Positions 1 through 64,000 of a stretch of DNA of 64,000 bases are shown piece after piece. Made by a program: the position numbers and the translations under genes. Source of the stretch: Apostichopus japonicus (Eukaryota; Echinodermata; Holothuroidea; Aspidochirotida; Stichopodidae); the NCBI RefSeq assembly GCF_037975245.1, contig NC_092565.1:17773999-17837998 (forward strand). Direction: 5' to 3'. Numbering within the stretch: position 1 is the stretch's first letter; each line of letters begins with the position of its first letter. Under the pieces are notes generated by a model. That model saw only the letters and a program-made list of their open reading frames with translations. It was not told the DNA's origin and made no database searches.

Positions 1-715
1 ACAGGAACTATCCAATCGGATCAATATTGATGGCGATCAATAACGTTTCTAGTTTACAACCAAATCAATCGCTCTGATAATATCTCACGCACAAATAACA
101 AGCGATCTATCAAAAAATTAAAGTTGGAATTATGTTTTTTCCCTGTGTAGCTTTTAATGTAAAATTAAACCATCAAACGTTCATATTCCTAGCATCTAGG
201 CGCTAACCTGTGGTGTGCAATCAATTCGACGAACATGAATAGAACGTAGTGTGAGCAACGGTGATTGTTATGCATGACGTCACACACCGAGTGATTGTAT
301 CAGTGCAGTACACAAAGCAACCAGAGGTCAAAATAATCTCACTTGTTTAGAATGAGTCATTAACTTCCCGAAGAACATCTATTCTGGGAAATTCCCAATC
401 ATTTCCACTGTTCTGGAAGAAAAATTTGCAAGTTGGGCCTATTTACATTCTACATACAGTGTCATGGATATTTGCTACTCTTGAACCTTTTCCATGCAAA
501 TATATAGCATGGACTTATATTTGCCGGCAACGTTGGGGTCATTTCAGAGAAGTACCGTACCGGTAATCACCGAAGCAAGTTTTTTTAGTTCTGTGATGGC
601 ATGATGGGACTGCTTTGAAGGAACCTATATGGAATAATGAAGCAGTTTGAAAGCTATGGCCCAGGTCAGGTGTAAATTTATTTTTGACTGATGGAAGTAT
701 AGAACATTTTCTAAG
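1..715. other. Intergenic, no gene seen
   Basis: AT-rich non-coding sequence. Only short, composition-driven open frames occur and none resembles a protein family. Confidence 0.6.
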
Positions 716-1114
716 CATATCCAAGTGAACCATTTTCGAGAAAGTGTACTGAATTAAAGTTGAACTGAAATTTGAATACTTTTGTATAACTTGCAGCAAA
801 TATTAAGGAAAACTGTAAAATATGATAATATTGACTAAACTTGAATTCAAAACGTGTGTCCAAGTCTTATCTTCAAAATTGGAATTACCACAATATGAGT
901 ATAGGCGTACAACACATATCCAAGTGAACCATTTTCGAGATAGGCTACTGAAAGTTGAACTGAAATTTGAATACTTTTGTATATAACTAATTGCAGCAAA
1001 TTTTTAGGAAAAACTGTAAAATATGTTAATATTGATTAAACTTGTATTCAAAACGTGTGTCCCATTCTTATCTTCAAATTGGAATTACCACAATATGAGT
1101 AGGCGTACAACACA
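716..1114. repeat. Direct tandem duplication, two units of about 199 bp
   Basis: Unit 1 starts at 716 and unit 2 at 915, both with CATATCCAAGTGAACCATTT. They stay alignable to the GGCGTACAACACAT end with small indels and scattered substitutions. No coding capacity is seen. Confidence 0.9.
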
Positions 1115-1517
1115 TCACCCTGACATACACTCGGTATAAAACCTTTGAACCATATCAAGCCCAAGGTTAATTTGAAAGACAAATAAAGCAAAACAAAGCA
1201 TGTTGTTGTCATAGCCAGATGGGTGTGTTGCGACTATGAGACCTGTTGGCTTTATGTTCACTTTTGGTAAATACTGAGACAATTTCAAATTTCGAGTCAT
1301 GTGATGCTGTATATTCCCTCCAACCGGATATAAGCTGAAATACACAACTTAATTACTGCAATAATTTGTGAGTTTAAGTTACATGATTGTTTGACAACTA
1401 TAATGAGGTTCAAACTTAACTGTCTGACGGATGGGATGATAATTGAGACTGCACTATAATGTTACATATCGTTGTCACGGTAGCGATAAAGTGTCCTTCA
1501 TCCTTAACCCCAGTAGC

Positions 1518-1927
1518 CAGTGGCGGAGCGTCCATACAGTCAAAGGGGCGGATCCCCCCCCCCCCCCTGACGGACTCAAATGGACTGCTGGCGCCCTTTT
1601 CAGCTTTTTCAGCTTTTTACCACTTTTTACTTATTCGCGATTATTGACTTTTTTATTGCGCTCTTAAATACCTATTGACATTTGTCACATTTTGTTGGTG
1701 TAATTTTCTGACAAAATGGCGATGACACCTCTCTATTCTTCGTTTATCTGCAAATTAGCAAGGCCCAGAAAGGGTCATTTCCGGCGATCTAGGGAGTATC
1801 TTTACTCAAAAAGATTTTGTACGCTCCGCGCCAACCTGTGGTGGCGCTCCGCTTAGATAGTGTAGAAAGCGCGCTACAGACCATTCTCGCCCCCCCCCCC
1901 TGACCAATACCCCTAGCTCCTCCACTG
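1518..1927. mobile_element. hAT-type MITE, 410 bp, perfect 8-bp TSD
   Basis: Ends CAGTGGCGGAGC and, as reverse complement of the right end, CAGTGGAGGAGC. It is flanked on both sides by CCAGTAGC (1510-1517 and 1928-1935). Long C runs occur inside, and the shared GC-rich module lies at about 1770-1861. It has no transposase and is non-autonomous. Confidence 0.9.
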
Positions 1928-1935
1928 CCAGTAGC

Positions 1936-2866
1936 CTATATATTCCCTACACCTGTAACATGTTGTGATATCTTTATCGAACAATATACTGTAGGCTATG
2001 TGCCAGAAATCTGCCGGCCCGGCAGAATAAAGAAATGATAGTAATATGAAACTCCCTATGCGACAAGGTTATATATAGGTTACTCAGTTTTTTCAACTAT
2101 AAAGTATGTGTCACAGGCTGACATATAGTCTGTTTTAATATGACAATACTGAAATTAAGTTTTAGCTGTCAGCCGGCTCAAAGGTATTACATGTTCATAT
2201 TATAGTCTTCAATTATAGATAAGTCTTAACTTTGACTGAATTCTAGCTGTATATAATGATCAGGTTTGACAGGAAAGGACTCATTATATAATGACCAAAT
2301 TTAGGAAAGGGGAGTCAGAAAGCCTACCCGACAGAAATTAAGCAAAAATGTGTTTAACTGAAGTATAATAAATTTTGTAGTGAGGTTTTGGTCCCGTTCC
2401 GTGTATTATGCGGTGATATGATATTAAGGTTTTAATTGTCATCGTTAGTAGGCCTATAACCTTTAGTCAAGTCTCTTTTCAAACTTAAGGGCAAATTTAA
2501 AAACAAAAAGTGAAAAATTCCATTTACTAGATCTTTCTGCAGGCAAGAGATTAAATAAATTATAGGTTAAGATCCTGAAAATAGCATAATATAAAGTTTG
2601 AAACATACGGAGAATGAAATATCTTGGTGAACAGGTTACTTTAGGATGGGTATAACATGCCATCAGAAATCTAACGTATAGGCCTACCTCAGACCACCAG
2701 AAATATACCATCAGCTTGCAATCAGAAAAACGATGCCATCAAAACACTGCCATCACCGAGAAATTGTAATATTGTACATCATGAAGCAAAGTTTTCGACA
2801 GAATTTGACAAAACAAATTTCAGTTTCGGAATGTTCAATCACGTACATTATGTTTGTCATACAATA
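1936..2866. other. Intergenic, no gene seen
   Basis: AT-rich sequence without recognisable coding, RNA or repeat features. Confidence 0.55.
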
Positions 2867-2874
2867 TCAAAACT

Positions 2875-3435
2875 CATGGGCGCAGATCCTGGTGGGGACA
2901 GCGGGACGCGTCCCCACCAACTTTTTCAGTGGTGGGGACATGATATACCGTGTCCCCACCAATTTGTCTTGACCAAACGCTGGATTTCAAATTCCCCTGT
3001 ATTAAACTTCGGCGCAGTTTGATCCAGCATTGTGCAAATGACATGCAGCAGTTCTCATTATATTTATCCACAGTTGTTAAATATAGGACGGAAATCGCAT
3101 TTGCGGCAGTCTATAATTGTTTTTCTGGGAGAGGACCCAAGAACCATCGTATACAAAAGTCTACTTGGATTATTTGTCCCCTGATTTATTTTATTCTGCA
3201 GACGCCCATGTTTTTCCCCAAACTAAATTTCTAAGCCATGAGATCTAAAACTCAAGGGGGTTTGGGAGCATCATTGGATCTGGGAAGTGTTATTTCCGGC
3301 GATCTGCAGTGGGAGGTATATTTGCCCAAAAAAATATTGTACGCTACGCGCGAACCCATGGTCGCGCTCCACTTAGATAGTATCAGAGAACAGACACGCG
3401 TCCCCACCATTATCCAAGACTGATCTGCGCCCATG
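2875..3435. mobile_element. hAT-type MITE, 561 bp, 8-bp TSD (7/8)
   Basis: Perfect 14-bp terminal inverted repeat CATGGGCGCAGATC. The flanks are TCAAAACT (2867-2874) and TCCAAACT (3436-3443). It contains internal inverted copies of a TGGGGAC/GTCCCCACC motif and a copy of the shared module at about 3290-3381. Confidence 0.9.
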
Positions 3436-3443
3436 TCCAAACT

Positions 3444-6400
3444 ATACGTTATTTTACATTTCGAGCGTTCGTATATTTATATAAAACATACGGAAAAAAT
3501 TCCCCTCAAGATCACACGCTGTGTCGCGTACTTAAAGGTGCACGTCAAATGTTAACCATCGCGTTCACTGTGACAATTGTCATGTGGTTCTTCTGTGACT
3601 GAGTTGCAGAACCTTTCTTCTGACAGGCCCTAACTTAGCCTTAGTCCTATACTGCTCAGTAAGAAATGAATAATTACCACAAAAGAATCGTTTAATAGGT
3701 TATAGTTACACGAACAATGATCATAATGATGTTATTATACCGGACAAGACCTTTACTAACAATTTTACAATAGGCTATAGCCTAGACTTGAATGCCAGCA
3801 TTTCTTTGACAGGTTTGATATATATCACTTGCATTTTATTATTTACTGTATGAATTGTGATAAACAATTCACATGTTTTGTCTTTCTTCTTCTCTGGGGG
3901 GGGGGGGGGTGGGGTGGGCAGGTGGCGGGGTAAATATGAAAGGGATCACAATTACTATTATTAACATCAATTTGGGCCATACCGTAGTAGACCTATATAT
4001 CAAATTATATGATTTACACGCTTAAATTATTTCCCTCTTAAAAACCTATATAGTTTGATCATGTTGAATACATGTGTTCCATATACATAAATCCTGTAAC
4101 CTTATAACATACAGGAAGATAAATGAACTTAATACGGGCGCGCCAGGGATATGTTTCCGCCCCTTTACGCACCGGCTCACGGTGCTGCATGGATCATCCT
4201 GTCGGGAAGGTTTAGATTTATAGCTAAAAGATCGACAGCCAATTAAACCCATATTAGTTTCGTATACCTCATCACATAATCATGGAAATATCGTAGAAGA
4301 TATTAAACAATCTGATTGGTTAATACACATGCATGACATACCTTTATTAAAACACTTTTAAGATTGCTGGATTTCTTCTATTGGGGAGTATAATTAGGTC
4401 CCAAAGGTTGCCGACGGTTTCCATACCCCACCCCTCACCGTCCGAGTCCCACCGACTCATTTTTGGAAGTGCCATACGTCACTGCTCAAAAGTGCAGCAT
4501 ACTGTTGTACGATAAGACTAAATGGGCTTCTCTGTTGAACCCTATACCGTATAAGAGTGATAAATATAGCCACATACTCTTAACATGCTATATAAAACAC
4601 TATAACAATTGAAAAAGGCTTTAAAAATACTTTCCGTGACTGAGTTTCATACCTCCCAAGCCTTTTATGCGAAACGTATAGACATCATATCTTTGAGATA
4701 TCTCAGCGTAGATAAGTAGTTCAGCATTGATAGCATTGGTGAGCATTTCCGGATTGACACTGTGTTAATTCGGCGCCGAAAGAAAATTTAATGACGATAG
4801 TAGAAACTAAAATGTAAAGGAAATGCTCTGACAGGGGGAAGCAATTACTCCCGATCAGAGAAAAATATGTATTGAAGATATAAATACTCAAATGTAATTG
4901 TTTTGAACCAGCATACAGGTTTTAAAATATCACAGAGTTATTGCTCCCAAAATGCTGATATATTTTAAGTATCCTTCCTATCTATGATTATGATAATAAA
5001 AATGTTATGTTCTCGAGCTGTCTTAGAGAAATCACTCCAGTACACTGTATATTAAAAGGAAAAAGAGAGAAAAGCAAAAATGAGTCTTTACAAGTAAATA
5101 TGATCACATACTTGATCAATGAATATGCAAATTAAACTTGTGTGTGATACACCTTTGAAAAAAGTGTGCAGTGGACCAAAGGAGCAAGGAGGGGGAAGGG
5201 GCGTTAGCGAGCTCTCTTTCTAAATTCCGAATTTCATCGTTTTAATAAAGGTACGGTGGACACAAAAACAGAGACTGTTAGAAAGTTACCCATCATATTT
5301 TCTTCTCGAAACATTTCGTTACCCGTTAAGAAGGTATCTGTTGCCATCGTCGATATATAAAATATTTCTTATGTTTCATCAACACACTACATCATCATTA
5401 CGAGATCGTAGCTTGATTTCAAGTTTATATTTATATCAGTGACTAATGGATAATCGCCACGGATGAACCACATATTCAACTTCTTTTGAATCGAAACACA
5501 GACAATGTGATCCCTTCAGTTAACAAAAACAACGTTCCTCTTGCATATAACCTCTCGAAAACAACTCTGAGGAGTCTGCGATTAAGAAACTGCAGCTTAA
5601 ATTTACTGATTTCCCAGTTTGTAACAATTAACCTTTTGAGATGACGCACTCATTTAATGTACTCCTTATCGATATCTAAATCAGTTTAGTTGCTGGGAAA
5701 TTTCTCTGAGCAAACAATCAGATTTCGAACAAAGGTGCTGTTATAATAAACTACCCTGTAAGTAATGAAGGACAAGGATGCGGTATTTGCACAAAGCTTA
5801 ACTTCGACGTTACCTGCGGTTGAGTCAAAATGTAAGATATAAATGTCAGATATTAAGTGGCGGTTTTGTATAAGAAAATAAAAGATAATACTCGATACCC
5901 CATACACCGGAGTCGATACAAATGGGACCACTCTCCTTCATAAACTCCCGGATCAGCTACTATACATGTGCAGCGCGCCTGCGAGGGTCACGGCTATATA
6001 GACACGACCCTGGCGTGTGTTCTATCAGGGCGCCCTCATTTTCCTAGGCATTTGTTTTCGTTTTGTCATGAAAGTATTTGAGGGCTGAGGAGCCGTTGGT
6101 CGGCGTTCGTGCGTAACTACCACTCCTATATAAGACATGAAGCTCGTTGCCCTCTTCGAATTGGAAACAGCAGTGTTATGTTCGTATGACCGTATAATGC
6201 ACAGACTAAACTGATACTGAAACAATTTAAAAGTGCTGATATTTTGACAAAGAATATCCGGGGGAGGGGGAGGGGGGTTGGTGTGGAGACAAGCCTGATC
6301 GAGATGTACTGCAATGTACAGCTCCTGCAGGTTAGCAAAATGATAACAATAGCAGAATAGTATAGGGAATACAGTGGGAGTAAAGAATACAATCATTTTT

Positions 6401-6506
6401 CAGATTGGAGGGATAAACAACCACAATGCAAAAATGCATTGTAATTTCGATGATGTAACATGAACAGTTTTCTTCATGAATCTGAAGTAATGTTTAGTGA
6501 GGGTGT
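3444..6506. other. Intergenic, no gene seen
   Basis: AT-rich non-coding DNA with a poly-G/GGTGG tract near 3895-3935 and a G-rich stretch at 6258-6280. No exon-like block with splice signals and family similarity was found. Confidence 0.55.
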
Positions 6507-7215
6507 ATATGTTTACAAGGGTTTCACGATTTGACCTCTGATGACCCCAATTGACCTTTGTCCTCCACAAAAAACAATAGGCTTCTTTTACAAAATGTGG
6601 TACTCCAACACACCAAATATGAGGTCTGCCCACGATTCCCTTCTTGAGATATCATGTTTACGAGGTTTTCACAATTTGACCCTTGGTGACCCCAAATGAC
6701 CTTTGACCTCCACCAAGAACAATAGACTTTTTGTATTCAATGTAGTATTTCTACACACTCTGCCCATGCTACCCATCTTGAGATATCGTGTTTACAAGTT
6801 TTCACAATTTGACCCCTGGTGACCCCAAATTACATTTGACTTCGACCAAAAACAATATGCATCTTTTACTCAATGTGGTCCTTCAACACACTAAATATGT
6901 GGTCCTCCCAAGCTTTCCTTCTTGAGATATCTTGTTTTCACAATTTGACCCCTGGTGACCCCAGATGACCTTTGACCTCCAATAAAAACAATAGGCTTCT
7001 TGCACGTATTGTGGTACTTCTACACAATAACTATAAAGTTGGTCCGACCTTCGCTTCTTGAGATTTCGTGTTTACAAGGTTTCCACAGTTTGACCCTTGG
7101 TGACCCCAAATTACCTTTGACCTCACCAAAAACAATAGGCTTCTAGTACTCAATTTGGTACTTTTACACACCAAATATGAAATTGGTCTGACCTTTCCTT
7201 CTTGAGATATCGTGT
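6507..7215. repeat. Tandem array, five units of 133-145 bp
   Basis: Each unit runs from TTTACAAG-TTTTCACAATTTGACC through GGTGACCCCAAATGACC to CTTCTTGAGATATCGTG. The GACCCC core recurs at 6543, 6688, 6821, 6957 and 7102. Units are diverged from each other by substitutions and indels. Confidence 0.9.
6697..6709 (-). promoter_or_regulatory. DR1 nuclear-receptor-like site inside the tandem array
   Basis: TGACCTTTGACCT here (a second copy at 6966-6978) is, on the minus strand, AGGTCA-A-AGGTCA, the perfect direct repeat with one spacer bound by HNF4/RXR-class receptors. Occupancy is unproven. Confidence 0.4.
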
Positions 7216-9705
7216 TTATAAGCTGGGCATCACAAAGGCACTCACACACATACGCAATCATGGATGCAAAGGTTACATTTGTCATCGAAACCAAAAATAG
7301 AGAACTAGTGCCAGCCAGAGTTAAGGGAAAACTGATTTCACTGACAGGCTGCCCCAGCCCTGGCAAAACCACCCTCCCAGGAGAAAATATGATACACCAT
7401 ATAGGCCTATGTGGAACCTTCTACATGGACTCTGTGATGTTGCATTTGCACAAGCAGTCACTGTGATTGCCAAGCATTCTAGATGTAGGCTTTCAAGTTA
7501 AGAATTTAACACCCCGAAATGAGTTAGGTACACAAAGAAAAACAGAAAATCAGTCGGGAGGGATGGGTGGGTGTAGACGGGAAGTGGGATGTTTAACTCC
7601 CTTCTCCAAGAGAACTACTTAAATATCGAAGCGAACCCTCCTCAACCATGCTAGGAATACCTTGACTGGAAATATAAGTTCAAACACTCAGGATTTTACG
7701 AAACAGTTGAGGGATTTTCAATCACTGAAATGTCATTTAAGTTTTAGCTTGAACTCTAATGATGCTAACAATTTGAGAAGAAGCTTTGGTTTGGAGATGT
7801 CATTTGTGAAATAGTTCAAAACTTTAAGGGCAAGTAGTAAATCCTAATCATCAACAAATGTGAGACATGCTCAGAGAATAGTCTAGTGTCTGCAGAAATA
7901 TACATCATGTTATTTTATTTCAAAACAATACCGATGAACTTTTTGAATCAGTTGTGTAGCAACTTTAAGTTGGTGATTTTGCTGTGGAAGGGTGAGGTAA
8001 AGTAGACACTGTTATACAAAAGGAATTAATTTGGTTGTGTTTTGGGTTAGAAACATTTACTTCTGTTTTTATGTTTTGGTGCACCATTACAACCACATTA
8101 ACTTTGATGCAACGAAAATCCTCTTTTCATTAAATATTTAAAAAAAATTTCAGTTGATAGAGGATAGATGATGTCAGTGAATAGGAAATACATTGGATTA
8201 GTAAAAAGTACAAACAAATACTAAATCAAATTGATGGATCCATCTTCTTTTTAATTCTCTCTTGTTACAGATATAACAATGACTTCACTCATCAATAATT
8301 TTACTGGCATTAGCGGAAAAAAAGAAGAAAAGACAATTTGGAATAGTTCTCAAAATGATAGGTCCTGTGAAAAGTAAACTTTTAGTGGTTGCATAACATT
8401 GTGTGATATCATTTAAATATCTTAAACTAGCCTCCCTTACATTCAAAAATATAATATGAGTATTGCACATAAAAACAGAATTGGTTCCTTCAAGTCTCAA
8501 GTCCGCTAAATACAGCTTGCGGGTGAGATGATATGGACCGGCTGCAATGCAATTAAAGTACAAACTATGAATCTGTACATCAGAAGCTTTGAAACGAGCA
8601 AAACATTTGGCTGGAGCAGGAATGAAAGCAGCATCAGAAGACCTTTACTCTACTGTCCGAGCATTGAAAGTTGTGTACACTGGCATTCAACGATTGACTA
8701 TATATCTAACAATAACCTGTGTTGATTAAGGCAAAAATAACAGTCAGATATGGCTAAACTCTATTAACTTGTCAATTCCACCCGAGAAGCTTATTTTCTG
8801 GACAACGCAGTAGACCAATCAAAAAGTCTGATAATGAATCAAACGGCTAAAACTTCTACAATAGTCATGTTTGAAACAGTTACAATTTAAGTAGCTTTCA
8901 TGTAAACCATATTGGTAACACCCATGACCTTTAAAATCACATGACACCATAGAACCATACATGTGATTGTTGGTTGAATTATTGAGTTGAATCGTCTAGA
9001 CGTAACTCCACCTACAAGCCCTATTTACATTAGGCCGCAGCACGATGTTGAACTCTGTACTGGGTGTTATATGTGTCATGTAGACAAGGAGGAAGGACCA
9101 GACCCTGTGCTTGGTGTTTTAACTTGAATGTCAACGCAGCTTTTAGTTGACCAGCGGTAGCCATAACCTTTGTGGTTGTTCGCTACGCATGTAATTTGAC
9201 ACTATAGTAGAAGGCTTTAGTAGCATCGCTGTACATCACACAGCGTATAGTTTCGCTTAAAAAAACCTCACCTTCCTGGTCAGTGTTCATGAACTCTGGA
9301 TCAGATACCAAGCAATACACACCGAGCGAGGGGGTCAAATCCGTAATGTCAACCCAGGAACAGTGAGGTCAGGTTATGCAGTTAACTACACAGAGAGATG
9401 CCTTAACTTTCTACTTACTCCCTCCAATATAAAGGAAATGGTTTAACATTTGTGAAATAAAACAACACTGACCAGCAGAGAATATTTCATGACCTCTTTT
9501 CCCCATCGCACTTACCAAATTCATCCCAATATAACACTTCAATCTTCATGACACTAATAAAGTGTTTGTGTTATAACTCCAATCTCATAAATAACATTTT
9601 TCTAAACTTCTTGTCACCACAAAACTAAGTGACCCAGTTAAGTACAGCCTAAAACCAAGTATACCTAAGCACAGTACATCACCATCCTGTTGCCTGGATA
9701 CCAAA
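7216..9705. other. Downstream of SPATA24, no further gene seen
   Basis: Non-coding sequence that may include the SPATA24 3' UTR at its right end. Open frames are short and lack similarity or splice support. Confidence 0.5.
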
Positions 9706-9902
9706 TCATTTTTGCTTGCTCTTCCGGTCTTTCCCGGTAAGCATCTTATTGATGTAAGCCTCTTGCTGGATTCTGATGTTGACTTCATCGATTTGTTTTC
9801 GGTGGTTTTGTTTCTGCTTTGAGATTCTCTTCTTCAAGTCCTGAATTTTGGTTTGATTCAGATGGACGAGGTTCTCTTTCTGTTGCTTCTCATAAGCGAT
9901 CA
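9706..9902 (-). CDS. SPATA24: SPATA24 coding exon 5 with stop
   Basis: 197 nt, residues 135-199 and a TGA stop at 9708-9706, with a CTTTTACAG acceptor. It is lysine/glutamine-rich coiled coil with the conserved ISKQKQNHRKQIDEV and RIQQEAY motifs and a basic C-terminus (DRKSKQK). I saw no convincing AATAAA on the minus strand close downstream. Confidence 0.88.
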
Positions 9903-12900
9903 CTGTAAAAGGGAGCATAAGATATAAGCCTTCAAACATCTCAACAATTATTTTTCAAAATATCAGGGCATAACTTATCTGATATTGCAGAGCAAAATGC
10001 TATGCAATGTGGGCAACTTGCTATACAAGTGTAAAGATGTATATCAGTTTTCTTACACAAACACAAAGCAAAATATTTTGTAAGAGACTTCAGAGCTTTC
10101 AAGACTAAATTTTTCATTGCATATAATTTACTTCAAAAATAACACTCTATTATAAACGCTAGCAAATTTCAAGGAAAATCATCAGTCAATTACATTGTGT
10201 TTGAGGGGGAATGAATTACTTGAAAGCATTTCCAAAGAAATACATCACTAAACACTTCAGAAAGATGCAAGATAAGGTATCAAGCAATATGCTAGACATA
10301 CTAAAATTGGGATAAACAGTAACCTTCTTTGAAGATAATATATATCTCAAACCATTCTAGAGATACAGAAGACTTCATTTATTTATAAATTGATTAATTA
10401 ACTGTTATGTAGCACTTACTGCTGAACTGCGACTCAATTTCAGATTTGTGGGCTGATTCACTCTGGGCTTCTGCCTTCATTCTTTCTAAGCTGTTGTATT
10501 GATATAAAAGAGAAAAAGAAAGGAAAACAGAACCGTTGACAAACTTTTCCACAGATTTTGTTCTTCCACATGAAGAAACCACCCAATGTACCTGATTACT
10601 CATCCTCTTAAGGCGGAAATACCCTTTTAAAGCGACTTTTTGAGTTTGGTTGACTTTTAATATGAAAGCGGCTGAGCATTACTTATTGATTGCTAGCTAA
10701 GATTGATTACCAAGGCATCCTCTTGAACTTTGTCATGAACTGGACAAAAGTAAGAAGTCCATTTTGTCTATTGGACACTTGTTTTGGAAGTCCTAATCAA
10801 ATGCAAGAAGCAAATCTTTATTTTTCCAAATTTTTCACCATTTGAAATGAAACGTGCGCATCAATTAAAATTAGCTGCGGTTTCACAGGCTTGCTAGAGA
10901 ACACAACATCTGAAAATTAAACAATTTGATATTAACAGAAACTACCCAAGATCTAAGACACGTCCCAGGAGTTTTGTTATTAACAGAGCCTTCCCAAGAT
11001 CTTAGACACGTCCCAGGAGTTTGTGATTAACAAAGACTTTATAAGATTTTAGACACGTCCCAGGAGCTTTGTAGTTAACAGAGACTTTATAAGATCTTAG
11101 ACATGTCCCAGGATTTTCGTAATGAACAGAGACTTCACAAGATCTTAGACACGTCCCAGGAGTTTGGGATTAACAAAGACTTTATAAGATCTTAGACACG
11201 TCCCAGGAGCTTTGTAGTTAACAGAGACTTTATAAGATCTTAGACATGTCCCAGGAGTTTTGTAATTAACAGAGACTTCCCAAGATCTTAGACACTTCCC
11301 AGGAGTTTTGTAGTGGACGGAGACTTACCACTCTTCATATCTTTTCCTCTCTCTTTCCATTTGTGCTTTCAAGATGTCAACTTCTCCTTCTGCAAACTCT
11401 CTTCTCAGTCTCTCAGCTTGTAAGTGAGACTGTGTCTCTAGGTGATGATTTTTTTCCCTCTGAAAGAAAAAGTTATTGTTTCCAACATTACAAAGATTGT
11501 GTGGCACAACAAATTAAATTTTGCCATGTTGTTTTTTTATTTGTCAAAAACGTACAGTATCACTTGAAATTGGTGACACATGCCAGGCCTGTACCTTGAA
11601 GTCCACAACATCACCAGGCTTTGCAAAATTTTTGTCAAGACTCAAAATTAATTTTGAATGATTGCATATATACTTACATTATATATATAAAAAGATGCAC
11701 ATCACTGCAGTCACATGTAAGAAAAAGCATCTAAAATTTGTGAAACGGCCACCTTACTCCTTACAGAGTATGGCTGGGCATGTTTCTTAATATTATAAAG
11801 CCCAGTTAACTCAACACTCTTGGATGCAATTTTATTTAAAAGCTTTATGATAATTCTATATACCAGAGAATAGATGATACATTAGAATATGCCAAATGGT
11901 CCCCTTGTGAACCATAGTTCATCCAATATGCCTATGACCCATGGGCCTTTTGTTATAGAAAGTACTGTCTGGTCTTGGAAACCAGACTAGTCATGGCTTC
12001 TAATATCAAATGAAGTCAGATCATGCTACTGTATAGAAAAGAAATTGGAAAGAATCATGAACTCTGAATGATACATCTTGCCATTGCCAATGCAGTAAAA
12101 AGATGCTTTGTGAATTTTAGGATATAAAGTGTAACCTCTGTACCCAGACTTATGCTGTCTTTTGTTCCGTAACATCTCCTTCTAACACACAAAATACTAA
12201 GATCTGTATGTCCCATTAATGCCACAAAAAAAAAACATTTTAAAGGCTGATTCTAATGAAGATACGGTATGATCACTTAATGCATTTGTATCAAATATGA
12301 AATTTCTACTTGCAAACGTTTATAACATCCAGGATACGATTCATCTGGTTATTGCATTGCAATATGGTCAAATTTTATAAGAGTTTTTATACACAGGTAC
12401 CATTGTATACAAGAAAAGAAACCATTTAACTTATATAAGCCACAAAGCCATTAAAGTTGCTACAAAAGATTCGGACACTAAACAATGCCCTGGATGTCAG
12501 GGCAGAAAGAACAGCAACGAAATTATTACCACAACTGCTAAGTAATCGCATTGACACTGGCAGGGATAATGATAATAATGCCAAAGACATTGATATGATT
12601 GCAACTAGCTTTTCTTTCTTTCAATACAAAGACATTAATTACTTACCTCAAGCTCTTCAAAAAGTAAGTCATACATTTCCTGTTTGACACTTGTCTCAGA
12701 GTCAGACTGAGCCTGTGTGTGACTCTGATGGAGAGAAGAAAATTATCCAAGAGTTTAGCACAAATTTCATACTTCATAGACACAACTTCAATGGTAACCA
12801 CCATAGAACGTTGTCTCAACGGCAACATTTAAAGTATTACAAAGTAGTGGCGTTGCTGTGATATGAGGTTTCTCTGCAATTAGTATAACATTGATACTGT

Positions 12901-13363
12901 TTATCGTATGGCTTGATTTCAACATTCCTACCTGTACCTTGAATTCATTAGTAATATGTCTTGTTTTGTGTTCATGATTTCAGTATAACTGTGGGACCTG
13001 AACCTGATATCACTTCTTCTTATGTAGGGCTGTACATGAACGATTGCCCGGGCAAGTAAAAAATTATGTCGGCCAAGTAAACATTATGTCGGGCAAACTC
13101 TGTCTTATCTCAACTTGAATGATTGGGATTAGTTCTACAGTGCTCTAGTAATGTATTACTATTAACGTTAGTACTGTACTATTAACGTTAGGCCTAGGCT
13201 ATAGTACTGGGCCTAAGTTAGTAATCTAGCCAAACCTCACCGATTCATTGAACCTCATAAGCACTTCTCTTTGAGCTTTGACAACATCTTGGAGTTGCTT
13301 ATGGACTAGATAACTCGCGTCTTCAGACTCGTCCATGTCTGTTGCGCATTCTGTCTGCGCCAT
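9706..13363 (-). CDS. SPATA24: SPATA24 homologue, coiled-coil protein (whole gene, 5 coding exons)
   Basis: Coding exons on the minus strand are 13363-13241, 12724-12647, 11459-11329, 10490-10420 and 9902-9706. All junctions have GT donors and AG acceptors, phases match (0,0,2,1), and the total is 600 nt, 199 aa, close to human SPATA24 (about 205 aa). The protein is almost wholly predicted coiled coil, rich in E, K, Q and R, with a basic tail. From about residue 90 to the end it lines up without gaps with my memory of human SPATA24: a conserved GEV-x-L motif, then KQKQ, then an RIQQEAY-like stretch near the end. Known for the family: a testis-enriched DNA-binding coiled-coil factor reported to work with TBP/TBPL1 and geminin. 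Function here is inferred. The start is the first ATG of exon 1, just downstream of GC-richer sequence. No membrane or signal segment is seen. It is divergent from PAIP2, its neighbour. Confidence 0.88.
10420..10490 (-). CDS. SPATA24: SPATA24 coding exon 4
   Basis: 71 nt, completing C111 and coding residues 112-134 plus one base. The acceptor is CAATACAACAG and the donor GTAAGTG. It encodes the charged segment LERMKAEAQSES through ESQFS. Confidence 0.85.
10931..11328. repeat. 48-bp minisatellite, about 8 copies, in SPATA24 intron 3
   Basis: The TCCCAGG core recurs at 10963, 11011, 11058, 11106, 11154, 11201, 11249 and 11297. Spacing is 48,47,48,48,47,48,48, showing a 3-unit (143 bp) higher-order period. 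The right edge is the exon 3 splice donor. Confidence 0.93.
11329..11459 (-). CDS. SPATA24: SPATA24 coding exon 3
   Basis: 131 nt, residues 68-110 plus two bases of codon 111. It carries the strongest coiled coil and the conserved GEVDILKAQMERER block. The acceptor is CTTTCAG and the donor GTAAGTC. The donor-side intron is immediately a 48-bp minisatellite, so the 5' splice site sits on the array edge. Confidence 0.87.
12647..12724 (-). CDS. SPATA24: SPATA24 coding exon 2
   Basis: 78 nt, residues 42-67, with a CTCTCCATCAG acceptor and a consensus GTAAGT donor, phase 0 at both ends. It encodes a polar, S/Q/E-rich segment ending in YDLLFEELE. Confidence 0.83.
13241..13363 (-). CDS. SPATA24: SPATA24 coding exon 1
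   Basis: 123 nt coding for residues 1-41, beginning MAQTECATDM and ending in NES at a GTGAGG donor, phase 0. The acidic start leads into a heptad-like KQLQDVVKAQREVL stretch that corresponds to the QLRDVIESQEEL region of the human protein. No in-frame upstream ATG was preferred because the sequence immediately 5' looks like leader. Confidence 0.83.
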
Positions 13364-15520
13364 TACCTTCGCGGATAGACTTTGCTACAGTATATAATGT
13401 AGGCAACGAACAAGTCAATACACTACTGTTACTCCTTCGAATCAAATATCAAGTTTAGCATACTAAAGGGTGGCATACCCCAATATCAATCCTCCCGGAT
13501 GTTCTCCTCAAGAAAAGTGCCAAAGAGGCAGTAGGAGAACATCTTTTTTGATAAGTTATCAATTAGGACCTGTGTTTTTTGGCTTGCATGTTTAAGAGCA
13601 TGAATGGGCTTACGTGTGGTGCAAAAATTGAATCAATTGAGGCAATTTTAGACCCCTTTAGGCCTCCGAGGAGCAGAGTATGAAAATTGTTTACTATTGT
13701 GAAGAGGTTTGTTTACAAGTGACGAAAACTTCAGGCTCTGATCGTAGCAAAAGATCTTCACTGTCATGATATGGAAACTTGATGGTACCATGAAAGGCCA
13801 ATTTGTCAGCTATCCATCCAGTGATGGGTAGCATTTAGCTAGTGAGAACTACTATCTAGACTTTTGTGAATTAATGTGTAAGTCAATATGGCTTTTAATA
13901 CGCGTATGCTACCATATAATATATATGCACAGTAGCTTGCCTTCATCAAAAAATGAAATTGCGCCACCACCTTAACTGAATTACGACAGTCCAGCGGTAA
14001 TTATATAATTGTTATAGGAAAAACATAGTTGGTAAAACTGTTCTGATGACTTCTAGTGAGTCAAGTTAAACAAATATTGGAAACGCGTATTTGAAGCACT
14101 TTTATGAAGGAACGACCGTTAAATTCTTTGTTAGCTTTGTCCATCACAGTGGCTTAATCAATTATGAATAAGTGAAGGCGTAGAAACCAGAATGATGTGC
14201 ATGTGCAGGGGTGGGTGTCTTCCCGATAAGAATGATTTAGTATAGATTCCCACGCACGTACTAGCTCAAATGGAACATTGCACATTTCCACTGTTTTATC
14301 TCCAAATTGATTCGTTTTCTTTGCTTTTCAACTGTATTATGGACTTCTCTCCTTATACTTAGAGTTCCAAAAAAAATTTAAAAAATTTACTAGTAATTTA
14401 ATATTTGTTTGTATCCGACCAGCAGCTGTTGCACCTGTCGGGCGGATACTTACAATCAATTTTGCATAATTCGCGTGCCATGTCTTATTGTATGTTTATA
14501 AACAACATCAACATATTTATATCATTATTGCATGCATTGTTGTAGACCAAGTTAGCTAGTAGCAGTCGCAGAGTGTACGTAGAAAGCGGGTCAAACCTAG
14601 TACTTGTTTGCCAAAACCATACTTGGCAAGCACTTTCAGTCTAACATTATTTTTTTTATACCATAGTCCATACTTTGGCCCAATCTGGTGTTGTTTACTT
14701 CAGGTTAAATATCACGCTCGTGTACATCCTGGTGCTCCACCAATTGCTCAACCAATACTATAGTTAAGAAGTCGTCGAACGAAAATATTGGTTCGTCTTA
14801 TTTATTCCCGCGGTAGTAGTCTAGGCCTAGCTTAGTTAGCCTAGTAGTAGTAGTTCGCAGTAGTAGTATTAGCTTTCCCAGGGAATAATTAGACCTATCG
14901 TTAGACATAACATTAGTTTGGGCTTGACCTGTGTCCTACTGTAGGGTATCATGAAAGTAATATGACAGAGGTTGTTCAACAAAACAGGCAGAATGCAATG
15001 CAACTAGGCCTACAACTTTTTCTCTGAGTCTGTAGGACTTTCCTTTCTTGAGCCCATCAAGGTAGGCCTACACTATACTAGCTAGCTCCATTGTCAAGTT
15101 TCACTTCGCATTGATATTGCAGTCAGCGAAGCAAACAGGCCACATTTGAATGAGGCTAATCAGGCTAATTGTGTAATAGTTCTTAAAACCTTTCACCTTG
15201 ACATTGTAGCCATCAGCACAAACAGAGCCACAAAGAAACTCCAAACACCTTTCTATACAACATAATACTAGGCTTAATGATACTTGGAACATTTCACTTG
15301 TTCAATGTAGCCAACAGAGCCACTAAGGAGACTCCTGTTGGACTTGAAAAGGTTTCTGTACAAAATGTCAATGGCCTATAAGCCCTGTACTAAAACATGT
15401 TTTTCTCTAAAGCAAAGTCATGTGTGATTAGAAAACAGGGAAGTTGTTAATTGTTTTCATTGGCTGAGAAGCCACCATTTGAAGAGGGGTTGTTTGAGAG
15501 TAGAATTTGAAAAGGTTGAA
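13364..15520. other. Intergenic between SPATA24 and PAIP2; probable SPATA24 promoter side
   Basis: Holds the upstream flank of SPATA24. No TATA box is obvious. It includes a TAG/AGT-rich simple stretch near 14840-14870. A noncoding first exon of PAIP2 may lie here or further right, but I cannot place it. Confidence 0.45.
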
Positions 15521-15529
15521 CTAAATTAG

Positions 15530-16334
15530 GAGTACCTGCAGAATACCCCGCATTTTTTGGGATATCCTTTTTGGTGAAAACAGGATACACGGTACGCAGT
15601 CGTAAGTTATATAGAGGGCGTGAGAGTTATTTTGTACTTAAACATTTTTTGGAAATGTTCCAGTACAGTCCATAGCGCTGGACTTAATCAATTCTCTTTA
15701 CGTTATAATTGTAAGGAATTTAAGTCCTTTGCTTTAATTGAGGGCGTTTTAGAAATATCGGATTTGAAATGATTCCTGATGTAGTTTATTTTAATATGTC
15801 TTTGATTTGGCTACGTGGTACTTGGACAGAGTATTTTCTGCTTTTTGGATAGCTACGTGGTACGTTGTGACTGTTATTATGACATGTTTTATAAATGGCT
15901 ACGTGGTACGTGGTTGAAATGTAAATTTTTTATTGATGGCTACGCGGTACGTAGTGAAATCAGGGTTAATGTAAATCATGTGGTACGCGGTACGTCGTGA
16001 CTGTTTTAATTGTACACAATGGAAGTATAATATGTTTAATAAATGGCTACGTGGTACGTGGTTGATCTAAAAAAATAATTGATGGCTACGCGGTACGTAT
16101 ATAGTAAAGTTACGATCCCTGTGATTTGAGCAAAAAACATTATTTTTCGAAGTATAAAGAACGAAACATCAACTATTGGGTTTACGTTTTAAGGAAAGGT
16201 TTTAATTTAAGTTTATAAATTTTCTATGAAGGTCTGCATACCGCGTAGGGTATCTATAAATATTTTTCCACTGCGTACCTCGTAGCCTATCTATAAAAAT
16301 ATTTTAAAGTAGCGGGGTATTCTGCAGTTTAGCC
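15530..16334. mobile_element. Inverted-repeat DNA transposon, 805 bp, non-autonomous, likely 9-bp TSD
   Basis: A perfect 16-bp inverted repeat CTGCAGAATACCCCGC lies at 15536-15551 and, inverted, at 16312-16327. CTAAATTAG flanks both sides (15521-15529 and 16335-16343). Inside are about nine copies of a GGCTACGTGGTACG-like motif, the last two in opposite orientation. A 9-bp TSD suggests a Mutator- or Merlin-like origin, not settled. Confidence 0.82.
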
Positions 16335-16544
16335 CTAAATTAGTTAGTCCTAGGCATGCACATAATGCAGAGAGATTTGAAGATCAGTATGTAGTACTAG
16401 GCCTATAGACATATTGTAACAAATAAATAAAGAGTCCAGTTACAGGGGATTATATTTGTCACTACATCGAAGTGTATTTATTGCCAAACTTCTACAGAGT
16501 CTTACCAAGATAACAAAAAACATCTCGTCTTTACAAACTCTTAA

Positions 16545-16897
16545 AGGCATTGAAGACTCGCCCCAAACCGTGTGCGGCCATCTGAAAAAGTTAACTTTCT
16601 GTTGCTTGCAAACTTGTGATGTTTTGTTCGTGTTGCTACAAAATGCAGACAGTAATGAAACGTGATACCTTGTTATCTTTAGCTGGACCTGAGATGTCCA
16701 TCCCTGTATCGTTTGTATACTGTGCTGTGGGTATTGACCGCAGCTGTCTGTACTGACTGTACACTAGTGTCTAATTACCGACGGTAGCAAGCTGTGTGTG
16801 TGTGTATTTTCTGGGATGTCTAACACTGTTACACCTCATTCGAAACTAGGTCAGATTACTGGCATTAGATTTCTTTTTGCGCGAGTCTTCACATCCT
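16545..16897. mobile_element. TTAA-flanked MITE, copy 1 (353 bp)
   Basis: Bounded by TTAA at 16541 and 16898. Inverted ends are AGGCATTGAAGACT and AGGATGTGAAGACT (reverse complement of the right end). It is similar along its length to the copy at 20609. TTAA target sites and AGG ends fit the Kolobok or piggyBac superfamilies. Confidence 0.83.
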
Positions 16898-16901
16898 TTA
16901 A

Positions 16902-17951
16902 CCTAAGCAGCTATGTTCATTTGATCATTACAGTTTACTGTATAACTACTTAACAATTATGTCACCATCTTTCCATACATCAATGTATTTATTAGAATAA
17001 ACAATAGTCAAATGACAAGCTCAAACTCTTATATTTATGGATGCTTACCACTTCATAGCCTACTCGGCGACCATATTTATCAAACCCTGCACTTTACAAT
17101 GTCAGAAACCTTAAACCTGTCTGTGCATCTCATATATACACATCAATGTATATAAATATAAAAGCAACCTCAAGTACTGTATGATGTCACGTGTGATGTC
17201 ATAGTGTTGTCATTACTTAGTACCTTAACCTCTGTATTGAGGAGAAAGGTAAATATGTGGGCAGAGTAACTTCCTGTCACATCCTCTATGACCCATTGTC
17301 AAAATTTTCACAAAATGAAATCCAATCATGGAGTCCATACTATCCTGAACATGTTTAAATACCAACTATATGCTACATGTACGTATGTAAAAAACAAACT
17401 TTGAATAAATTATCAAATTATTTACTTTTACTTCATAGCCATTGCTTCTTCTTGGCTTAAGAAGCAAGGTAGAAACCTAAGTCTTGTACATTCCTGTGGG
17501 ACTGTAGTAATAATTGATTCGCATTGAAAAAAAATCAACTCAAGAAACTGCTTTATGTTTGATGGACAGTACTTCATCAAATCAAATTATGGTGTCTATG
17601 TCTACACCCTAATTTTATAAATCTATGCAAAATGGCATTCTGCTTATCAGCCTATGATTAGAGTGCTTTTTGTAAACAATATCTGTAGTTGAAACATTTT
17701 CCCCCTCATCCATGGTAAAAGAAAAGAAAAAGGGAATGTCTTAATTGCATCTTCCAAGGTGTGGAAAGGAGCAGGGAGCTGCTATTTACCCTGACAGGAG
17801 GTACAATATAGTTGGCTTGTATCATTGTATTCAGGTTCATACAATATTGATAGTTGTTTGTGGTAAATATCAACTCTGGAAACGTTTCCAAATTTTGTTC
17901 TTCCAGGCTTTAATTTTTTTTCCCTCTCGGCATCAACCTTATTCATCTTCA
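16902..17951. other. PAIP2 upstream flank
   Basis: Non-coding. A polypyrimidine tract and AG at 17898-17906 look like the acceptor of the exon that carries the PAIP2 start codon, implying at least one upstream 5' UTR exon not identified. Confidence 0.45.
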
Positions 17952-18032
17952 ATGTTGACTGTAATGGACGGGAATCTGGATCCTTTTGCAGAGTTCATGT
18001 GGATGGAAGAGCAAGACGCATTTGATCTAAAG
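17952..18032 (+). CDS. PAIP2: PAIP2 coding exon 1 (start of PAM1)
   Basis: 81 nt, residues 1-27, ending DAFDLK at a GTACAA donor, phase 0. It contains the family signature PFAE-[YF]-MWME. The reading frame stays open 5' of the ATG to beyond the probable acceptor at 17906, so those codons are probably leader, not protein. Confidence 0.88.
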
Positions 18033-21000
18033 GTACAACGGAACAAAATCACTGTTTTTATGATGAAGCCTAGAAATACATTTAACACTTACTGTAGATA
18101 TAGAATATAGCCGTAAAGTGTGAAATTTTAAGTGTAATTGTATAATTATATTGCAGTGGACAATCTCCATCGAAGTGTAACAACAGTTTGGGATGACTAC
18201 TGTACTGTCCATTCTCCATGTGCCCCTGTAATGAGATAGTAGCATTGTGCTGTAGTGCAAATTACACACAATCGGTAGTGTTGCAACATGAATCCCGGTA
18301 TCATATCTACTACCAGGATTTTCCTCAACATTTCATCTAGGGTTCAAAGCACTTAACTATGAGACTGTCTTTCATTTAATGGAGTAGCCTAGGCCACAGC
18401 ACTGTTACAAACGCAGGATTCTGCGTCCGGGACGCAATGTTTTGGCCTGGGACGCAAAATCTTCTAATTGCTTGCGTCCCGCTATTCACATAGGCCTACT
18501 GTAATTTTCGTAGAGATGATTGTTTGCAATGAGCCTAGCACAGGATAAATGTTGGATCAGGTTTTGAGGATTTGCGCATATGTACAGTAGTTGAAAATTA
18601 AGTTCGAACAGGCCTATGTATACAGTAACTGTACAGTGAACTGTGTGGATTTTAGCGAGAGATATGCACACTTTAGTTATGTACAGGGATTTTTGAAGAG
18701 TTGGTTGTTGGAATTGCTGCAAGGTCAAAGCACGGAGCTACTACTAAGTACAGGCACTAAGTACGATCGCGTCCTTGCAACTACACTAGTGAAAGTAGAT
18801 CATACAGTAAACGCAATTGGTGTTTGATCGGGACTCAACCTTTTTTTTTAACGGGACGCAAACTTTTTTCCATCACAGCATCAAATTTCAAGTACCATAC
18901 TGCACTGTGTGTACCCGTACCATACCCTAGGCTATAATAATACACAGTCCCGTGCAAAGATTGATTTAGCTGGATATACATGTACTCCCTGCAGTTTTGA
19001 CTCAAAATTTATTAAATCTTTATAATTATTAAAAAAGAGGTGAAATACATGTGGTAAAATTTTATACATGGGGAACCTTCACAATCATCGTATGAAGGAA
19101 GAATAAGTAACAAAAATTTCAGAATAACTTTTAGGTCCTGCAACATGCTAAGCACAAGTAAGGTTAGATATTTGGTGTAGCCTAGGTCCAAATATCTATG
19201 TGAAAAGTTGATTCGTTAAATTATACAGTAGGTCTAGGTACAGTAGTTATGTTATTCAAACTAAGAACACAGACACCAAAAATAACGAGTTTTCTTTTCT
19301 TTATTTCAAATAGTAACACATAGTTATTTTTATTATGTCCAGGATTCCAGGGAATGATACCCAAAAGAATGTAATCACCGGTTCTTTTCCCACTTCCAGT
19401 AGTATTTACACATTGCACTATGATCGGGACTAGTCAATACCGGGAATCGGGATACCGGGATTCACTTGACTATAAAAAATGAAATTTGAAGATAATTCTT
19501 CAATCTTTACACTGGACACAAAATAAAAAATGAAAAGCTGAGCTGATTCTGTATTTAAGAAACCTACAGTAACACATAAACAGCTGTTTATTGGAGAGGG
19601 ATGAAATTGACTTGGTTTATGAAAACTTGCGTCGTACGTTTCGAGTCCACTTTTGGGAAAAATAAGGACGATAGACTACGGTAGCTGTCAAAATTTCAAG
19701 ATGGTTTTGTACAGTGATTTGTTTGTAATGCTATGTATGGTAAAAAGGTATGTTAAGTCAGGTAATGAAGTTCCATCCCAGTTTAGGTCCCCAGACATTG
19801 CCTAGGTATAGCACCTGACAACTTTTTGTTAACAGCTTCGATTGGATAGATTGGCAGTTGGCAGAGAATAATGAAATTTCTCACCTAAGGCCCCAAGGAT
19901 TTCCAATTTTGAATATATATCCACAATAAGTACCTACAGTACGTCAACCTAAGCCATGCATTCTGAGTACATTCATTCATACTTGTATACTATAGATGAA
20001 CATACTGTAGCATATAGGTCTATATATACTGTATACAGTATGTATTAAGGTTTGTTTCCAAAGCCTTGAGTATTAGCTACCAGTATGTATATTATACTTT
20101 ATAGTACAGTACATGTGTAAAGCCGTATAAGGCTTCTTAACCTTGATTGCTATAGAAGACCTTTATTATAAACATTTAAATTTTAAACATTTTGTGAAAT
20201 TTAAAGATTTTGTATTTTGGGAAAAACCACACGTATTTATGCACATATTTCACCTTTTAAATTCAAAGTTGGTCTCATTTGAGCTTAGAACTGTCCCTGT
20301 AATTATTGAAACTACAGTATAAAATGTTTCCCGAAAGGTAATCAGGGCAGAATCGAATAACTTAGCATGCATAGACTCCTGATGTGTGACCCGGTTAATT
20401 GACTCTGGCTTTGGCTTTTAGTGCAACGTTTCTGTATGCTGCCATGTTGGACGAATCTGACCGTAATAGTAATTACTGACTTTGCGATCCACGATGAAGT
20501 AATTTTGCCAAACCTGTAGTCCTTGGTCCCTTTCACAATTTTGCAAGATCCGTAAGAGTGACTCCATAGTTACCAAAAAGGGAACGTTTCAATTGATTCC
20601 ATTTTTAAAGGCATTGAAGACTGGCCCCAAACCGCGTGCCAAGCTCTGAAAAAGTTAACTTTCCGTTGCTTGCAAGTGAAGTTTTCTTCTTGTCGCTACA
20701 AAATGCAGACAGAATAGTGAAACGTGATACCTTGTTATCTTTCATCTAGACCTGAGATGTCCATCGCTGAGCTATGCACAATGTGTTGTGGGTATTGACA
20801 GTAGCTGTTTGTATTGACTGTACACTAGTGTCTAATTACCGATGGTAGCAAGCTGTGTGTGTATTTTCTGGGATCGATGGTGGTGTCTAACACTTCTGTT
20901 ACACCTCATTCGAAGCTAGGTCAGATTACCGACATGAGACGTTTCTTTGTGCGCGAGTCTTCACACCCTTTAAATAGCCAATATGGTACAGTCTGGACTT

Positions 21001-24000
21001 ATTTGTAAGGCTATTGTCTAATCTTTTGGTTGGAAAATCCCATATGTCTTTGATCCTAGAAAAGACTGGGGTTTACCTTTCGGTTTGTTCTGCTTCCTTG
21101 CATTATCAAAAAGAAAGCTAACAAACAAAAAAATGTACATCAAAAGAAAGCTAATGTGTGCATAGTTTGCACCTCTGCTGTACAGTGTACAAGATATGTG
21201 TTGTAAAATGTCCTGTAAGGCTTACAGCATACGTTCTAAATGCTACATGTTATGTTCACTTCTCTTCCTTTCATTCGTACACTGTCTACATGTACATTAC
21301 TGTAGAATATGTTCTCTGAAATGAGGTCTTAAATAGCTCATATTAAATAAATGTGTGTACTTCTGTATAGAACTGCATCTTTTTAGTTCTCTCCCTAAAC
21401 AAATTTTGTTAAGTACTTAAAATACCCTGGGAACTATAGGCCTGCCTACCTGTCTGTGTGTAATATAATGAATCGCTTGGTCAAATGATGAAAAGTTAAA
21501 ACCCAATTGTGATGTAAGTTGCAGCTACGCAATTTTACGTATTTGAAAGAGCATAGATATTCAAATTTCCTGTACCAAATGAGCTATCAGACCCATAGTT
21601 GGTGGAAATCCTTACTTATAACCATTTCTTAGTGGGTTGGGTATGTTAGGGGGGGGGGAGGGGTGTGTGATCAGTTTGAAGAGCACTGCTCTTGTCATCC
21701 TGAGGTCATTGGTTTGAATACAATCCAAGCCAAGAATTCTTTTCACGTTCTAAGTTTGTTTTGAACTCTTCAGTCACGTTATTGTTTCGATATTTAATTA
21801 CAGCTGCAAGATGTTTTTATATGTCATAACAATTTTTTTTTGCATGATAAACATTGCCTTAAATACTTAAAGAAAACAATTCTGTCAGACTTTCATGACA
21901 TTCCCTCTCGGATAACTTTGGTGGACCACAGTCAGACTATAATCACCAAGGAGGTTCTCCATGTTAAGTGAACTTGAAAATTAGAAATTTATACTAATTT
22001 TATAACCACCTAGTTTTAAGGAAATGTTGACTAATTATGAAAGAATAAGTCTATTAATCCCTAATAATGTACTTTACATGTGCAGGATATACAGGGACTT
22101 GCATCGGCTTTGTTTTTTAAGAGTTCTCTTCCGTTTGGGTTAAATAGGTCTACTTCATTCTTCATTCGCAATTTGTATGTTTACAATGAAAGATCTATTA
22201 CGGACAACCTACATTACTGTTTTAAAAAAGGAACAACCATTCTACTTCTACTGACTAAGAAGATGAGTTGTGGGGTAAACATTGCTTAAAAATATTCTTT
22301 AATTTTCATGTCAAGGTGATTGAAGAACTTATAGAAGAAGAACAAATCCAAGAGGATTTTGATGATATGATGGCAGAAGAAGAAGAACATTACAACAATT
22401 CCATCCAGATACTTCCTTACGAAGAGGAGATTGATACAGAGCTGCCAGACGAAGAACCGTCGAGGTCACAGACAGACGATTACGACTCGGTCCAGACGCA
22501 GCAGGACGAAACTTCCACGGTGATTCCAGAGACGACAAACAACGTCCCATGGAGCAATGAAACAAACGAAATATCAACAGTAAGTTTTGATGACGCTTGC
22601 AAATGTTCTTGGCAATTGAGAATTGATTGTTCAGAGTTATCATTTTTAATGCTTAACACCTTTTTTTCTTCCAGCACAGCTGTTTAAGGTATATATTACA
22701 GAGCTTTATATAAGGCAGTCATACATGTTTATCAACATTGCTTACGAACTTTATTCTCTGGTTTTTAACTAGAAAAGGTAGAAATGGAATGAAATGGATA
22801 CACTTTGGTTTTGTCTTTTTTTGTACAAGAGGGCATTGGACACAGTGTAGTATTAGAGTGTATGTTGTTTACATTCAGTATGTGTTTGGTCTGAATAACA
22901 ATAGCCTTTCTTATCTTACCAATCATTTGTTGTCGCAATAGGTGAAATAAAAGGAGAAACAGAAAAAGACAAATTTAAAAAAATATAATCTGATATAAGG
23001 CATATGTTGGTCAACATTGCTTACTGACTCTGGTTTTAAACTAGGAAAGGTAGAAATGGAATGAAGTGGACACTTTCTTTTGCTATAAGAGGGTAGTGTA
23101 GAGGACACAGTTTAATATAAGACCTGTCTGTTGTTTGTCTTTGGCCTGAATGACAATGGCCTTTCTTATCTTACCAATCATTTGTTGTCACAATAGGTGA
23201 AATAAAAGGACAAACAGAAATAGACAAATTTCCTGGAAATAAAATCTGATGGGTCTGTCTGTAGTATAATATTGACAATACTCAGGGGCGTAGCGAGCGG
23301 GGGGGGGTGTGGGGGGGTGTCACACCCCCCCAATAATTTGGTCTCTGTCGGCAAATTTTGGGTCTGTCGGCAAAAGGAGAAAAGGTGAAGAGAGCGGAAG
23401 GGGAAGAAAGAAGGAAAGCTGAATAGAGAAAAGGAGAACGGGAGCTTCTTCCGTGCCAAATTTGACTTAAAATATGCACCAGATTCCATCTAAGGACGTT
23501 TCAAAACTAAAAATTTTCCAAAGGGGAGGGGTAGACCCCCTACTCTTAGACCCCTCCCCCATTTCAGTCACCACTTCCAGATCCGTCGGCAAATCAAATT
23601 TGACTTAAAATATGCACCAGATTGCATCTAAGGATGTTTCAAAACTAAAAATTTTCCAAAGGGGAGGGGGAAACCCCCTCCCCTTAGACCCCTCCCCCAT
23701 TTCAGTCACCACTTCCAGATCCGTCGGCAAATCAAATTTGACTTAAAATATGCACCAGATTGCATCTAAGGACGTTTCAAAACTAAAAAATTGCCAAAGA
23801 GGAGGGGGAAACCCCCTCCCCTTAGACCCCTCCCCCATTTCAGTCACCACTTCCAGATCCGTCGGCAAATCAAATTTGACTTAAAATATGCACCAGATTG
23901 CATCTAAGGACGTTTCAAAACTAAAACATTTTCCAAAGGGGAGGGGGAAACCCCCTACCCTTAGACCCCTCCCCCATTTCAGTCACCACTTCCAGATCCG

Positions 24001-26994
24001 TCGGCAAATCAAATTTGACTTAAAATATGCACCAGATTGCATCTAAGGATGTTTCAAAACTAAAAATTTTCCAAAGGGGAAGGGTAGACCCCCTACCCTT
24101 AGACCCCTCCCCCATTTCAGTCACCACTTCCAGATCCGTCGGCAAATCAAATTTGACTTAAAATATGCACCAGATTGCATCTAAGGACGTTTCAAAACTA
24201 AAAATTTTCCAAAGGGGAGGGGGAAACCACCTCCCCTTAGACCCCTCCCCCATTTCAGTCACCACTTCCAGATCCGTCGGCAAATCAAATTCTCCACACC
24301 CCCCCAACAAAAAACCCTTCGCTACGCCCCTGACAATACTGATCATGTTTGGGATGATTGTGATAAGTGTAGGGTTATGCTTTATGCAAGCCTTAATTAG
24401 TGTTTATATACTAAACAAATACAGTCCAAACATATACAGTAGGACTGCTGTTTACTGTACTGAAGAGGCACCCTGCTACATTTGCTCGCTGGATTAATGT
24501 ACTTACTGATCATTAATGATAAGTGCAGTAGCTTCTGAAACAATTAAATGCCAGACATTTTTTTCTTGCTAATCACAAAACAATGCAATCTCTAGAAAGA
24601 AAACAAAACTTGGAAGACTTTTGCAGGCGCGTAGCGAGGAATTTGCCAAGGGAGGGGCGAAACTGTAAGCAAACTATCAGAGCCATAGCCACCATGCGTT
24701 GGCACGAAGCGTACAAGAAAAGTTTGGCTGAAAATGCCTCCCAGATCGCTGGAAATGGCGCTTCCTAGGCCTTGTTAGTTGCATCTTAGCATTTTCTCTT
24801 TTGAAATTACTAGCGATATCATAAAAACATACAAACAAAATAAGCTCAATGGGGGAGGGCTGTCCCCCCTTCGCCCCCCCTGGCTACGCACCTGGACTTT
24901 TGGTTCATTAAATATTGGATACGAAAGTTGATGACTCATGCATACTACTGTACACTGTTGTGGGGGTCTAGTGTCAAATAACACTAAAAAATGTATCACT
25001 TGAAGCAACTCAAATATATTTGCTTTGCCTAGAGCTTTGGTACAGTATGATTTTATCCGATGAGGAAGTATTAGCTAATGTGTTATCTTTTTCTACATGT
25101 ACTGTATGAGTTTACCAGATACTGTAAACACAGCTCAATAACTTTAACTATATAGTTGAGGTGACTACTGTTTCTTTTCTTCTCTGTATTAAAACAAACA
25201 GTGAAGTACAGCTGCAGTCTGTACACATATATATCTTACAATACAGTATGCATTCAAATGAGCTGTGCAAACATTACTATGGTGCATATTCTTTAGAATT
25301 AATACTGACTGTAGTATAATATTAAGACAACAAGGTCACAATGTATATATTTGGCCTTGAGTTGGTGTTCAGTTTGTAGTGTAGGCGCAGCCTGTGGTTG
25401 GCCCTGGATCTGCCATGACCTTTAACTTTGATACAATGGTAACAGCTTGATGCAAGTTTGCGGATTTTCTTCTAGGGGAAAAAAATCTAGTTCCTGATTG
25501 GTCATTGCGAGCATGGGATCTGATACCGCACACTGTGTCTAGTACTGTATATAACTGCGCAGGGATTCAAAATCAATTTAATGCAGGAATACCGAGCACA
25601 GGGACTGATCTGTAATGTAGTCGCAGCTGTATACGCTCACATAAAGTTTGATTATATTAATAGTACTGTAGTATTGAACTATATAGTACATGACAACAAG
25701 GTCACAAATTCACAGTAATGTATGTATTTGACCTTGAGCTGTTTTTTGCAAACAATGTATATTCACAACATTTTGCAATTCTACAATGTATTCTTTGACA
25801 TTTCAATATATTTATGATCATGGTAATATGTTTGGAATCAAGGCATGATATAATGTGTACTGTACACAATATTATTCACTTACAAACATGTACAATATGC
25901 TATGGAGCCAGCATACTGTACCATATCAAGCAAAGAAAAAGACAACTTTGAATCACATCACATGAGAAGCAAAATTGCATTCATAGTCAATTGGAGAGGT
26001 GGGGTAGGGTGGGGTAGGGTGGGGGTGTGGTTGTAGTTGAGTTCAGACTGACACATTTAGTAAGTATGTCATATATGGATGCACTTAGTCACGGTGAAAT
26101 GGGAGGGGATGGGGGAGGAGGGTTGGAACAGTACAGAGGGGAAGTAGAAGTTATGGTTAAATGGAGTAGAGTAGGAACAGCCATGTGGTTGTAAGAATGT
26201 AGTTGTAGTGATACGGGTCGTAGGTATTATGGGATAAAAAATAATACTAAGTCATTAAACTGCAACTCACCAATTACAATTCATACAGCCTCTTGACTAT
26301 TTACAGCAGAACTTCCAAAGTCAAAACATAAAAAGGGGTCCGGCACGAAATATATTTAATTATAACAAAATATATAAATGAGGATTCAAACAAGTAATTG
26401 ATCGTGACTTTCCAGTAAAGGAAAGATAAGTGGCGAGTGAAAGTTCCAAGGAAAAATGCGTCTTTACAGTAGGGTATTAGAACAAAGATGAGACCATGTT
26501 AAATAAACCTCTATATCTCGCAGAACCACGTGGAAAAGTTGTCATGAATTCCCTTTCTCTGAAGTCGTAATACAAAGGCTGGGTCATTCATGACTCAGAG
26601 GGGTACACCAGAAGAACTACAAAGTAGTGGGGGCGCGTACTATCGATATAGCGAAAACTACCGTGATAGTATTGCGTCACTACATGGGTACATCTGCTGT
26701 GGCATTTGTTGTGCACTAGTATTAAAGTCCTTAACTACACTTGATACTAAACTGTTATGGTTTGAAAATGAACAGAATTTTCTTGAGATATTACACTTTT
26801 CAGGATGCTAACCCTTGTAAATAAAATAAATAACATATTTTTTTTTGTGGGTTTGCACATGTGGCAACACAACCAGATGTACATACTGTACCTATACATA
26901 CATTAAGTGTATTAATTATCTTGATTTTTTTTTTTCTGTCTTCCAGGACATTTCATCTGACTCTGATTCTGAGGGAGGAGGACCGCAAAGATGA
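17952..26994 (+). CDS. PAIP2: PAIP2 homologue, PABP-interacting translational repressor (whole gene, 3 coding exons)
   Basis: Coding exons are 17952-18032, 22316-22579 and 26947-26994, all phase 0, 393 nt, 130 aa (human PAIP2 is 127 aa). The N-terminal block DPFAEFMWMEEQDAFD followed by EELIEEEQIQEDFDDMMAEE matches the PAM1 region of PAIP2, the acidic segment that grips the RRMs of poly(A)-binding protein and displaces it from poly(A), repressing translation in the cytoplasm. The middle is acidic and disordered, and the C-terminus ends in SSDSDSEGGGPQR. The second PABP-binding site of human PAIP2 (PAM2, LNPNAKEF type) is not found before the stop. ATG choice: MLTVMDGN lies seven codons before the conserved block; an internal ATG four codons later is possible. 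A likely 5' UTR exon boundary is the TTCTTCCAG at 17898-17906. SPATA24 is divergent upstream. Confidence 0.9.
20609..20969. mobile_element. TTAA-flanked MITE, copy 2 (361 bp)
   Basis: Bounded by TTAA at 20605 and 20970. It lies in the same orientation as copy 1 and shares the internal CGTGATACCTTGTTATCTTT and TCTAATTACCGA stretches. The two copies differ by substitutions and short indels. Confidence 0.83.
21663..21731 (+). pseudogene. tRNA-like remnant, probably tRNA-derived SINE fragment
   Basis: GATCAGTTTGAAGAGC resembles a decayed D arm and ATTGGTTTGAATACAAT a T arm (4 of 5 pairs, 7-nt loop). The middle resembles an anticodon arm but pairs poorly. It lies in PAIP2 intron 1 and is not a functional tRNA. 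Confidence 0.45.
22316..22579 (+). CDS. PAIP2: PAIP2 coding exon 2 (rest of PAM1, acidic linker)
   Basis: 264 nt, residues 28-115. The acceptor is a TTTTCATGTCAAG tract and the donor is GTAAGT. The glutamate-rich EELIEEEQIQEDF and MAEEEEHY stretches finish PAM1; the remainder is rich in D, E, T, S and Q. Confidence 0.88.
22700..23250. repeat. Diverged tandem duplication, two units of about 260-280 bp
   Basis: TCAACATTGCTTAC recurs at about 22732 and 23010, and TTACCAATCATTTGTTGTC at 22917 and 23173. Units include the GGTAGAAATGGAATGAA string and end with ATAAAATCTGAT-like sequence. It lies in PAIP2 intron 2, just left of a hAT insertion. Confidence 0.85.
23283..24332. mobile_element. hAT-type element, 1050 bp, perfect 8-bp TSD
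   Basis: Perfect 14-bp terminal inverted repeat CAGGGGCGTAGCGA, flanked by ACAATACT at 23275-23282 and 24333-24340. Most of the interior is a 138-bp tandem array. No transposase remains. Sits in PAIP2 intron 2. Confidence 0.95.
23455..24291. repeat. 138-bp tandem array, about 6 copies, inside the hAT element
   Basis: TTCAGTCACCACTTCC recurs at 23563, 23701, 23839, 23978, 24116 and 24254. Units are nearly identical, differing mainly in the GGGGAGGGGG-AAACCCCCTCCCC inverted stretch. Confidence 0.95.
24624..24894. mobile_element. hAT-type MITE, 271 bp, perfect 8-bp TSD
   Basis: Ends CAGGCGCGTAGCGAGG and (right end reversed) CAGGTGCGTAGCCAGG. It is flanked by GACTTTTG at 24616-24623 and 24895-24902. 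It carries the shared module in reverse orientation at 24673-24760. Sits in PAIP2 intron 2. Confidence 0.93.
25999..26025 (+). repeat. G-rich quadruplex-type tract
   Basis: Four or more G runs in the pattern GGGGTAGGGT repeated twice, then GGGGG. Located in PAIP2 intron 2 on the coding strand, so it could form in RNA as well. Confidence 0.6.
26947..26994 (+). CDS. PAIP2: PAIP2 coding exon 3 with stop
   Basis: 48 nt, residues 116-130 and TGA at 26992-26994, after a long polypyrimidine tract ending TTCCAG. It encodes DISSDSDSEGGGPQR. The frame after the stop contains a PAM2-like string (see findings). It is spliced in phase with exon 2, but I cannot exclude a further exon between them. Confidence 0.75.
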   Translation, partial: DISSDSDSEGGGPQR

Positions 26995-27712
26995 AGAATT
27001 GCTCCACTAGTTTCTCCCAAAGTTTTTCATCATGTGAATAATCCTGCCAAAGTGTTTTTTTTTTGTTCTGTCCTTTTTGTTTCAGTTTTTATCGAGAAAG
27101 AGAAAAAAAATGGAATGTGTGTCTGTAGTACATAGTGGCAGTATAATTTTTGAGTTGATCTTTAATGTAACATCATTTCATCTCAAACCTAGATAATGTG
27201 TTACTCGGCCTTGCTAAGTTTAAAGCACATTTTGTGTCATTTTTCTGTTATACTCAGTATCTAAATTTCTTTTGTTTTCTTTACTTAACATGTATTTTTT
27301 TTGGTGCTGTTGATTTCATGGTGGGTGGTGCCAGGAGCCATGCTTGCCAAAATAATTTTTGCAGAATGATTCCATTGAAGAAGTACTACCAAATTAGTAA
27401 AATTAAGAAAGTGTTATCTAAAATCACAGAAGGCACTCTTTGAATATCTCTAAAACTTGGCAAATGTTGCATCCAGTTAGATCAAAGTCTCAACATCGTT
27501 CAGTTTGTCTGATATTAAATTTCTTTTGTATGCTGTTTGAAAAGTACTAAAATGATAGTTTTAGTCATTATTCTCTATTGATGAGGCTGCCCAACAAAGG
27601 ATGACCTTAGGCACAGAATTAAGTCTGATATGTTGCAGTCCAAGTTTTATAAAATATATATGTATATCTTTAACAAGCTTTTACATCAGCGTCCATTATA
27701 TGCATTATATCA

Positions 27713-27783
27713 GCGTCCATAGCCTAGTGGTTGAGGTGTTCACATATAAAGCGGGAGGTCCGGGTTTGAATCCCAGTGGAGGC
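27713..27783 (+). pseudogene. tRNA-like sequence, degenerate or tRNA-derived SINE head
   Basis: A box TAGCCTAGTGG and B box GGTTTGAATCC are intact. The acceptor stem pairs 6 of 7 (GCGTCCA with TGGAGGC), the D stem pairs with one wobble, and the T stem has one mismatch. The anticodon stem is weak (two wobbles, one mismatch) around loop ATATAAA. A T-rich then TA-repeat tail follows, which favours a SINE over a working tRNA gene. Confidence 0.6.
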
Positions 27784-27831
27784 TAGAAGTTTTTTCACTG
27801 TTATGGATTTTTCAACTCACTACAATTTCAA

Positions 27832-27832
27832 T

Positions 27833-27890
<58 letters not shown>
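27832..27890. repeat. TA dinucleotide microsatellite
   Basis: Nearly uninterrupted TA repeats with one TTTA interruption, directly 3' of the tRNA-like sequence. Confidence 0.95.
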
Positions 27891-27893
<3 letters not shown>

Positions 27894-29396
27894 CACTGTT
27901 ATTCTTTGAGGAACTACCCCTTTAAACATCTCAGACTTATCATTTAAAGTGGCTGAAGTACTTAGTTTAACACACAGACCATTGTGCCAGTCCCTCAGAA
28001 AACTCATTATGAAAACCTTAGACATGTCCCTAAAGTTGTCCATATATACAGTAAAAACAATATGTTTCGGTTGAGTTTTTAGAATATTTAAAAGAATGGA
28101 TTAGCGTTAAGGTGACGTCATCATCGATTTGTTGTTAAAGGAGCATTCCAGATGATTACAAGCTCTGAAATGTGATTACGTTTTCTTGGACAATGTCTTA
28201 TCAAGACTGAAATTCTTCCTAAGGTCATCCTACAATCTGTTAAATCTCTTTTGCTGCAAATTTAAGTAAATTCCAAAGTTTCTGTTATCTGTCCCAAGTT
28301 GCTTCGGTCAGGGTACAACTTCCTTTCACATGTCATCAAAATTTATAGTATTATTAAAAAAACAAAATTACTGTTATCTGATTCCTTTATATTCAATTTA
28401 AATTTCCATTTCTTGTTTTCTACTGTTTGTATCTCATTTCTTACCTCAAGTTTGTCAAGTAATGTCTGATTTCTGTAATAATATGTAACAGAATGTTCTT
28501 CCCAAATATGAGCTAGAGTGTGCAATCTACATATTATGTACCTTGGCGTACACACCACATATGTGTAAGGATACACATTCTCCATATGTGTTAAGAGTTT
28601 AGTCGAATAACAATCTGTTAGGAAGTCATGTTATGCAAGATTTGCATTATCTAGAATGAATAACTTCATTGCAAGCACAGATATCCTTGAAAGGAATTTT
28701 TAACTCATAATTGGGCCATATTTGTCATTATCCATGTACTTAGTGCAAGTTAATGAGACAATTTTGTGTGTAATTATGGATAAATAGGTGACTTACAAGA
28801 TAATGGTGCAATTTGTGGATGGAGTTCGCATAATTAGATATGTATAGTTTGGAAATTCTGTATTCAAGAATAACACTGTTTTGATGCAGTTGAAGTAGCA
28901 TATTCCTGGTGAGTGATTACAAAACTGACATGGAAATGTGTTGAGTTGGGTAAGAAAGATGCAATAGTCAGACAGATCTTATGCTGAAAAGATTTGAAGA
29001 AAAAAAAAATCATAATTATAATTCAGTGTTTAAAATAATTTCCTGTGAAGCATTGATTCAGTTTCCGTCGTGTGTATAACACATGTTCTGTCAACGTTGT
29101 TAACCTTTATTCTTATGTAATTGAACTTTGATCAGATCAATTTGTTCTAGGTTACTGTTTGAACAGGCATTTCATTTTTCCGGCAGAGTGTTGACTTACG
29201 TTCCAGAAATGATTCACTGCAAAATTACCAAAAAAAGGGAAACTTTATAAAAGAAAAAAAATCTTGTTATTGTGTCAATTATCATTGGCTGTAGTTAATT
29301 GTGTTCCTTTTAAAAGTGGATGAATATCTCTTTATCCATGTACTAGGTAAATTTACTAGAGTAGTCTTTACCAGAATGCATTCCACTGCTGTATAT

Positions 29397-29402
29397 AATA
29401 AA
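29397..29402 (+). terminator. Candidate polyadenylation signal for PAIP2
   Basis: AATAAA about 2.4 kb after the PAIP2 stop. Other AATAAA hexamers at 30129 and 30177 are equally possible, so the 3' end of the transcript is not fixed. Confidence 0.25.
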
Positions 29403-31153
29403 CATTTAGCAGTTGAGCTCAAAGCATATCTGAGGATCTTGAATAGTCAACAGGTATCGTCTCAGAAATAGCTTACTTCAGTGATATTAACTGCAAGGCA
29501 TTCTTCTAAAATTTCTTGAAAGTCTCACAAACTTCTGTTTGAGTTAATCGTTCAAATGAGATTTTAGCATTTCAAAGATCAAAAGATGTGTTACAACAGG
29601 AAACTCTCAATGGTCTTAGCCTTACGCTTAGCATTTCTTCTTGTGTTTGATAACCATCGTTTTGCACTCAGGGTCTGCTTACATTTGATTCAAGTTCAAC
29701 ATAAAGCCTCGTGGAAAATGCAACATTGACTTCCGTTGGAAAGGGCTCAGGGGTGGAAAATGGTGCTCCTTATTGGAATTTTAGTATACAGAGCCTTTTG
29801 ATTCAAAGGCAACCCCTGAATCAAATGTGTCCATTTTATAATAATATATAAAAGAAATCAATGTATGTTGCAAATAACACAATACCACTATGTTCCAAAT
29901 GTTGTTTCCCCTTTGATCAAGAAGTAAACACTCAGAATTGAAATTCCAGAGAAATACCTGAATGTATTTGATTCAAGTCACATGGTAAACAGGACCTAAT
30001 AGAGACATTCAAGATTCTTTCAGTTCATTGTATACATTAAGTTAACTAGGTTTGAAAGTCATGTCCTAACTATACTGGACATTGTATCTCTTTTTTATGA
30101 TTTATTCACAAAAGTTTTCCAAAAAACCAATAAAAAGTGGGAAAAGAAAAATCTACATTTACTTATGCAAGTGAATAATAAAAAAAAATGTTTCTTGTTT
30201 TTTCGGTGCATGTCGCAGGGTCATTTATAGTTGTCACAGATGCAATTATTGCAAAAAAATTGAACAAAAACATTCACTTTGTTATTGTGGATTCCAAGAA
30301 ATAATGGCATCATCCATTGTGAACCAGTTTAGCTACTTTGGTTTAAAAACTGTGTGTTATCGAGTATTTGTATGATGGTTCTCATTCAAAAGTGTTTAAT
30401 ACTACATCAGTCATGTGGTAAATTATACTGAAGCTTATTTACATTTTATAATAGTAGATTGTTTTCCTTTTTTTGTATGTTGTTACAAGATATTACAACT
30501 GTATGCTAGGACACTAATGAGATAAGTAATCACAAACATATTGACTGTCACTTTATAGACAATAAGATCTTTAATATTCATTGTGTTTCTTTTCTTGGAT
30601 ATTGTCATGAGACAGCTGCGTGATTGATCTATTGATCATTCACGTTAAATTATTAGCCAGTGGGCGAAGGTGTGGGGGGGGGGGGGAGATGGATGACATA
30701 GTAACTTTTATTAGCAAATGTTACAGTGTCAGTCTTATCGCATTGGGTTAATTGTTCAAGAACTGTTTTCTCTTCTCCCTTGGACACACCACTGCTTGAA
30801 AGTCTTGTGGAGATGTCGTTATTTTTTTTCTTTTGTTTTGTTTATTAAAAAAGCATAATTTAAGATATTTCAGCTGACTACTTTAAATGGTTGCTGCCTA
30901 ATACTGTCAACTCTCATTTCTTAAAAATGGTTAGCTTTTTTATTCTCTGTCATCATGCACATGTTTTATATATTTTCTCGTAAACAACAAGTTGCTGTAG
31001 TTGTCAAGTTGGGGCAGATTGCTTACAAATATTGTGTACAAGAATTTGTATCCCCTTTGCATTGTTATCAATTGAATGATAAGACCTGCAGTATTTATGG
31101 TAACTGATTGATATGTGTATTTGAAAATCAGGCACCGTTAAGAAAGTTTAAGC

Positions 31154-31733
31154 TATGGTGACCAGACGTCCCGGGTGTTCATGTGCCATTCTCGGATTGA
31201 AAGTGTCCTGGAACGTCCCTGGAATATCCACCCAGCAAGTTGCAATCAAGCCCTGAATAATTTCAGTTATACCTGTTTGGCCACCCATTTGTAGAGAGAG
31301 CTTGAATCTAGGCTAAGCTGGGATTGTTTACAGCTAGGCTACAAACATAAGTTTCTTCCGTGGCTCACAGATTAAGGTAACCCCGATTATTGAAAAATTT
31401 CAAAAGGCCTGTGATTCATCAAAGCATCATGTTACACCAAGGCAAGAATAATAAGGCCACCAGCGACGTTCAAGATTTTGACATTGGTTTTTTAATCTTG
31501 GACGAAATACTCTGGCATGAGGTGTTTGAACCTTTGTCATTTGAAATGTAGCATCACCAAAACACCAAGAGATCCTCAAAATGCATTCCTTTATAAGAAC
31601 AGTGTAGGTTCTAGATAGTAACCCTTGATATCAACTTGAGGGGGAGGGAGGGGGAGGGAGGGAGGGGGAGGGAGGGGGAGGGATTCACCATCAATATCAT
31701 GTCCCTGGATATCCTGATATAATGGTCACCTTA
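31154..31733. mobile_element. hAT-type MITE, 580 bp, perfect 8-bp TSD
   Basis: Ends TATGGTGACCA and (right end reversed) TAAGGTGACCA, 10 of 11 matching. Flanks are GTTTAAGC at 31146-31153 and 31734-31741. It contains a GGGGGAGGGAGG minisatellite at 31639-31682. Confidence 0.85.
31639..31682 (+). repeat. GGGGGAGGGAGG-type G-rich minisatellite
   Basis: Alternating GGGAG and GGGGGAG units with more than eight G runs; strong quadruplex potential. It lies wholly within the MITE at 31154. Confidence 0.9.
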
Positions 31734-31741
31734 GTTTAAGC

Positions 31742-32674
31742 TCATCTCATCTTGTTAATCAATGATGACATCACTGGTGAAACTGTAATAGACAGTCTAA
31801 AAAGCTCTTTGTGTAATTAAAACAGCAGATGTGTGTAGATTCAGGGTTTCCAATTTATTTGAAGAAAATAATAATAATAATAATAAAAAACATTATTTAC
31901 AATCATGAATATAGATGGGGAAGAACTTTCATAGTCTTTCTTTGAGTAGCTTGTATCACCTCACAATGTTTCACATAGTAACATACGTGATTTTTGAAGG
32001 TTGTTCCACTTTGACCGTATTATTTCTTTAGTAAATCATTGGTTGTAACACTACATACATGATCAAGCAGAGCTCTTTTTAAAAAAAATTATTTCTGCTA
32101 AATAAAATTGACAAGATGATATCTAACCTTACTGAATATATATGTTTTTATTATCTTGTTCAGCCTTTACGTATCACATAACAGTGACCAATGTTGTTAT
32201 AATATTCAACATTTTGTGGAAGAGGAAGGGACTATGGATTAGGGAAAGGGTATGTGACTTGGGGTGAGGGTGAAAACAGATAAGATGAAAGAAAGAAATA
32301 ATACGTGCGATCAGGGGAAATACACTATAAGAATTCTGACCCTCTATGTTGTAATATTTAGATTGATGGTATCTTGCAATTGGCAGATTAGTGAATTGAA
32401 GAGTGTGGCCCCAGATTTTGATACGGAAGTCTGACCAAACAACAGAGTCAAAAATTATCATTCAACTAGTTTAAAGTTATGACATGCATAATTTCTTCAC
32501 TACAAACGGGGGAAGTCTACGATGCTGTAGAAATTCCCCCGTAATTTTGAAGTGGAGTAATCGTAGTGCTCGGGAGGTTCTGACGCCATATATGACCACA
32601 ACAACTAACTTACTAAAAATAAACATCTAAGCAACAACCACAACTTTTTACATGACCGATTCCAGTATAGCTGC
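31742..32674. other. Intergenic between PAIP2 and the R3HCC1L-type gene
   Basis: Contains an (ATA)n stretch near 31867-31888 and the probable promoter and 5' UTR of the R3HCC1L-type gene at its right end. No other feature seen. Confidence 0.45.
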
Positions 32675-32925
32675 ATGAGAACTTACAAAACTGGTTACCA
32701 GAGTTTTAATTTTCGAACACAATTTCGCAATGTCAATTGCGAATTGTACACAAGTTCCGAAGGCATCAAAACGACCTTACATTGCCCACTTTCTGAAAGC
32801 AAGCTGGCTTTTATCGTTGACGGCCGTTACTTACTGGGAGAAGAATACGAATTTTCTCAACTAGTCGACGAAGATCTACGGCTATTTGAGTCAGAAATTT
32901 TGGAGAACGAATCTCACTTAAAAAG
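32675..32925 (+). CDS. R3HCC1L: R3HCC1L-type gene coding exon 1
   Basis: 251 nt, residues 1-83. From about residue 48 (FIVDGRYLLGEEYEFSQLVDEDLRLF) it resembles the start of human R3HCC1; the first 45 or so residues are extra. The donor is AAAAG|GTGATA, phase 2, and joining there yields HLK-S-VLIFPP, matching the family. Confidence 0.82.
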
Positions 32926-35900
32926 GTGATATGGCCGACAATGGTTGTCTACATTGCCTAACTTACAATCTCTGTACAAATTGAATAGGGACGTTGAAAG
33001 CCTAACCACCTTTATCCACTATTATTAGATTATGAGTATATACTTGAGAATTAAAAAGTTAAAGTTAGTTGCCAGTTGATTACAGCACTGGTAAAAAATT
33101 CCATGGGGTTCCTCATTTTGAGAAGTAGCCGGGAAGAAGTAAACTTATTCATCTAGGCCAAATTACAATTTCCTGTTCAAATGGCATTGGTCGCTATATT
33201 ATTCTTCAGGTTGTGTAAAAAAAAAAAAACTTGTTTTTAACTCTAGTTTAGGCAAAGTGGTTGCAAGTTTAACATATGCATCCAACATCAAATGGCATGG
33301 GGCTATTGTTCCTGTTCGCATTATTCATTTTTTTATTTCTAGGCCTTGGCCAAGTTAGCTAATGCAGGATTTCATTGCAATAACTAGTAACATAAACTGA
33401 ACATTGAAAAGTCACCACCGTCGTAAGTTCACAACCGTACTTTAGATCCTCAACATTAATTGCCAGAGTCGGGTATATTTCTTCCCTGATACCTATCTGA
33501 CAGGGAAATTTACTGCAATATTCCATAAGCAAACATTTTAAATTTATTTACTTTGTATATATGAGGTAGAGATATCAAATTCAAGTTTGCAAAATTTGGG
33601 TCATTTGTTGGAAACCGTTGGGATTTCCCTTAAGCTGTTTCAGACCTAGTTAGGTTTCACATGGTGATGATACAATTTATCTAAGAACATGCATGAAAAG
33701 CATTGTAATCACTGTTTTAGATGGGGTGGCAGTTTAATGACTGCAACAAAGATGTTCTTTATACATATTGTATTGGCCTAAGCTATAGCCTATTCTATGC
33801 AAAAATGTGTAGTGGCAACTTTTATGACTACTACTGTCATTAAGTCACCATGGTAACTGTTTTAAATGGTGACTCTTTTATAAGCCTTATACTACCTTTG
33901 AAGAAAGTTTAGTTTAATTTTTCTCAGAAGGATTTACCAAAGTATTCCTGTGCCAATATTGACATGTGAAGGAAAGACTTTTACAGAGTAGGTTTTGATA
34001 GGATACTTAACATCTTGAAATGGCAACTTAATGACAGTTTACATCAGGCCTACCACAATAATTGTGTATGATTTGAGTTTTAGCCATGCAAAGAGCACAA
34101 ATGTCCTTTAATGCTTAACAATAATGACATTTCCTCTGATTTTGCTCTATGATTTAGCTTTAAATCCTTCAACTAGTGACTCCCTCATTGAATTCTGATC
34201 AGATTATGCCAGAATAGTTTTGTATTTGTAAAGTAAAGTATGAATACACAGCTCAGCAAATCAAGCCCTCCCAGAAGTAGAATATTTGGTGGGAGGAATT
34301 AATCATTGAAAGTCTGATTGGAATTTTATCATTAAGTTCTTGCTTGGAGGAAGTGTTCACCAGGGTTTAAATTTGACTTAAAATAATATGAATTTATGAA
34401 CATGCCAGGTACTTTTTGATGCATCTAAATCAGGGTTGTCCAACCTTTTGCAGAGGAGGGCCACATGGAATGATTATGATGAAGGAGGGGCCGCATGAAC
34501 CCTACGCTCGATTTTTTGATTTTTTTGCGCAAAGCCCATGGCAACAAAATGTGAGCACTGCGCGCGGAGCGCACTGATTTAATTTCCTTCCTGATAAAAC
34601 AGATGAATAAAGTCCAGCCGGCACCCCCCCTCCCCTCCGCTGAGAGAGTGTCACACAAACTGACCTGTATGCAGTTTTTTTGGACCCAGAAGGTTCGAAT
34701 GATTGATTATATAGCTTCAAATTGTTATCAATAAATCTGCTCACTAAATTTCACACCATAGAGCATCTCTGACGGGCCGGACGCAACCCTGCGGCGGGCC
34801 GGACTGTGGCCTGCGGGCCGTAGGTTGGACAACCCTGATCTAAATGGAATTCAATCCTTTTCAAAGAGTTACTTTAAACATGTGACTGTTAGTTAGTCCA
34901 TGTTTTTGATGCAATAAACTTGAGGCTTCTAAAGACTTAAGTACTAAAAAGCCCTAACCGCCCACCTTCCTCCCCCCCCCCCAAAAAAAATCTTATATCA
35001 GTACTATAGAGCTAATTTATGAAATGTAAATGCATGATGATATCACAGGAAGTTAGTACTGTAACCATATTAGTTGGTGTTAGTAGCATACATGTAATAA
35101 TCCTACTCTTGAGTTGCAGCTAACACTACTGTACATGCTTGATATAGTCCAGCACAGGTTTTAAGCAGTATTTGGAATAATGTAGGAGCATGTTTGACAC
35201 AATGTTAGCCATTATGGCCAGTAATTTGAAGCAGTGTAACATAAGATTCCTGCATACAAATTTCCACCATGACTAAAACCTAGGCAAATAGAAATTTTCC
35301 TCTAGAGGTCAGCTAAGATAAGCTTGATACTGTAGGTACTGTGCATGGCAACTACTTTAGTTATGATCTATATATGACACTCTTCCTTCTTTTGTAAATG
35401 TACCCGAAATCCCATTCTTCCTGTAGTGTACTGATATTTCCTCCTGTGGTCAGCCATTATCGCTTCCTGATTCATAAATTTGTTGAAGACTTCCCAGAAC
35501 TCACCAGTTTTAGCATCGGTGTCGAGGATCGCCGAAGAACTGTGGTCTGCTCTGTTCTATTGAGGTAATAAAGTTATTAGTATTTGTAAGGATGTCAGTG
35601 TCAAATTAATTGTCCTGATATATATATTGTCATTTTGCCTAACTGCTCTGAAAATGTAAGATGGTTTCTTAAGAATTTTATAAGTTTTGGAGTTCCTAAC
35701 GTTTAGGTCAAAAATCAAAGTTGATTTTTTAGATGCATGTTTATACAGGTACTTTTCTTTCAAGGACATTCTGTTCTGATGTGTATTACATGCCATTCAC
35801 ATCTACATTAATATAGATGTACTGAACAGAAACAAAGAGAATTCTAGTGAAAATATGAAGAAGAAACAAGCAATTAAACAAATAAAGCAAAAAGATACCT

Positions 35901-38900
35901 CTTTGCACATGTACAGTAGTTTCTTTTTGTTGTTTACACATGGTTTCCTGAAAGTTTTTTCTCGCTTCTTCTTCACTGTGAAATAGAAAATCCATCGGTG
36001 AAGAAGGACTTCCATCAGAGAAACGGCTGAAGCCATCAGGAGAGATATTACTTGACTCAAGTGTGCAATGCATGCCTAGCTTGAAAGAGACCAAGAAAAT
36101 GAACAAAGATGTGAGAGTACAGAATACATCCTCTCCCAAGAGAAACAGGCGCAGCAGAGGGTAAGGAGTGCTTTTGTTTTAACCTCTAGGTTAATATAGA
36201 GATAGGGAATGGTGATATATCGAAAGGTTCTCTTAACATTTCTATGCATTTTGCATTCCTTAAGTTGTATATTTCTACTGGTGTCCGGTCAGTTGCAAAA
36301 ATATTCCACTTACTCCAGCTGGAAGTGCCGTGTGTATTTGGAGCTCACTTTTAGTCTGTGGATGTTTTGAAAGAAAGAGCAATTTTCTTGTCGTCCAACT
36401 GGCATTAGATGAATCATAGCATCTGAAGAAAATATTGAAAAATTTGAAAAATATTAGGAAGAGAACAGTACAGACTTTAACTTAAAGCTTTAGTCAGTGA
36501 CCTTATCCATAGTGGACAGCCCCAGACATGGGCACAAAATAATAGAGACTAAAAAAGAAATAAATAGAAAAGATGTAAAGAAAGACGATAGCACACCCAT
36601 ACATTTCAGCTAGTGTTACAGTCATCATACCGCTGTGCTTGATAGACAAACTTTTTACTAAAGGTACAGCCAACATATTACCAATAATCTTTTAGATATG
36701 GCAAGATATTAATACTAAGTTACAACATTGTGATGGAAAATGAAGGCAGATTTGTCTTCGTGATAAAAGTTAAAAGTATGCCACTAGCATGTAAACACTC
36801 TTGTGAAAGAAAATTTTGCTTGTGGTTTATGTGGACTTTCTGTGGGACTAAACTGTCATAACCTTTTTTTGGTATTTGAATGCCTTTGAGTTATGATTAA
36901 TCTTTATTTACCTTTATTAATTAACCTTTGGTATGATAATTGTTTCAATCAAGTCAACATTTAAGACTTGAATTACCTTCATGTTTTGATGTAATTTTGA
37001 TGACTTTGCGATATATGTTTACCTTCCAAGCCGGGGCAAAAGACCAGATCAACAGCTTTATGTCCCGAGGAGCAGAAGAGGACAGGACAGCCCGTTGAAT
37101 GAACCAGATGATGAACAACTCTCGGGAAAGACAGAGAGATGTTCTGCAGAGCCATTGAAAGAAGACGTACGGGTAACTGATGTGACAGGAGTGATCGCAT
37201 CTTCTGATGAGAGACAGCCAGGTACTACCCCCACTCTGTCAACCGAAATAGACACCTCCGCTGGCCCAGAGGCTTCAACAATTTTGCAAGCATCAGATAT
37301 TAGTGATTCTATACAATCATCTGTAAATAGCAGCCTTATTGTACAAACCACAAATAGGGACAATCCCAGTAGTCATTCCACAGCAGAAGAGAACAAGCAT
37401 TCCGTACAAAGCTGTGCTGAAAGTAGAACACCAAGTAATAATATGGGTACCCAAGGGACCCAAGATCCTCTACTCGAGACGGTGATTGGGTCCTCCTTCG
37501 ACTCATCCAAAGCCAACTCTGATTCGACGAGGGAAGACTCTAATTCCACTTCATTACATTCTGAAAATTTAGAAAGCGAACCTCAGGGGCAAGATCTGTC
37601 AAGTAGAGGTACCTTGGATGAAGATGTGCCTATGGGAGAAGATGGGGATTCACCTGGGAGGATGGAAACTGTCGATGGAGGAGATACGGAGGTAGGAGAA
37701 GCTGTAGGCAGCAGCAGTAGTTGTAGTAGTATCAGTAATCGCAGCACAAATGTCTCCTCGTCTGAGCAGGTCACATCATCAAGTGATGCAATATCATCCG
37801 TGGCTTTGGATGATGCAGAACTTGACGAGAGCAAAATAAAACAGGATGGAGGTGAGGTTTTAAACCAGGAGGAAGAGTGTGTTCCAGAAGCAGACTCTGT
37901 CACCGATCCTCATCTGGAAGATACAAACAACAGAGCAGCTGGAGAAGATGATCGCAATGATGCAGAGAAAGACGGTGGCGATGTCGGAGAAGAAACTGCC
38001 TCTGCTAGCATCAGCCAGGGTAACGAGGGGGAAGAGGAGGATGAAGATCAAGAAGATGATTCTTGGGATAAAATGTTTGATGACAGTGGGGAGTCTCTCA
38101 TGCCCGATGAAGTTAAAGAAGTAAGTTTTAATCTAAAAGATTAATGGAATAATGCTGAGAGAGATTGTTTTAGTCAGGGGTGGATCTAGGATTTTAGGAA
38201 GGAGGGGGTGCTGCTTTGAGGTCCTTGCAGCAGACTCCCATGTAGGGAGATGGGTGCGGAGGGGGGGGGGAGGGTCTGGGAGACTTTTCCTAGAATAAAT
38301 GGAAATTCAAAGGTCAAATGGTGCATTATGAGGCATATTGGTTATAAATGAGGTTTATAAGTTGGTCTAACTGCAAAATTGTGCTAGGTAGCTTTGATTT
38401 TTTGTGTAAGGTGGAAGGAGGGGGGGGGGTGCATAATCCTCAACCCCAGGATCTACACCTGGTAGTTTTAAAAAAGCTAACGTTAATTCTCACCAATGTC
38501 TCCACAAAAGTGGCTCTTTCAAATATTTTGGAGAAGGCACTGAAGTAAAACAACAATTGGATTACACTTTACCTTCGGGAAGTATGTGTAGCGACATTTT
38601 CTTCCTTAATTGGTTTGTTTATCTGTCGTTACCAGTAGTAAGTATATATTTTCCACTAGGCAAGCATACTGAATGTGCTAAATAAAATGGCACTTTGTTT
38701 CACTTTTGATTTTACATTTAGATGAATATGAGACACTTTGAAAAATGCTTTCTTCAAAACTGTCAGGCTATTATTTCTTCCTTTGAGGAACCATTTACTG
38801 ATGTGACAACCACTCGTTACTGACGGAATTTGACTGGAACTCTGTACTGTAGATTCGGCCTCACAAACTTTTATGTAAATTATCACTACCCATTTATGTT

Positions 38901-41900
38901 CTGAAATAGAAACACAGGAGCAAGCATATATCTATTTTTATGTTCAGTAGTTCTGAGATTGTTCAATTGTTTCAGTGGTTTTGATTAAAAGGTTTTACTT
39001 AGATACACTACTCATGACTAGTAATAATCATGTTCATAGTGACACGTATTGCATTTTCCTGGAGAGAACCAAACAGTGATTGTCAGATATTTTTCGTCAT
39101 CTCCAAACATACCTGAGTTCACTTTCCACGTAGCACGGTCGTGGAATTCGGTTACAGAGGGATTTGTTTGATGTCATATCATAACATAATTATGTAGCTG
39201 AGTGACATTGTGTTTACATTGTGTCCTAAGGTATGGTCCCAGATATTTGCAACATGAAACCACTTCCCCCTCTGCCTCTGTCAACAAGTTTTAGTAAACC
39301 TTGGATGAAATTTGATCTTTAAGGAATGTGGTGTTTAGTCAAAGAATGTTGAAGCACATTGTTAGCTCAGATATTGATATTGAGAATGGATGATGAGACA
39401 GAATCGAGTACTTGCCAAGCTTCAGGACGGAAATCCTTAAATACTGTGACCCTGTGTGTATAATTAATTAGTTCTAAACTTACAAGGAATTTGTTTTCTT
39501 GATTGATGTTCTATCGGTATGGTCTGAATCTGCCAGCCAAATGCTGGAGATTGTAGTTGATGGTGTGAGCTGGTTATCTTTAAATGTTTTCAACATATTT
39601 ATGTCATCTACTCAAAATTGTAAGACAGTTTGCATGCGTGACTATAATTGGAAAAGAAAGTGACCAGAAATCTAAAGCAACTCAAGAGTGTCCAAAGATA
39701 TATGCTAAACATGTGACACGAGTATAGTTTATTAATTTGCTGCAGAGTTGCAAGACAACTTGAAATTAATAGAGCTTTTGTTACACATAATTAGTTATTT
39801 GTCATTCACGCAGCACTTTGTCTTACCTTGATCAGATTAAACAGAGATTGGTGTCAAGTGTCAACATGGTCAACATCCATTTTGTTAATAATAACTATAC
39901 CTTTGTTGTTGTTGTACATTGTTATTGTTGTTGTATTTTATTGCATTTATTACAAAGCACCTCTTGTGTTTTTATTCCCAGCTTTCTGCAGGGATCAAGA
40001 AGACTAACATTACCATAAAGAAACCCAAGAATGACTACAATAATTACAACCCCAAAGATACCTTTAACTACTCAGGTAAGGATACTGGCTGGCATTGACT
40101 TGCTAAAGCACTGTGCATAGGAAGCAGTGTTGCTGAGAGGGTGGTACAGTAGTACATCCCCCTCCCCCTACCTCCTCACCCTCCCCCAATCCATAATATC
40201 CTGCAATAAGATGACACCATTTTTTTTTTTTGGTGAGCACAAAATACCTATTCCCTACTGTAGCAGGGTGGTGGGTGGGTGGGTTGATGGATGGGCAATC
40301 AACCCCTCTGTTTATAATGAATGTGGTCATCTAGTAAAATAGTCCTGTTTCTGCTACTGTTCATTGGATGCAGTTGGCTGAATATTCCTACAATCAATAA
40401 CAATGTGTCCAGAGAGATCGATAGTTTAGACATTGCATATTGCAGCATGGCTCTCATCTCAGCATTTATGGTACATATTAATTTGATAAGAGAAGGTCTC
40501 AGAGTGTTTCATATTGTAGATACAGCACTTATTCAGAGAATAGTGCATTCCACATTCCAAAGACATGCTTTGTTATAGCGGCTGGTTTGGGTAGGAATGT
40601 TCGGTCATGCAATAACCCGAGAACAAAATCTGTTTAAGGTCTGTTGCAATCGTGGCTCAGTCTTAACCTCTAGAAAGAGTTAGTTGTACTTTATCTGATA
40701 AATGTGTAACAGTGGATCTACTCTTTGTTCACAACAGAACTACTAAGATCTAGCCTAATGTGATTCAATCAAGTATAAATTTATTATACTCAAATTAATT
40801 AGGCCATTTACCAGCTACTGTAATTGCACCTCATTGTGGACAACAAAGAGATGTTCCATGGCATTGTTTCAGATTGATGCATTAATTAGATAGATGAGTG
40901 AAGAACAACTGATTATAGTCGGAAGTGACCTCTAGAGGTTTGTATAATGTTAGTGGTACAATGCAACCACTGCTTGTAAAATATTCTGCAAATTAATTAC
41001 TGTATGACCAATGAACATTATTAATTCATAACTCATGCTTATTCTCCTTTGTACTGGTTTGCAGCATTAGCTGGCATGGCTATAGTAAAGACATTTATTT
41101 ACACAAAACAATGAACCATTATATATTTGGCCACAGGTGCAATAAATCCTGTTCAAAACACCTTTAACGCCATTGAGAACTTTCCAAATTTATTCATACA
41201 TGTGTCTTTGTCTATTACATAGCGTACGATCATATCATCGAACTGTATGACTTTCCCAGCGAATTCAAAACCCAAGATCTCATCACATCTTTCTCAGCAT
41301 TCAAGTAAGCTTTTACGTTTCAATGATTTTACATTTTCAGAACCAGTATCTTCTTATGTTCTTCAAATATACTTTCTGCGTATGGAGATGTTACTTTGGG
41401 TTTTAAGGCTCAAAAAGAGTTTAATTGTTGTTGCCACAGTTGTTTGTAACATGCACCACTGTAAGTGAAACATGAGGTATCTGAAAACATGAATGGGTTT
41501 TTAGTCATATATCAAAATGATACCAGGAACAATATAAGAAGAAGAAAAAAGACTCTATTGGCTTCAAAAATGTTGTCAAGTTGGTTGTATGAACAGTCTG
41601 GTCAGTTCATGTCCCACCCTTTTATATCCCGTTGCTATTAATATTGCCTTTAGGGGGGTGTGGGGTGAAACAAAATCATTCTCTTCTGTTAAAGGCAGAC
41701 ACGGTCTCTTCAAACATGACTTGTTCCTTTAGCTCATCAAAATTGTACCAATAATGACAAATTTAGGTATTAACTTCAAACAAGTGCATATAAGACAATG
41801 AAACTTAACTTTATATTATATTTGAGATTCTGTAGATTGAAGATTAATGTGCCCGATTAATGTGGCAGAGAATAATTGATCTGGTATTGAAGTGGGCAAC

Positions 41901-44900
41901 TGCTATACAAATGGAATCAATAATATTTTGTGCAAGCATAATTCATAAACCTCAAAATTTGCTATATTTTATGCACTGAATTATTCCTCATGTGTGAATA
42001 TTCCCTGGCTTGGCCCATGAATGATGCAATGATACAAGCCAACACAGAAATATGTTGCTTGTAGTATTAGATATATAATTTTCACATAGCATTGTGCTTG
42101 AGCAGTATGTTCCTAGCTAGGTGAGCTGACTGCATGTTACATACCAGGCATCTTAGCAAGAGCTAGTTATGATCTGATTATCTGGGAAACTTGAATCTGA
42201 TTAGAGGATAAATAAAAAGTGAATTAGAAAATTATAAATGAAGTTTATTAAACAAAGAGAGAAGACAAATTACTTGGGCATAAGCAGTAGCCCACAAAAG
42301 TATAACTCACACACAACAAAATACCAAAGGTACTCAATGCGACACTGTTGAAACTTGTCAGAGAGTCGATCTGTTTAACTATGTACTCAGGACCTTGTTT
42401 GCACTTTGCAGTAATTTTCCTGTAAACATAACACAGGTAGTAAAAAACAATTAACAAAAGTAAACGAACCTTGTCTTTCTTTGCAGCTCTAAGGGGGTAG
42501 ATATTACATGGGTGGATGACACCCACGCATTGGCTATATTTGCAACACCTATGGTTGGTAAGTCGTTTTTATATTTGTATCATCAATTTCAGTTAATGTT
42601 GTGGTGTTATGTTTAACATGGAGTGATATTGAGAGTCATTAATGTAGCTAACGACATGGCTATGATTGAAGGCTGGCATCAGAGGTGGCATAAGTGGTGG
42701 TGATATAATAAGAATAAGTAATAATGATAATAATACTGATAATAAATATTAATAATAATGATATGTATACATGTATGTAGGTAAATAAAAACCTAAGAGT
42801 AATAAAAGTAATAACATAGTCAAAACAAAATCAGCCAAAAATAATCAATAAAATTATTGCAATTAAAGCAATACCAGTCAGTAAAGTATCTGTTGTAAAG
42901 ATATACATTCAAGTAATATTGCAAGTCACTCATCCAGAAATGTTCCCAGTTTGCTATTAAACTTAAGATAAAAAGTGTTGTTTCTTTTCAAAAGGATGAT
43001 AACCTTCTTTTTTATTCAATTATGGAGTTGTTCCAATAAGCCTGCATCATTTACAAGTGCATTTTGCATTCAGTTTGTCGCCATCTTGTGCTGTCATTTT
43101 TCTAGCCTACAAAACAACAGCCATGGTTGAAATGCCATGGTAAATTGCCAAAGAGTAGCATAATGACTGAGTGCTGTGATTTTCTTCTAGTTCGCAAGAA
43201 GTCTTTCTATCAAGGTATTTATTTATAAATATATTCTGCATCACTGCTGTTGCTTCATTTTGCAGTTTCTCTGATTTTCTTGTTTCTGTCAGCGACTGGG
43301 GTATGGTACGTTTTAACAGACCTTTTGAAAACTGCACGTTTGGCAGAATAAAATGAACATTTTTCTTTTTGCCCATTTTGCTTGTCAGCTCAAGATGCGC
43401 TGAGTTTGTCTAATCCAATGCTGAGAACGAGGCATCTCTCGTTAGCTACCAAGCAATCCAAACTGAAGGCCAAATCATGCGCTGACTCCTTGCTGCCGCA
43501 CAAACCGAGACCAGAGACTTCCGCCTTGGTGGCCAGAAACCTTGTCAGTGGAGCTCTGGGACTCAAGACCAAAGTATCCAGGGAACAAAGAGATATGGAA
43601 CGAAAAAGAATCAAAGAAGTTAAAGGTAGTTCTCACTTCTTCTGCATCTCAGAGTGACCCCATTAAACCAAATATGGTTCTTCTGTGTGATTGGTCAAGT
43701 TACACTGAACTACTGGGTACACCAGTCACCTCGTCCAAGTGGACCTAAGAGTTGCGTTAAAGCAGCCACACGTATTTAAACTGTAGCGCAAAGACGACAG
43801 AATTATAATTTCTGTTCTGAAAAGGAAACTTCACAATTTGATTCTGAACAACATAGGCTTTTATATAGAGCTGTGGTTTTCAACCTTGGGCTCGCGGGCC
43901 CATTTGGGCCCGCGAAGCCGATTTTGTGGGCTCGCGAGCATTGCCCCAGTAATGATTAAAAATTGTGGCATTTTTGGGGGCTGGTGGCGAAGGCACATGA
44001 TGATGTTTCTTAGGAAGCCTCTTCAATGAAACCTTGTACAACGGGTAAAATTTACTCAACCCTAACCCTATAAGACTAGTATAAGAGAATACCATTGAGG
44101 GTTGCAAGAAATCTTTGAGATAGGCTCTAATTGGGCAGTACCTGTCATCTGATCACGGAGGAACATACATAGCTCTGATTGAGTCCCCGGGTCACTTGTG
44201 TCAAGAATACACATAATAAACGCTGTGAAATTGATTTTATGAAGTTGATTCCTTTGCAGGGTAGGGTATGGGCTCGCGAGGACGGCTCGGAAGACGAATT
44301 GGGCTCGTGATCGAAAAAAGGTTGAAAACCAAGGATATAGAGGGACGGGGAGGAATGTACAATATTATATTTTATGAAAACATTTTTGGTAGGACCTGAT
44401 TTGTGGACAGGGTATTGCTTGGATGCATGAAGACTGTTGAGTAATTCCAGTGACACTACCTGTATGTCAGATGCATGCTGTGACATCACTAGAATTTGTT
44501 TATATTTCAAACAACTGCAAAACTTTACACAGGTAGCAACAATATGCACTGCAAATCTCAAATCTTGACATTACCGGTATTAATTAAAGTCAAAATAAAA
44601 TAAACTGTTAGCAAACTGCTTATCCACTAGAGGGCCTGTGTAATAGAATGTGTAAAAGTAAGTTGTAAAAGTAAGTAAGTAAGTAAGGCCAACTTTCATT
44701 AACACATTAATTAAAGTCTTCCAGTGCAGGATGAAGTTAATTGCAACAAATTGAGAGCCATTATCTTCTGATTTTGTTCTTCTTCATCTTTGCTCTTTTC
44801 TGTTCTATATATCTGTAATTGGTTAATTGTCTGTCTCTTTGGTCTTGTGAGAATTTGTCTTTTATAAAGATTTTGATGCAAAAATAGTCAGTGTTCACAG

Positions 44901-45250
44901 GAGGGAAGTTGTATATAAATGTTGCTGGTTGCATGAAGTTTGTCATCAATAGGTCACTTTTAAAATGACAATTAGGGACTTCTTATATGGAAAAATATGG
45001 AAAAAGGGTACTTCTTTTCATTAAAACCAAAGGGGGGGGGCGGGCAGGGGGAGACTTCTTATTTATGAAAAGGAGCCCTCCAGCTCGGTGACCCTTTCTC
45101 TCTCTTCCTTTCTAATAGTTGTATCTTTAATTTTTTTTATCTAAATTTCCACTTTTTTTGATTTGTAATAATAACTCTCCTGTTTTATCAACAGAAAAAA
45201 GAAGAGAAGACAGAAGACAGACAGAAGATATTTGGGATGGGAAAATATGA
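32675..45250 (+). CDS. R3HCC1L: R3HCC1/R3HCC1L family protein (whole gene, 9 coding exons)
   Basis: Coding exons are 32675-32925, 35427-35564, 35987-36160, 37031-38120, 39982-40075, 41223-41304, 42487-42557, 43389-43625 and 45195-45250. Every junction is GT-AG and in phase; the total is 2193 nt, 730 aa. Order of domains: R3H domain about residues 45-130 (RxxxH at R96-H100, SFSIGVEDRRRTVVC); a KRPDQQLYVPRSRR motif at 191-204; a serine-rich then acidic linker to about 551; the conserved DSWDKMFDDSGE box; an RRM-like domain about 584-650 (HIIELYDFPSEFKT, TWVDDTHALAIF); and the conserved basic tail (SKLKAKSCADSL, RPETSALVARNLVSGALGL, ending EDIWDGKI). Human R3HCC1 and R3HCC1L share the RRM-like and tail parts. 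The role is poorly known; an RNA-related nuclear or cytoplasmic role is inferred. An in-frame stop at 32606-32608 precedes the first ATG. The symbol is approximate: this is the single-copy-type relative of both vertebrate paralogues. Confidence 0.9.
34431..34837. mobile_element. hAT-type MITE, 407 bp, perfect 8-bp TSD, in R3HCC1L-type intron 1
   Basis: Perfect 16-bp terminal inverted repeat CAGGGTTGTCCAACCT, flanked by ATCTAAAT at 34423-34430 and 34838-34845. The ends are of the kind seen in Charlie-type hAT elements. Interior GC-rich toward the right end; no transposase. Confidence 0.95.
35427..35564 (+). CDS. R3HCC1L: R3HCC1L-type gene coding exon 2 (R3H core)
   Basis: 138 nt, residues 84-129. 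The acceptor is TTCTTCCTGTAG and the donor GTAATA. It holds the R3H hallmark R96-FLI-H100 and the RRRTVVC strand, the single-stranded nucleic-acid-binding core of R3H domains. Confidence 0.9.
35987..36160 (+). CDS. R3HCC1L: R3HCC1L-type gene coding exon 3
   Basis: 174 nt, residues 130-187, between a TGTGAAATAG acceptor and a GTAAGG donor. It encodes a basic, low-complexity linker ending KRNRRSR. No domain is recognised; the exon is supported by phase continuity on both sides (2 in, 2 out). Confidence 0.78.
37031..38120 (+). CDS. R3HCC1L: R3HCC1L-type gene coding exon 4 (large linker exon)
   Basis: 1090 nt, residues 188-551, after a CCTTCCAAG acceptor. It opens with GRGKRPDQQLYVPRSRRG, also present in human R3HCC1 (RKPDQPLYVPR) and R3HCC1L. 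It then encodes about 340 residues of disordered S, T, D and E-rich sequence with a run of serines and an EGEEEDEDQEDD tract, and ends with DSWDKMFDDSGESLMPDEVKE, a box conserved in R3HCC1L. The donor is GTAAGT, phase 0. One large central exon is typical of the family. Confidence 0.92.
38175..38461. mobile_element. Probable decayed hAT-type MITE in R3HCC1L-type intron 4
   Basis: The left end CAGGGGTGGATCTAGG and right end reversed CAGGTGTAGATCCTGG agree at 12 of 16 bases. The interior has G-rich runs like the other elements. No convincing target-site duplication was found. Confidence 0.5.
38462..39981 (+). other. Right part of R3HCC1L-type intron 4
   Basis: AT-rich intron sequence without recognisable features apart from a GTT-rich simple tract near 39905-39940. 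Confidence 0.7.
39982..40075 (+). CDS. R3HCC1L: R3HCC1L-type gene coding exon 5
   Basis: 94 nt, residues 552-582. The acceptor is TTTTTATTCCCAG; a second AG a few bases on would break the frame. It encodes LSAGIKKTNITIKKP and YNNYNPKDTFNYS, the basic lead into the RRM-like fold. Confidence 0.87.
41223..41304 (+). CDS. R3HCC1L: R3HCC1L-type gene coding exon 6 (RRM-like, first half)
   Basis: 82 nt, residues 583-609: YDHIIELYDFPSEFKTQDLITSFSAF. This is the first strand and helix of the RRM-like domain and is almost identical in kind to the vertebrate ELYDFPAEFKTEDLL motif. The donor is GTAAGC, phase 2. Confidence 0.92.
42487..42557 (+). CDS. R3HCC1L: R3HCC1L-type gene coding exon 7 (RRM-like, second half)
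   Basis: 71 nt, residues 610-633, containing the diagnostic WVDDTHALAIF string. The acceptor is CTTTCTTTGCAG and the donor GTAAGT, phase 1. Confidence 0.92.
42700..42770. repeat. AAT-type microsatellite in R3HCC1L-type intron 7
   Basis: Imperfect AATAAT/GATAAT repeats across about 70 bp. Confidence 0.8.
43389..43625 (+). CDS. R3HCC1L: R3HCC1L-type gene coding exon 8 (conserved tail)
   Basis: 237 nt, residues 634-712. It encodes NPMLRTRHLSLATKQSKLKAK, then RPETSALVARNLVSGALGLK, then a charged helix (SREQRDMERKRIKEVK). These match the C-terminus of human R3HCC1L. The acceptor is CTTGTCAG and the donor GTAGTT, phase 1. Confidence 0.93.
43871..44334. mobile_element. hAT-type MITE, 464 bp, perfect 8-bp TSD, in R3HCC1L-type intron 8
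   Basis: Ends CTGTGGTTTTCAACC and (right end reversed) CCTTGGTTTTCAACC, 13 of 15 matching. Flanks are ATATAGAG at 43863-43870 and 44335-44342. GGGCTCGCG motifs recur near both ends. Confidence 0.93.
45195..45250 (+). CDS. R3HCC1L: R3HCC1L-type gene coding exon 9 with stop
   Basis: 56 nt, residues 713-730 and TGA at 45248-45250, after a TTTTATCAACAG acceptor. It encodes EKRREDRRQTEDIWDGKI, matching the charged EKK...W-[ED]-G end of the family. Confidence 0.88.
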
Positions 45251-48200
45251 ATTTTAAAATCTAGATTTATTTGTTAATATTTCATAAAAATGCAAAGTTA
45301 TATTTTCTAGAATGATAGACAATTTTTTAGTCATAGGCTCGTTACCCTTTGTGTGAGAGTGACTAAGATAGAGTGTTACAAATATCTTTGAAAATGAAAG
45401 ATTGAAGAACCAAAAAAAAAAAGTTTGAGGAAAGACAGAGAGGTTTGTTTGTCTTTTGATGATTGTAGAACTGTTCCATTTGCTTTACTTAAATTGGAAA
45501 AGAATTGAAGAGTAACTGAACTCAAGTTAGTCTGATGAAATCTAGATTTTATAGTTTGTTAAACCCAAACAATCCTATATTAGTTTTCAAATGTTGCAAA
45601 ATATCCAAGCTCAGGTACACAGTATTTTAATGAATGGCCACAAATTGAGACTTTTGAACTCTTTCAGAAAAAGTATTGTTTTACCATGTAGAATATGAAA
45701 TAGATATTGTATTAAAGTGTGGATTTGTTAAAGAATCGTTAGATTTATTGGTTTCAACTTTGAGTCCGTAATGTTTGATGTGGTGGTTGTGTTAGAGAGA
45801 AATTGATGATATGATGGGAGTTGCCAATATTTTGCATTCATTTTGATAGTCTCAGAGATGCAATATACATTGTATAATATATAATTTGTTAGATTCTATC
45901 ATTGTAACATCAAGGCAGACCAACTCTCCTTCAACAACTGTTCATTGTCATCTGTTTTAATAATTTGAACTTATTCTTTCTTCAGGAGCAAAGTTGAAAA
46001 CACTGGTTTTAGTATCAGCTATTCAAAACCCTGCAAATGTTTCTGGCAGGTTTATATGTTTTGAGCCTATTGGAGTTTTTCAACACTTGCACATGGGTTT
46101 TCTTGTTATTATAATGTTTTTTTCTATTTTCATTTTTCACGGATAAAAGCCACAAACAGTTTCATCTTTTTTCGTCATGCATTTCACAGTATAGTGTATT
46201 GTGTTATTGTTACTTAGATATTCTGTTCTACATTTTCTGTTTGTGACAATGGCCTAACCTTGCTTACATTTAATTTCTATGTTAGGGTAGTACCATATTC
46301 GGTGCTGTAGTAAATCTAATACTAACCGGGTGTTCATAAATAATGTTGAGAAGTAACATACATACAAAACAATGAGGGTAGATTGTGTTAAAAATTATGA
46401 AGAAGATGACGTTTCCACCAATTTACATTTCTTGGAAAATATTACACCTGACAACATAGTTCATTAAGATGCCTTTAAGAAAGACAAAATAATTAACTTT
46501 GTTTTGAAATACACAGCTGACGGTAGTAACAGTGATCCTCCCATATAGCTTTACTTTATCTAGATTTGTGTGATATGTTCGAACTTGAATTTGTGATGAT
46601 CTCAGAATGTTGCACCACAGGGTACTAAACGTGAAGATTCTATATTGTAATCAAAATTATATTTCATATATTCCAACAAATTGAAAATGTGTTAATATAT
46701 TTATTCCCCTCAAAAGATCTGCAAAGTTGTGAAAATCCAACAGTTTGTCAAATGCACATCTTTAATCTACTGTTATAAGGTTGTTTACATGATCAACATT
46801 CATGTTTTCCTTGTGATGTTTGTGGTACCCCCTCCGATGTTAAAACGTCAAAGTGACGTCATAGTGGGTTCAACGAAAGCAGTCAAACCAAATTTCTCAG
46901 ATAAGCTATCAATTGATAGCGCAATTTAAGAATCCAGGAATATCTCTTCATTTATTTGTTTCTTTCTCACCTGAATGAATATGTGGTCTTCTCAATGATC
47001 TGCCCACAAATGTATTTCTCTTTTCATTATTTTTAACTTTTGAGGTCCATTCTGAAAATAAATTTCCTTTAGTGACAAATGGAACCTATCTTTCTCTATC
47101 TCAGTGTTGTCTTCAGAGTGAATATCACTTATACCAGTGTAATTGTCGAGTGGATAAGGTTGGTGGATTTATTATTTCCACTTCACGTCTTGCATTAGAA
47201 GCAATGACACTTGAACCTAGAGGTACCTTAGTTCGAGATCTGATCGTATAAAGTAAGTTGATTTTCATCTAGGAGAAACCACGGTTTTCCCATGTGATAT
47301 GGTTCTTTCAAACAGTAAAATATTCTAAAATTGGCTCAACCTGTAAATTGGATATCCACCCGACGTGAATTGTGACGTTATAAGTCATTGAACTTCCCTT
47401 ACAAACATATGTGGCTGATTAGCGCCGTAAAATATCAATATTGTATTATATAGTTATATAACTGAATCCATATCATCAATAATCATTAGAACTGTATATT
47501 AGACGGGAAAAAATGAGTTAAGACACAGTTTATCGATGTAAAGTCGAACATTAAATTGCACACCAGGCTTTTAGGATATCATTGGCTTCATATCCATAGG
47601 ACAAGCATAGGATTTGGAACGTACAACCTTGACACCGTCGGCAAATATTCTTTCTGTTTTGCTCTTATCAATCTTCAAGCCTCTCTGTGGACTCTGATTA
47701 ACTCATGCGGACGCAATTTTGAATTATTTTCTTTAAAACAAAAAGAATAAGCGAAGCTAAGGCCCAAACTCCTCATTTGACATGTTAACGTACATGTGTG
47801 AGGATTGAATTGTTGGTTGGAATATTTTATTAATCGTTTTCCGTTCGGAATCTCAAAAAATGGTCGATCACGTTTCTGAGTGTCGCTTTTGAGTACTGGT
47901 GAAAGCTAAACTCAAAGTCTCTAAAACATTAAGAGATCTCCGTCCCTAAAGATTGCAAGTAAATAAACAAAAATAATACCAGGCCACCCCACACCTGAAA
48001 TCATTTCAAAATCTCAAGCCTGTCTTGTTGTTTGCAGCTTTCTCCTAAAATCACTTTTGCATCTCGGATGCTCCGCTATGACCGCGTTAAGATGCTGTTC
48101 CTTTAATCGTTTGCGATGGGGTAACGGAAGTCTGACTTTAGTTAATTGAAGTGAATTTTTTGATGGAGGGGGGGGGGGCGGTTGTCCACCACGAAAAGAT

Positions 48201-49433
48201 GATTAGGTTTATGTCCTCTTTAAGGCGAAGACAAATTCATCTACGAAGGAGTTTGTGTCAAAGCTTTGGAGATAACACAAGTAACCACTTAAGACATTCC
48301 AAGAAAAGCAGAGAGAATCGTAAAATTGACATGTTGGTCTATGTCTTTGCTTTCATATATCAATTATACCTTTGGCTCTAAGTTTTGATGTCGCCATCAT
48401 CTTTCAAGCAGTTCGAAAAAGCTGTCAATACTTCACTGATAATCAAATTGGAACAAGTTATTACGTTTTGTTCTGTTTTTACAGGCTTAAAGGATTGTCG
48501 CTGGAGATTTTTTTATCGGAAGGAGAAGGGCCTTGAGGTGTCAAGAGCTTTCCACCAAGAGACAAGATTATGAAACCAAAAGACGCTTAAGAGTGTTTAT
48601 GGCAAATTCTGAGGCAAAATTATATAGTCTTTGTCTGAGACGGTCTAGTGACTACGATGTGGCTGCGAATCATTCATTTTAAGATGTGACTTGCATAACT
48701 TGTTAAACAAACACAATGATCAAACCACCAGCTTCTTTTCTTTCTTTTTTGGAGATATAAAACTATATTTTGAAATTTATTCATTTTATTTGCATGCATG
48801 CATTACGCGGACTACACCAAAAACTCCCTTTGTTTTGTATGAAAATATAAATGTAACCCTGGGAATTTTTTCAGCTGTATGACGTGAGTTCACGGGAGTG
48901 AGGTACGACCACGTTACTTTATCCAAATCAAACAGTGATAACGATTGTGAAGGGGTTTATCTGGATACAAAACCAGTTTGATGTGTTGTCGATGAATGAC
49001 CAGGGACTTCAGCCCACTTTGTTTGACGTCACAAATTAGTAAACGATGCACTGATGCAAATAACTTTAAAAAATTCTGATTTTCATATTTCACCAACGGA
49101 TAAAGCTATCAAGATCTGATAGTCTGCGGGTAACTGTTATATTGTGGGAATGATTTAGAAGCAAAGTTATCAGAATTTGAACACGTTTTGATTTTGTGTT
49201 CACTTATTTTAAATCATTGAGTGATGTTTGGGTACATCCCGGATCAAATTATTTAACTATGTCGATCTATAAATATCAGGATAGTTTTCTGTTTTCTCAT
49301 TTAAATTATATAAGAATTGTCTGACTTCACATCAAAGTCTCGGTAAAAGTTACAGTACCAGTAAATGACTGATTCCCTCAAACGTATATCGTTATACTAT
49401 AGGATATTAAACCACTCCCAAATGTTTCAAAGT
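45251..49433. other. 3' UTR and gene-free flank of the R3HCC1L-type gene
   Basis: AT-rich. The first 0.5-1.8 kb is probably 3' UTR. The remainder shows no exon-like blocks; a short poly-G run lies near 48168. Confidence 0.45.
47057..47062 (+). terminator. Candidate polyadenylation signal for the R3HCC1L-type gene
   Basis: This canonical AATAAA lies about 1.8 kb after the stop codon. It has a T/GT-rich stretch downstream and fits a long 3' UTR. An ATTAAA at 45711 is the nearer alternative. Confidence 0.3.
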
Positions 49434-49441
49434 ATATATAC

Positions 49442-50087
49442 CAAGGGCGGCGGAATCGGGGGGGCACAGGGGGCACGTGCCCCCCCACTTTTCCTCAGGG
49501 TTAAAAATGTGCCCTTTTTCTACATAAAATTTGAGGTGTCTCAAGTTAGCAAGAGGCCAGGGAACCAGAATGAACACTCGGGAAGGGCCGTTTCCGGCCA
49601 TCTGAGGGGTTTGTAAAACCAAAATTTTTCTTGTACGCTCCGCGCCAACCGATGGTGGCGCTCCGCTCAGATAGTCGTTCATACAACTTTGCAAATCCTG
49701 GCTTCGCCCCTGACTTTTAATGAATTTATGTGGGTCAAACTCAAAACTATTTCGAATGGAAAAAATTTGTTAAGATATTAACAAGAAATAAACTCTAATT
49801 CGGAAGATTCCTACATTAGCAACTAGCATGATTTCACCTCATTTGTCTCAATAGAAAACTTGTTCCTTGTTTCCCAATTTGCACATTGGATATCGCAGTG
49901 CTAGTATGCATCTTTTCCTTGAGGGGGGGGGGGGCGTTGATGGAGTGATGTGTATACGCAAATAAGATAATACAATAAGAGTTATAAAGGGTACTAAATA
50001 TCAGGCTACATCAGTCCAATCGAATTTCTGCAAAGTGCCCTTTGATGTCGGTGCCACCCCAGATTAAAAGTACTTCCGCCGCCCTTG
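49442..50087. mobile_element. hAT-type MITE, 646 bp, perfect 8-bp TSD
   Basis: Perfect 14-bp terminal inverted repeat CAAGGGCGGCGGAA, flanked by ATATATAC at 49434-49441 and 50088-50095. It contains the shared module at about 49588-49675, followed by AT-rich filler. Confidence 0.95.
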
Positions 50088-50095
50088 ATATATAC

Positions 50096-52134
50096 GGTTG
50101 TCAGGCAAGATCGTTCCTTGACAGTTACACGTTTTTCTACCCCCTCCCCCTCCCCCACCTTCCCGAAATACATGTAGGGCTACTATTTCTTTAAATATTT
50201 ATGTATATCCAGTTCTTAAAGTTTCATTGCTGTTCGGTTTGTCTTTGTTATACGGTTTAGCAGAACGTAATCTTACCTTAAATGGGAGTGGGAAAGTTGT
50301 GTGTGCGTGTCTACGTGTGTGTGTGTGTGAGGAGGCTACAAAATAGTTGTTCTTATCCACGTTCCTGGAAATAGATAGAACATGAATCCACGTGTATAGT
50401 GTCATCGATAAACCACTCTATAGGGTCACCTGCAAACCATTTTCTCTTATGAGTATAGGCCTACTGAATTATGCAGAGGGGACGATTAGTCGTAACAGAA
50501 GAGAAGTGAGCTGCTACATTGCTTTGATTCTTCACATGTACTTATAACCTGAACTCGGTTGGCTGCTACAGCCGTTCTCTGGTTAATGTCCTGCAGTATG
50601 TGGACACACTTCCAACCGATATGCTAGGCTCCCCCCCCCCCCTCTCTCTCTTTCAGAAGTTACTATAATAGTTAATACAGCAGCCTACGCAAGCAGCATG
50701 AAGTATAGGTCTATATTTCTGTCCGTCGAAAGAATTTCACTGGTTGGGAGCATGTGGGTTGATTGAAATAATTTTACATATTTATATATACTAAACACTT
50801 TAAACTCTAGAGGAAAACGGAATAACAACAAATGGTTGTTTTCCAAAAACAGTGTTTGTATATAACGGTTATACGCAGGAGTTCTTTTGTTTTATAGGAT
50901 AATCTAAAGTTAGGCGATATAGTAGCGGCTCTATACGTCATACCGTGTGACTGCATAGACCTCTGTGATGGAACGAATTGTCGAAGAGAACAGACTATTA
51001 GTACTTGGGTTGTGATTGGACACGACAGACTCGGCATGACTTGAGGGCATTTGTATGATACTTGCACCTGCGTTCGTGGCCTCAGGTGGGGAATATACTT
51101 TATATTAATAAAGAGGCAGGGAAACAATCTGACGACAGCCTCGTGGGCATGAATGCAATACTTTTATATTCAGTCTGTAATTTAAAGTTTAATCTAATCG
51201 AGGAAAAATAAAAATTCCTGAGAGACATTCTCTTCTCTCTTCTTTCATTGTTTTAAGGTAAAATTTCTTAGAGCTCCATGTTTTTAGTAGGTCACTGTTA
51301 AGAGCTCGTTTTATGAATATTTTTTTGCACAATTTCATTCGGTCGTTTCACTGTTAGTTTTAGTACTCATGGTTATCTCATTGCACAATCCTTAGACTCG
51401 TTTGCCATAAAAAAAAAATTATACTGTCCTTTCCCAGTTTTTCTTCAATTTGATCTTTATTACCAAATCGACTGCTGCGTCAAACTCCAGTCACTATATA
51501 TTTGTTTCCTTTTTTGAGTGAGGCCTTTTAGCAGGATTAGGCCTAGGTTACATAGTGTGAATCAATTAGGTGTAAGGTTATGCGTTAGAGTCAGTTGTGG
51601 TCCAAATATCCTAGGACGTCAAGTAAAGTGTCCTTATTTTCAGATATTAACAACTATGTTACTGCCCCCTCAAACACCGCCCACACTGATAAATTCACCT
51701 CTTAAATTGAGCACGACCTAATTTCAGGAGGCAGTCGGAAATGTCGGAAATTACGAAAAATGATAAACGTTTAGCAATATGTTGCACTGCAGGGGCGGAG
51801 AAGTAGTTTAATCTTGGGAGTAGGGAAGGTCGTGTTTCGAGAGGCAATGGGAGATTTAACTTAGATCCGAGGGACAAACAGCAAAGTCCTACCTCAAAAC
51901 AGTTATTCCTTTGCATTACTAATCACAAATTCCAATGCTTGGATGCTTTTCAATGGACGTATTTAATAACATTTTTTGAAATAATTCATGTATGTATAAA
52001 TCAAGACCAACGAAGGTAATTTACAAATATCTTTGATTTGAGTGAGACGCGTTATTGATAAAAAGATTCGTGAACATCAATTTCCTGCAAAATGATAAAT
52101 TGATGAAATCTGTATATTTAATCACACTTTCATT
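50096..52134. other. Gene-free stretch
   Basis: Holds a GTGT simple tract near 50300-50330, a C run near 50630-50643, and a lone hAT-like end CAGGGGCGGAGAAG at 51790 whose partner I could not find. Confidence 0.5.
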
Positions 52135-52682
52135 CAGGTCGTAGCCAGAGTAACCGTTTTTTGGGGGGCCGGGGTGGGGGTTGGGGCATCAACCCAGGTG
52201 TATCGCCATAATGGGGAGAGGTGTAGGGGAGGGGTCTCCCTCTCCCGTTTGATAAATAGTTGCTTATCTCAGGGGCTTAGATGCCAAATGATGCAATCTT
52301 TTCCATGTCTTTTCCACTGCACCTGTATTCCATTTTTCTGTTTTTTGTTTATAATAAAAACTAGTCATTTTGTAAGTTCAAATAGAATAAAACAAATATG
52401 GAACGTTGATTATGTCTGTCCATACGCCGTCATTACCTGGTTTATTAAAAAATGTCAAAATTTTAAGTGCCATAAAGGTAAATTTATTTCTTAAAATAAA
52501 ACAATCTGGCTATTGTACGCCTAGGCCAAAAAACTGTTTGATGGGATAGGAGTTTTATCCTTGTATACAAACTAACTTACCCCTGTTTCTAAATTGAGCT
52601 AGAAATTTTGTAAAACAAAACAAATGAAATTGTTTTAGGGGGGGGAGGGGCACTTGTCCCTCCCCCATTGGCTACGTGCCTG
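52135..52682. mobile_element. Probable hAT-type MITE, 548 bp, TSD not visible
   Basis: The left end CAGGTCGTAGCCAGAG and right end reversed CAGGCACGTAGCCAAT match the end sequence of the 24624 family apart from a small indel. G runs sit just inside both ends. The flanking 8-mers do not match, so the insertion may be old or a composite. Confidence 0.55.
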
Positions 52683-53759
52683 TTGCCCTGTGAAACGTAA
52701 AACTACTTAACAAGCTTGAATGTCCTCTCAAAAAACTTTTTTTCACAACAGGAACAGTCTGTCATGTGAAACAAGTTCATCATTTAAAACTGATGTGTGT
52801 TACATTTATGACCAGTTGCGATATATTGAGGTCTTACAAACAGAAAATACTAAACACACAAGTATATCCATAACGATTGACTGGACTAACCAGACTACTC
52901 TAATGGTTTCGCCAAGGTTTCGCCGAGGTGTTGTGACAAGGAAGGTTGGGGTGGGGAGTTGTTGGTACAGTTTTAAACAATTCTTGTCACAAAAAAAGTT
53001 AATATAACATCATCAAAAACAAATCTTAGGAGGAAACTAAATTAATCGAGTATGCACGTAGCGTTACTGCAATATTAAAAAAAATGCTGTACGGTCAAGT
53101 TTTGTCATCCATTTTGTTATACTGGTAATTTTCCAAACCGCTTTTTCAATGCCCGAAAAAACGACTTACAAGCCCCTCATTTTCCGCCCAAATGATTTAT
53201 AACAGTTTTGCCTCCCAGATCAGAAGATTAATCAGGTCTAGTTTGAACTCCAATGTTTTGGCGTCATAATATTACTTTTCACTTGATAACCATTAGCTAG
53301 AGCCGACCCGCCATTTTGTTTTTCTTGATATTGCTGTACTGGTAACGGTCCTACTGCAGCTATATAAACCAATTTAATAACTACAAACGCTATGGTTGGT
53401 TTACCACCGTGGCCTCTACGTACCATTATGAACTTCATGACGCCTTGTTGTCTAGTGAGCTCTTATACATTTACCTTGTTGTGGTACCCTGCAAGGAGTT
53501 TTGGTCACTGGGAAACTCGTGTAAGTTCCATGCTTTTGAAAAGGGTAGAACTGTTTAGCCTTTAAATTACGAAGAACATGTGCTCGAGGAGTATTCGAGA
53601 ACTTTGAGTAAATTTGACGTATCTATATTAAAAGTATGACACTTTTAGATTTTCTGTAAGAGTATATATGTTTTCATATTTAGAACAAAACACACCATTA
53701 TGTAGCTGCTGGACATTACATTCCCATCTTTCGTTATCTTTGTACTCGCATTGCTAGAC
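52683..53759. other. Gene-free stretch
   Basis: AT-rich, no recognisable feature. Confidence 0.5.
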
Positions 53760-54290
53760 AGGGACGTGACGAAAGAGATGATTAAAAGAGGGACAAAGAA
53801 TAATACAAGAGAGAAAATAGGAAGCAATATCGCTAATTGACAGTACGATGGAAAGGTAGAAACAAAGCAAGGTTGGGGGGAAATACGGATGTGAAGAAAT
53901 ATAATGTAATATAAGGAGTAGAGGAGATGGAAAAAAAAAGAAAAATAGTTACAACAGAGAATAAAAATTTGGTGAGAAAAGAGGAGAGGAATGGAGAGGA
54001 GCAAAGGAATGCGAAGGAAGCAAAGAACATTATAGAACAAAAAATGGAACATAATGGAACAGAACAGAACACAAGCTAAATGAGCAGAAATTCGTAAAGA
54101 ACAGAAAAGAGATGAACAGAAAATCAAAGAACCGGAGAAGATAGGAAAAGAAAGATAAGGAAATGATAAGATAAGGATTAAAAAACGAGAAGAATAAGAA
54201 GAGGAAAGGATGGAACTGATAAGAAAGAAAGAAAAGAAAACCAAGATAAAAATCAGCAACAAATATTCATACAAGAAGAATAGCAATAAC
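53760..54290. repeat. Long purine-strand tract (A/G-rich on plus strand)
   Basis: About 530 bp in which the plus strand is overwhelmingly A and G, with loose GAA, AGAACA and GGAAC repeats. The minus strand reads as a hydrophobic open frame only because of this composition. Confidence 0.85.
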
Positions 54291-56621
54291 TTAATAATGG
54301 CAATTAGCAAAGGAATATACAGAACAGCATATCTAACAAATAAGGTCAACATAACAAGCCGATTTAATTTTCAATATTGACGCTAAGATGAAGTCTAGTA
54401 CTTTCCCTTGTACTGACTACAGCTCTTTCGTAAGGGTTAACAGAAACGCATTAAGACAGGACGTAACGTTATGTGCCACATTCCATGACTGAGGATCAGT
54501 TTTTTTAAATCAATTTGGCGTGTTTAAATGGTTTAACGAATCCAAATAAATCTTTGACCAAAGGGGAAAATCGGTTCGCCTTGAGCAACTAAACTAATAG
54601 AAGCATAAAACTAAATATGAACAAATATTTATTCGAAAAGTTGGGGCAAATACTCCAACTTTTCACAAAATATTGGTACTAGTATAGCCTATACAGATCA
54701 AACTTTACATTATGTTACGTAGGGTAACGTTTTCATCGAATTTACCCCCTGGCGCGGTTCCGCGGAAGGGAGGGTGTCTGCGCGCGTGCGTGTGTGTGTG
54801 CCCGTGTGTGTATGTGTATGAAGCGCTATGATTTTTTTTGGGGATCACAAAAAGGATCATTGAAAAGGTTGCATATTAGCTACTAATGGGAAAATATGCA
54901 TTGTTAGTTTCATCATATCATATCCAAGGCAAAATAATCCAAGTTTGTTTGCGTCATCATGAATTTTAAAATGTTACAAAGCGTTAACTATATATCGTTG
55001 GATTTGGAAGCTCAAAGGATGTAAACATCTGAATGCATTAGACTCAAACACAATAAATATGAAAACGACCAAAGGCAAATAGTTCTCACTTTCTTCATAT
55101 GAGGAAGAATGTTGTTGTCGTATCCATGTCATGGAGGTTTGCTTGTTGCTATGGTAATCCGAACGATGAGAGTGTAATAATGGAGACATAAATATTTGGG
55201 ACTGAGTGTTATTCTCTCCAGAATATTTTTCCTACGTTTTTCAATGATAAAATATTTCAACCGTGAACTGTTTACATGATAAAAAAAATGAAATGAATCG
55301 TCTTGCTTGCCTTGCGAGTGATTCCCGACAGCACGTGTAACATCCATGTGTATAAGTAAAGGAAAATACATGTACAATAACGTTGTCTCTTGTCAGCCGA
55401 TTCACCGTACAGAGATAACAGTAATTATAACTACTGTAAATCTTAAAGCTTTGTACCACAGTTAAAACTGGATTGTGCTAACAAATCTGATAAATCGGTA
55501 GCATGTGCCATTAGGATTACAGTAAGAACTGAAGATATGTGTAATGCCAACAAATTCATTAAACTGGATTTTTTTTTGGAATTACACATATCATCAGCAT
55601 ATGCTACTGATTTTTAGCACGATCCAGTTTGTACGTTGGTACAAAACTTTAAGATTTACAGTAGTAACTGTGTTCTCTGTATATATCGGGTGGTCATGTA
55701 ATAAATGACGTACGCCATCTGCATATGGAAGCATTAAAGGGGTATGCCGGTAGTAGACGTTGCGACATTGACACAGAGAAGATAAGATAGACCACACTAT
55801 ATAAGGCTAATTGAAAACCTCGTCTCGAAATCTTGTTCCTAACTCAAGATATGGTTGATAAAATGGCACCTATACCTAAATCACTGTAATAATGGCAAAT
55901 GTTCTTTAAAAGCTTTGCTTTTCTATTGTACTGTTCTTGTTAGTTTATCATTGAAACCTGTTACATGTCAAGACTCAATGTATTTAAAATGTCATCAACA
56001 TGCCCAGTTTTCGTAGAAATATTATTCTCCTCTTCGATATTAAGTCAGTTAATTTATTATAAATAAACACAAGAATATTTTCAGCTAAATTGCCGTGATG
56101 AGTCATTTACTCTGCTGTTGTTAGATGCAGTCAAATATGAATTATGAAAATTATTCATCATCAAGATACGTTCAATCAACATCGTATATAATCAATTATT
56201 AATAAAGATCAATATATATATCGTATCAAGTCTTTTATGCCTAAAATTAGATTCGATCTAGAAACGCTATATTATATCTGCTATAAAAGTGGTATATATA
56301 TATGTTTACCATCTGTTATAATCCGTAACCGATAATCTACCATCGACAACATGTTTTCTCACGACAAGTCTTTCATATAATGCCATAAATATTATACAAA
56401 TGAAATGAATATTACTGAAAGTCACATGTTGGTCAATATACAACCACTGGCTTTCTAGGTTAATACCGAAGCTATATTACTAAAATAGCATAGATGAACG
56501 GCGATATTTTGACCTATTATCACAATGAAGAAATCTGGATGCCAGTAGTCTGTGTAAGTAAATAACGATAATGAGATAATAATTGTGAATATTCTCGCTG
56601 TTTCGGTGCGAATATCATGAA
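54291..56621. other. Gene-free stretch
   Basis: Contains a GCGCGTGCGTGTGTGTG simple tract at about 54778-54818. The 55.9-56.4 kb part is very AT-rich with many homeobox-type TAATTA words, but nothing definite can be called. Confidence 0.5.
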
Positions 56622-57295
56622 CAGGCGCGTATCCAGGATTTTCTAACCCGGGGGGCGCGAATTACTATCTAAGCGGAGCGCCACCATCGGTTGGCGCGGA
56701 GAGTACAAGAAAATTTCTGGTTTTGATACCCCCCAGATCACCGGAAATGGCACTTCTCGGGCTTGAAAATGAGCAACCAGATGTAGACTTTTGCCTGAGA
56801 TTCAAGTATTTCCCAAAAGTTTTTTCCATCCATAACCTTTTTGAAGATTGTCACCAGTCACACATCATGTTCGACCTGATTGCATGTCCTATGGATGATT
56901 GCTTTGTAGGTTATTCTACGTCACGGCCCACAATATCTGAAAGCCCGACTTTTCAAGGTTTTAAGCCCATTACTTGTTGAGAATTTGAAAATTCACTTTT
57001 TTCGTGAATAAAATCACTTGAAAACATACCCATAATGTTGCAGAAAATTCAATCTATAGACAACCAATATAGAAAAACCTCCTTGAACCCCTAACAGACA
57101 GGTCAAAATTGAACGAGTAGAGGAAAGTATGATGAAGAATGTTGGTGAGGAAATTTTGGAAAATTCCGACACAGTTAATTTATTGGTGTAGAAATATTGC
57201 AACCTCTTATAATGGCTTTTACAAAACTTGGTTGAAGGAACAGAAAAATAGGAGATATTTCCGATATCAGGTATATCGAAACCGAACACTTCACT

Positions 57296-57725
57296 CATAG
57301 GCGTAGGTCCCGTAGGAGGCGGGGGCTGCAGCCCCCCCCCCAATTGTTTTCCCATTTTTTCGGGCACCTACTGAAAGAAAAATAAATAGCAATGAATAGC
57401 TTAAAATGATCTCCTTGGTAATTGAAATAAAGTTGTAAGCTTGGCCGACATTACTACTGTAAAAGAGAGTTTTGACATAAATGGATCTGTATGGTTTTTC
57501 TCCATCTACATAAGACATTTGGTTTTTTACATTAGCATCCGGCGGAATACTGTGCAACTTTGACGGACCGTGCGGTACACGATGCCATACAATGTAATGA
57601 GCGATCTTGCCTATTTGATATTGGCATCGACATGTTGAATGCGCGCTCCGCGCGCGAAAAATTTTGGCTTTTTTTTCGGGCAAGTCATTACAGCCCCCAA
57701 ATCCAATCTGGCTCCTACGCCTTTG
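57296..57725. mobile_element. hAT-type MITE, 430 bp, degenerate TSD (6/8)
   Basis: Ends CATAGGCGTAGG and (right end reversed) CAAAGGCGTAGG. Flanks are ACTTCACT and ACTACACA. It includes a GCGCGCTCCGCGCGC palindrome near its right half. Confidence 0.7.
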
Positions 57726-57826
57726 ACTACACACATTGACAGTTTTTGAGGCTGTTCATCGTGGAACATGCATTTCAATGCTCATTGATATGATGTTATA
57801 TCTGCTCTTTGCTTTACAAATTCGAA

Positions 57827-58060
57827 CAGGCGTGTAGCGAGTAATTGCCAAGGGAGGGCGAAGCCTGTAGGCAAACTATCTAAGCGAAGCGCCACCATGA
57901 GTTGGCGCGAAGCGTACAAGAAAAATTTTGGCCGAAAATGCCTCCCAGATCGCTGGAAATGACACTTCCCAGGCCTTGTAAGTTGCATCTAAGCATTGTC
58001 TATTTTGAAATTACTAGCGATGTCATAAAGAAAATTTGCTCGGGGGGGGGGGGGCGGTCG
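57827..58060. mobile_element. 5' part of a second copy of the 24624-type MITE
   Basis: Starts CAGGCGTGTAGCGAG and follows the 24624 element closely through GCCAAGGGAGG, the shared module, CCTCCCAGATCGCTGGAAAT and TTGAAATTACTAGCGAT. Similarity is lost in a G/C run near 58040-58070, so the right end is missing or displaced. Confidence 0.8.
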
Positions 58061-58433
58061 CCCCCTTCCCGAAATACGTTATGTTTCCCGACGACTCGGT
58101 CGAGTTCAAGAACATTAGTGAGAGAGGAAAAACGGAAACGTCAAAAATGGAGTTGTCGGGGTAAGGGGTAGGGTGAGGCGCACACCCCCTCCGTAATCCT
58201 TGATCTGTCACTGGCTACCCTGTGTATATAATAGGGATCTTTCTCTTCCCGAGGTCTTGGCTATCTTCTACTCCCTCCTTTTTCTTTCTTTTTTCTTTTT
58301 CTTTTCCCTTCCTTCCTCTCCTCCTTTTCTTTTTCCCCCTCCTTTTCCCTTTTTTCTTCTCTTTTTTTTCTCTCCTCTTTTCCTTACCCGGGGGGCGCGC
58401 GCCCCCAACGCCCCCCCCCTGGATACGCACCTG

Positions 58434-59620
58434 ATGAAATGGAGGTCAAGTGAATGCCCTTTGAAAGCGAGTTTTACAGAACAAGGTCAGGTATTGTACA
58501 AATGACCGTATCACTGTTTAAAGTACTTAGTTTGGTGTGTGGTGTCACTGCCTCTGTTAAAATTAGTTTTAAACACTTCCGCGACTTAATACAAGTAAAA
58601 TAAAAATTATATACGTCATCTTAGATATACTGTAACACGTTGATGTCGATTTAACGTCGATAAAGAAACCATTCAAAGTGGTGGATGCTTTACAACGCAG
58701 TTTCACGTACCTCATCATGCCAATACAATAAATAAGTTCGTGTGTATGAGTAAGTTCGTGAATTTAATGACAAATCTTGGTGGTGTCTAAGAGGTTCTAG
58801 AAGTCTGTCTACCGTCCGCCGCCATAAAGTAAATGATTACCTGGTTGAGGCGAAGTTGTGTGCAAGTCCTACCAAATTATTGAAGACAATTTCATTTCAA
58901 AATTCAATTTCGATGTATGCTATATATTTCCTGTATATTTCAATTAAATAAAAAAGGCCCACAATATGTTCATGTTTTAACTGTAGGACTAGTGAAAATG
59001 TATATTTATATTTCGAGGGAGTTAAAATCAGCCTTGCATGTTCATAGCGATATTTCTAAACGTTTTCCTGTTACTTGAATGAAGACAATGGGAAGTTTAG
59101 GCCCTAATGTGGTAAATATCTAGACTTAGAAACACAAACTTTGCTATAGAGTCTTGTAAAGGTATTGACTTCAATATCAACATCATTTATGGATACATCA
59201 TACACTTCACTGGTCGATTTAATTGCATCAAATGATGTTTACAGTTCCTGCAAATGTATAATCAGAAGGCGATCTCTTTACAATGTCATGTTATTAGTGA
59301 AGATACATGAACTGACTGAATGACATACATCATGAGTTTCTAAATCCTTGTCCTCTTTATCTGGTCATATATATACGTTAACCCCGATCCGATTTACCCT
59401 GTATCTTTATTGTCTCACTTCATCCGACCTTCAAAATACCAGTCTGAGTTTAAAGCTTCAGATTACTTTCTGTTTTAATAATTGACATGCGTTTCTGTGT
59501 CAAATAATCGATCTTGTCAGACGATATGATTAAAACTTCACACAGAATTTATGGATTGTAAAATCTGTTTGCTTTTTACTTTTGCTTTGTCATATAATAT
59601 AATACGATATATTATTAATA
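58434..59620. other. Gene-free stretch
   Basis: AT-rich, no feature recognised. Confidence 0.5.
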
Positions 59621-59624
59621 CATA

Positions 59625-59704
<80 letters not shown>

Positions 59705-59718
59705 TATATATATATATT
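59621..59718. repeat. TA dinucleotide microsatellite
   Basis: About 98 bp of TA repeats with rare A or T interruptions. Confidence 0.95.
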
Positions 59719-62700
59719 GCTCTGGTATCGGATGCCTCTATAACCTAGGCTATGGTAACTAACACGTACAGTTATCTTATTTTCACTCGTAGGCCTCTAA
59801 ACCAATATCGAACAATACTAGTCCTGATTTGTGACGTATTTGCCTTACTCTGGAGATCAATCATGATTGCCAACGCAAAATCATTTGTGAAATCTTATAG
59901 TCTCAATTCAGCAGAGATACTTCAGCACAGAACTCATGCTAAATTCAATGGAAAGCTAAAACAGCAAGACAAATGGAAATATATTTTGAAACCGCAATGA
60001 GTTGGAAAAACTAGAACAGTGAAAACAGTTTCCAACCTGCATGCTCCGGTATCCAAGCTCCCCCTCCCCCCCCCCCCTGCCACTGCATATTCGATAAACG
60101 CTAATTGTTATGTCCAGTGGCTTTAAATCATATAGTAATAATAATAACAATGATAATAATAAAACAGTTCGCGCATAAATATTTAACACATCTCAATGCG
60201 CTCAGTAAGCGAGAAAGAAAAAAGTAATTACAGTTGAAAAGCAATTTTCAACAGGTAACATTTAAGTTTTGTTTTGACATTGATTAAGGAGAAAAGAAGG
60301 AGGAACAACACTGGGGATATTGTTTCATAGACGGAGAGTTGGATTTCATAAAGCTCTTAGACCGTATAGGCCTATACATAAACGTAGTCTATCTATGGGT
60401 AAATGGGTCAGTGAATATTATGTATTCACTTACATATATACACAGTGGAAAAATTCACACCGGTCTAGACGTTGATTGGCATTACGGATGGCACCATATT
60501 GAGAATATTGATTTCATATATCTCATGATAAAAATACAAGTAACACGAGTCGAGCGACTTTCTTATGAATTATGCTTTCGCTAATCATAGTCTGGCTAAG
60601 ATTTGGAATCGTTATTAAATTTGATCTATACTTCTACGAAAAGTTGTTAAGGAATCATCATTTTCTTTTATGTGAACGGTAGACCTAATGTTTGCAAATG
60701 ATTTAAAGTTTAATTGTTAAAGATAATGGACGATATTATATGATATGAACGAGTCCTTGAATGATCTTTAGGGTAAATGGAAAATGGACTGTTTCTTATA
60801 TTGGCATTGATAAAGAGTTACTTGAGAAAACAGATATAGTATAGAAATATTTTTGTATCTCTTCTGTACCGGATAATTGGATGTCATTCAAATGGTAATT
60901 ACTTTCATTCTCAAATTCACCAGTAAAACTCAACCCCCGAAGCAAACTCTTGTGTACATTTTTATTCATTGTGCAATTTTATCCAGTATCCAAGTTTTCA
61001 TTATTAAGTTTCCGTATACTCTGTTAAATGTTAATGTATTTATCAATATCAGTTACAGGTAAATGGTTTTCGTTTGACAGAAATTTGTATCATGCTGAGA
61101 AAACCATTTTATGTCATTTTTGGTCATTTTGTGACACACTGATCTAGCATATAGACGCATGGTAGATAATATATAGGAAACCCCTGACTTCTCCAGACGA
61201 TAGCTAGCATGAGCAACTGGAATTTTAGTATTGACCTGCCCTAGTCCAAGAAAACAGAAAAGAAAGGAAAAAATAGGATTACTAATAATATTTCTATCTT
61301 TATATATAGGCCTAGCTTTTCTGGGTTTAAAGATATTAAACTTTCGTGTTATTGGCTTAAGTACTAATATCGTACAAAGTTACGTTAGAAATCATGGAGA
61401 TTCATGGAATTTCTGCAAAGAATTATAAACTACTCTACTTGATTCAATTTACTCAAAAACAGAACTTACTTGGTACCAATTAAGTAATACATATTACGCT
61501 CAAAACAAAACAACAAACACACAAAGAGAAGGCAAATGAAACCCAAACAAATAGACAATACAAAAAACAAATAACTTTGTAAGATTCCTTTTTCTATATC
61601 GCTTAGAATGCTGCATTAAACCATGATTTTCAATTTCATATTTCAGTCACTATTGCGTCTGAACTTTGTGCATGCAGCAACAATCCACGAAATACGCTTC
61701 ATTCACGGTGAACATTTCCCCTTGATACAAAGTGCACGGTTTTGATTTGCATCAAATTAGACGCAGCGGTTTACTTCGCTTAAATGTTAACCCGTGTCAA
61801 TTAACATCGTGGGCGCCACACGTCGCTGCGGCTGTACACATTGATGATGAAGTGAGCATGGATACAATAATGAATCGGAGAGTGAAATGCTCCGTGAAAC
61901 TATCTTCCAATATCTCATTCTTTTTCATCCTTTGAAGCATTAAACTCATAACTCGGGGCAACTTCTGCTCCCCTAGCTTTTCAAAAGACTTTTGACTTTT
62001 CTCATGAGAGTGGTCTGGTATACACTCGCGGCTGTCAGCAAAGACTATATTACATTATATATGACATTAAAGTAGATGTTAAAACCTTCAATTAGTCGCA
62101 TTAGTAATGGACTTTTATTTTGTTTTAGGGAGCATTCATTTCTTTCAGAAACAGTAGTAGTATTCAAAGATACCAGTCCGATTCGTGATAATAAAAATAA
62201 GGGTTAACGCGTATTTGCTTAAAAAAGGAAACTTTTACAAATAGTGATATACTTTAAAAGCGTTTATTTGAAATTTCAATATTTGAAATGAAAAGTATAT
62301 TATGCGAACAGAATAACGGAGACGAGCGTAACATGAGTGCGGATACCGACTCAGAAATTGGTGGTGATGTTTGCTTGATCCTTTCTGAATTAATTGTGGA
62401 AATGAACCACTTCCGTTTTGCTACCGCTAATTACTGATCAACTTTCTGCCATCCACACACAAATATTATTAATGTAATTTTTCTTCAGGTATGATATCCA
62501 GTCTGAAAGATTTTTGCACGAAAAATGAAGTTGCGTATATCGTCGACGAAAAACACAAAAATTTACGTCATTGGTTCACAGGACAATTAAGCATCCTGAA
62601 TATGCATGAGATATAGAAACTATAAGATTGCAAAAAGAAAGCAATCTAAACGATCCACGAAATATCTCATTGAGGTTCAGGATCCACCCACAGAGTGACT

Positions 62701-63853
62701 TTTTTATTCCTAATAATGCATTATCAAGGCTGCAGTTTGGAGAGAAATATTGAGGCAAACCGTTCTTAAAATACATTGCAGTGAAGTGCTTTACATTTCT
62801 TTCTTTTCCACAAAGAATTTCTTTAAGAAATATCCGACTTTTTGGATTTTCCCTTGTAATTTATTCCGTATCAAATTTCTCTCGACAAGTCACTGTTAAT
62901 AACAACTAATATATCGGTTACTCGGGTATACTACAATTAATTAATTAAAAAAAAAAATACGGAATGCTACATCACAGTTAAAATGGCATTTCTCTTTCGC
63001 ACATGAGGATAACCTATACAGAGTAGTTACATGCTTTAAATTAGACTTTTTTCAGTTAAATGAGATAGAAATCGACATTTTAAAAGATTGTTGGATAGTT
63101 TTACAGGAATAAATGAATATAAAGTTTCTCGCAATATGGGACTCTGTTTCACCTCTACTTAAATTACGTCGTAACCGCGTCCCGATTTTTTTGGGGGAGA
63201 ATGTTTGAGAGCAGCTGCAATGTATACCCTTTTCGTATAGGCTAGGCCTAGATTTGGTACAACGATAATGTATTGGACGGACGAACGGACAAGTTTATCG
63301 CTCAGGTGACGTCACAGAGGAAGAACTACTTCAACTCAGTTCTGTTACGGAAATATGGGACGATAAAAGTTAGTCCCTAGGCTTTGCCTTTTCGTCAAAG
63401 ACAAAGGGTAAAGGTGAAGAAATAGCGGTTAATGATGAAAATGGGTGCGTGGGTGGGGGGGGGGGGGAAGAGGCTAGATTGGGACTAAGGGGAAGTAAAG
63501 GAGAATCATGTAAGAAATCTAATAATAAAGTTGGTATATGGGTAAAGGTATATGTTTCAGCGTTAACATTCATGTAGATTTTAGTCCACAAGGAAATTTG
63601 GGCACGCTCTTTCGGCCGCCCATTTCGTAAATTTTTATTTATAATCATTGCCGTGGCAAACAGCCTCTGTCATTATTTGAACTTTTGTCATAATTAAGTG
63701 ACGATTGTTGTTGTTGTTTTTTTTTTGCGATAGTGCAAGCCTTTGATAGCTAGACGTACTTCACGTGGTATACGTGAGCAACATATTGAATTCCACAAAC
63801 GGCGTAAGACAGACTTTCAAATTTAATTCTATAGCTTCGAGGACAACAAAAAC
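59719..63853. other. Gene-free stretch
   Basis: AT-rich. Includes a C run at 60060-60078 and a G run at 63448-63468, an (AAT)n tract near 60137-60165, and a GC-richer island at 61640-61900 discussed in the findings. Confidence 0.5.
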
Positions 63854-63907
63854 AAAGAGAACAATAGGATGAAAGAGAACAATAGGATGAAAGAGAACAA
63901 TAAGAAG
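63854..63907. repeat. 18-bp tandem repeat, three units
   Basis: AAAGAGAACAATAGGATG occurs twice exactly, then a third time with changes near its end. Confidence 0.95.
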
Positions 63908-63920
63908 AATAGCAAACCAT

Positions 63921-64000
63921 CAGGGGCGTGTATCAAAGACGGTAATATTAAAGCAGGCAGGGATTGTTAATGGCGAACCGAGAGCAAATCTTTTTAATCT
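63921..64000. mobile_element. Possible left end of a hAT-type element cut by the window edge
   Basis: CAGGGGCGTGTATCAAAG resembles the ends of the other hAT elements here. The right end would lie outside the window. The predicted target duplication would be CAAACCAT (63913-63920). Confidence 0.4.

Follow-up and report, generated by a model that had tools for sequence, protein, structure and literature searches.

A GC-rich block near the right end of hAT-like elements with different tips in Apostichopus japonicus

MITE families are usually defined, and assigned to transposases, through their tips. The stretch of Apostichopus japonicus DNA analyzed here (64,000 nt, referred to as the window) carries repeated copies of one GC-rich block inside hAT-like elements whose tips differ, suggesting that the block either promotes the spread of its carriers or is handed from one kind of element to another. 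A block that changes less than the tips, occurs in about 10^4 copies, and is found with two lengths of target-site duplication (TSD) makes a concrete and testable case: internal sequence may decide which non-autonomous elements amplify, with nesting and tip replacement as routes of transfer.

The original prediction placed a shared module of about 110 bp in six hAT-like elements of the window. All six module copies are real, scoring 110 to 131 bits in an nhmmer search with a profile built from the six copies, compared to 3.9 bits for the next-best match in the window. These scores are high by construction, because the same six copies trained the profile; the repeats between the copies were also recovered by an unsupervised search of the window. 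The homologous block has an extent of approximately 103 to 110 nt, roughly from CYCGGGAAG to AGATAGT. The number of elements, however, is five rather than six, because the copy at 57.9 kb sits inside the element bearing the copy at 56.7 kb, so that copies 5 and 6 share a single composite (Table 1). Genome-wide, the exact 20-mer TTGTACGCTCCGCGCCAACC from the module occurs 2,985 times (1,480 + 1,505) and the degenerate core GCTNCGCGCCAACNNNTGGTGGCGCTNCGC 11,743 times (5,929 + 5,814) in 671.6 Mb. As a control, both patterns were reversed (read backwards) and gave no match anywhere in the genome; the core is thus far more frequent than expected by chance. Viral contigs scanned with the exact patterns of the module gave no matches. 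Twenty arbitrary 10-kb stretches held two full module copies and one partial copy (24 bits), indicating that the window is richer in the module than the genome average.

Table 1. Elements and module copies in the window (positions counted from its first nucleotide)
Feature	Family	Position	Strand	Tips, TSD, and basis
Element 1	G	1518..1927	+	Tips CAGTGGCGGAGC / CAGTGGAGGAGC; 8-bp TSD CCAGTAGC on both sides; TSD/TIR search
Module copy 1	G	1760..1863	+	nhmmer
Element 2	I	2875..3435	+	Tips CATGGGCGCAGATC; TSD TCAAAACT/TCCAAACT, 7/8 match
Module copy 2	I	3278..3383	+	nhmmer; GCGCG/CGCGC instead of GCGCC/GGCGC, a pair-keeping double change
Element 3	H alone	24624..24894	-	Tips CAGGTGCGTAGCCAGG / CAGGCGCGTAGCGAGG; 8-bp TSD GACTTTTG on both sides
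Module copy 3	H	24671..24773	-	nhmmer
Element 4	B	49442..50087	+	Tips CAAGGGCGGCGGAA; 8-bp TSD ATATATAC on both sides; holds right part of nested Z
Module copy 4	Z, within B	49572..49678	+	Within Z-derived interior; Z right-end relic at 49694-49712
Element 5	A composite	56622..58433	-	Tips CAGGCGCGTATCCAGG / CAGGTGCGTATCCAGG; 5-bp TSD ATGAA
Module copy 5	A	56662..56764	-	A's own module, 42 nt from A tip
Module copy 6	H-type, within A	57873..57977	-	Nested in element 5; H tip starts at 57827
Further hAT-like element, without module	Within A	57296..57725	-	Nested in element 5; CAAAGGCGTAGGAGCC...

Element limits were determined by searching for CA...TG tips accompanied by an 8-bp duplication (at least 7 of 8 positions) in 31 sequences taken from the window, from loci selected by the 20-mer, and from two random loci. 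By their right flanks, 72 module copies fell into 11 groups of hAT-like elements (A to J and Z), besides which there are three strongly diverged copies (K, F2, and F3). Two-sided limits and TSD length were set for A, B, D, G, H, I, and Z; C, E, F, and J lie outside that set, and E and F are represented by one copy each, with tips but no confirmed TSD. B, D, G, H, and I have TIRs of the CA...TG hAT kind, in which 11 to 15 of the 16 terminal bases match (search minimum, 9). Their TSDs are 8 bp long, exact in most copies of B, D, G, and H and matching at 7 of 8 positions in I; a second family G copy, L012, is flanked by CCAAATGA.

No 8-bp duplication was found by this search for element 5 or its five relatives. 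Read by eye, family A has a TSD of exactly 5 bp in five of the six copies for which both ends are visible, namely ATGAA in the window, TATAG in L034, TATAA in L049, TAGAG in L001, and TATAA in L004. The 5-bp duplication fails in the sixth, L055, the right end of which is damaged. A complete Z element (L008, 543 bp) has TTTGT on both sides. A and Z are therefore hAT5-type by their 5-bp duplication, following the use of that name for hAT elements with 5-bp duplications (PMC12730594). Two further pairs of A-type pattern matches (C4:9972896/9974447 and C8:29193498/29195438) are compatible with TAATT on both sides, and a third (C3:23596382/23598483) fits 6 bp (TAATTA) better than 5; these additional TSDs are weak, because the pattern itself required AATTA near the tip and the pairing was deduced from distance.

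In the eight groups measured (A, Z, C, D, G, H, I, and J; a single representative of each), 34 to 76 nt separate the module from the right tip, and the module has one orientation. Family B is exceptional, in that its module belongs to the right half of a nested Z and is followed by a relic of the Z right end; in element 4, about 130 nt separate the module from the left end, and the seeming right end beside the module is the relic of the nested element. Whole module-carrying copies measure 271 to 1,963 bp. The longest stop-free stretch among nine elements examined spans 154 codons, with no transposase reading frame, and the carriers are non-autonomous, MITE-like hAT elements.

The block had been predicted to be more conserved than the termini, and comparison between families supports this. 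With one representative for each of ten groups, the mean pairwise difference was 0.169 for the module and 0.401 for the 16-nt right tips, and the two sets of distances were uncorrelated (Mantel r 0.06, p 0.40). B was omitted from the Mantel test because its module came with Z, as were K, F2, and F3 because they lack tips. Without the single-copy groups E and F (eight families), the corresponding values were 0.187 and 0.382 (Mantel r 0.14, p 0.33). Conservation is uneven within the block: core columns 65 to 104 differ by 0.066 between families, compared to 0.298 for the HP2/spacer part, a core value flattered by the 48 loci that were picked by the exact 20-mer. Since most loci were picked by this 20-mer, which occupies columns 63 to 82, the comparison was redone outside it, where columns 83 to 104 differ by 0.085 and columns 39 to 62 by 0.314. 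A coding origin of the block was rejected, as between-family indels in the HP2/spacer region of the alignment are not all multiples of three.

We also compared the groups by tree and by local similarity. In an ML tree of 35 of the 72 modules, D (8-bp TSD) groups with Z, B, C, E, F, and J (98/94 support), apart from G, H, and I (8-bp TSD) and from A (5-bp TSD). An AU test did not reject a tree holding D, G, H, and I together (p 0.162); the module tree is therefore no proof of exchange between the TSD classes. A blastn comparison of Z with all loci gave sharp limits, D, E, F, and J matching only within Z nt 403 to 512 (86 to 90%). The refuting outcome named in the original prediction, an identical tree and divergence for module and termini, did not appear: as far as these families allow, the comparison of modules and tips argues against one ordinary family with diverged ends; the module tree alone gives the AU value above.

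The idea that the module has been swapped between families is supported by blocks, tips, and whole elements found in new combinations. Insertions are nested H in A, G in D, and Z in B. The G nested in D brings a separate module and is flanked by a separate duplication, CCCTTACT. Among A copies whose left side was read, A's own module and a nested H module are both present, as in the window, in L001, L004, L034, L049, and L055, 1.1 to 1.2 kb apart. The module-free element nested in element 5 is of a type that has a perfect 8-bp TSD, TGTGTAGT, in L034, L049, and L055, diverged in the window copy. The ends of B (88 to 92 and about 165 to 170 nt; 91 to 93% identical) surround interiors with or without the module, the module-free form (893 bp, at the locus of L054) having an interior that holds the left part of Z. 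Counting B junctions with at most two mismatches gave 1,697 with the module-bearing and 244 with the module-free interior, a ratio that could also stem from length, age, or the counting of only one module-free interior; at least two of the 244 (at the L054 and L057 loci) are part of C composites in which a module is present in any case. Finally, C and Z share Z nt 62 to 529, including the module, and differ in the tip: where Z has its final 14 nt, C has about 52 nt that end in a different tip.

Plain common descent would account for the block as the slowest-changing remnant of one old hAT lineage with drifting tips and TSDs, without exchange or present function. The constant position and orientation of the block fit such a history, as do the tips, which except in F and J are all variants of a CA..GGCG..AG-like theme, and the failure of the AU test to reject a module tree in which the 8-bp families stay together. 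The two TSD lengths, the uncorrelated tip and module distances, the B ends with and without the block, and the C and Z elements that share all but the tip do not fit it. In addition, the core changes about four times more slowly than the neighboring spacer and some constraint is needed to explain this. We consider plain common descent distinctly unlikely.

Module and remainder were also compared within families, with the 20-mer excluded, in six, five, three, and seven copies of B, D, A, and G. The module differed less than the rest in four of six comparisons and more in the other two. Differences were lower for the modules of B (3.9% versus 5.1%), D (own module, 2.4% versus 3.7%), and A (own module 1.6% and nested H module 1.9% versus 5.4%, from three copies), and higher for those of G (8.8% versus 7.2%) and of the G nested in D (5.0% versus 3.7%). 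The original prediction had also offered a regulatory or insulator sequence; taken as selected by the host, this is weakly contradicted, since within families the block shows no consistent slowing relative to the remainder. A host-selected regulatory, insulator, or silencing element riding on transposons would be in keeping with the high copy number, the conserved GC-rich palindrome, and the A modules, which differ about one-third as much as the rest and of which the nested H one was not picked by the 20-mer. Set against the lack of consistent slowing in resident copies (B and D lower, G and G in D higher), we regard it as very improbable. A core that is slow between families and not consistently slowed within them points to selection on source copies at mobilization rather than on resident copies, with the reservation that the figures for A, from three copies, tell against this reading.

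We favor the reading, to which we give a probability of about 0.53 on sequence evidence, that the block is a cis-acting subterminal aid to mobilization, selected at mobilization and passed between hAT families. In this model, a large set of non-autonomous hAT elements would share the module as a non-coding block near the right end, in which the palindrome GC-TCC-GCGCC-A-ACC-N3-GGT-GGCGC-TCC-GC and its surrounding bases form a putative binding or assembly site, either for a dimeric protein on double-stranded DNA or as an extruded hairpin. Such a site may make it more probable that hAT transposases act on an element. Carriers would then amplify, so that the core hardly varies from family to family even as tips drift or give way to others. 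The block would enter further families when elements insert into one another, when such nests lose internal sequence, and when tips are exchanged, transfers that could have brought it into at least two TSD classes (5 and 8 bp). We infer the transposition function, the binding partner, and the exact route of each exchange from the distribution, position, and orientation of the block, the differences in tips and TSDs, the nesting, the recombined interiors and tips, and the contrast in conservation, all directly observed. A transposase-binding enhancer, as originally suggested, is compatible with this and is our leading guess by analogy. hAT transposases are described as binding subterminal motifs besides the tips, with the two ends differing (PMC3143072), and internal non-TIR sequence of the rice Stowaway MITE Ost35 is reported to raise transposition in yeast (PMC3660474). 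With both subterminal transposase binding and enhancement by MITE interiors known, a cis-acting site or structure, one that tolerates changed tips and serves more than one group of transposases, is the most economical reading. One objection is that different transposases, making 5- or 8-bp TSDs, must all profit from one block.

On a further reading, which we hold to be somewhat unlikely, the block would parasitize transposons as a structured non-coding mobility cassette, able to pass between the 5- and 8-bp transposase groups and to spread any carrier. If true, it would be a DNA-transposon counterpart of the highly conserved domains of SINEs.

Structure in the block could also be that of an RNA. 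This alternative, which we judge unlikely, takes the strand whose core reads TTGTACGCTCC as a structured RNA that spreads like SINE highly conserved domains. It would form a hairpin CCGGGAA/TTTCCGG, followed by an outer helix ATCTGRG/CTYAGAT enclosing a GGTTT/AAACC hairpin and a GC-rich hairpin. The 27-pair structure was named from the module sequences and tested on 16 representative modules aligned without regard to structure, so the test favors it. In this alignment, 89.6% of cells pair, compared to 36 to 47% with slid partners, and the covariation score is 0.205, compared to 0.151 ± 0.013 for shuffled alignments (none of 500 reached it) and no more than 0.117 for slid ones. Pair-keeping double changes occur in helices 1, 3, 4, and 5, and G.T cells outnumber A.C cells 55 to 11 (13 versus 8 pairs), as would be expected for RNA of the named strand. 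Other measures are far less decisive: seven pairs have a double change, compared to three to six with slid partners (16 of 500 shuffles reach seven); 14 cells have one, compared to 3 to 13; and for further pair types the shuffles do equally well (262 of 500 as high). RNAalifold alone predicted the GC-rich hairpin with a different 5' pairing and a covariation term of -0.2. Rfam gave only a tRNA elsewhere in the window at the gathering threshold and, at E up to 10 over positions 49400 to 49760, four weak matches, none on the module. Furthermore, palindromic DNA sites are expected to covary as well. Base pairing in the GC-rich hairpin is likely, and the evidence for the remaining helices is suggestive; pairing evidence cannot separate DNA from RNA. 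To our knowledge, none of the SINE highly conserved domains (V, Deu, CORE, and others) fits the block.

hAT transposases exist in this genome: PF05699 matches, for which 150 of 633 candidates were scored, include 19 in open frames of 473 to 804 aa. No autonomous carrier of the block was found. The module was present in none of ten 450-nt stretches downstream of hAT dimerization domains, two of which visibly reach a transposon end, and was not seen in the left ends examined; both observations count against the favored reading. Within C1 0 to 6.68 Mb, for which the strict-core matches are complete, no strict core lies within 5 kb of the three scored PF05699 matches at 914997, 1198075, and 3292180 (same 150 of 633 candidates). 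One hAT with a 772-aa open frame (C22) has GGCGCCCCCCCCATTGGAAAATCCTGGATACGCCCCTG at its end, an A/Z-type tip resembling the final ~38 nt of A, with no module in the 450 nt read; a pattern directed at its left end had no match there. The best downstream match (L087; 6.4 bits, E 0.025) is a short likeness, GCGCGGAGCG..GAAAATTTTGG, in the 3' end that follows an open frame of 801 aa; this element is apparently the autonomous partner of the module-free element nested in element 5.

The closest known parallel is found in the CMITEs of Acropora corals, described as MITE families whose TIRs differ while an internal region common to them is better conserved (Wang et al. 2010, PMC2872659). The authors propose a role of this region in transposition and possible cross-mobilization, leaving its origin and role open (PMC2872659). 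CMITEs resemble the present elements in their differing tips, more conserved interior, and nested or composite elements. They are described as piggyBac/TTAA elements about 100 bp long, in which the internal region spans 75 bases (PMC2872659), whereas the present carriers are hAT elements of the sizes given above, with the block near one end in most families and two TSD classes. No TTAA duplication was seen among the carriers, the 5- or 8-bp duplications of which vary in sequence, and a 60-base CMITE probe had no match with the block (best 8 nt, E 2.6).

Other systems share single features with the block. The V highly conserved SINE domain is reported inside the MER6 DNA transposon (PMC6887750), a likeness in that a conserved domain of about 120 bp was inserted into another transposon class and multiplied with its host element; its source is a SINE, whereas the present block is seen in hAT-like elements. 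The subterminal motifs described for Herves, Ac, Tol2, and Tag1 likewise adjoin the TIR and differ between right and left ends, but they are short and belong to one element each (PMC3143072), unlike one block of about 105 nt across many families. Ost35 is a single Stowaway family tested in yeast (PMC3660474), whereas the present block is known from its sequence. Stretches of the block used as text queries of open-access full text returned no paper, and among the open-access matches listed, judged by title and start of abstract, the coral paper was the only one reporting such a phenomenon. On the basis of this open-access literature, what appears to be new is a CMITE-like phenomenon in hAT elements, with two duplication lengths and a different, asymmetrically placed block.

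Two minor observations concern individual module copies. Two of those in the window have similar minus-strand open frames (...YLSGAPPSVGAE...), a frame in which family H, by reading of the letters, has a stop. One locus, L031, carries three modules approximately 205 nt apart.

Many families of the module-bearing hAT-like elements, which are grouped here by right flank, have a run of G and a GC palindrome directly inside the left tip; families A, B, D, E, G, I, and Z show these features at their left ends, as does a module-free element in the window. The letters of the palindromes vary among families (GGGGGCACGTGCCCCC, GGGGGCGCGCGCCCCC, GGGGTCCGGACCCC, TGTAGGCCCGGGCCTACA, and others), so that palindromy is retained while the sequence has changed. 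In 16 of 24 left ends, several of them from the same families, there was a palindrome arm of 7 to 11 nt that no more than 7 of 300 shuffles equalled. The left ends of H, of two copies of G, and of some module-free elements in this set of 24 did not stand out from their shuffles to this degree. The module-free element has the tips CAGGGGCGTAGCGA, is flanked on both sides by the 8-bp TSD ACAATACT, and contains a 138-bp tandem repeat, visible as six overlapping 300-nt register copies at 138-bp spacing.

A second module-free element is nested within the family A composite of the window (element 5), and its autonomous partner is likely to be an element at locus L087, outside the window. This candidate partner has an 801-amino-acid open frame that includes a hAT dimerisation domain, and the 3' side of the frame shares 81% identity over 101 nt with the nested element. 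The centre of the GC hairpin differs between the two (GCTCCGC versus GCGGAGC), as if the palindrome had been flipped.

By eye, the GC hairpin loop of families H and I and of the strongly diverged copy K gives GCCACCATG or GACCATGG when read on the reverse strand. This context resembles that of a start codon, and a frame of some 20 codons follows it in the H copy of the window. The remaining families have ATC or ACA at this position, also by eye. The start-codon-like context in H, I, and K is probably due to chance.

Elsewhere in the genome, pairs of modules of the same sub-types recur at two spacings, as in the examples from contig C1, and are probably additional composite elements with two modules apiece. 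At another locus, L031, two of three modules are strongly diverged. Within the window, two copies of a longer sequence are 84 to 90% alike across three stretches.

Coordinates of the elements, module arrays, and other features
Feature	Location	Detail
Module-free hAT-like element	window 23283-24332	
Nested module-free element	window 57296-57725	
L087	C5:1731229-1731678	
Module pair	C1 680633/681337	~0.7 kb apart, same orientation
Module pair	C1 5199914/5200630	~0.7 kb apart, same orientation
Module pair	C1 288964/289862	~0.89 kb apart, same orientation
Module pair	C1 2239791/2240683	~0.89 kb apart, same orientation
L031	C1:1915203-1916502	3 modules, single orientation, ~205 nt spacing
Longer sequence, two copies	window 16541-16883 and 20605-20953	~4.06 kb between
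tRNA-like match	window 27713-27784	Rfam RF00005, 36.4 bits
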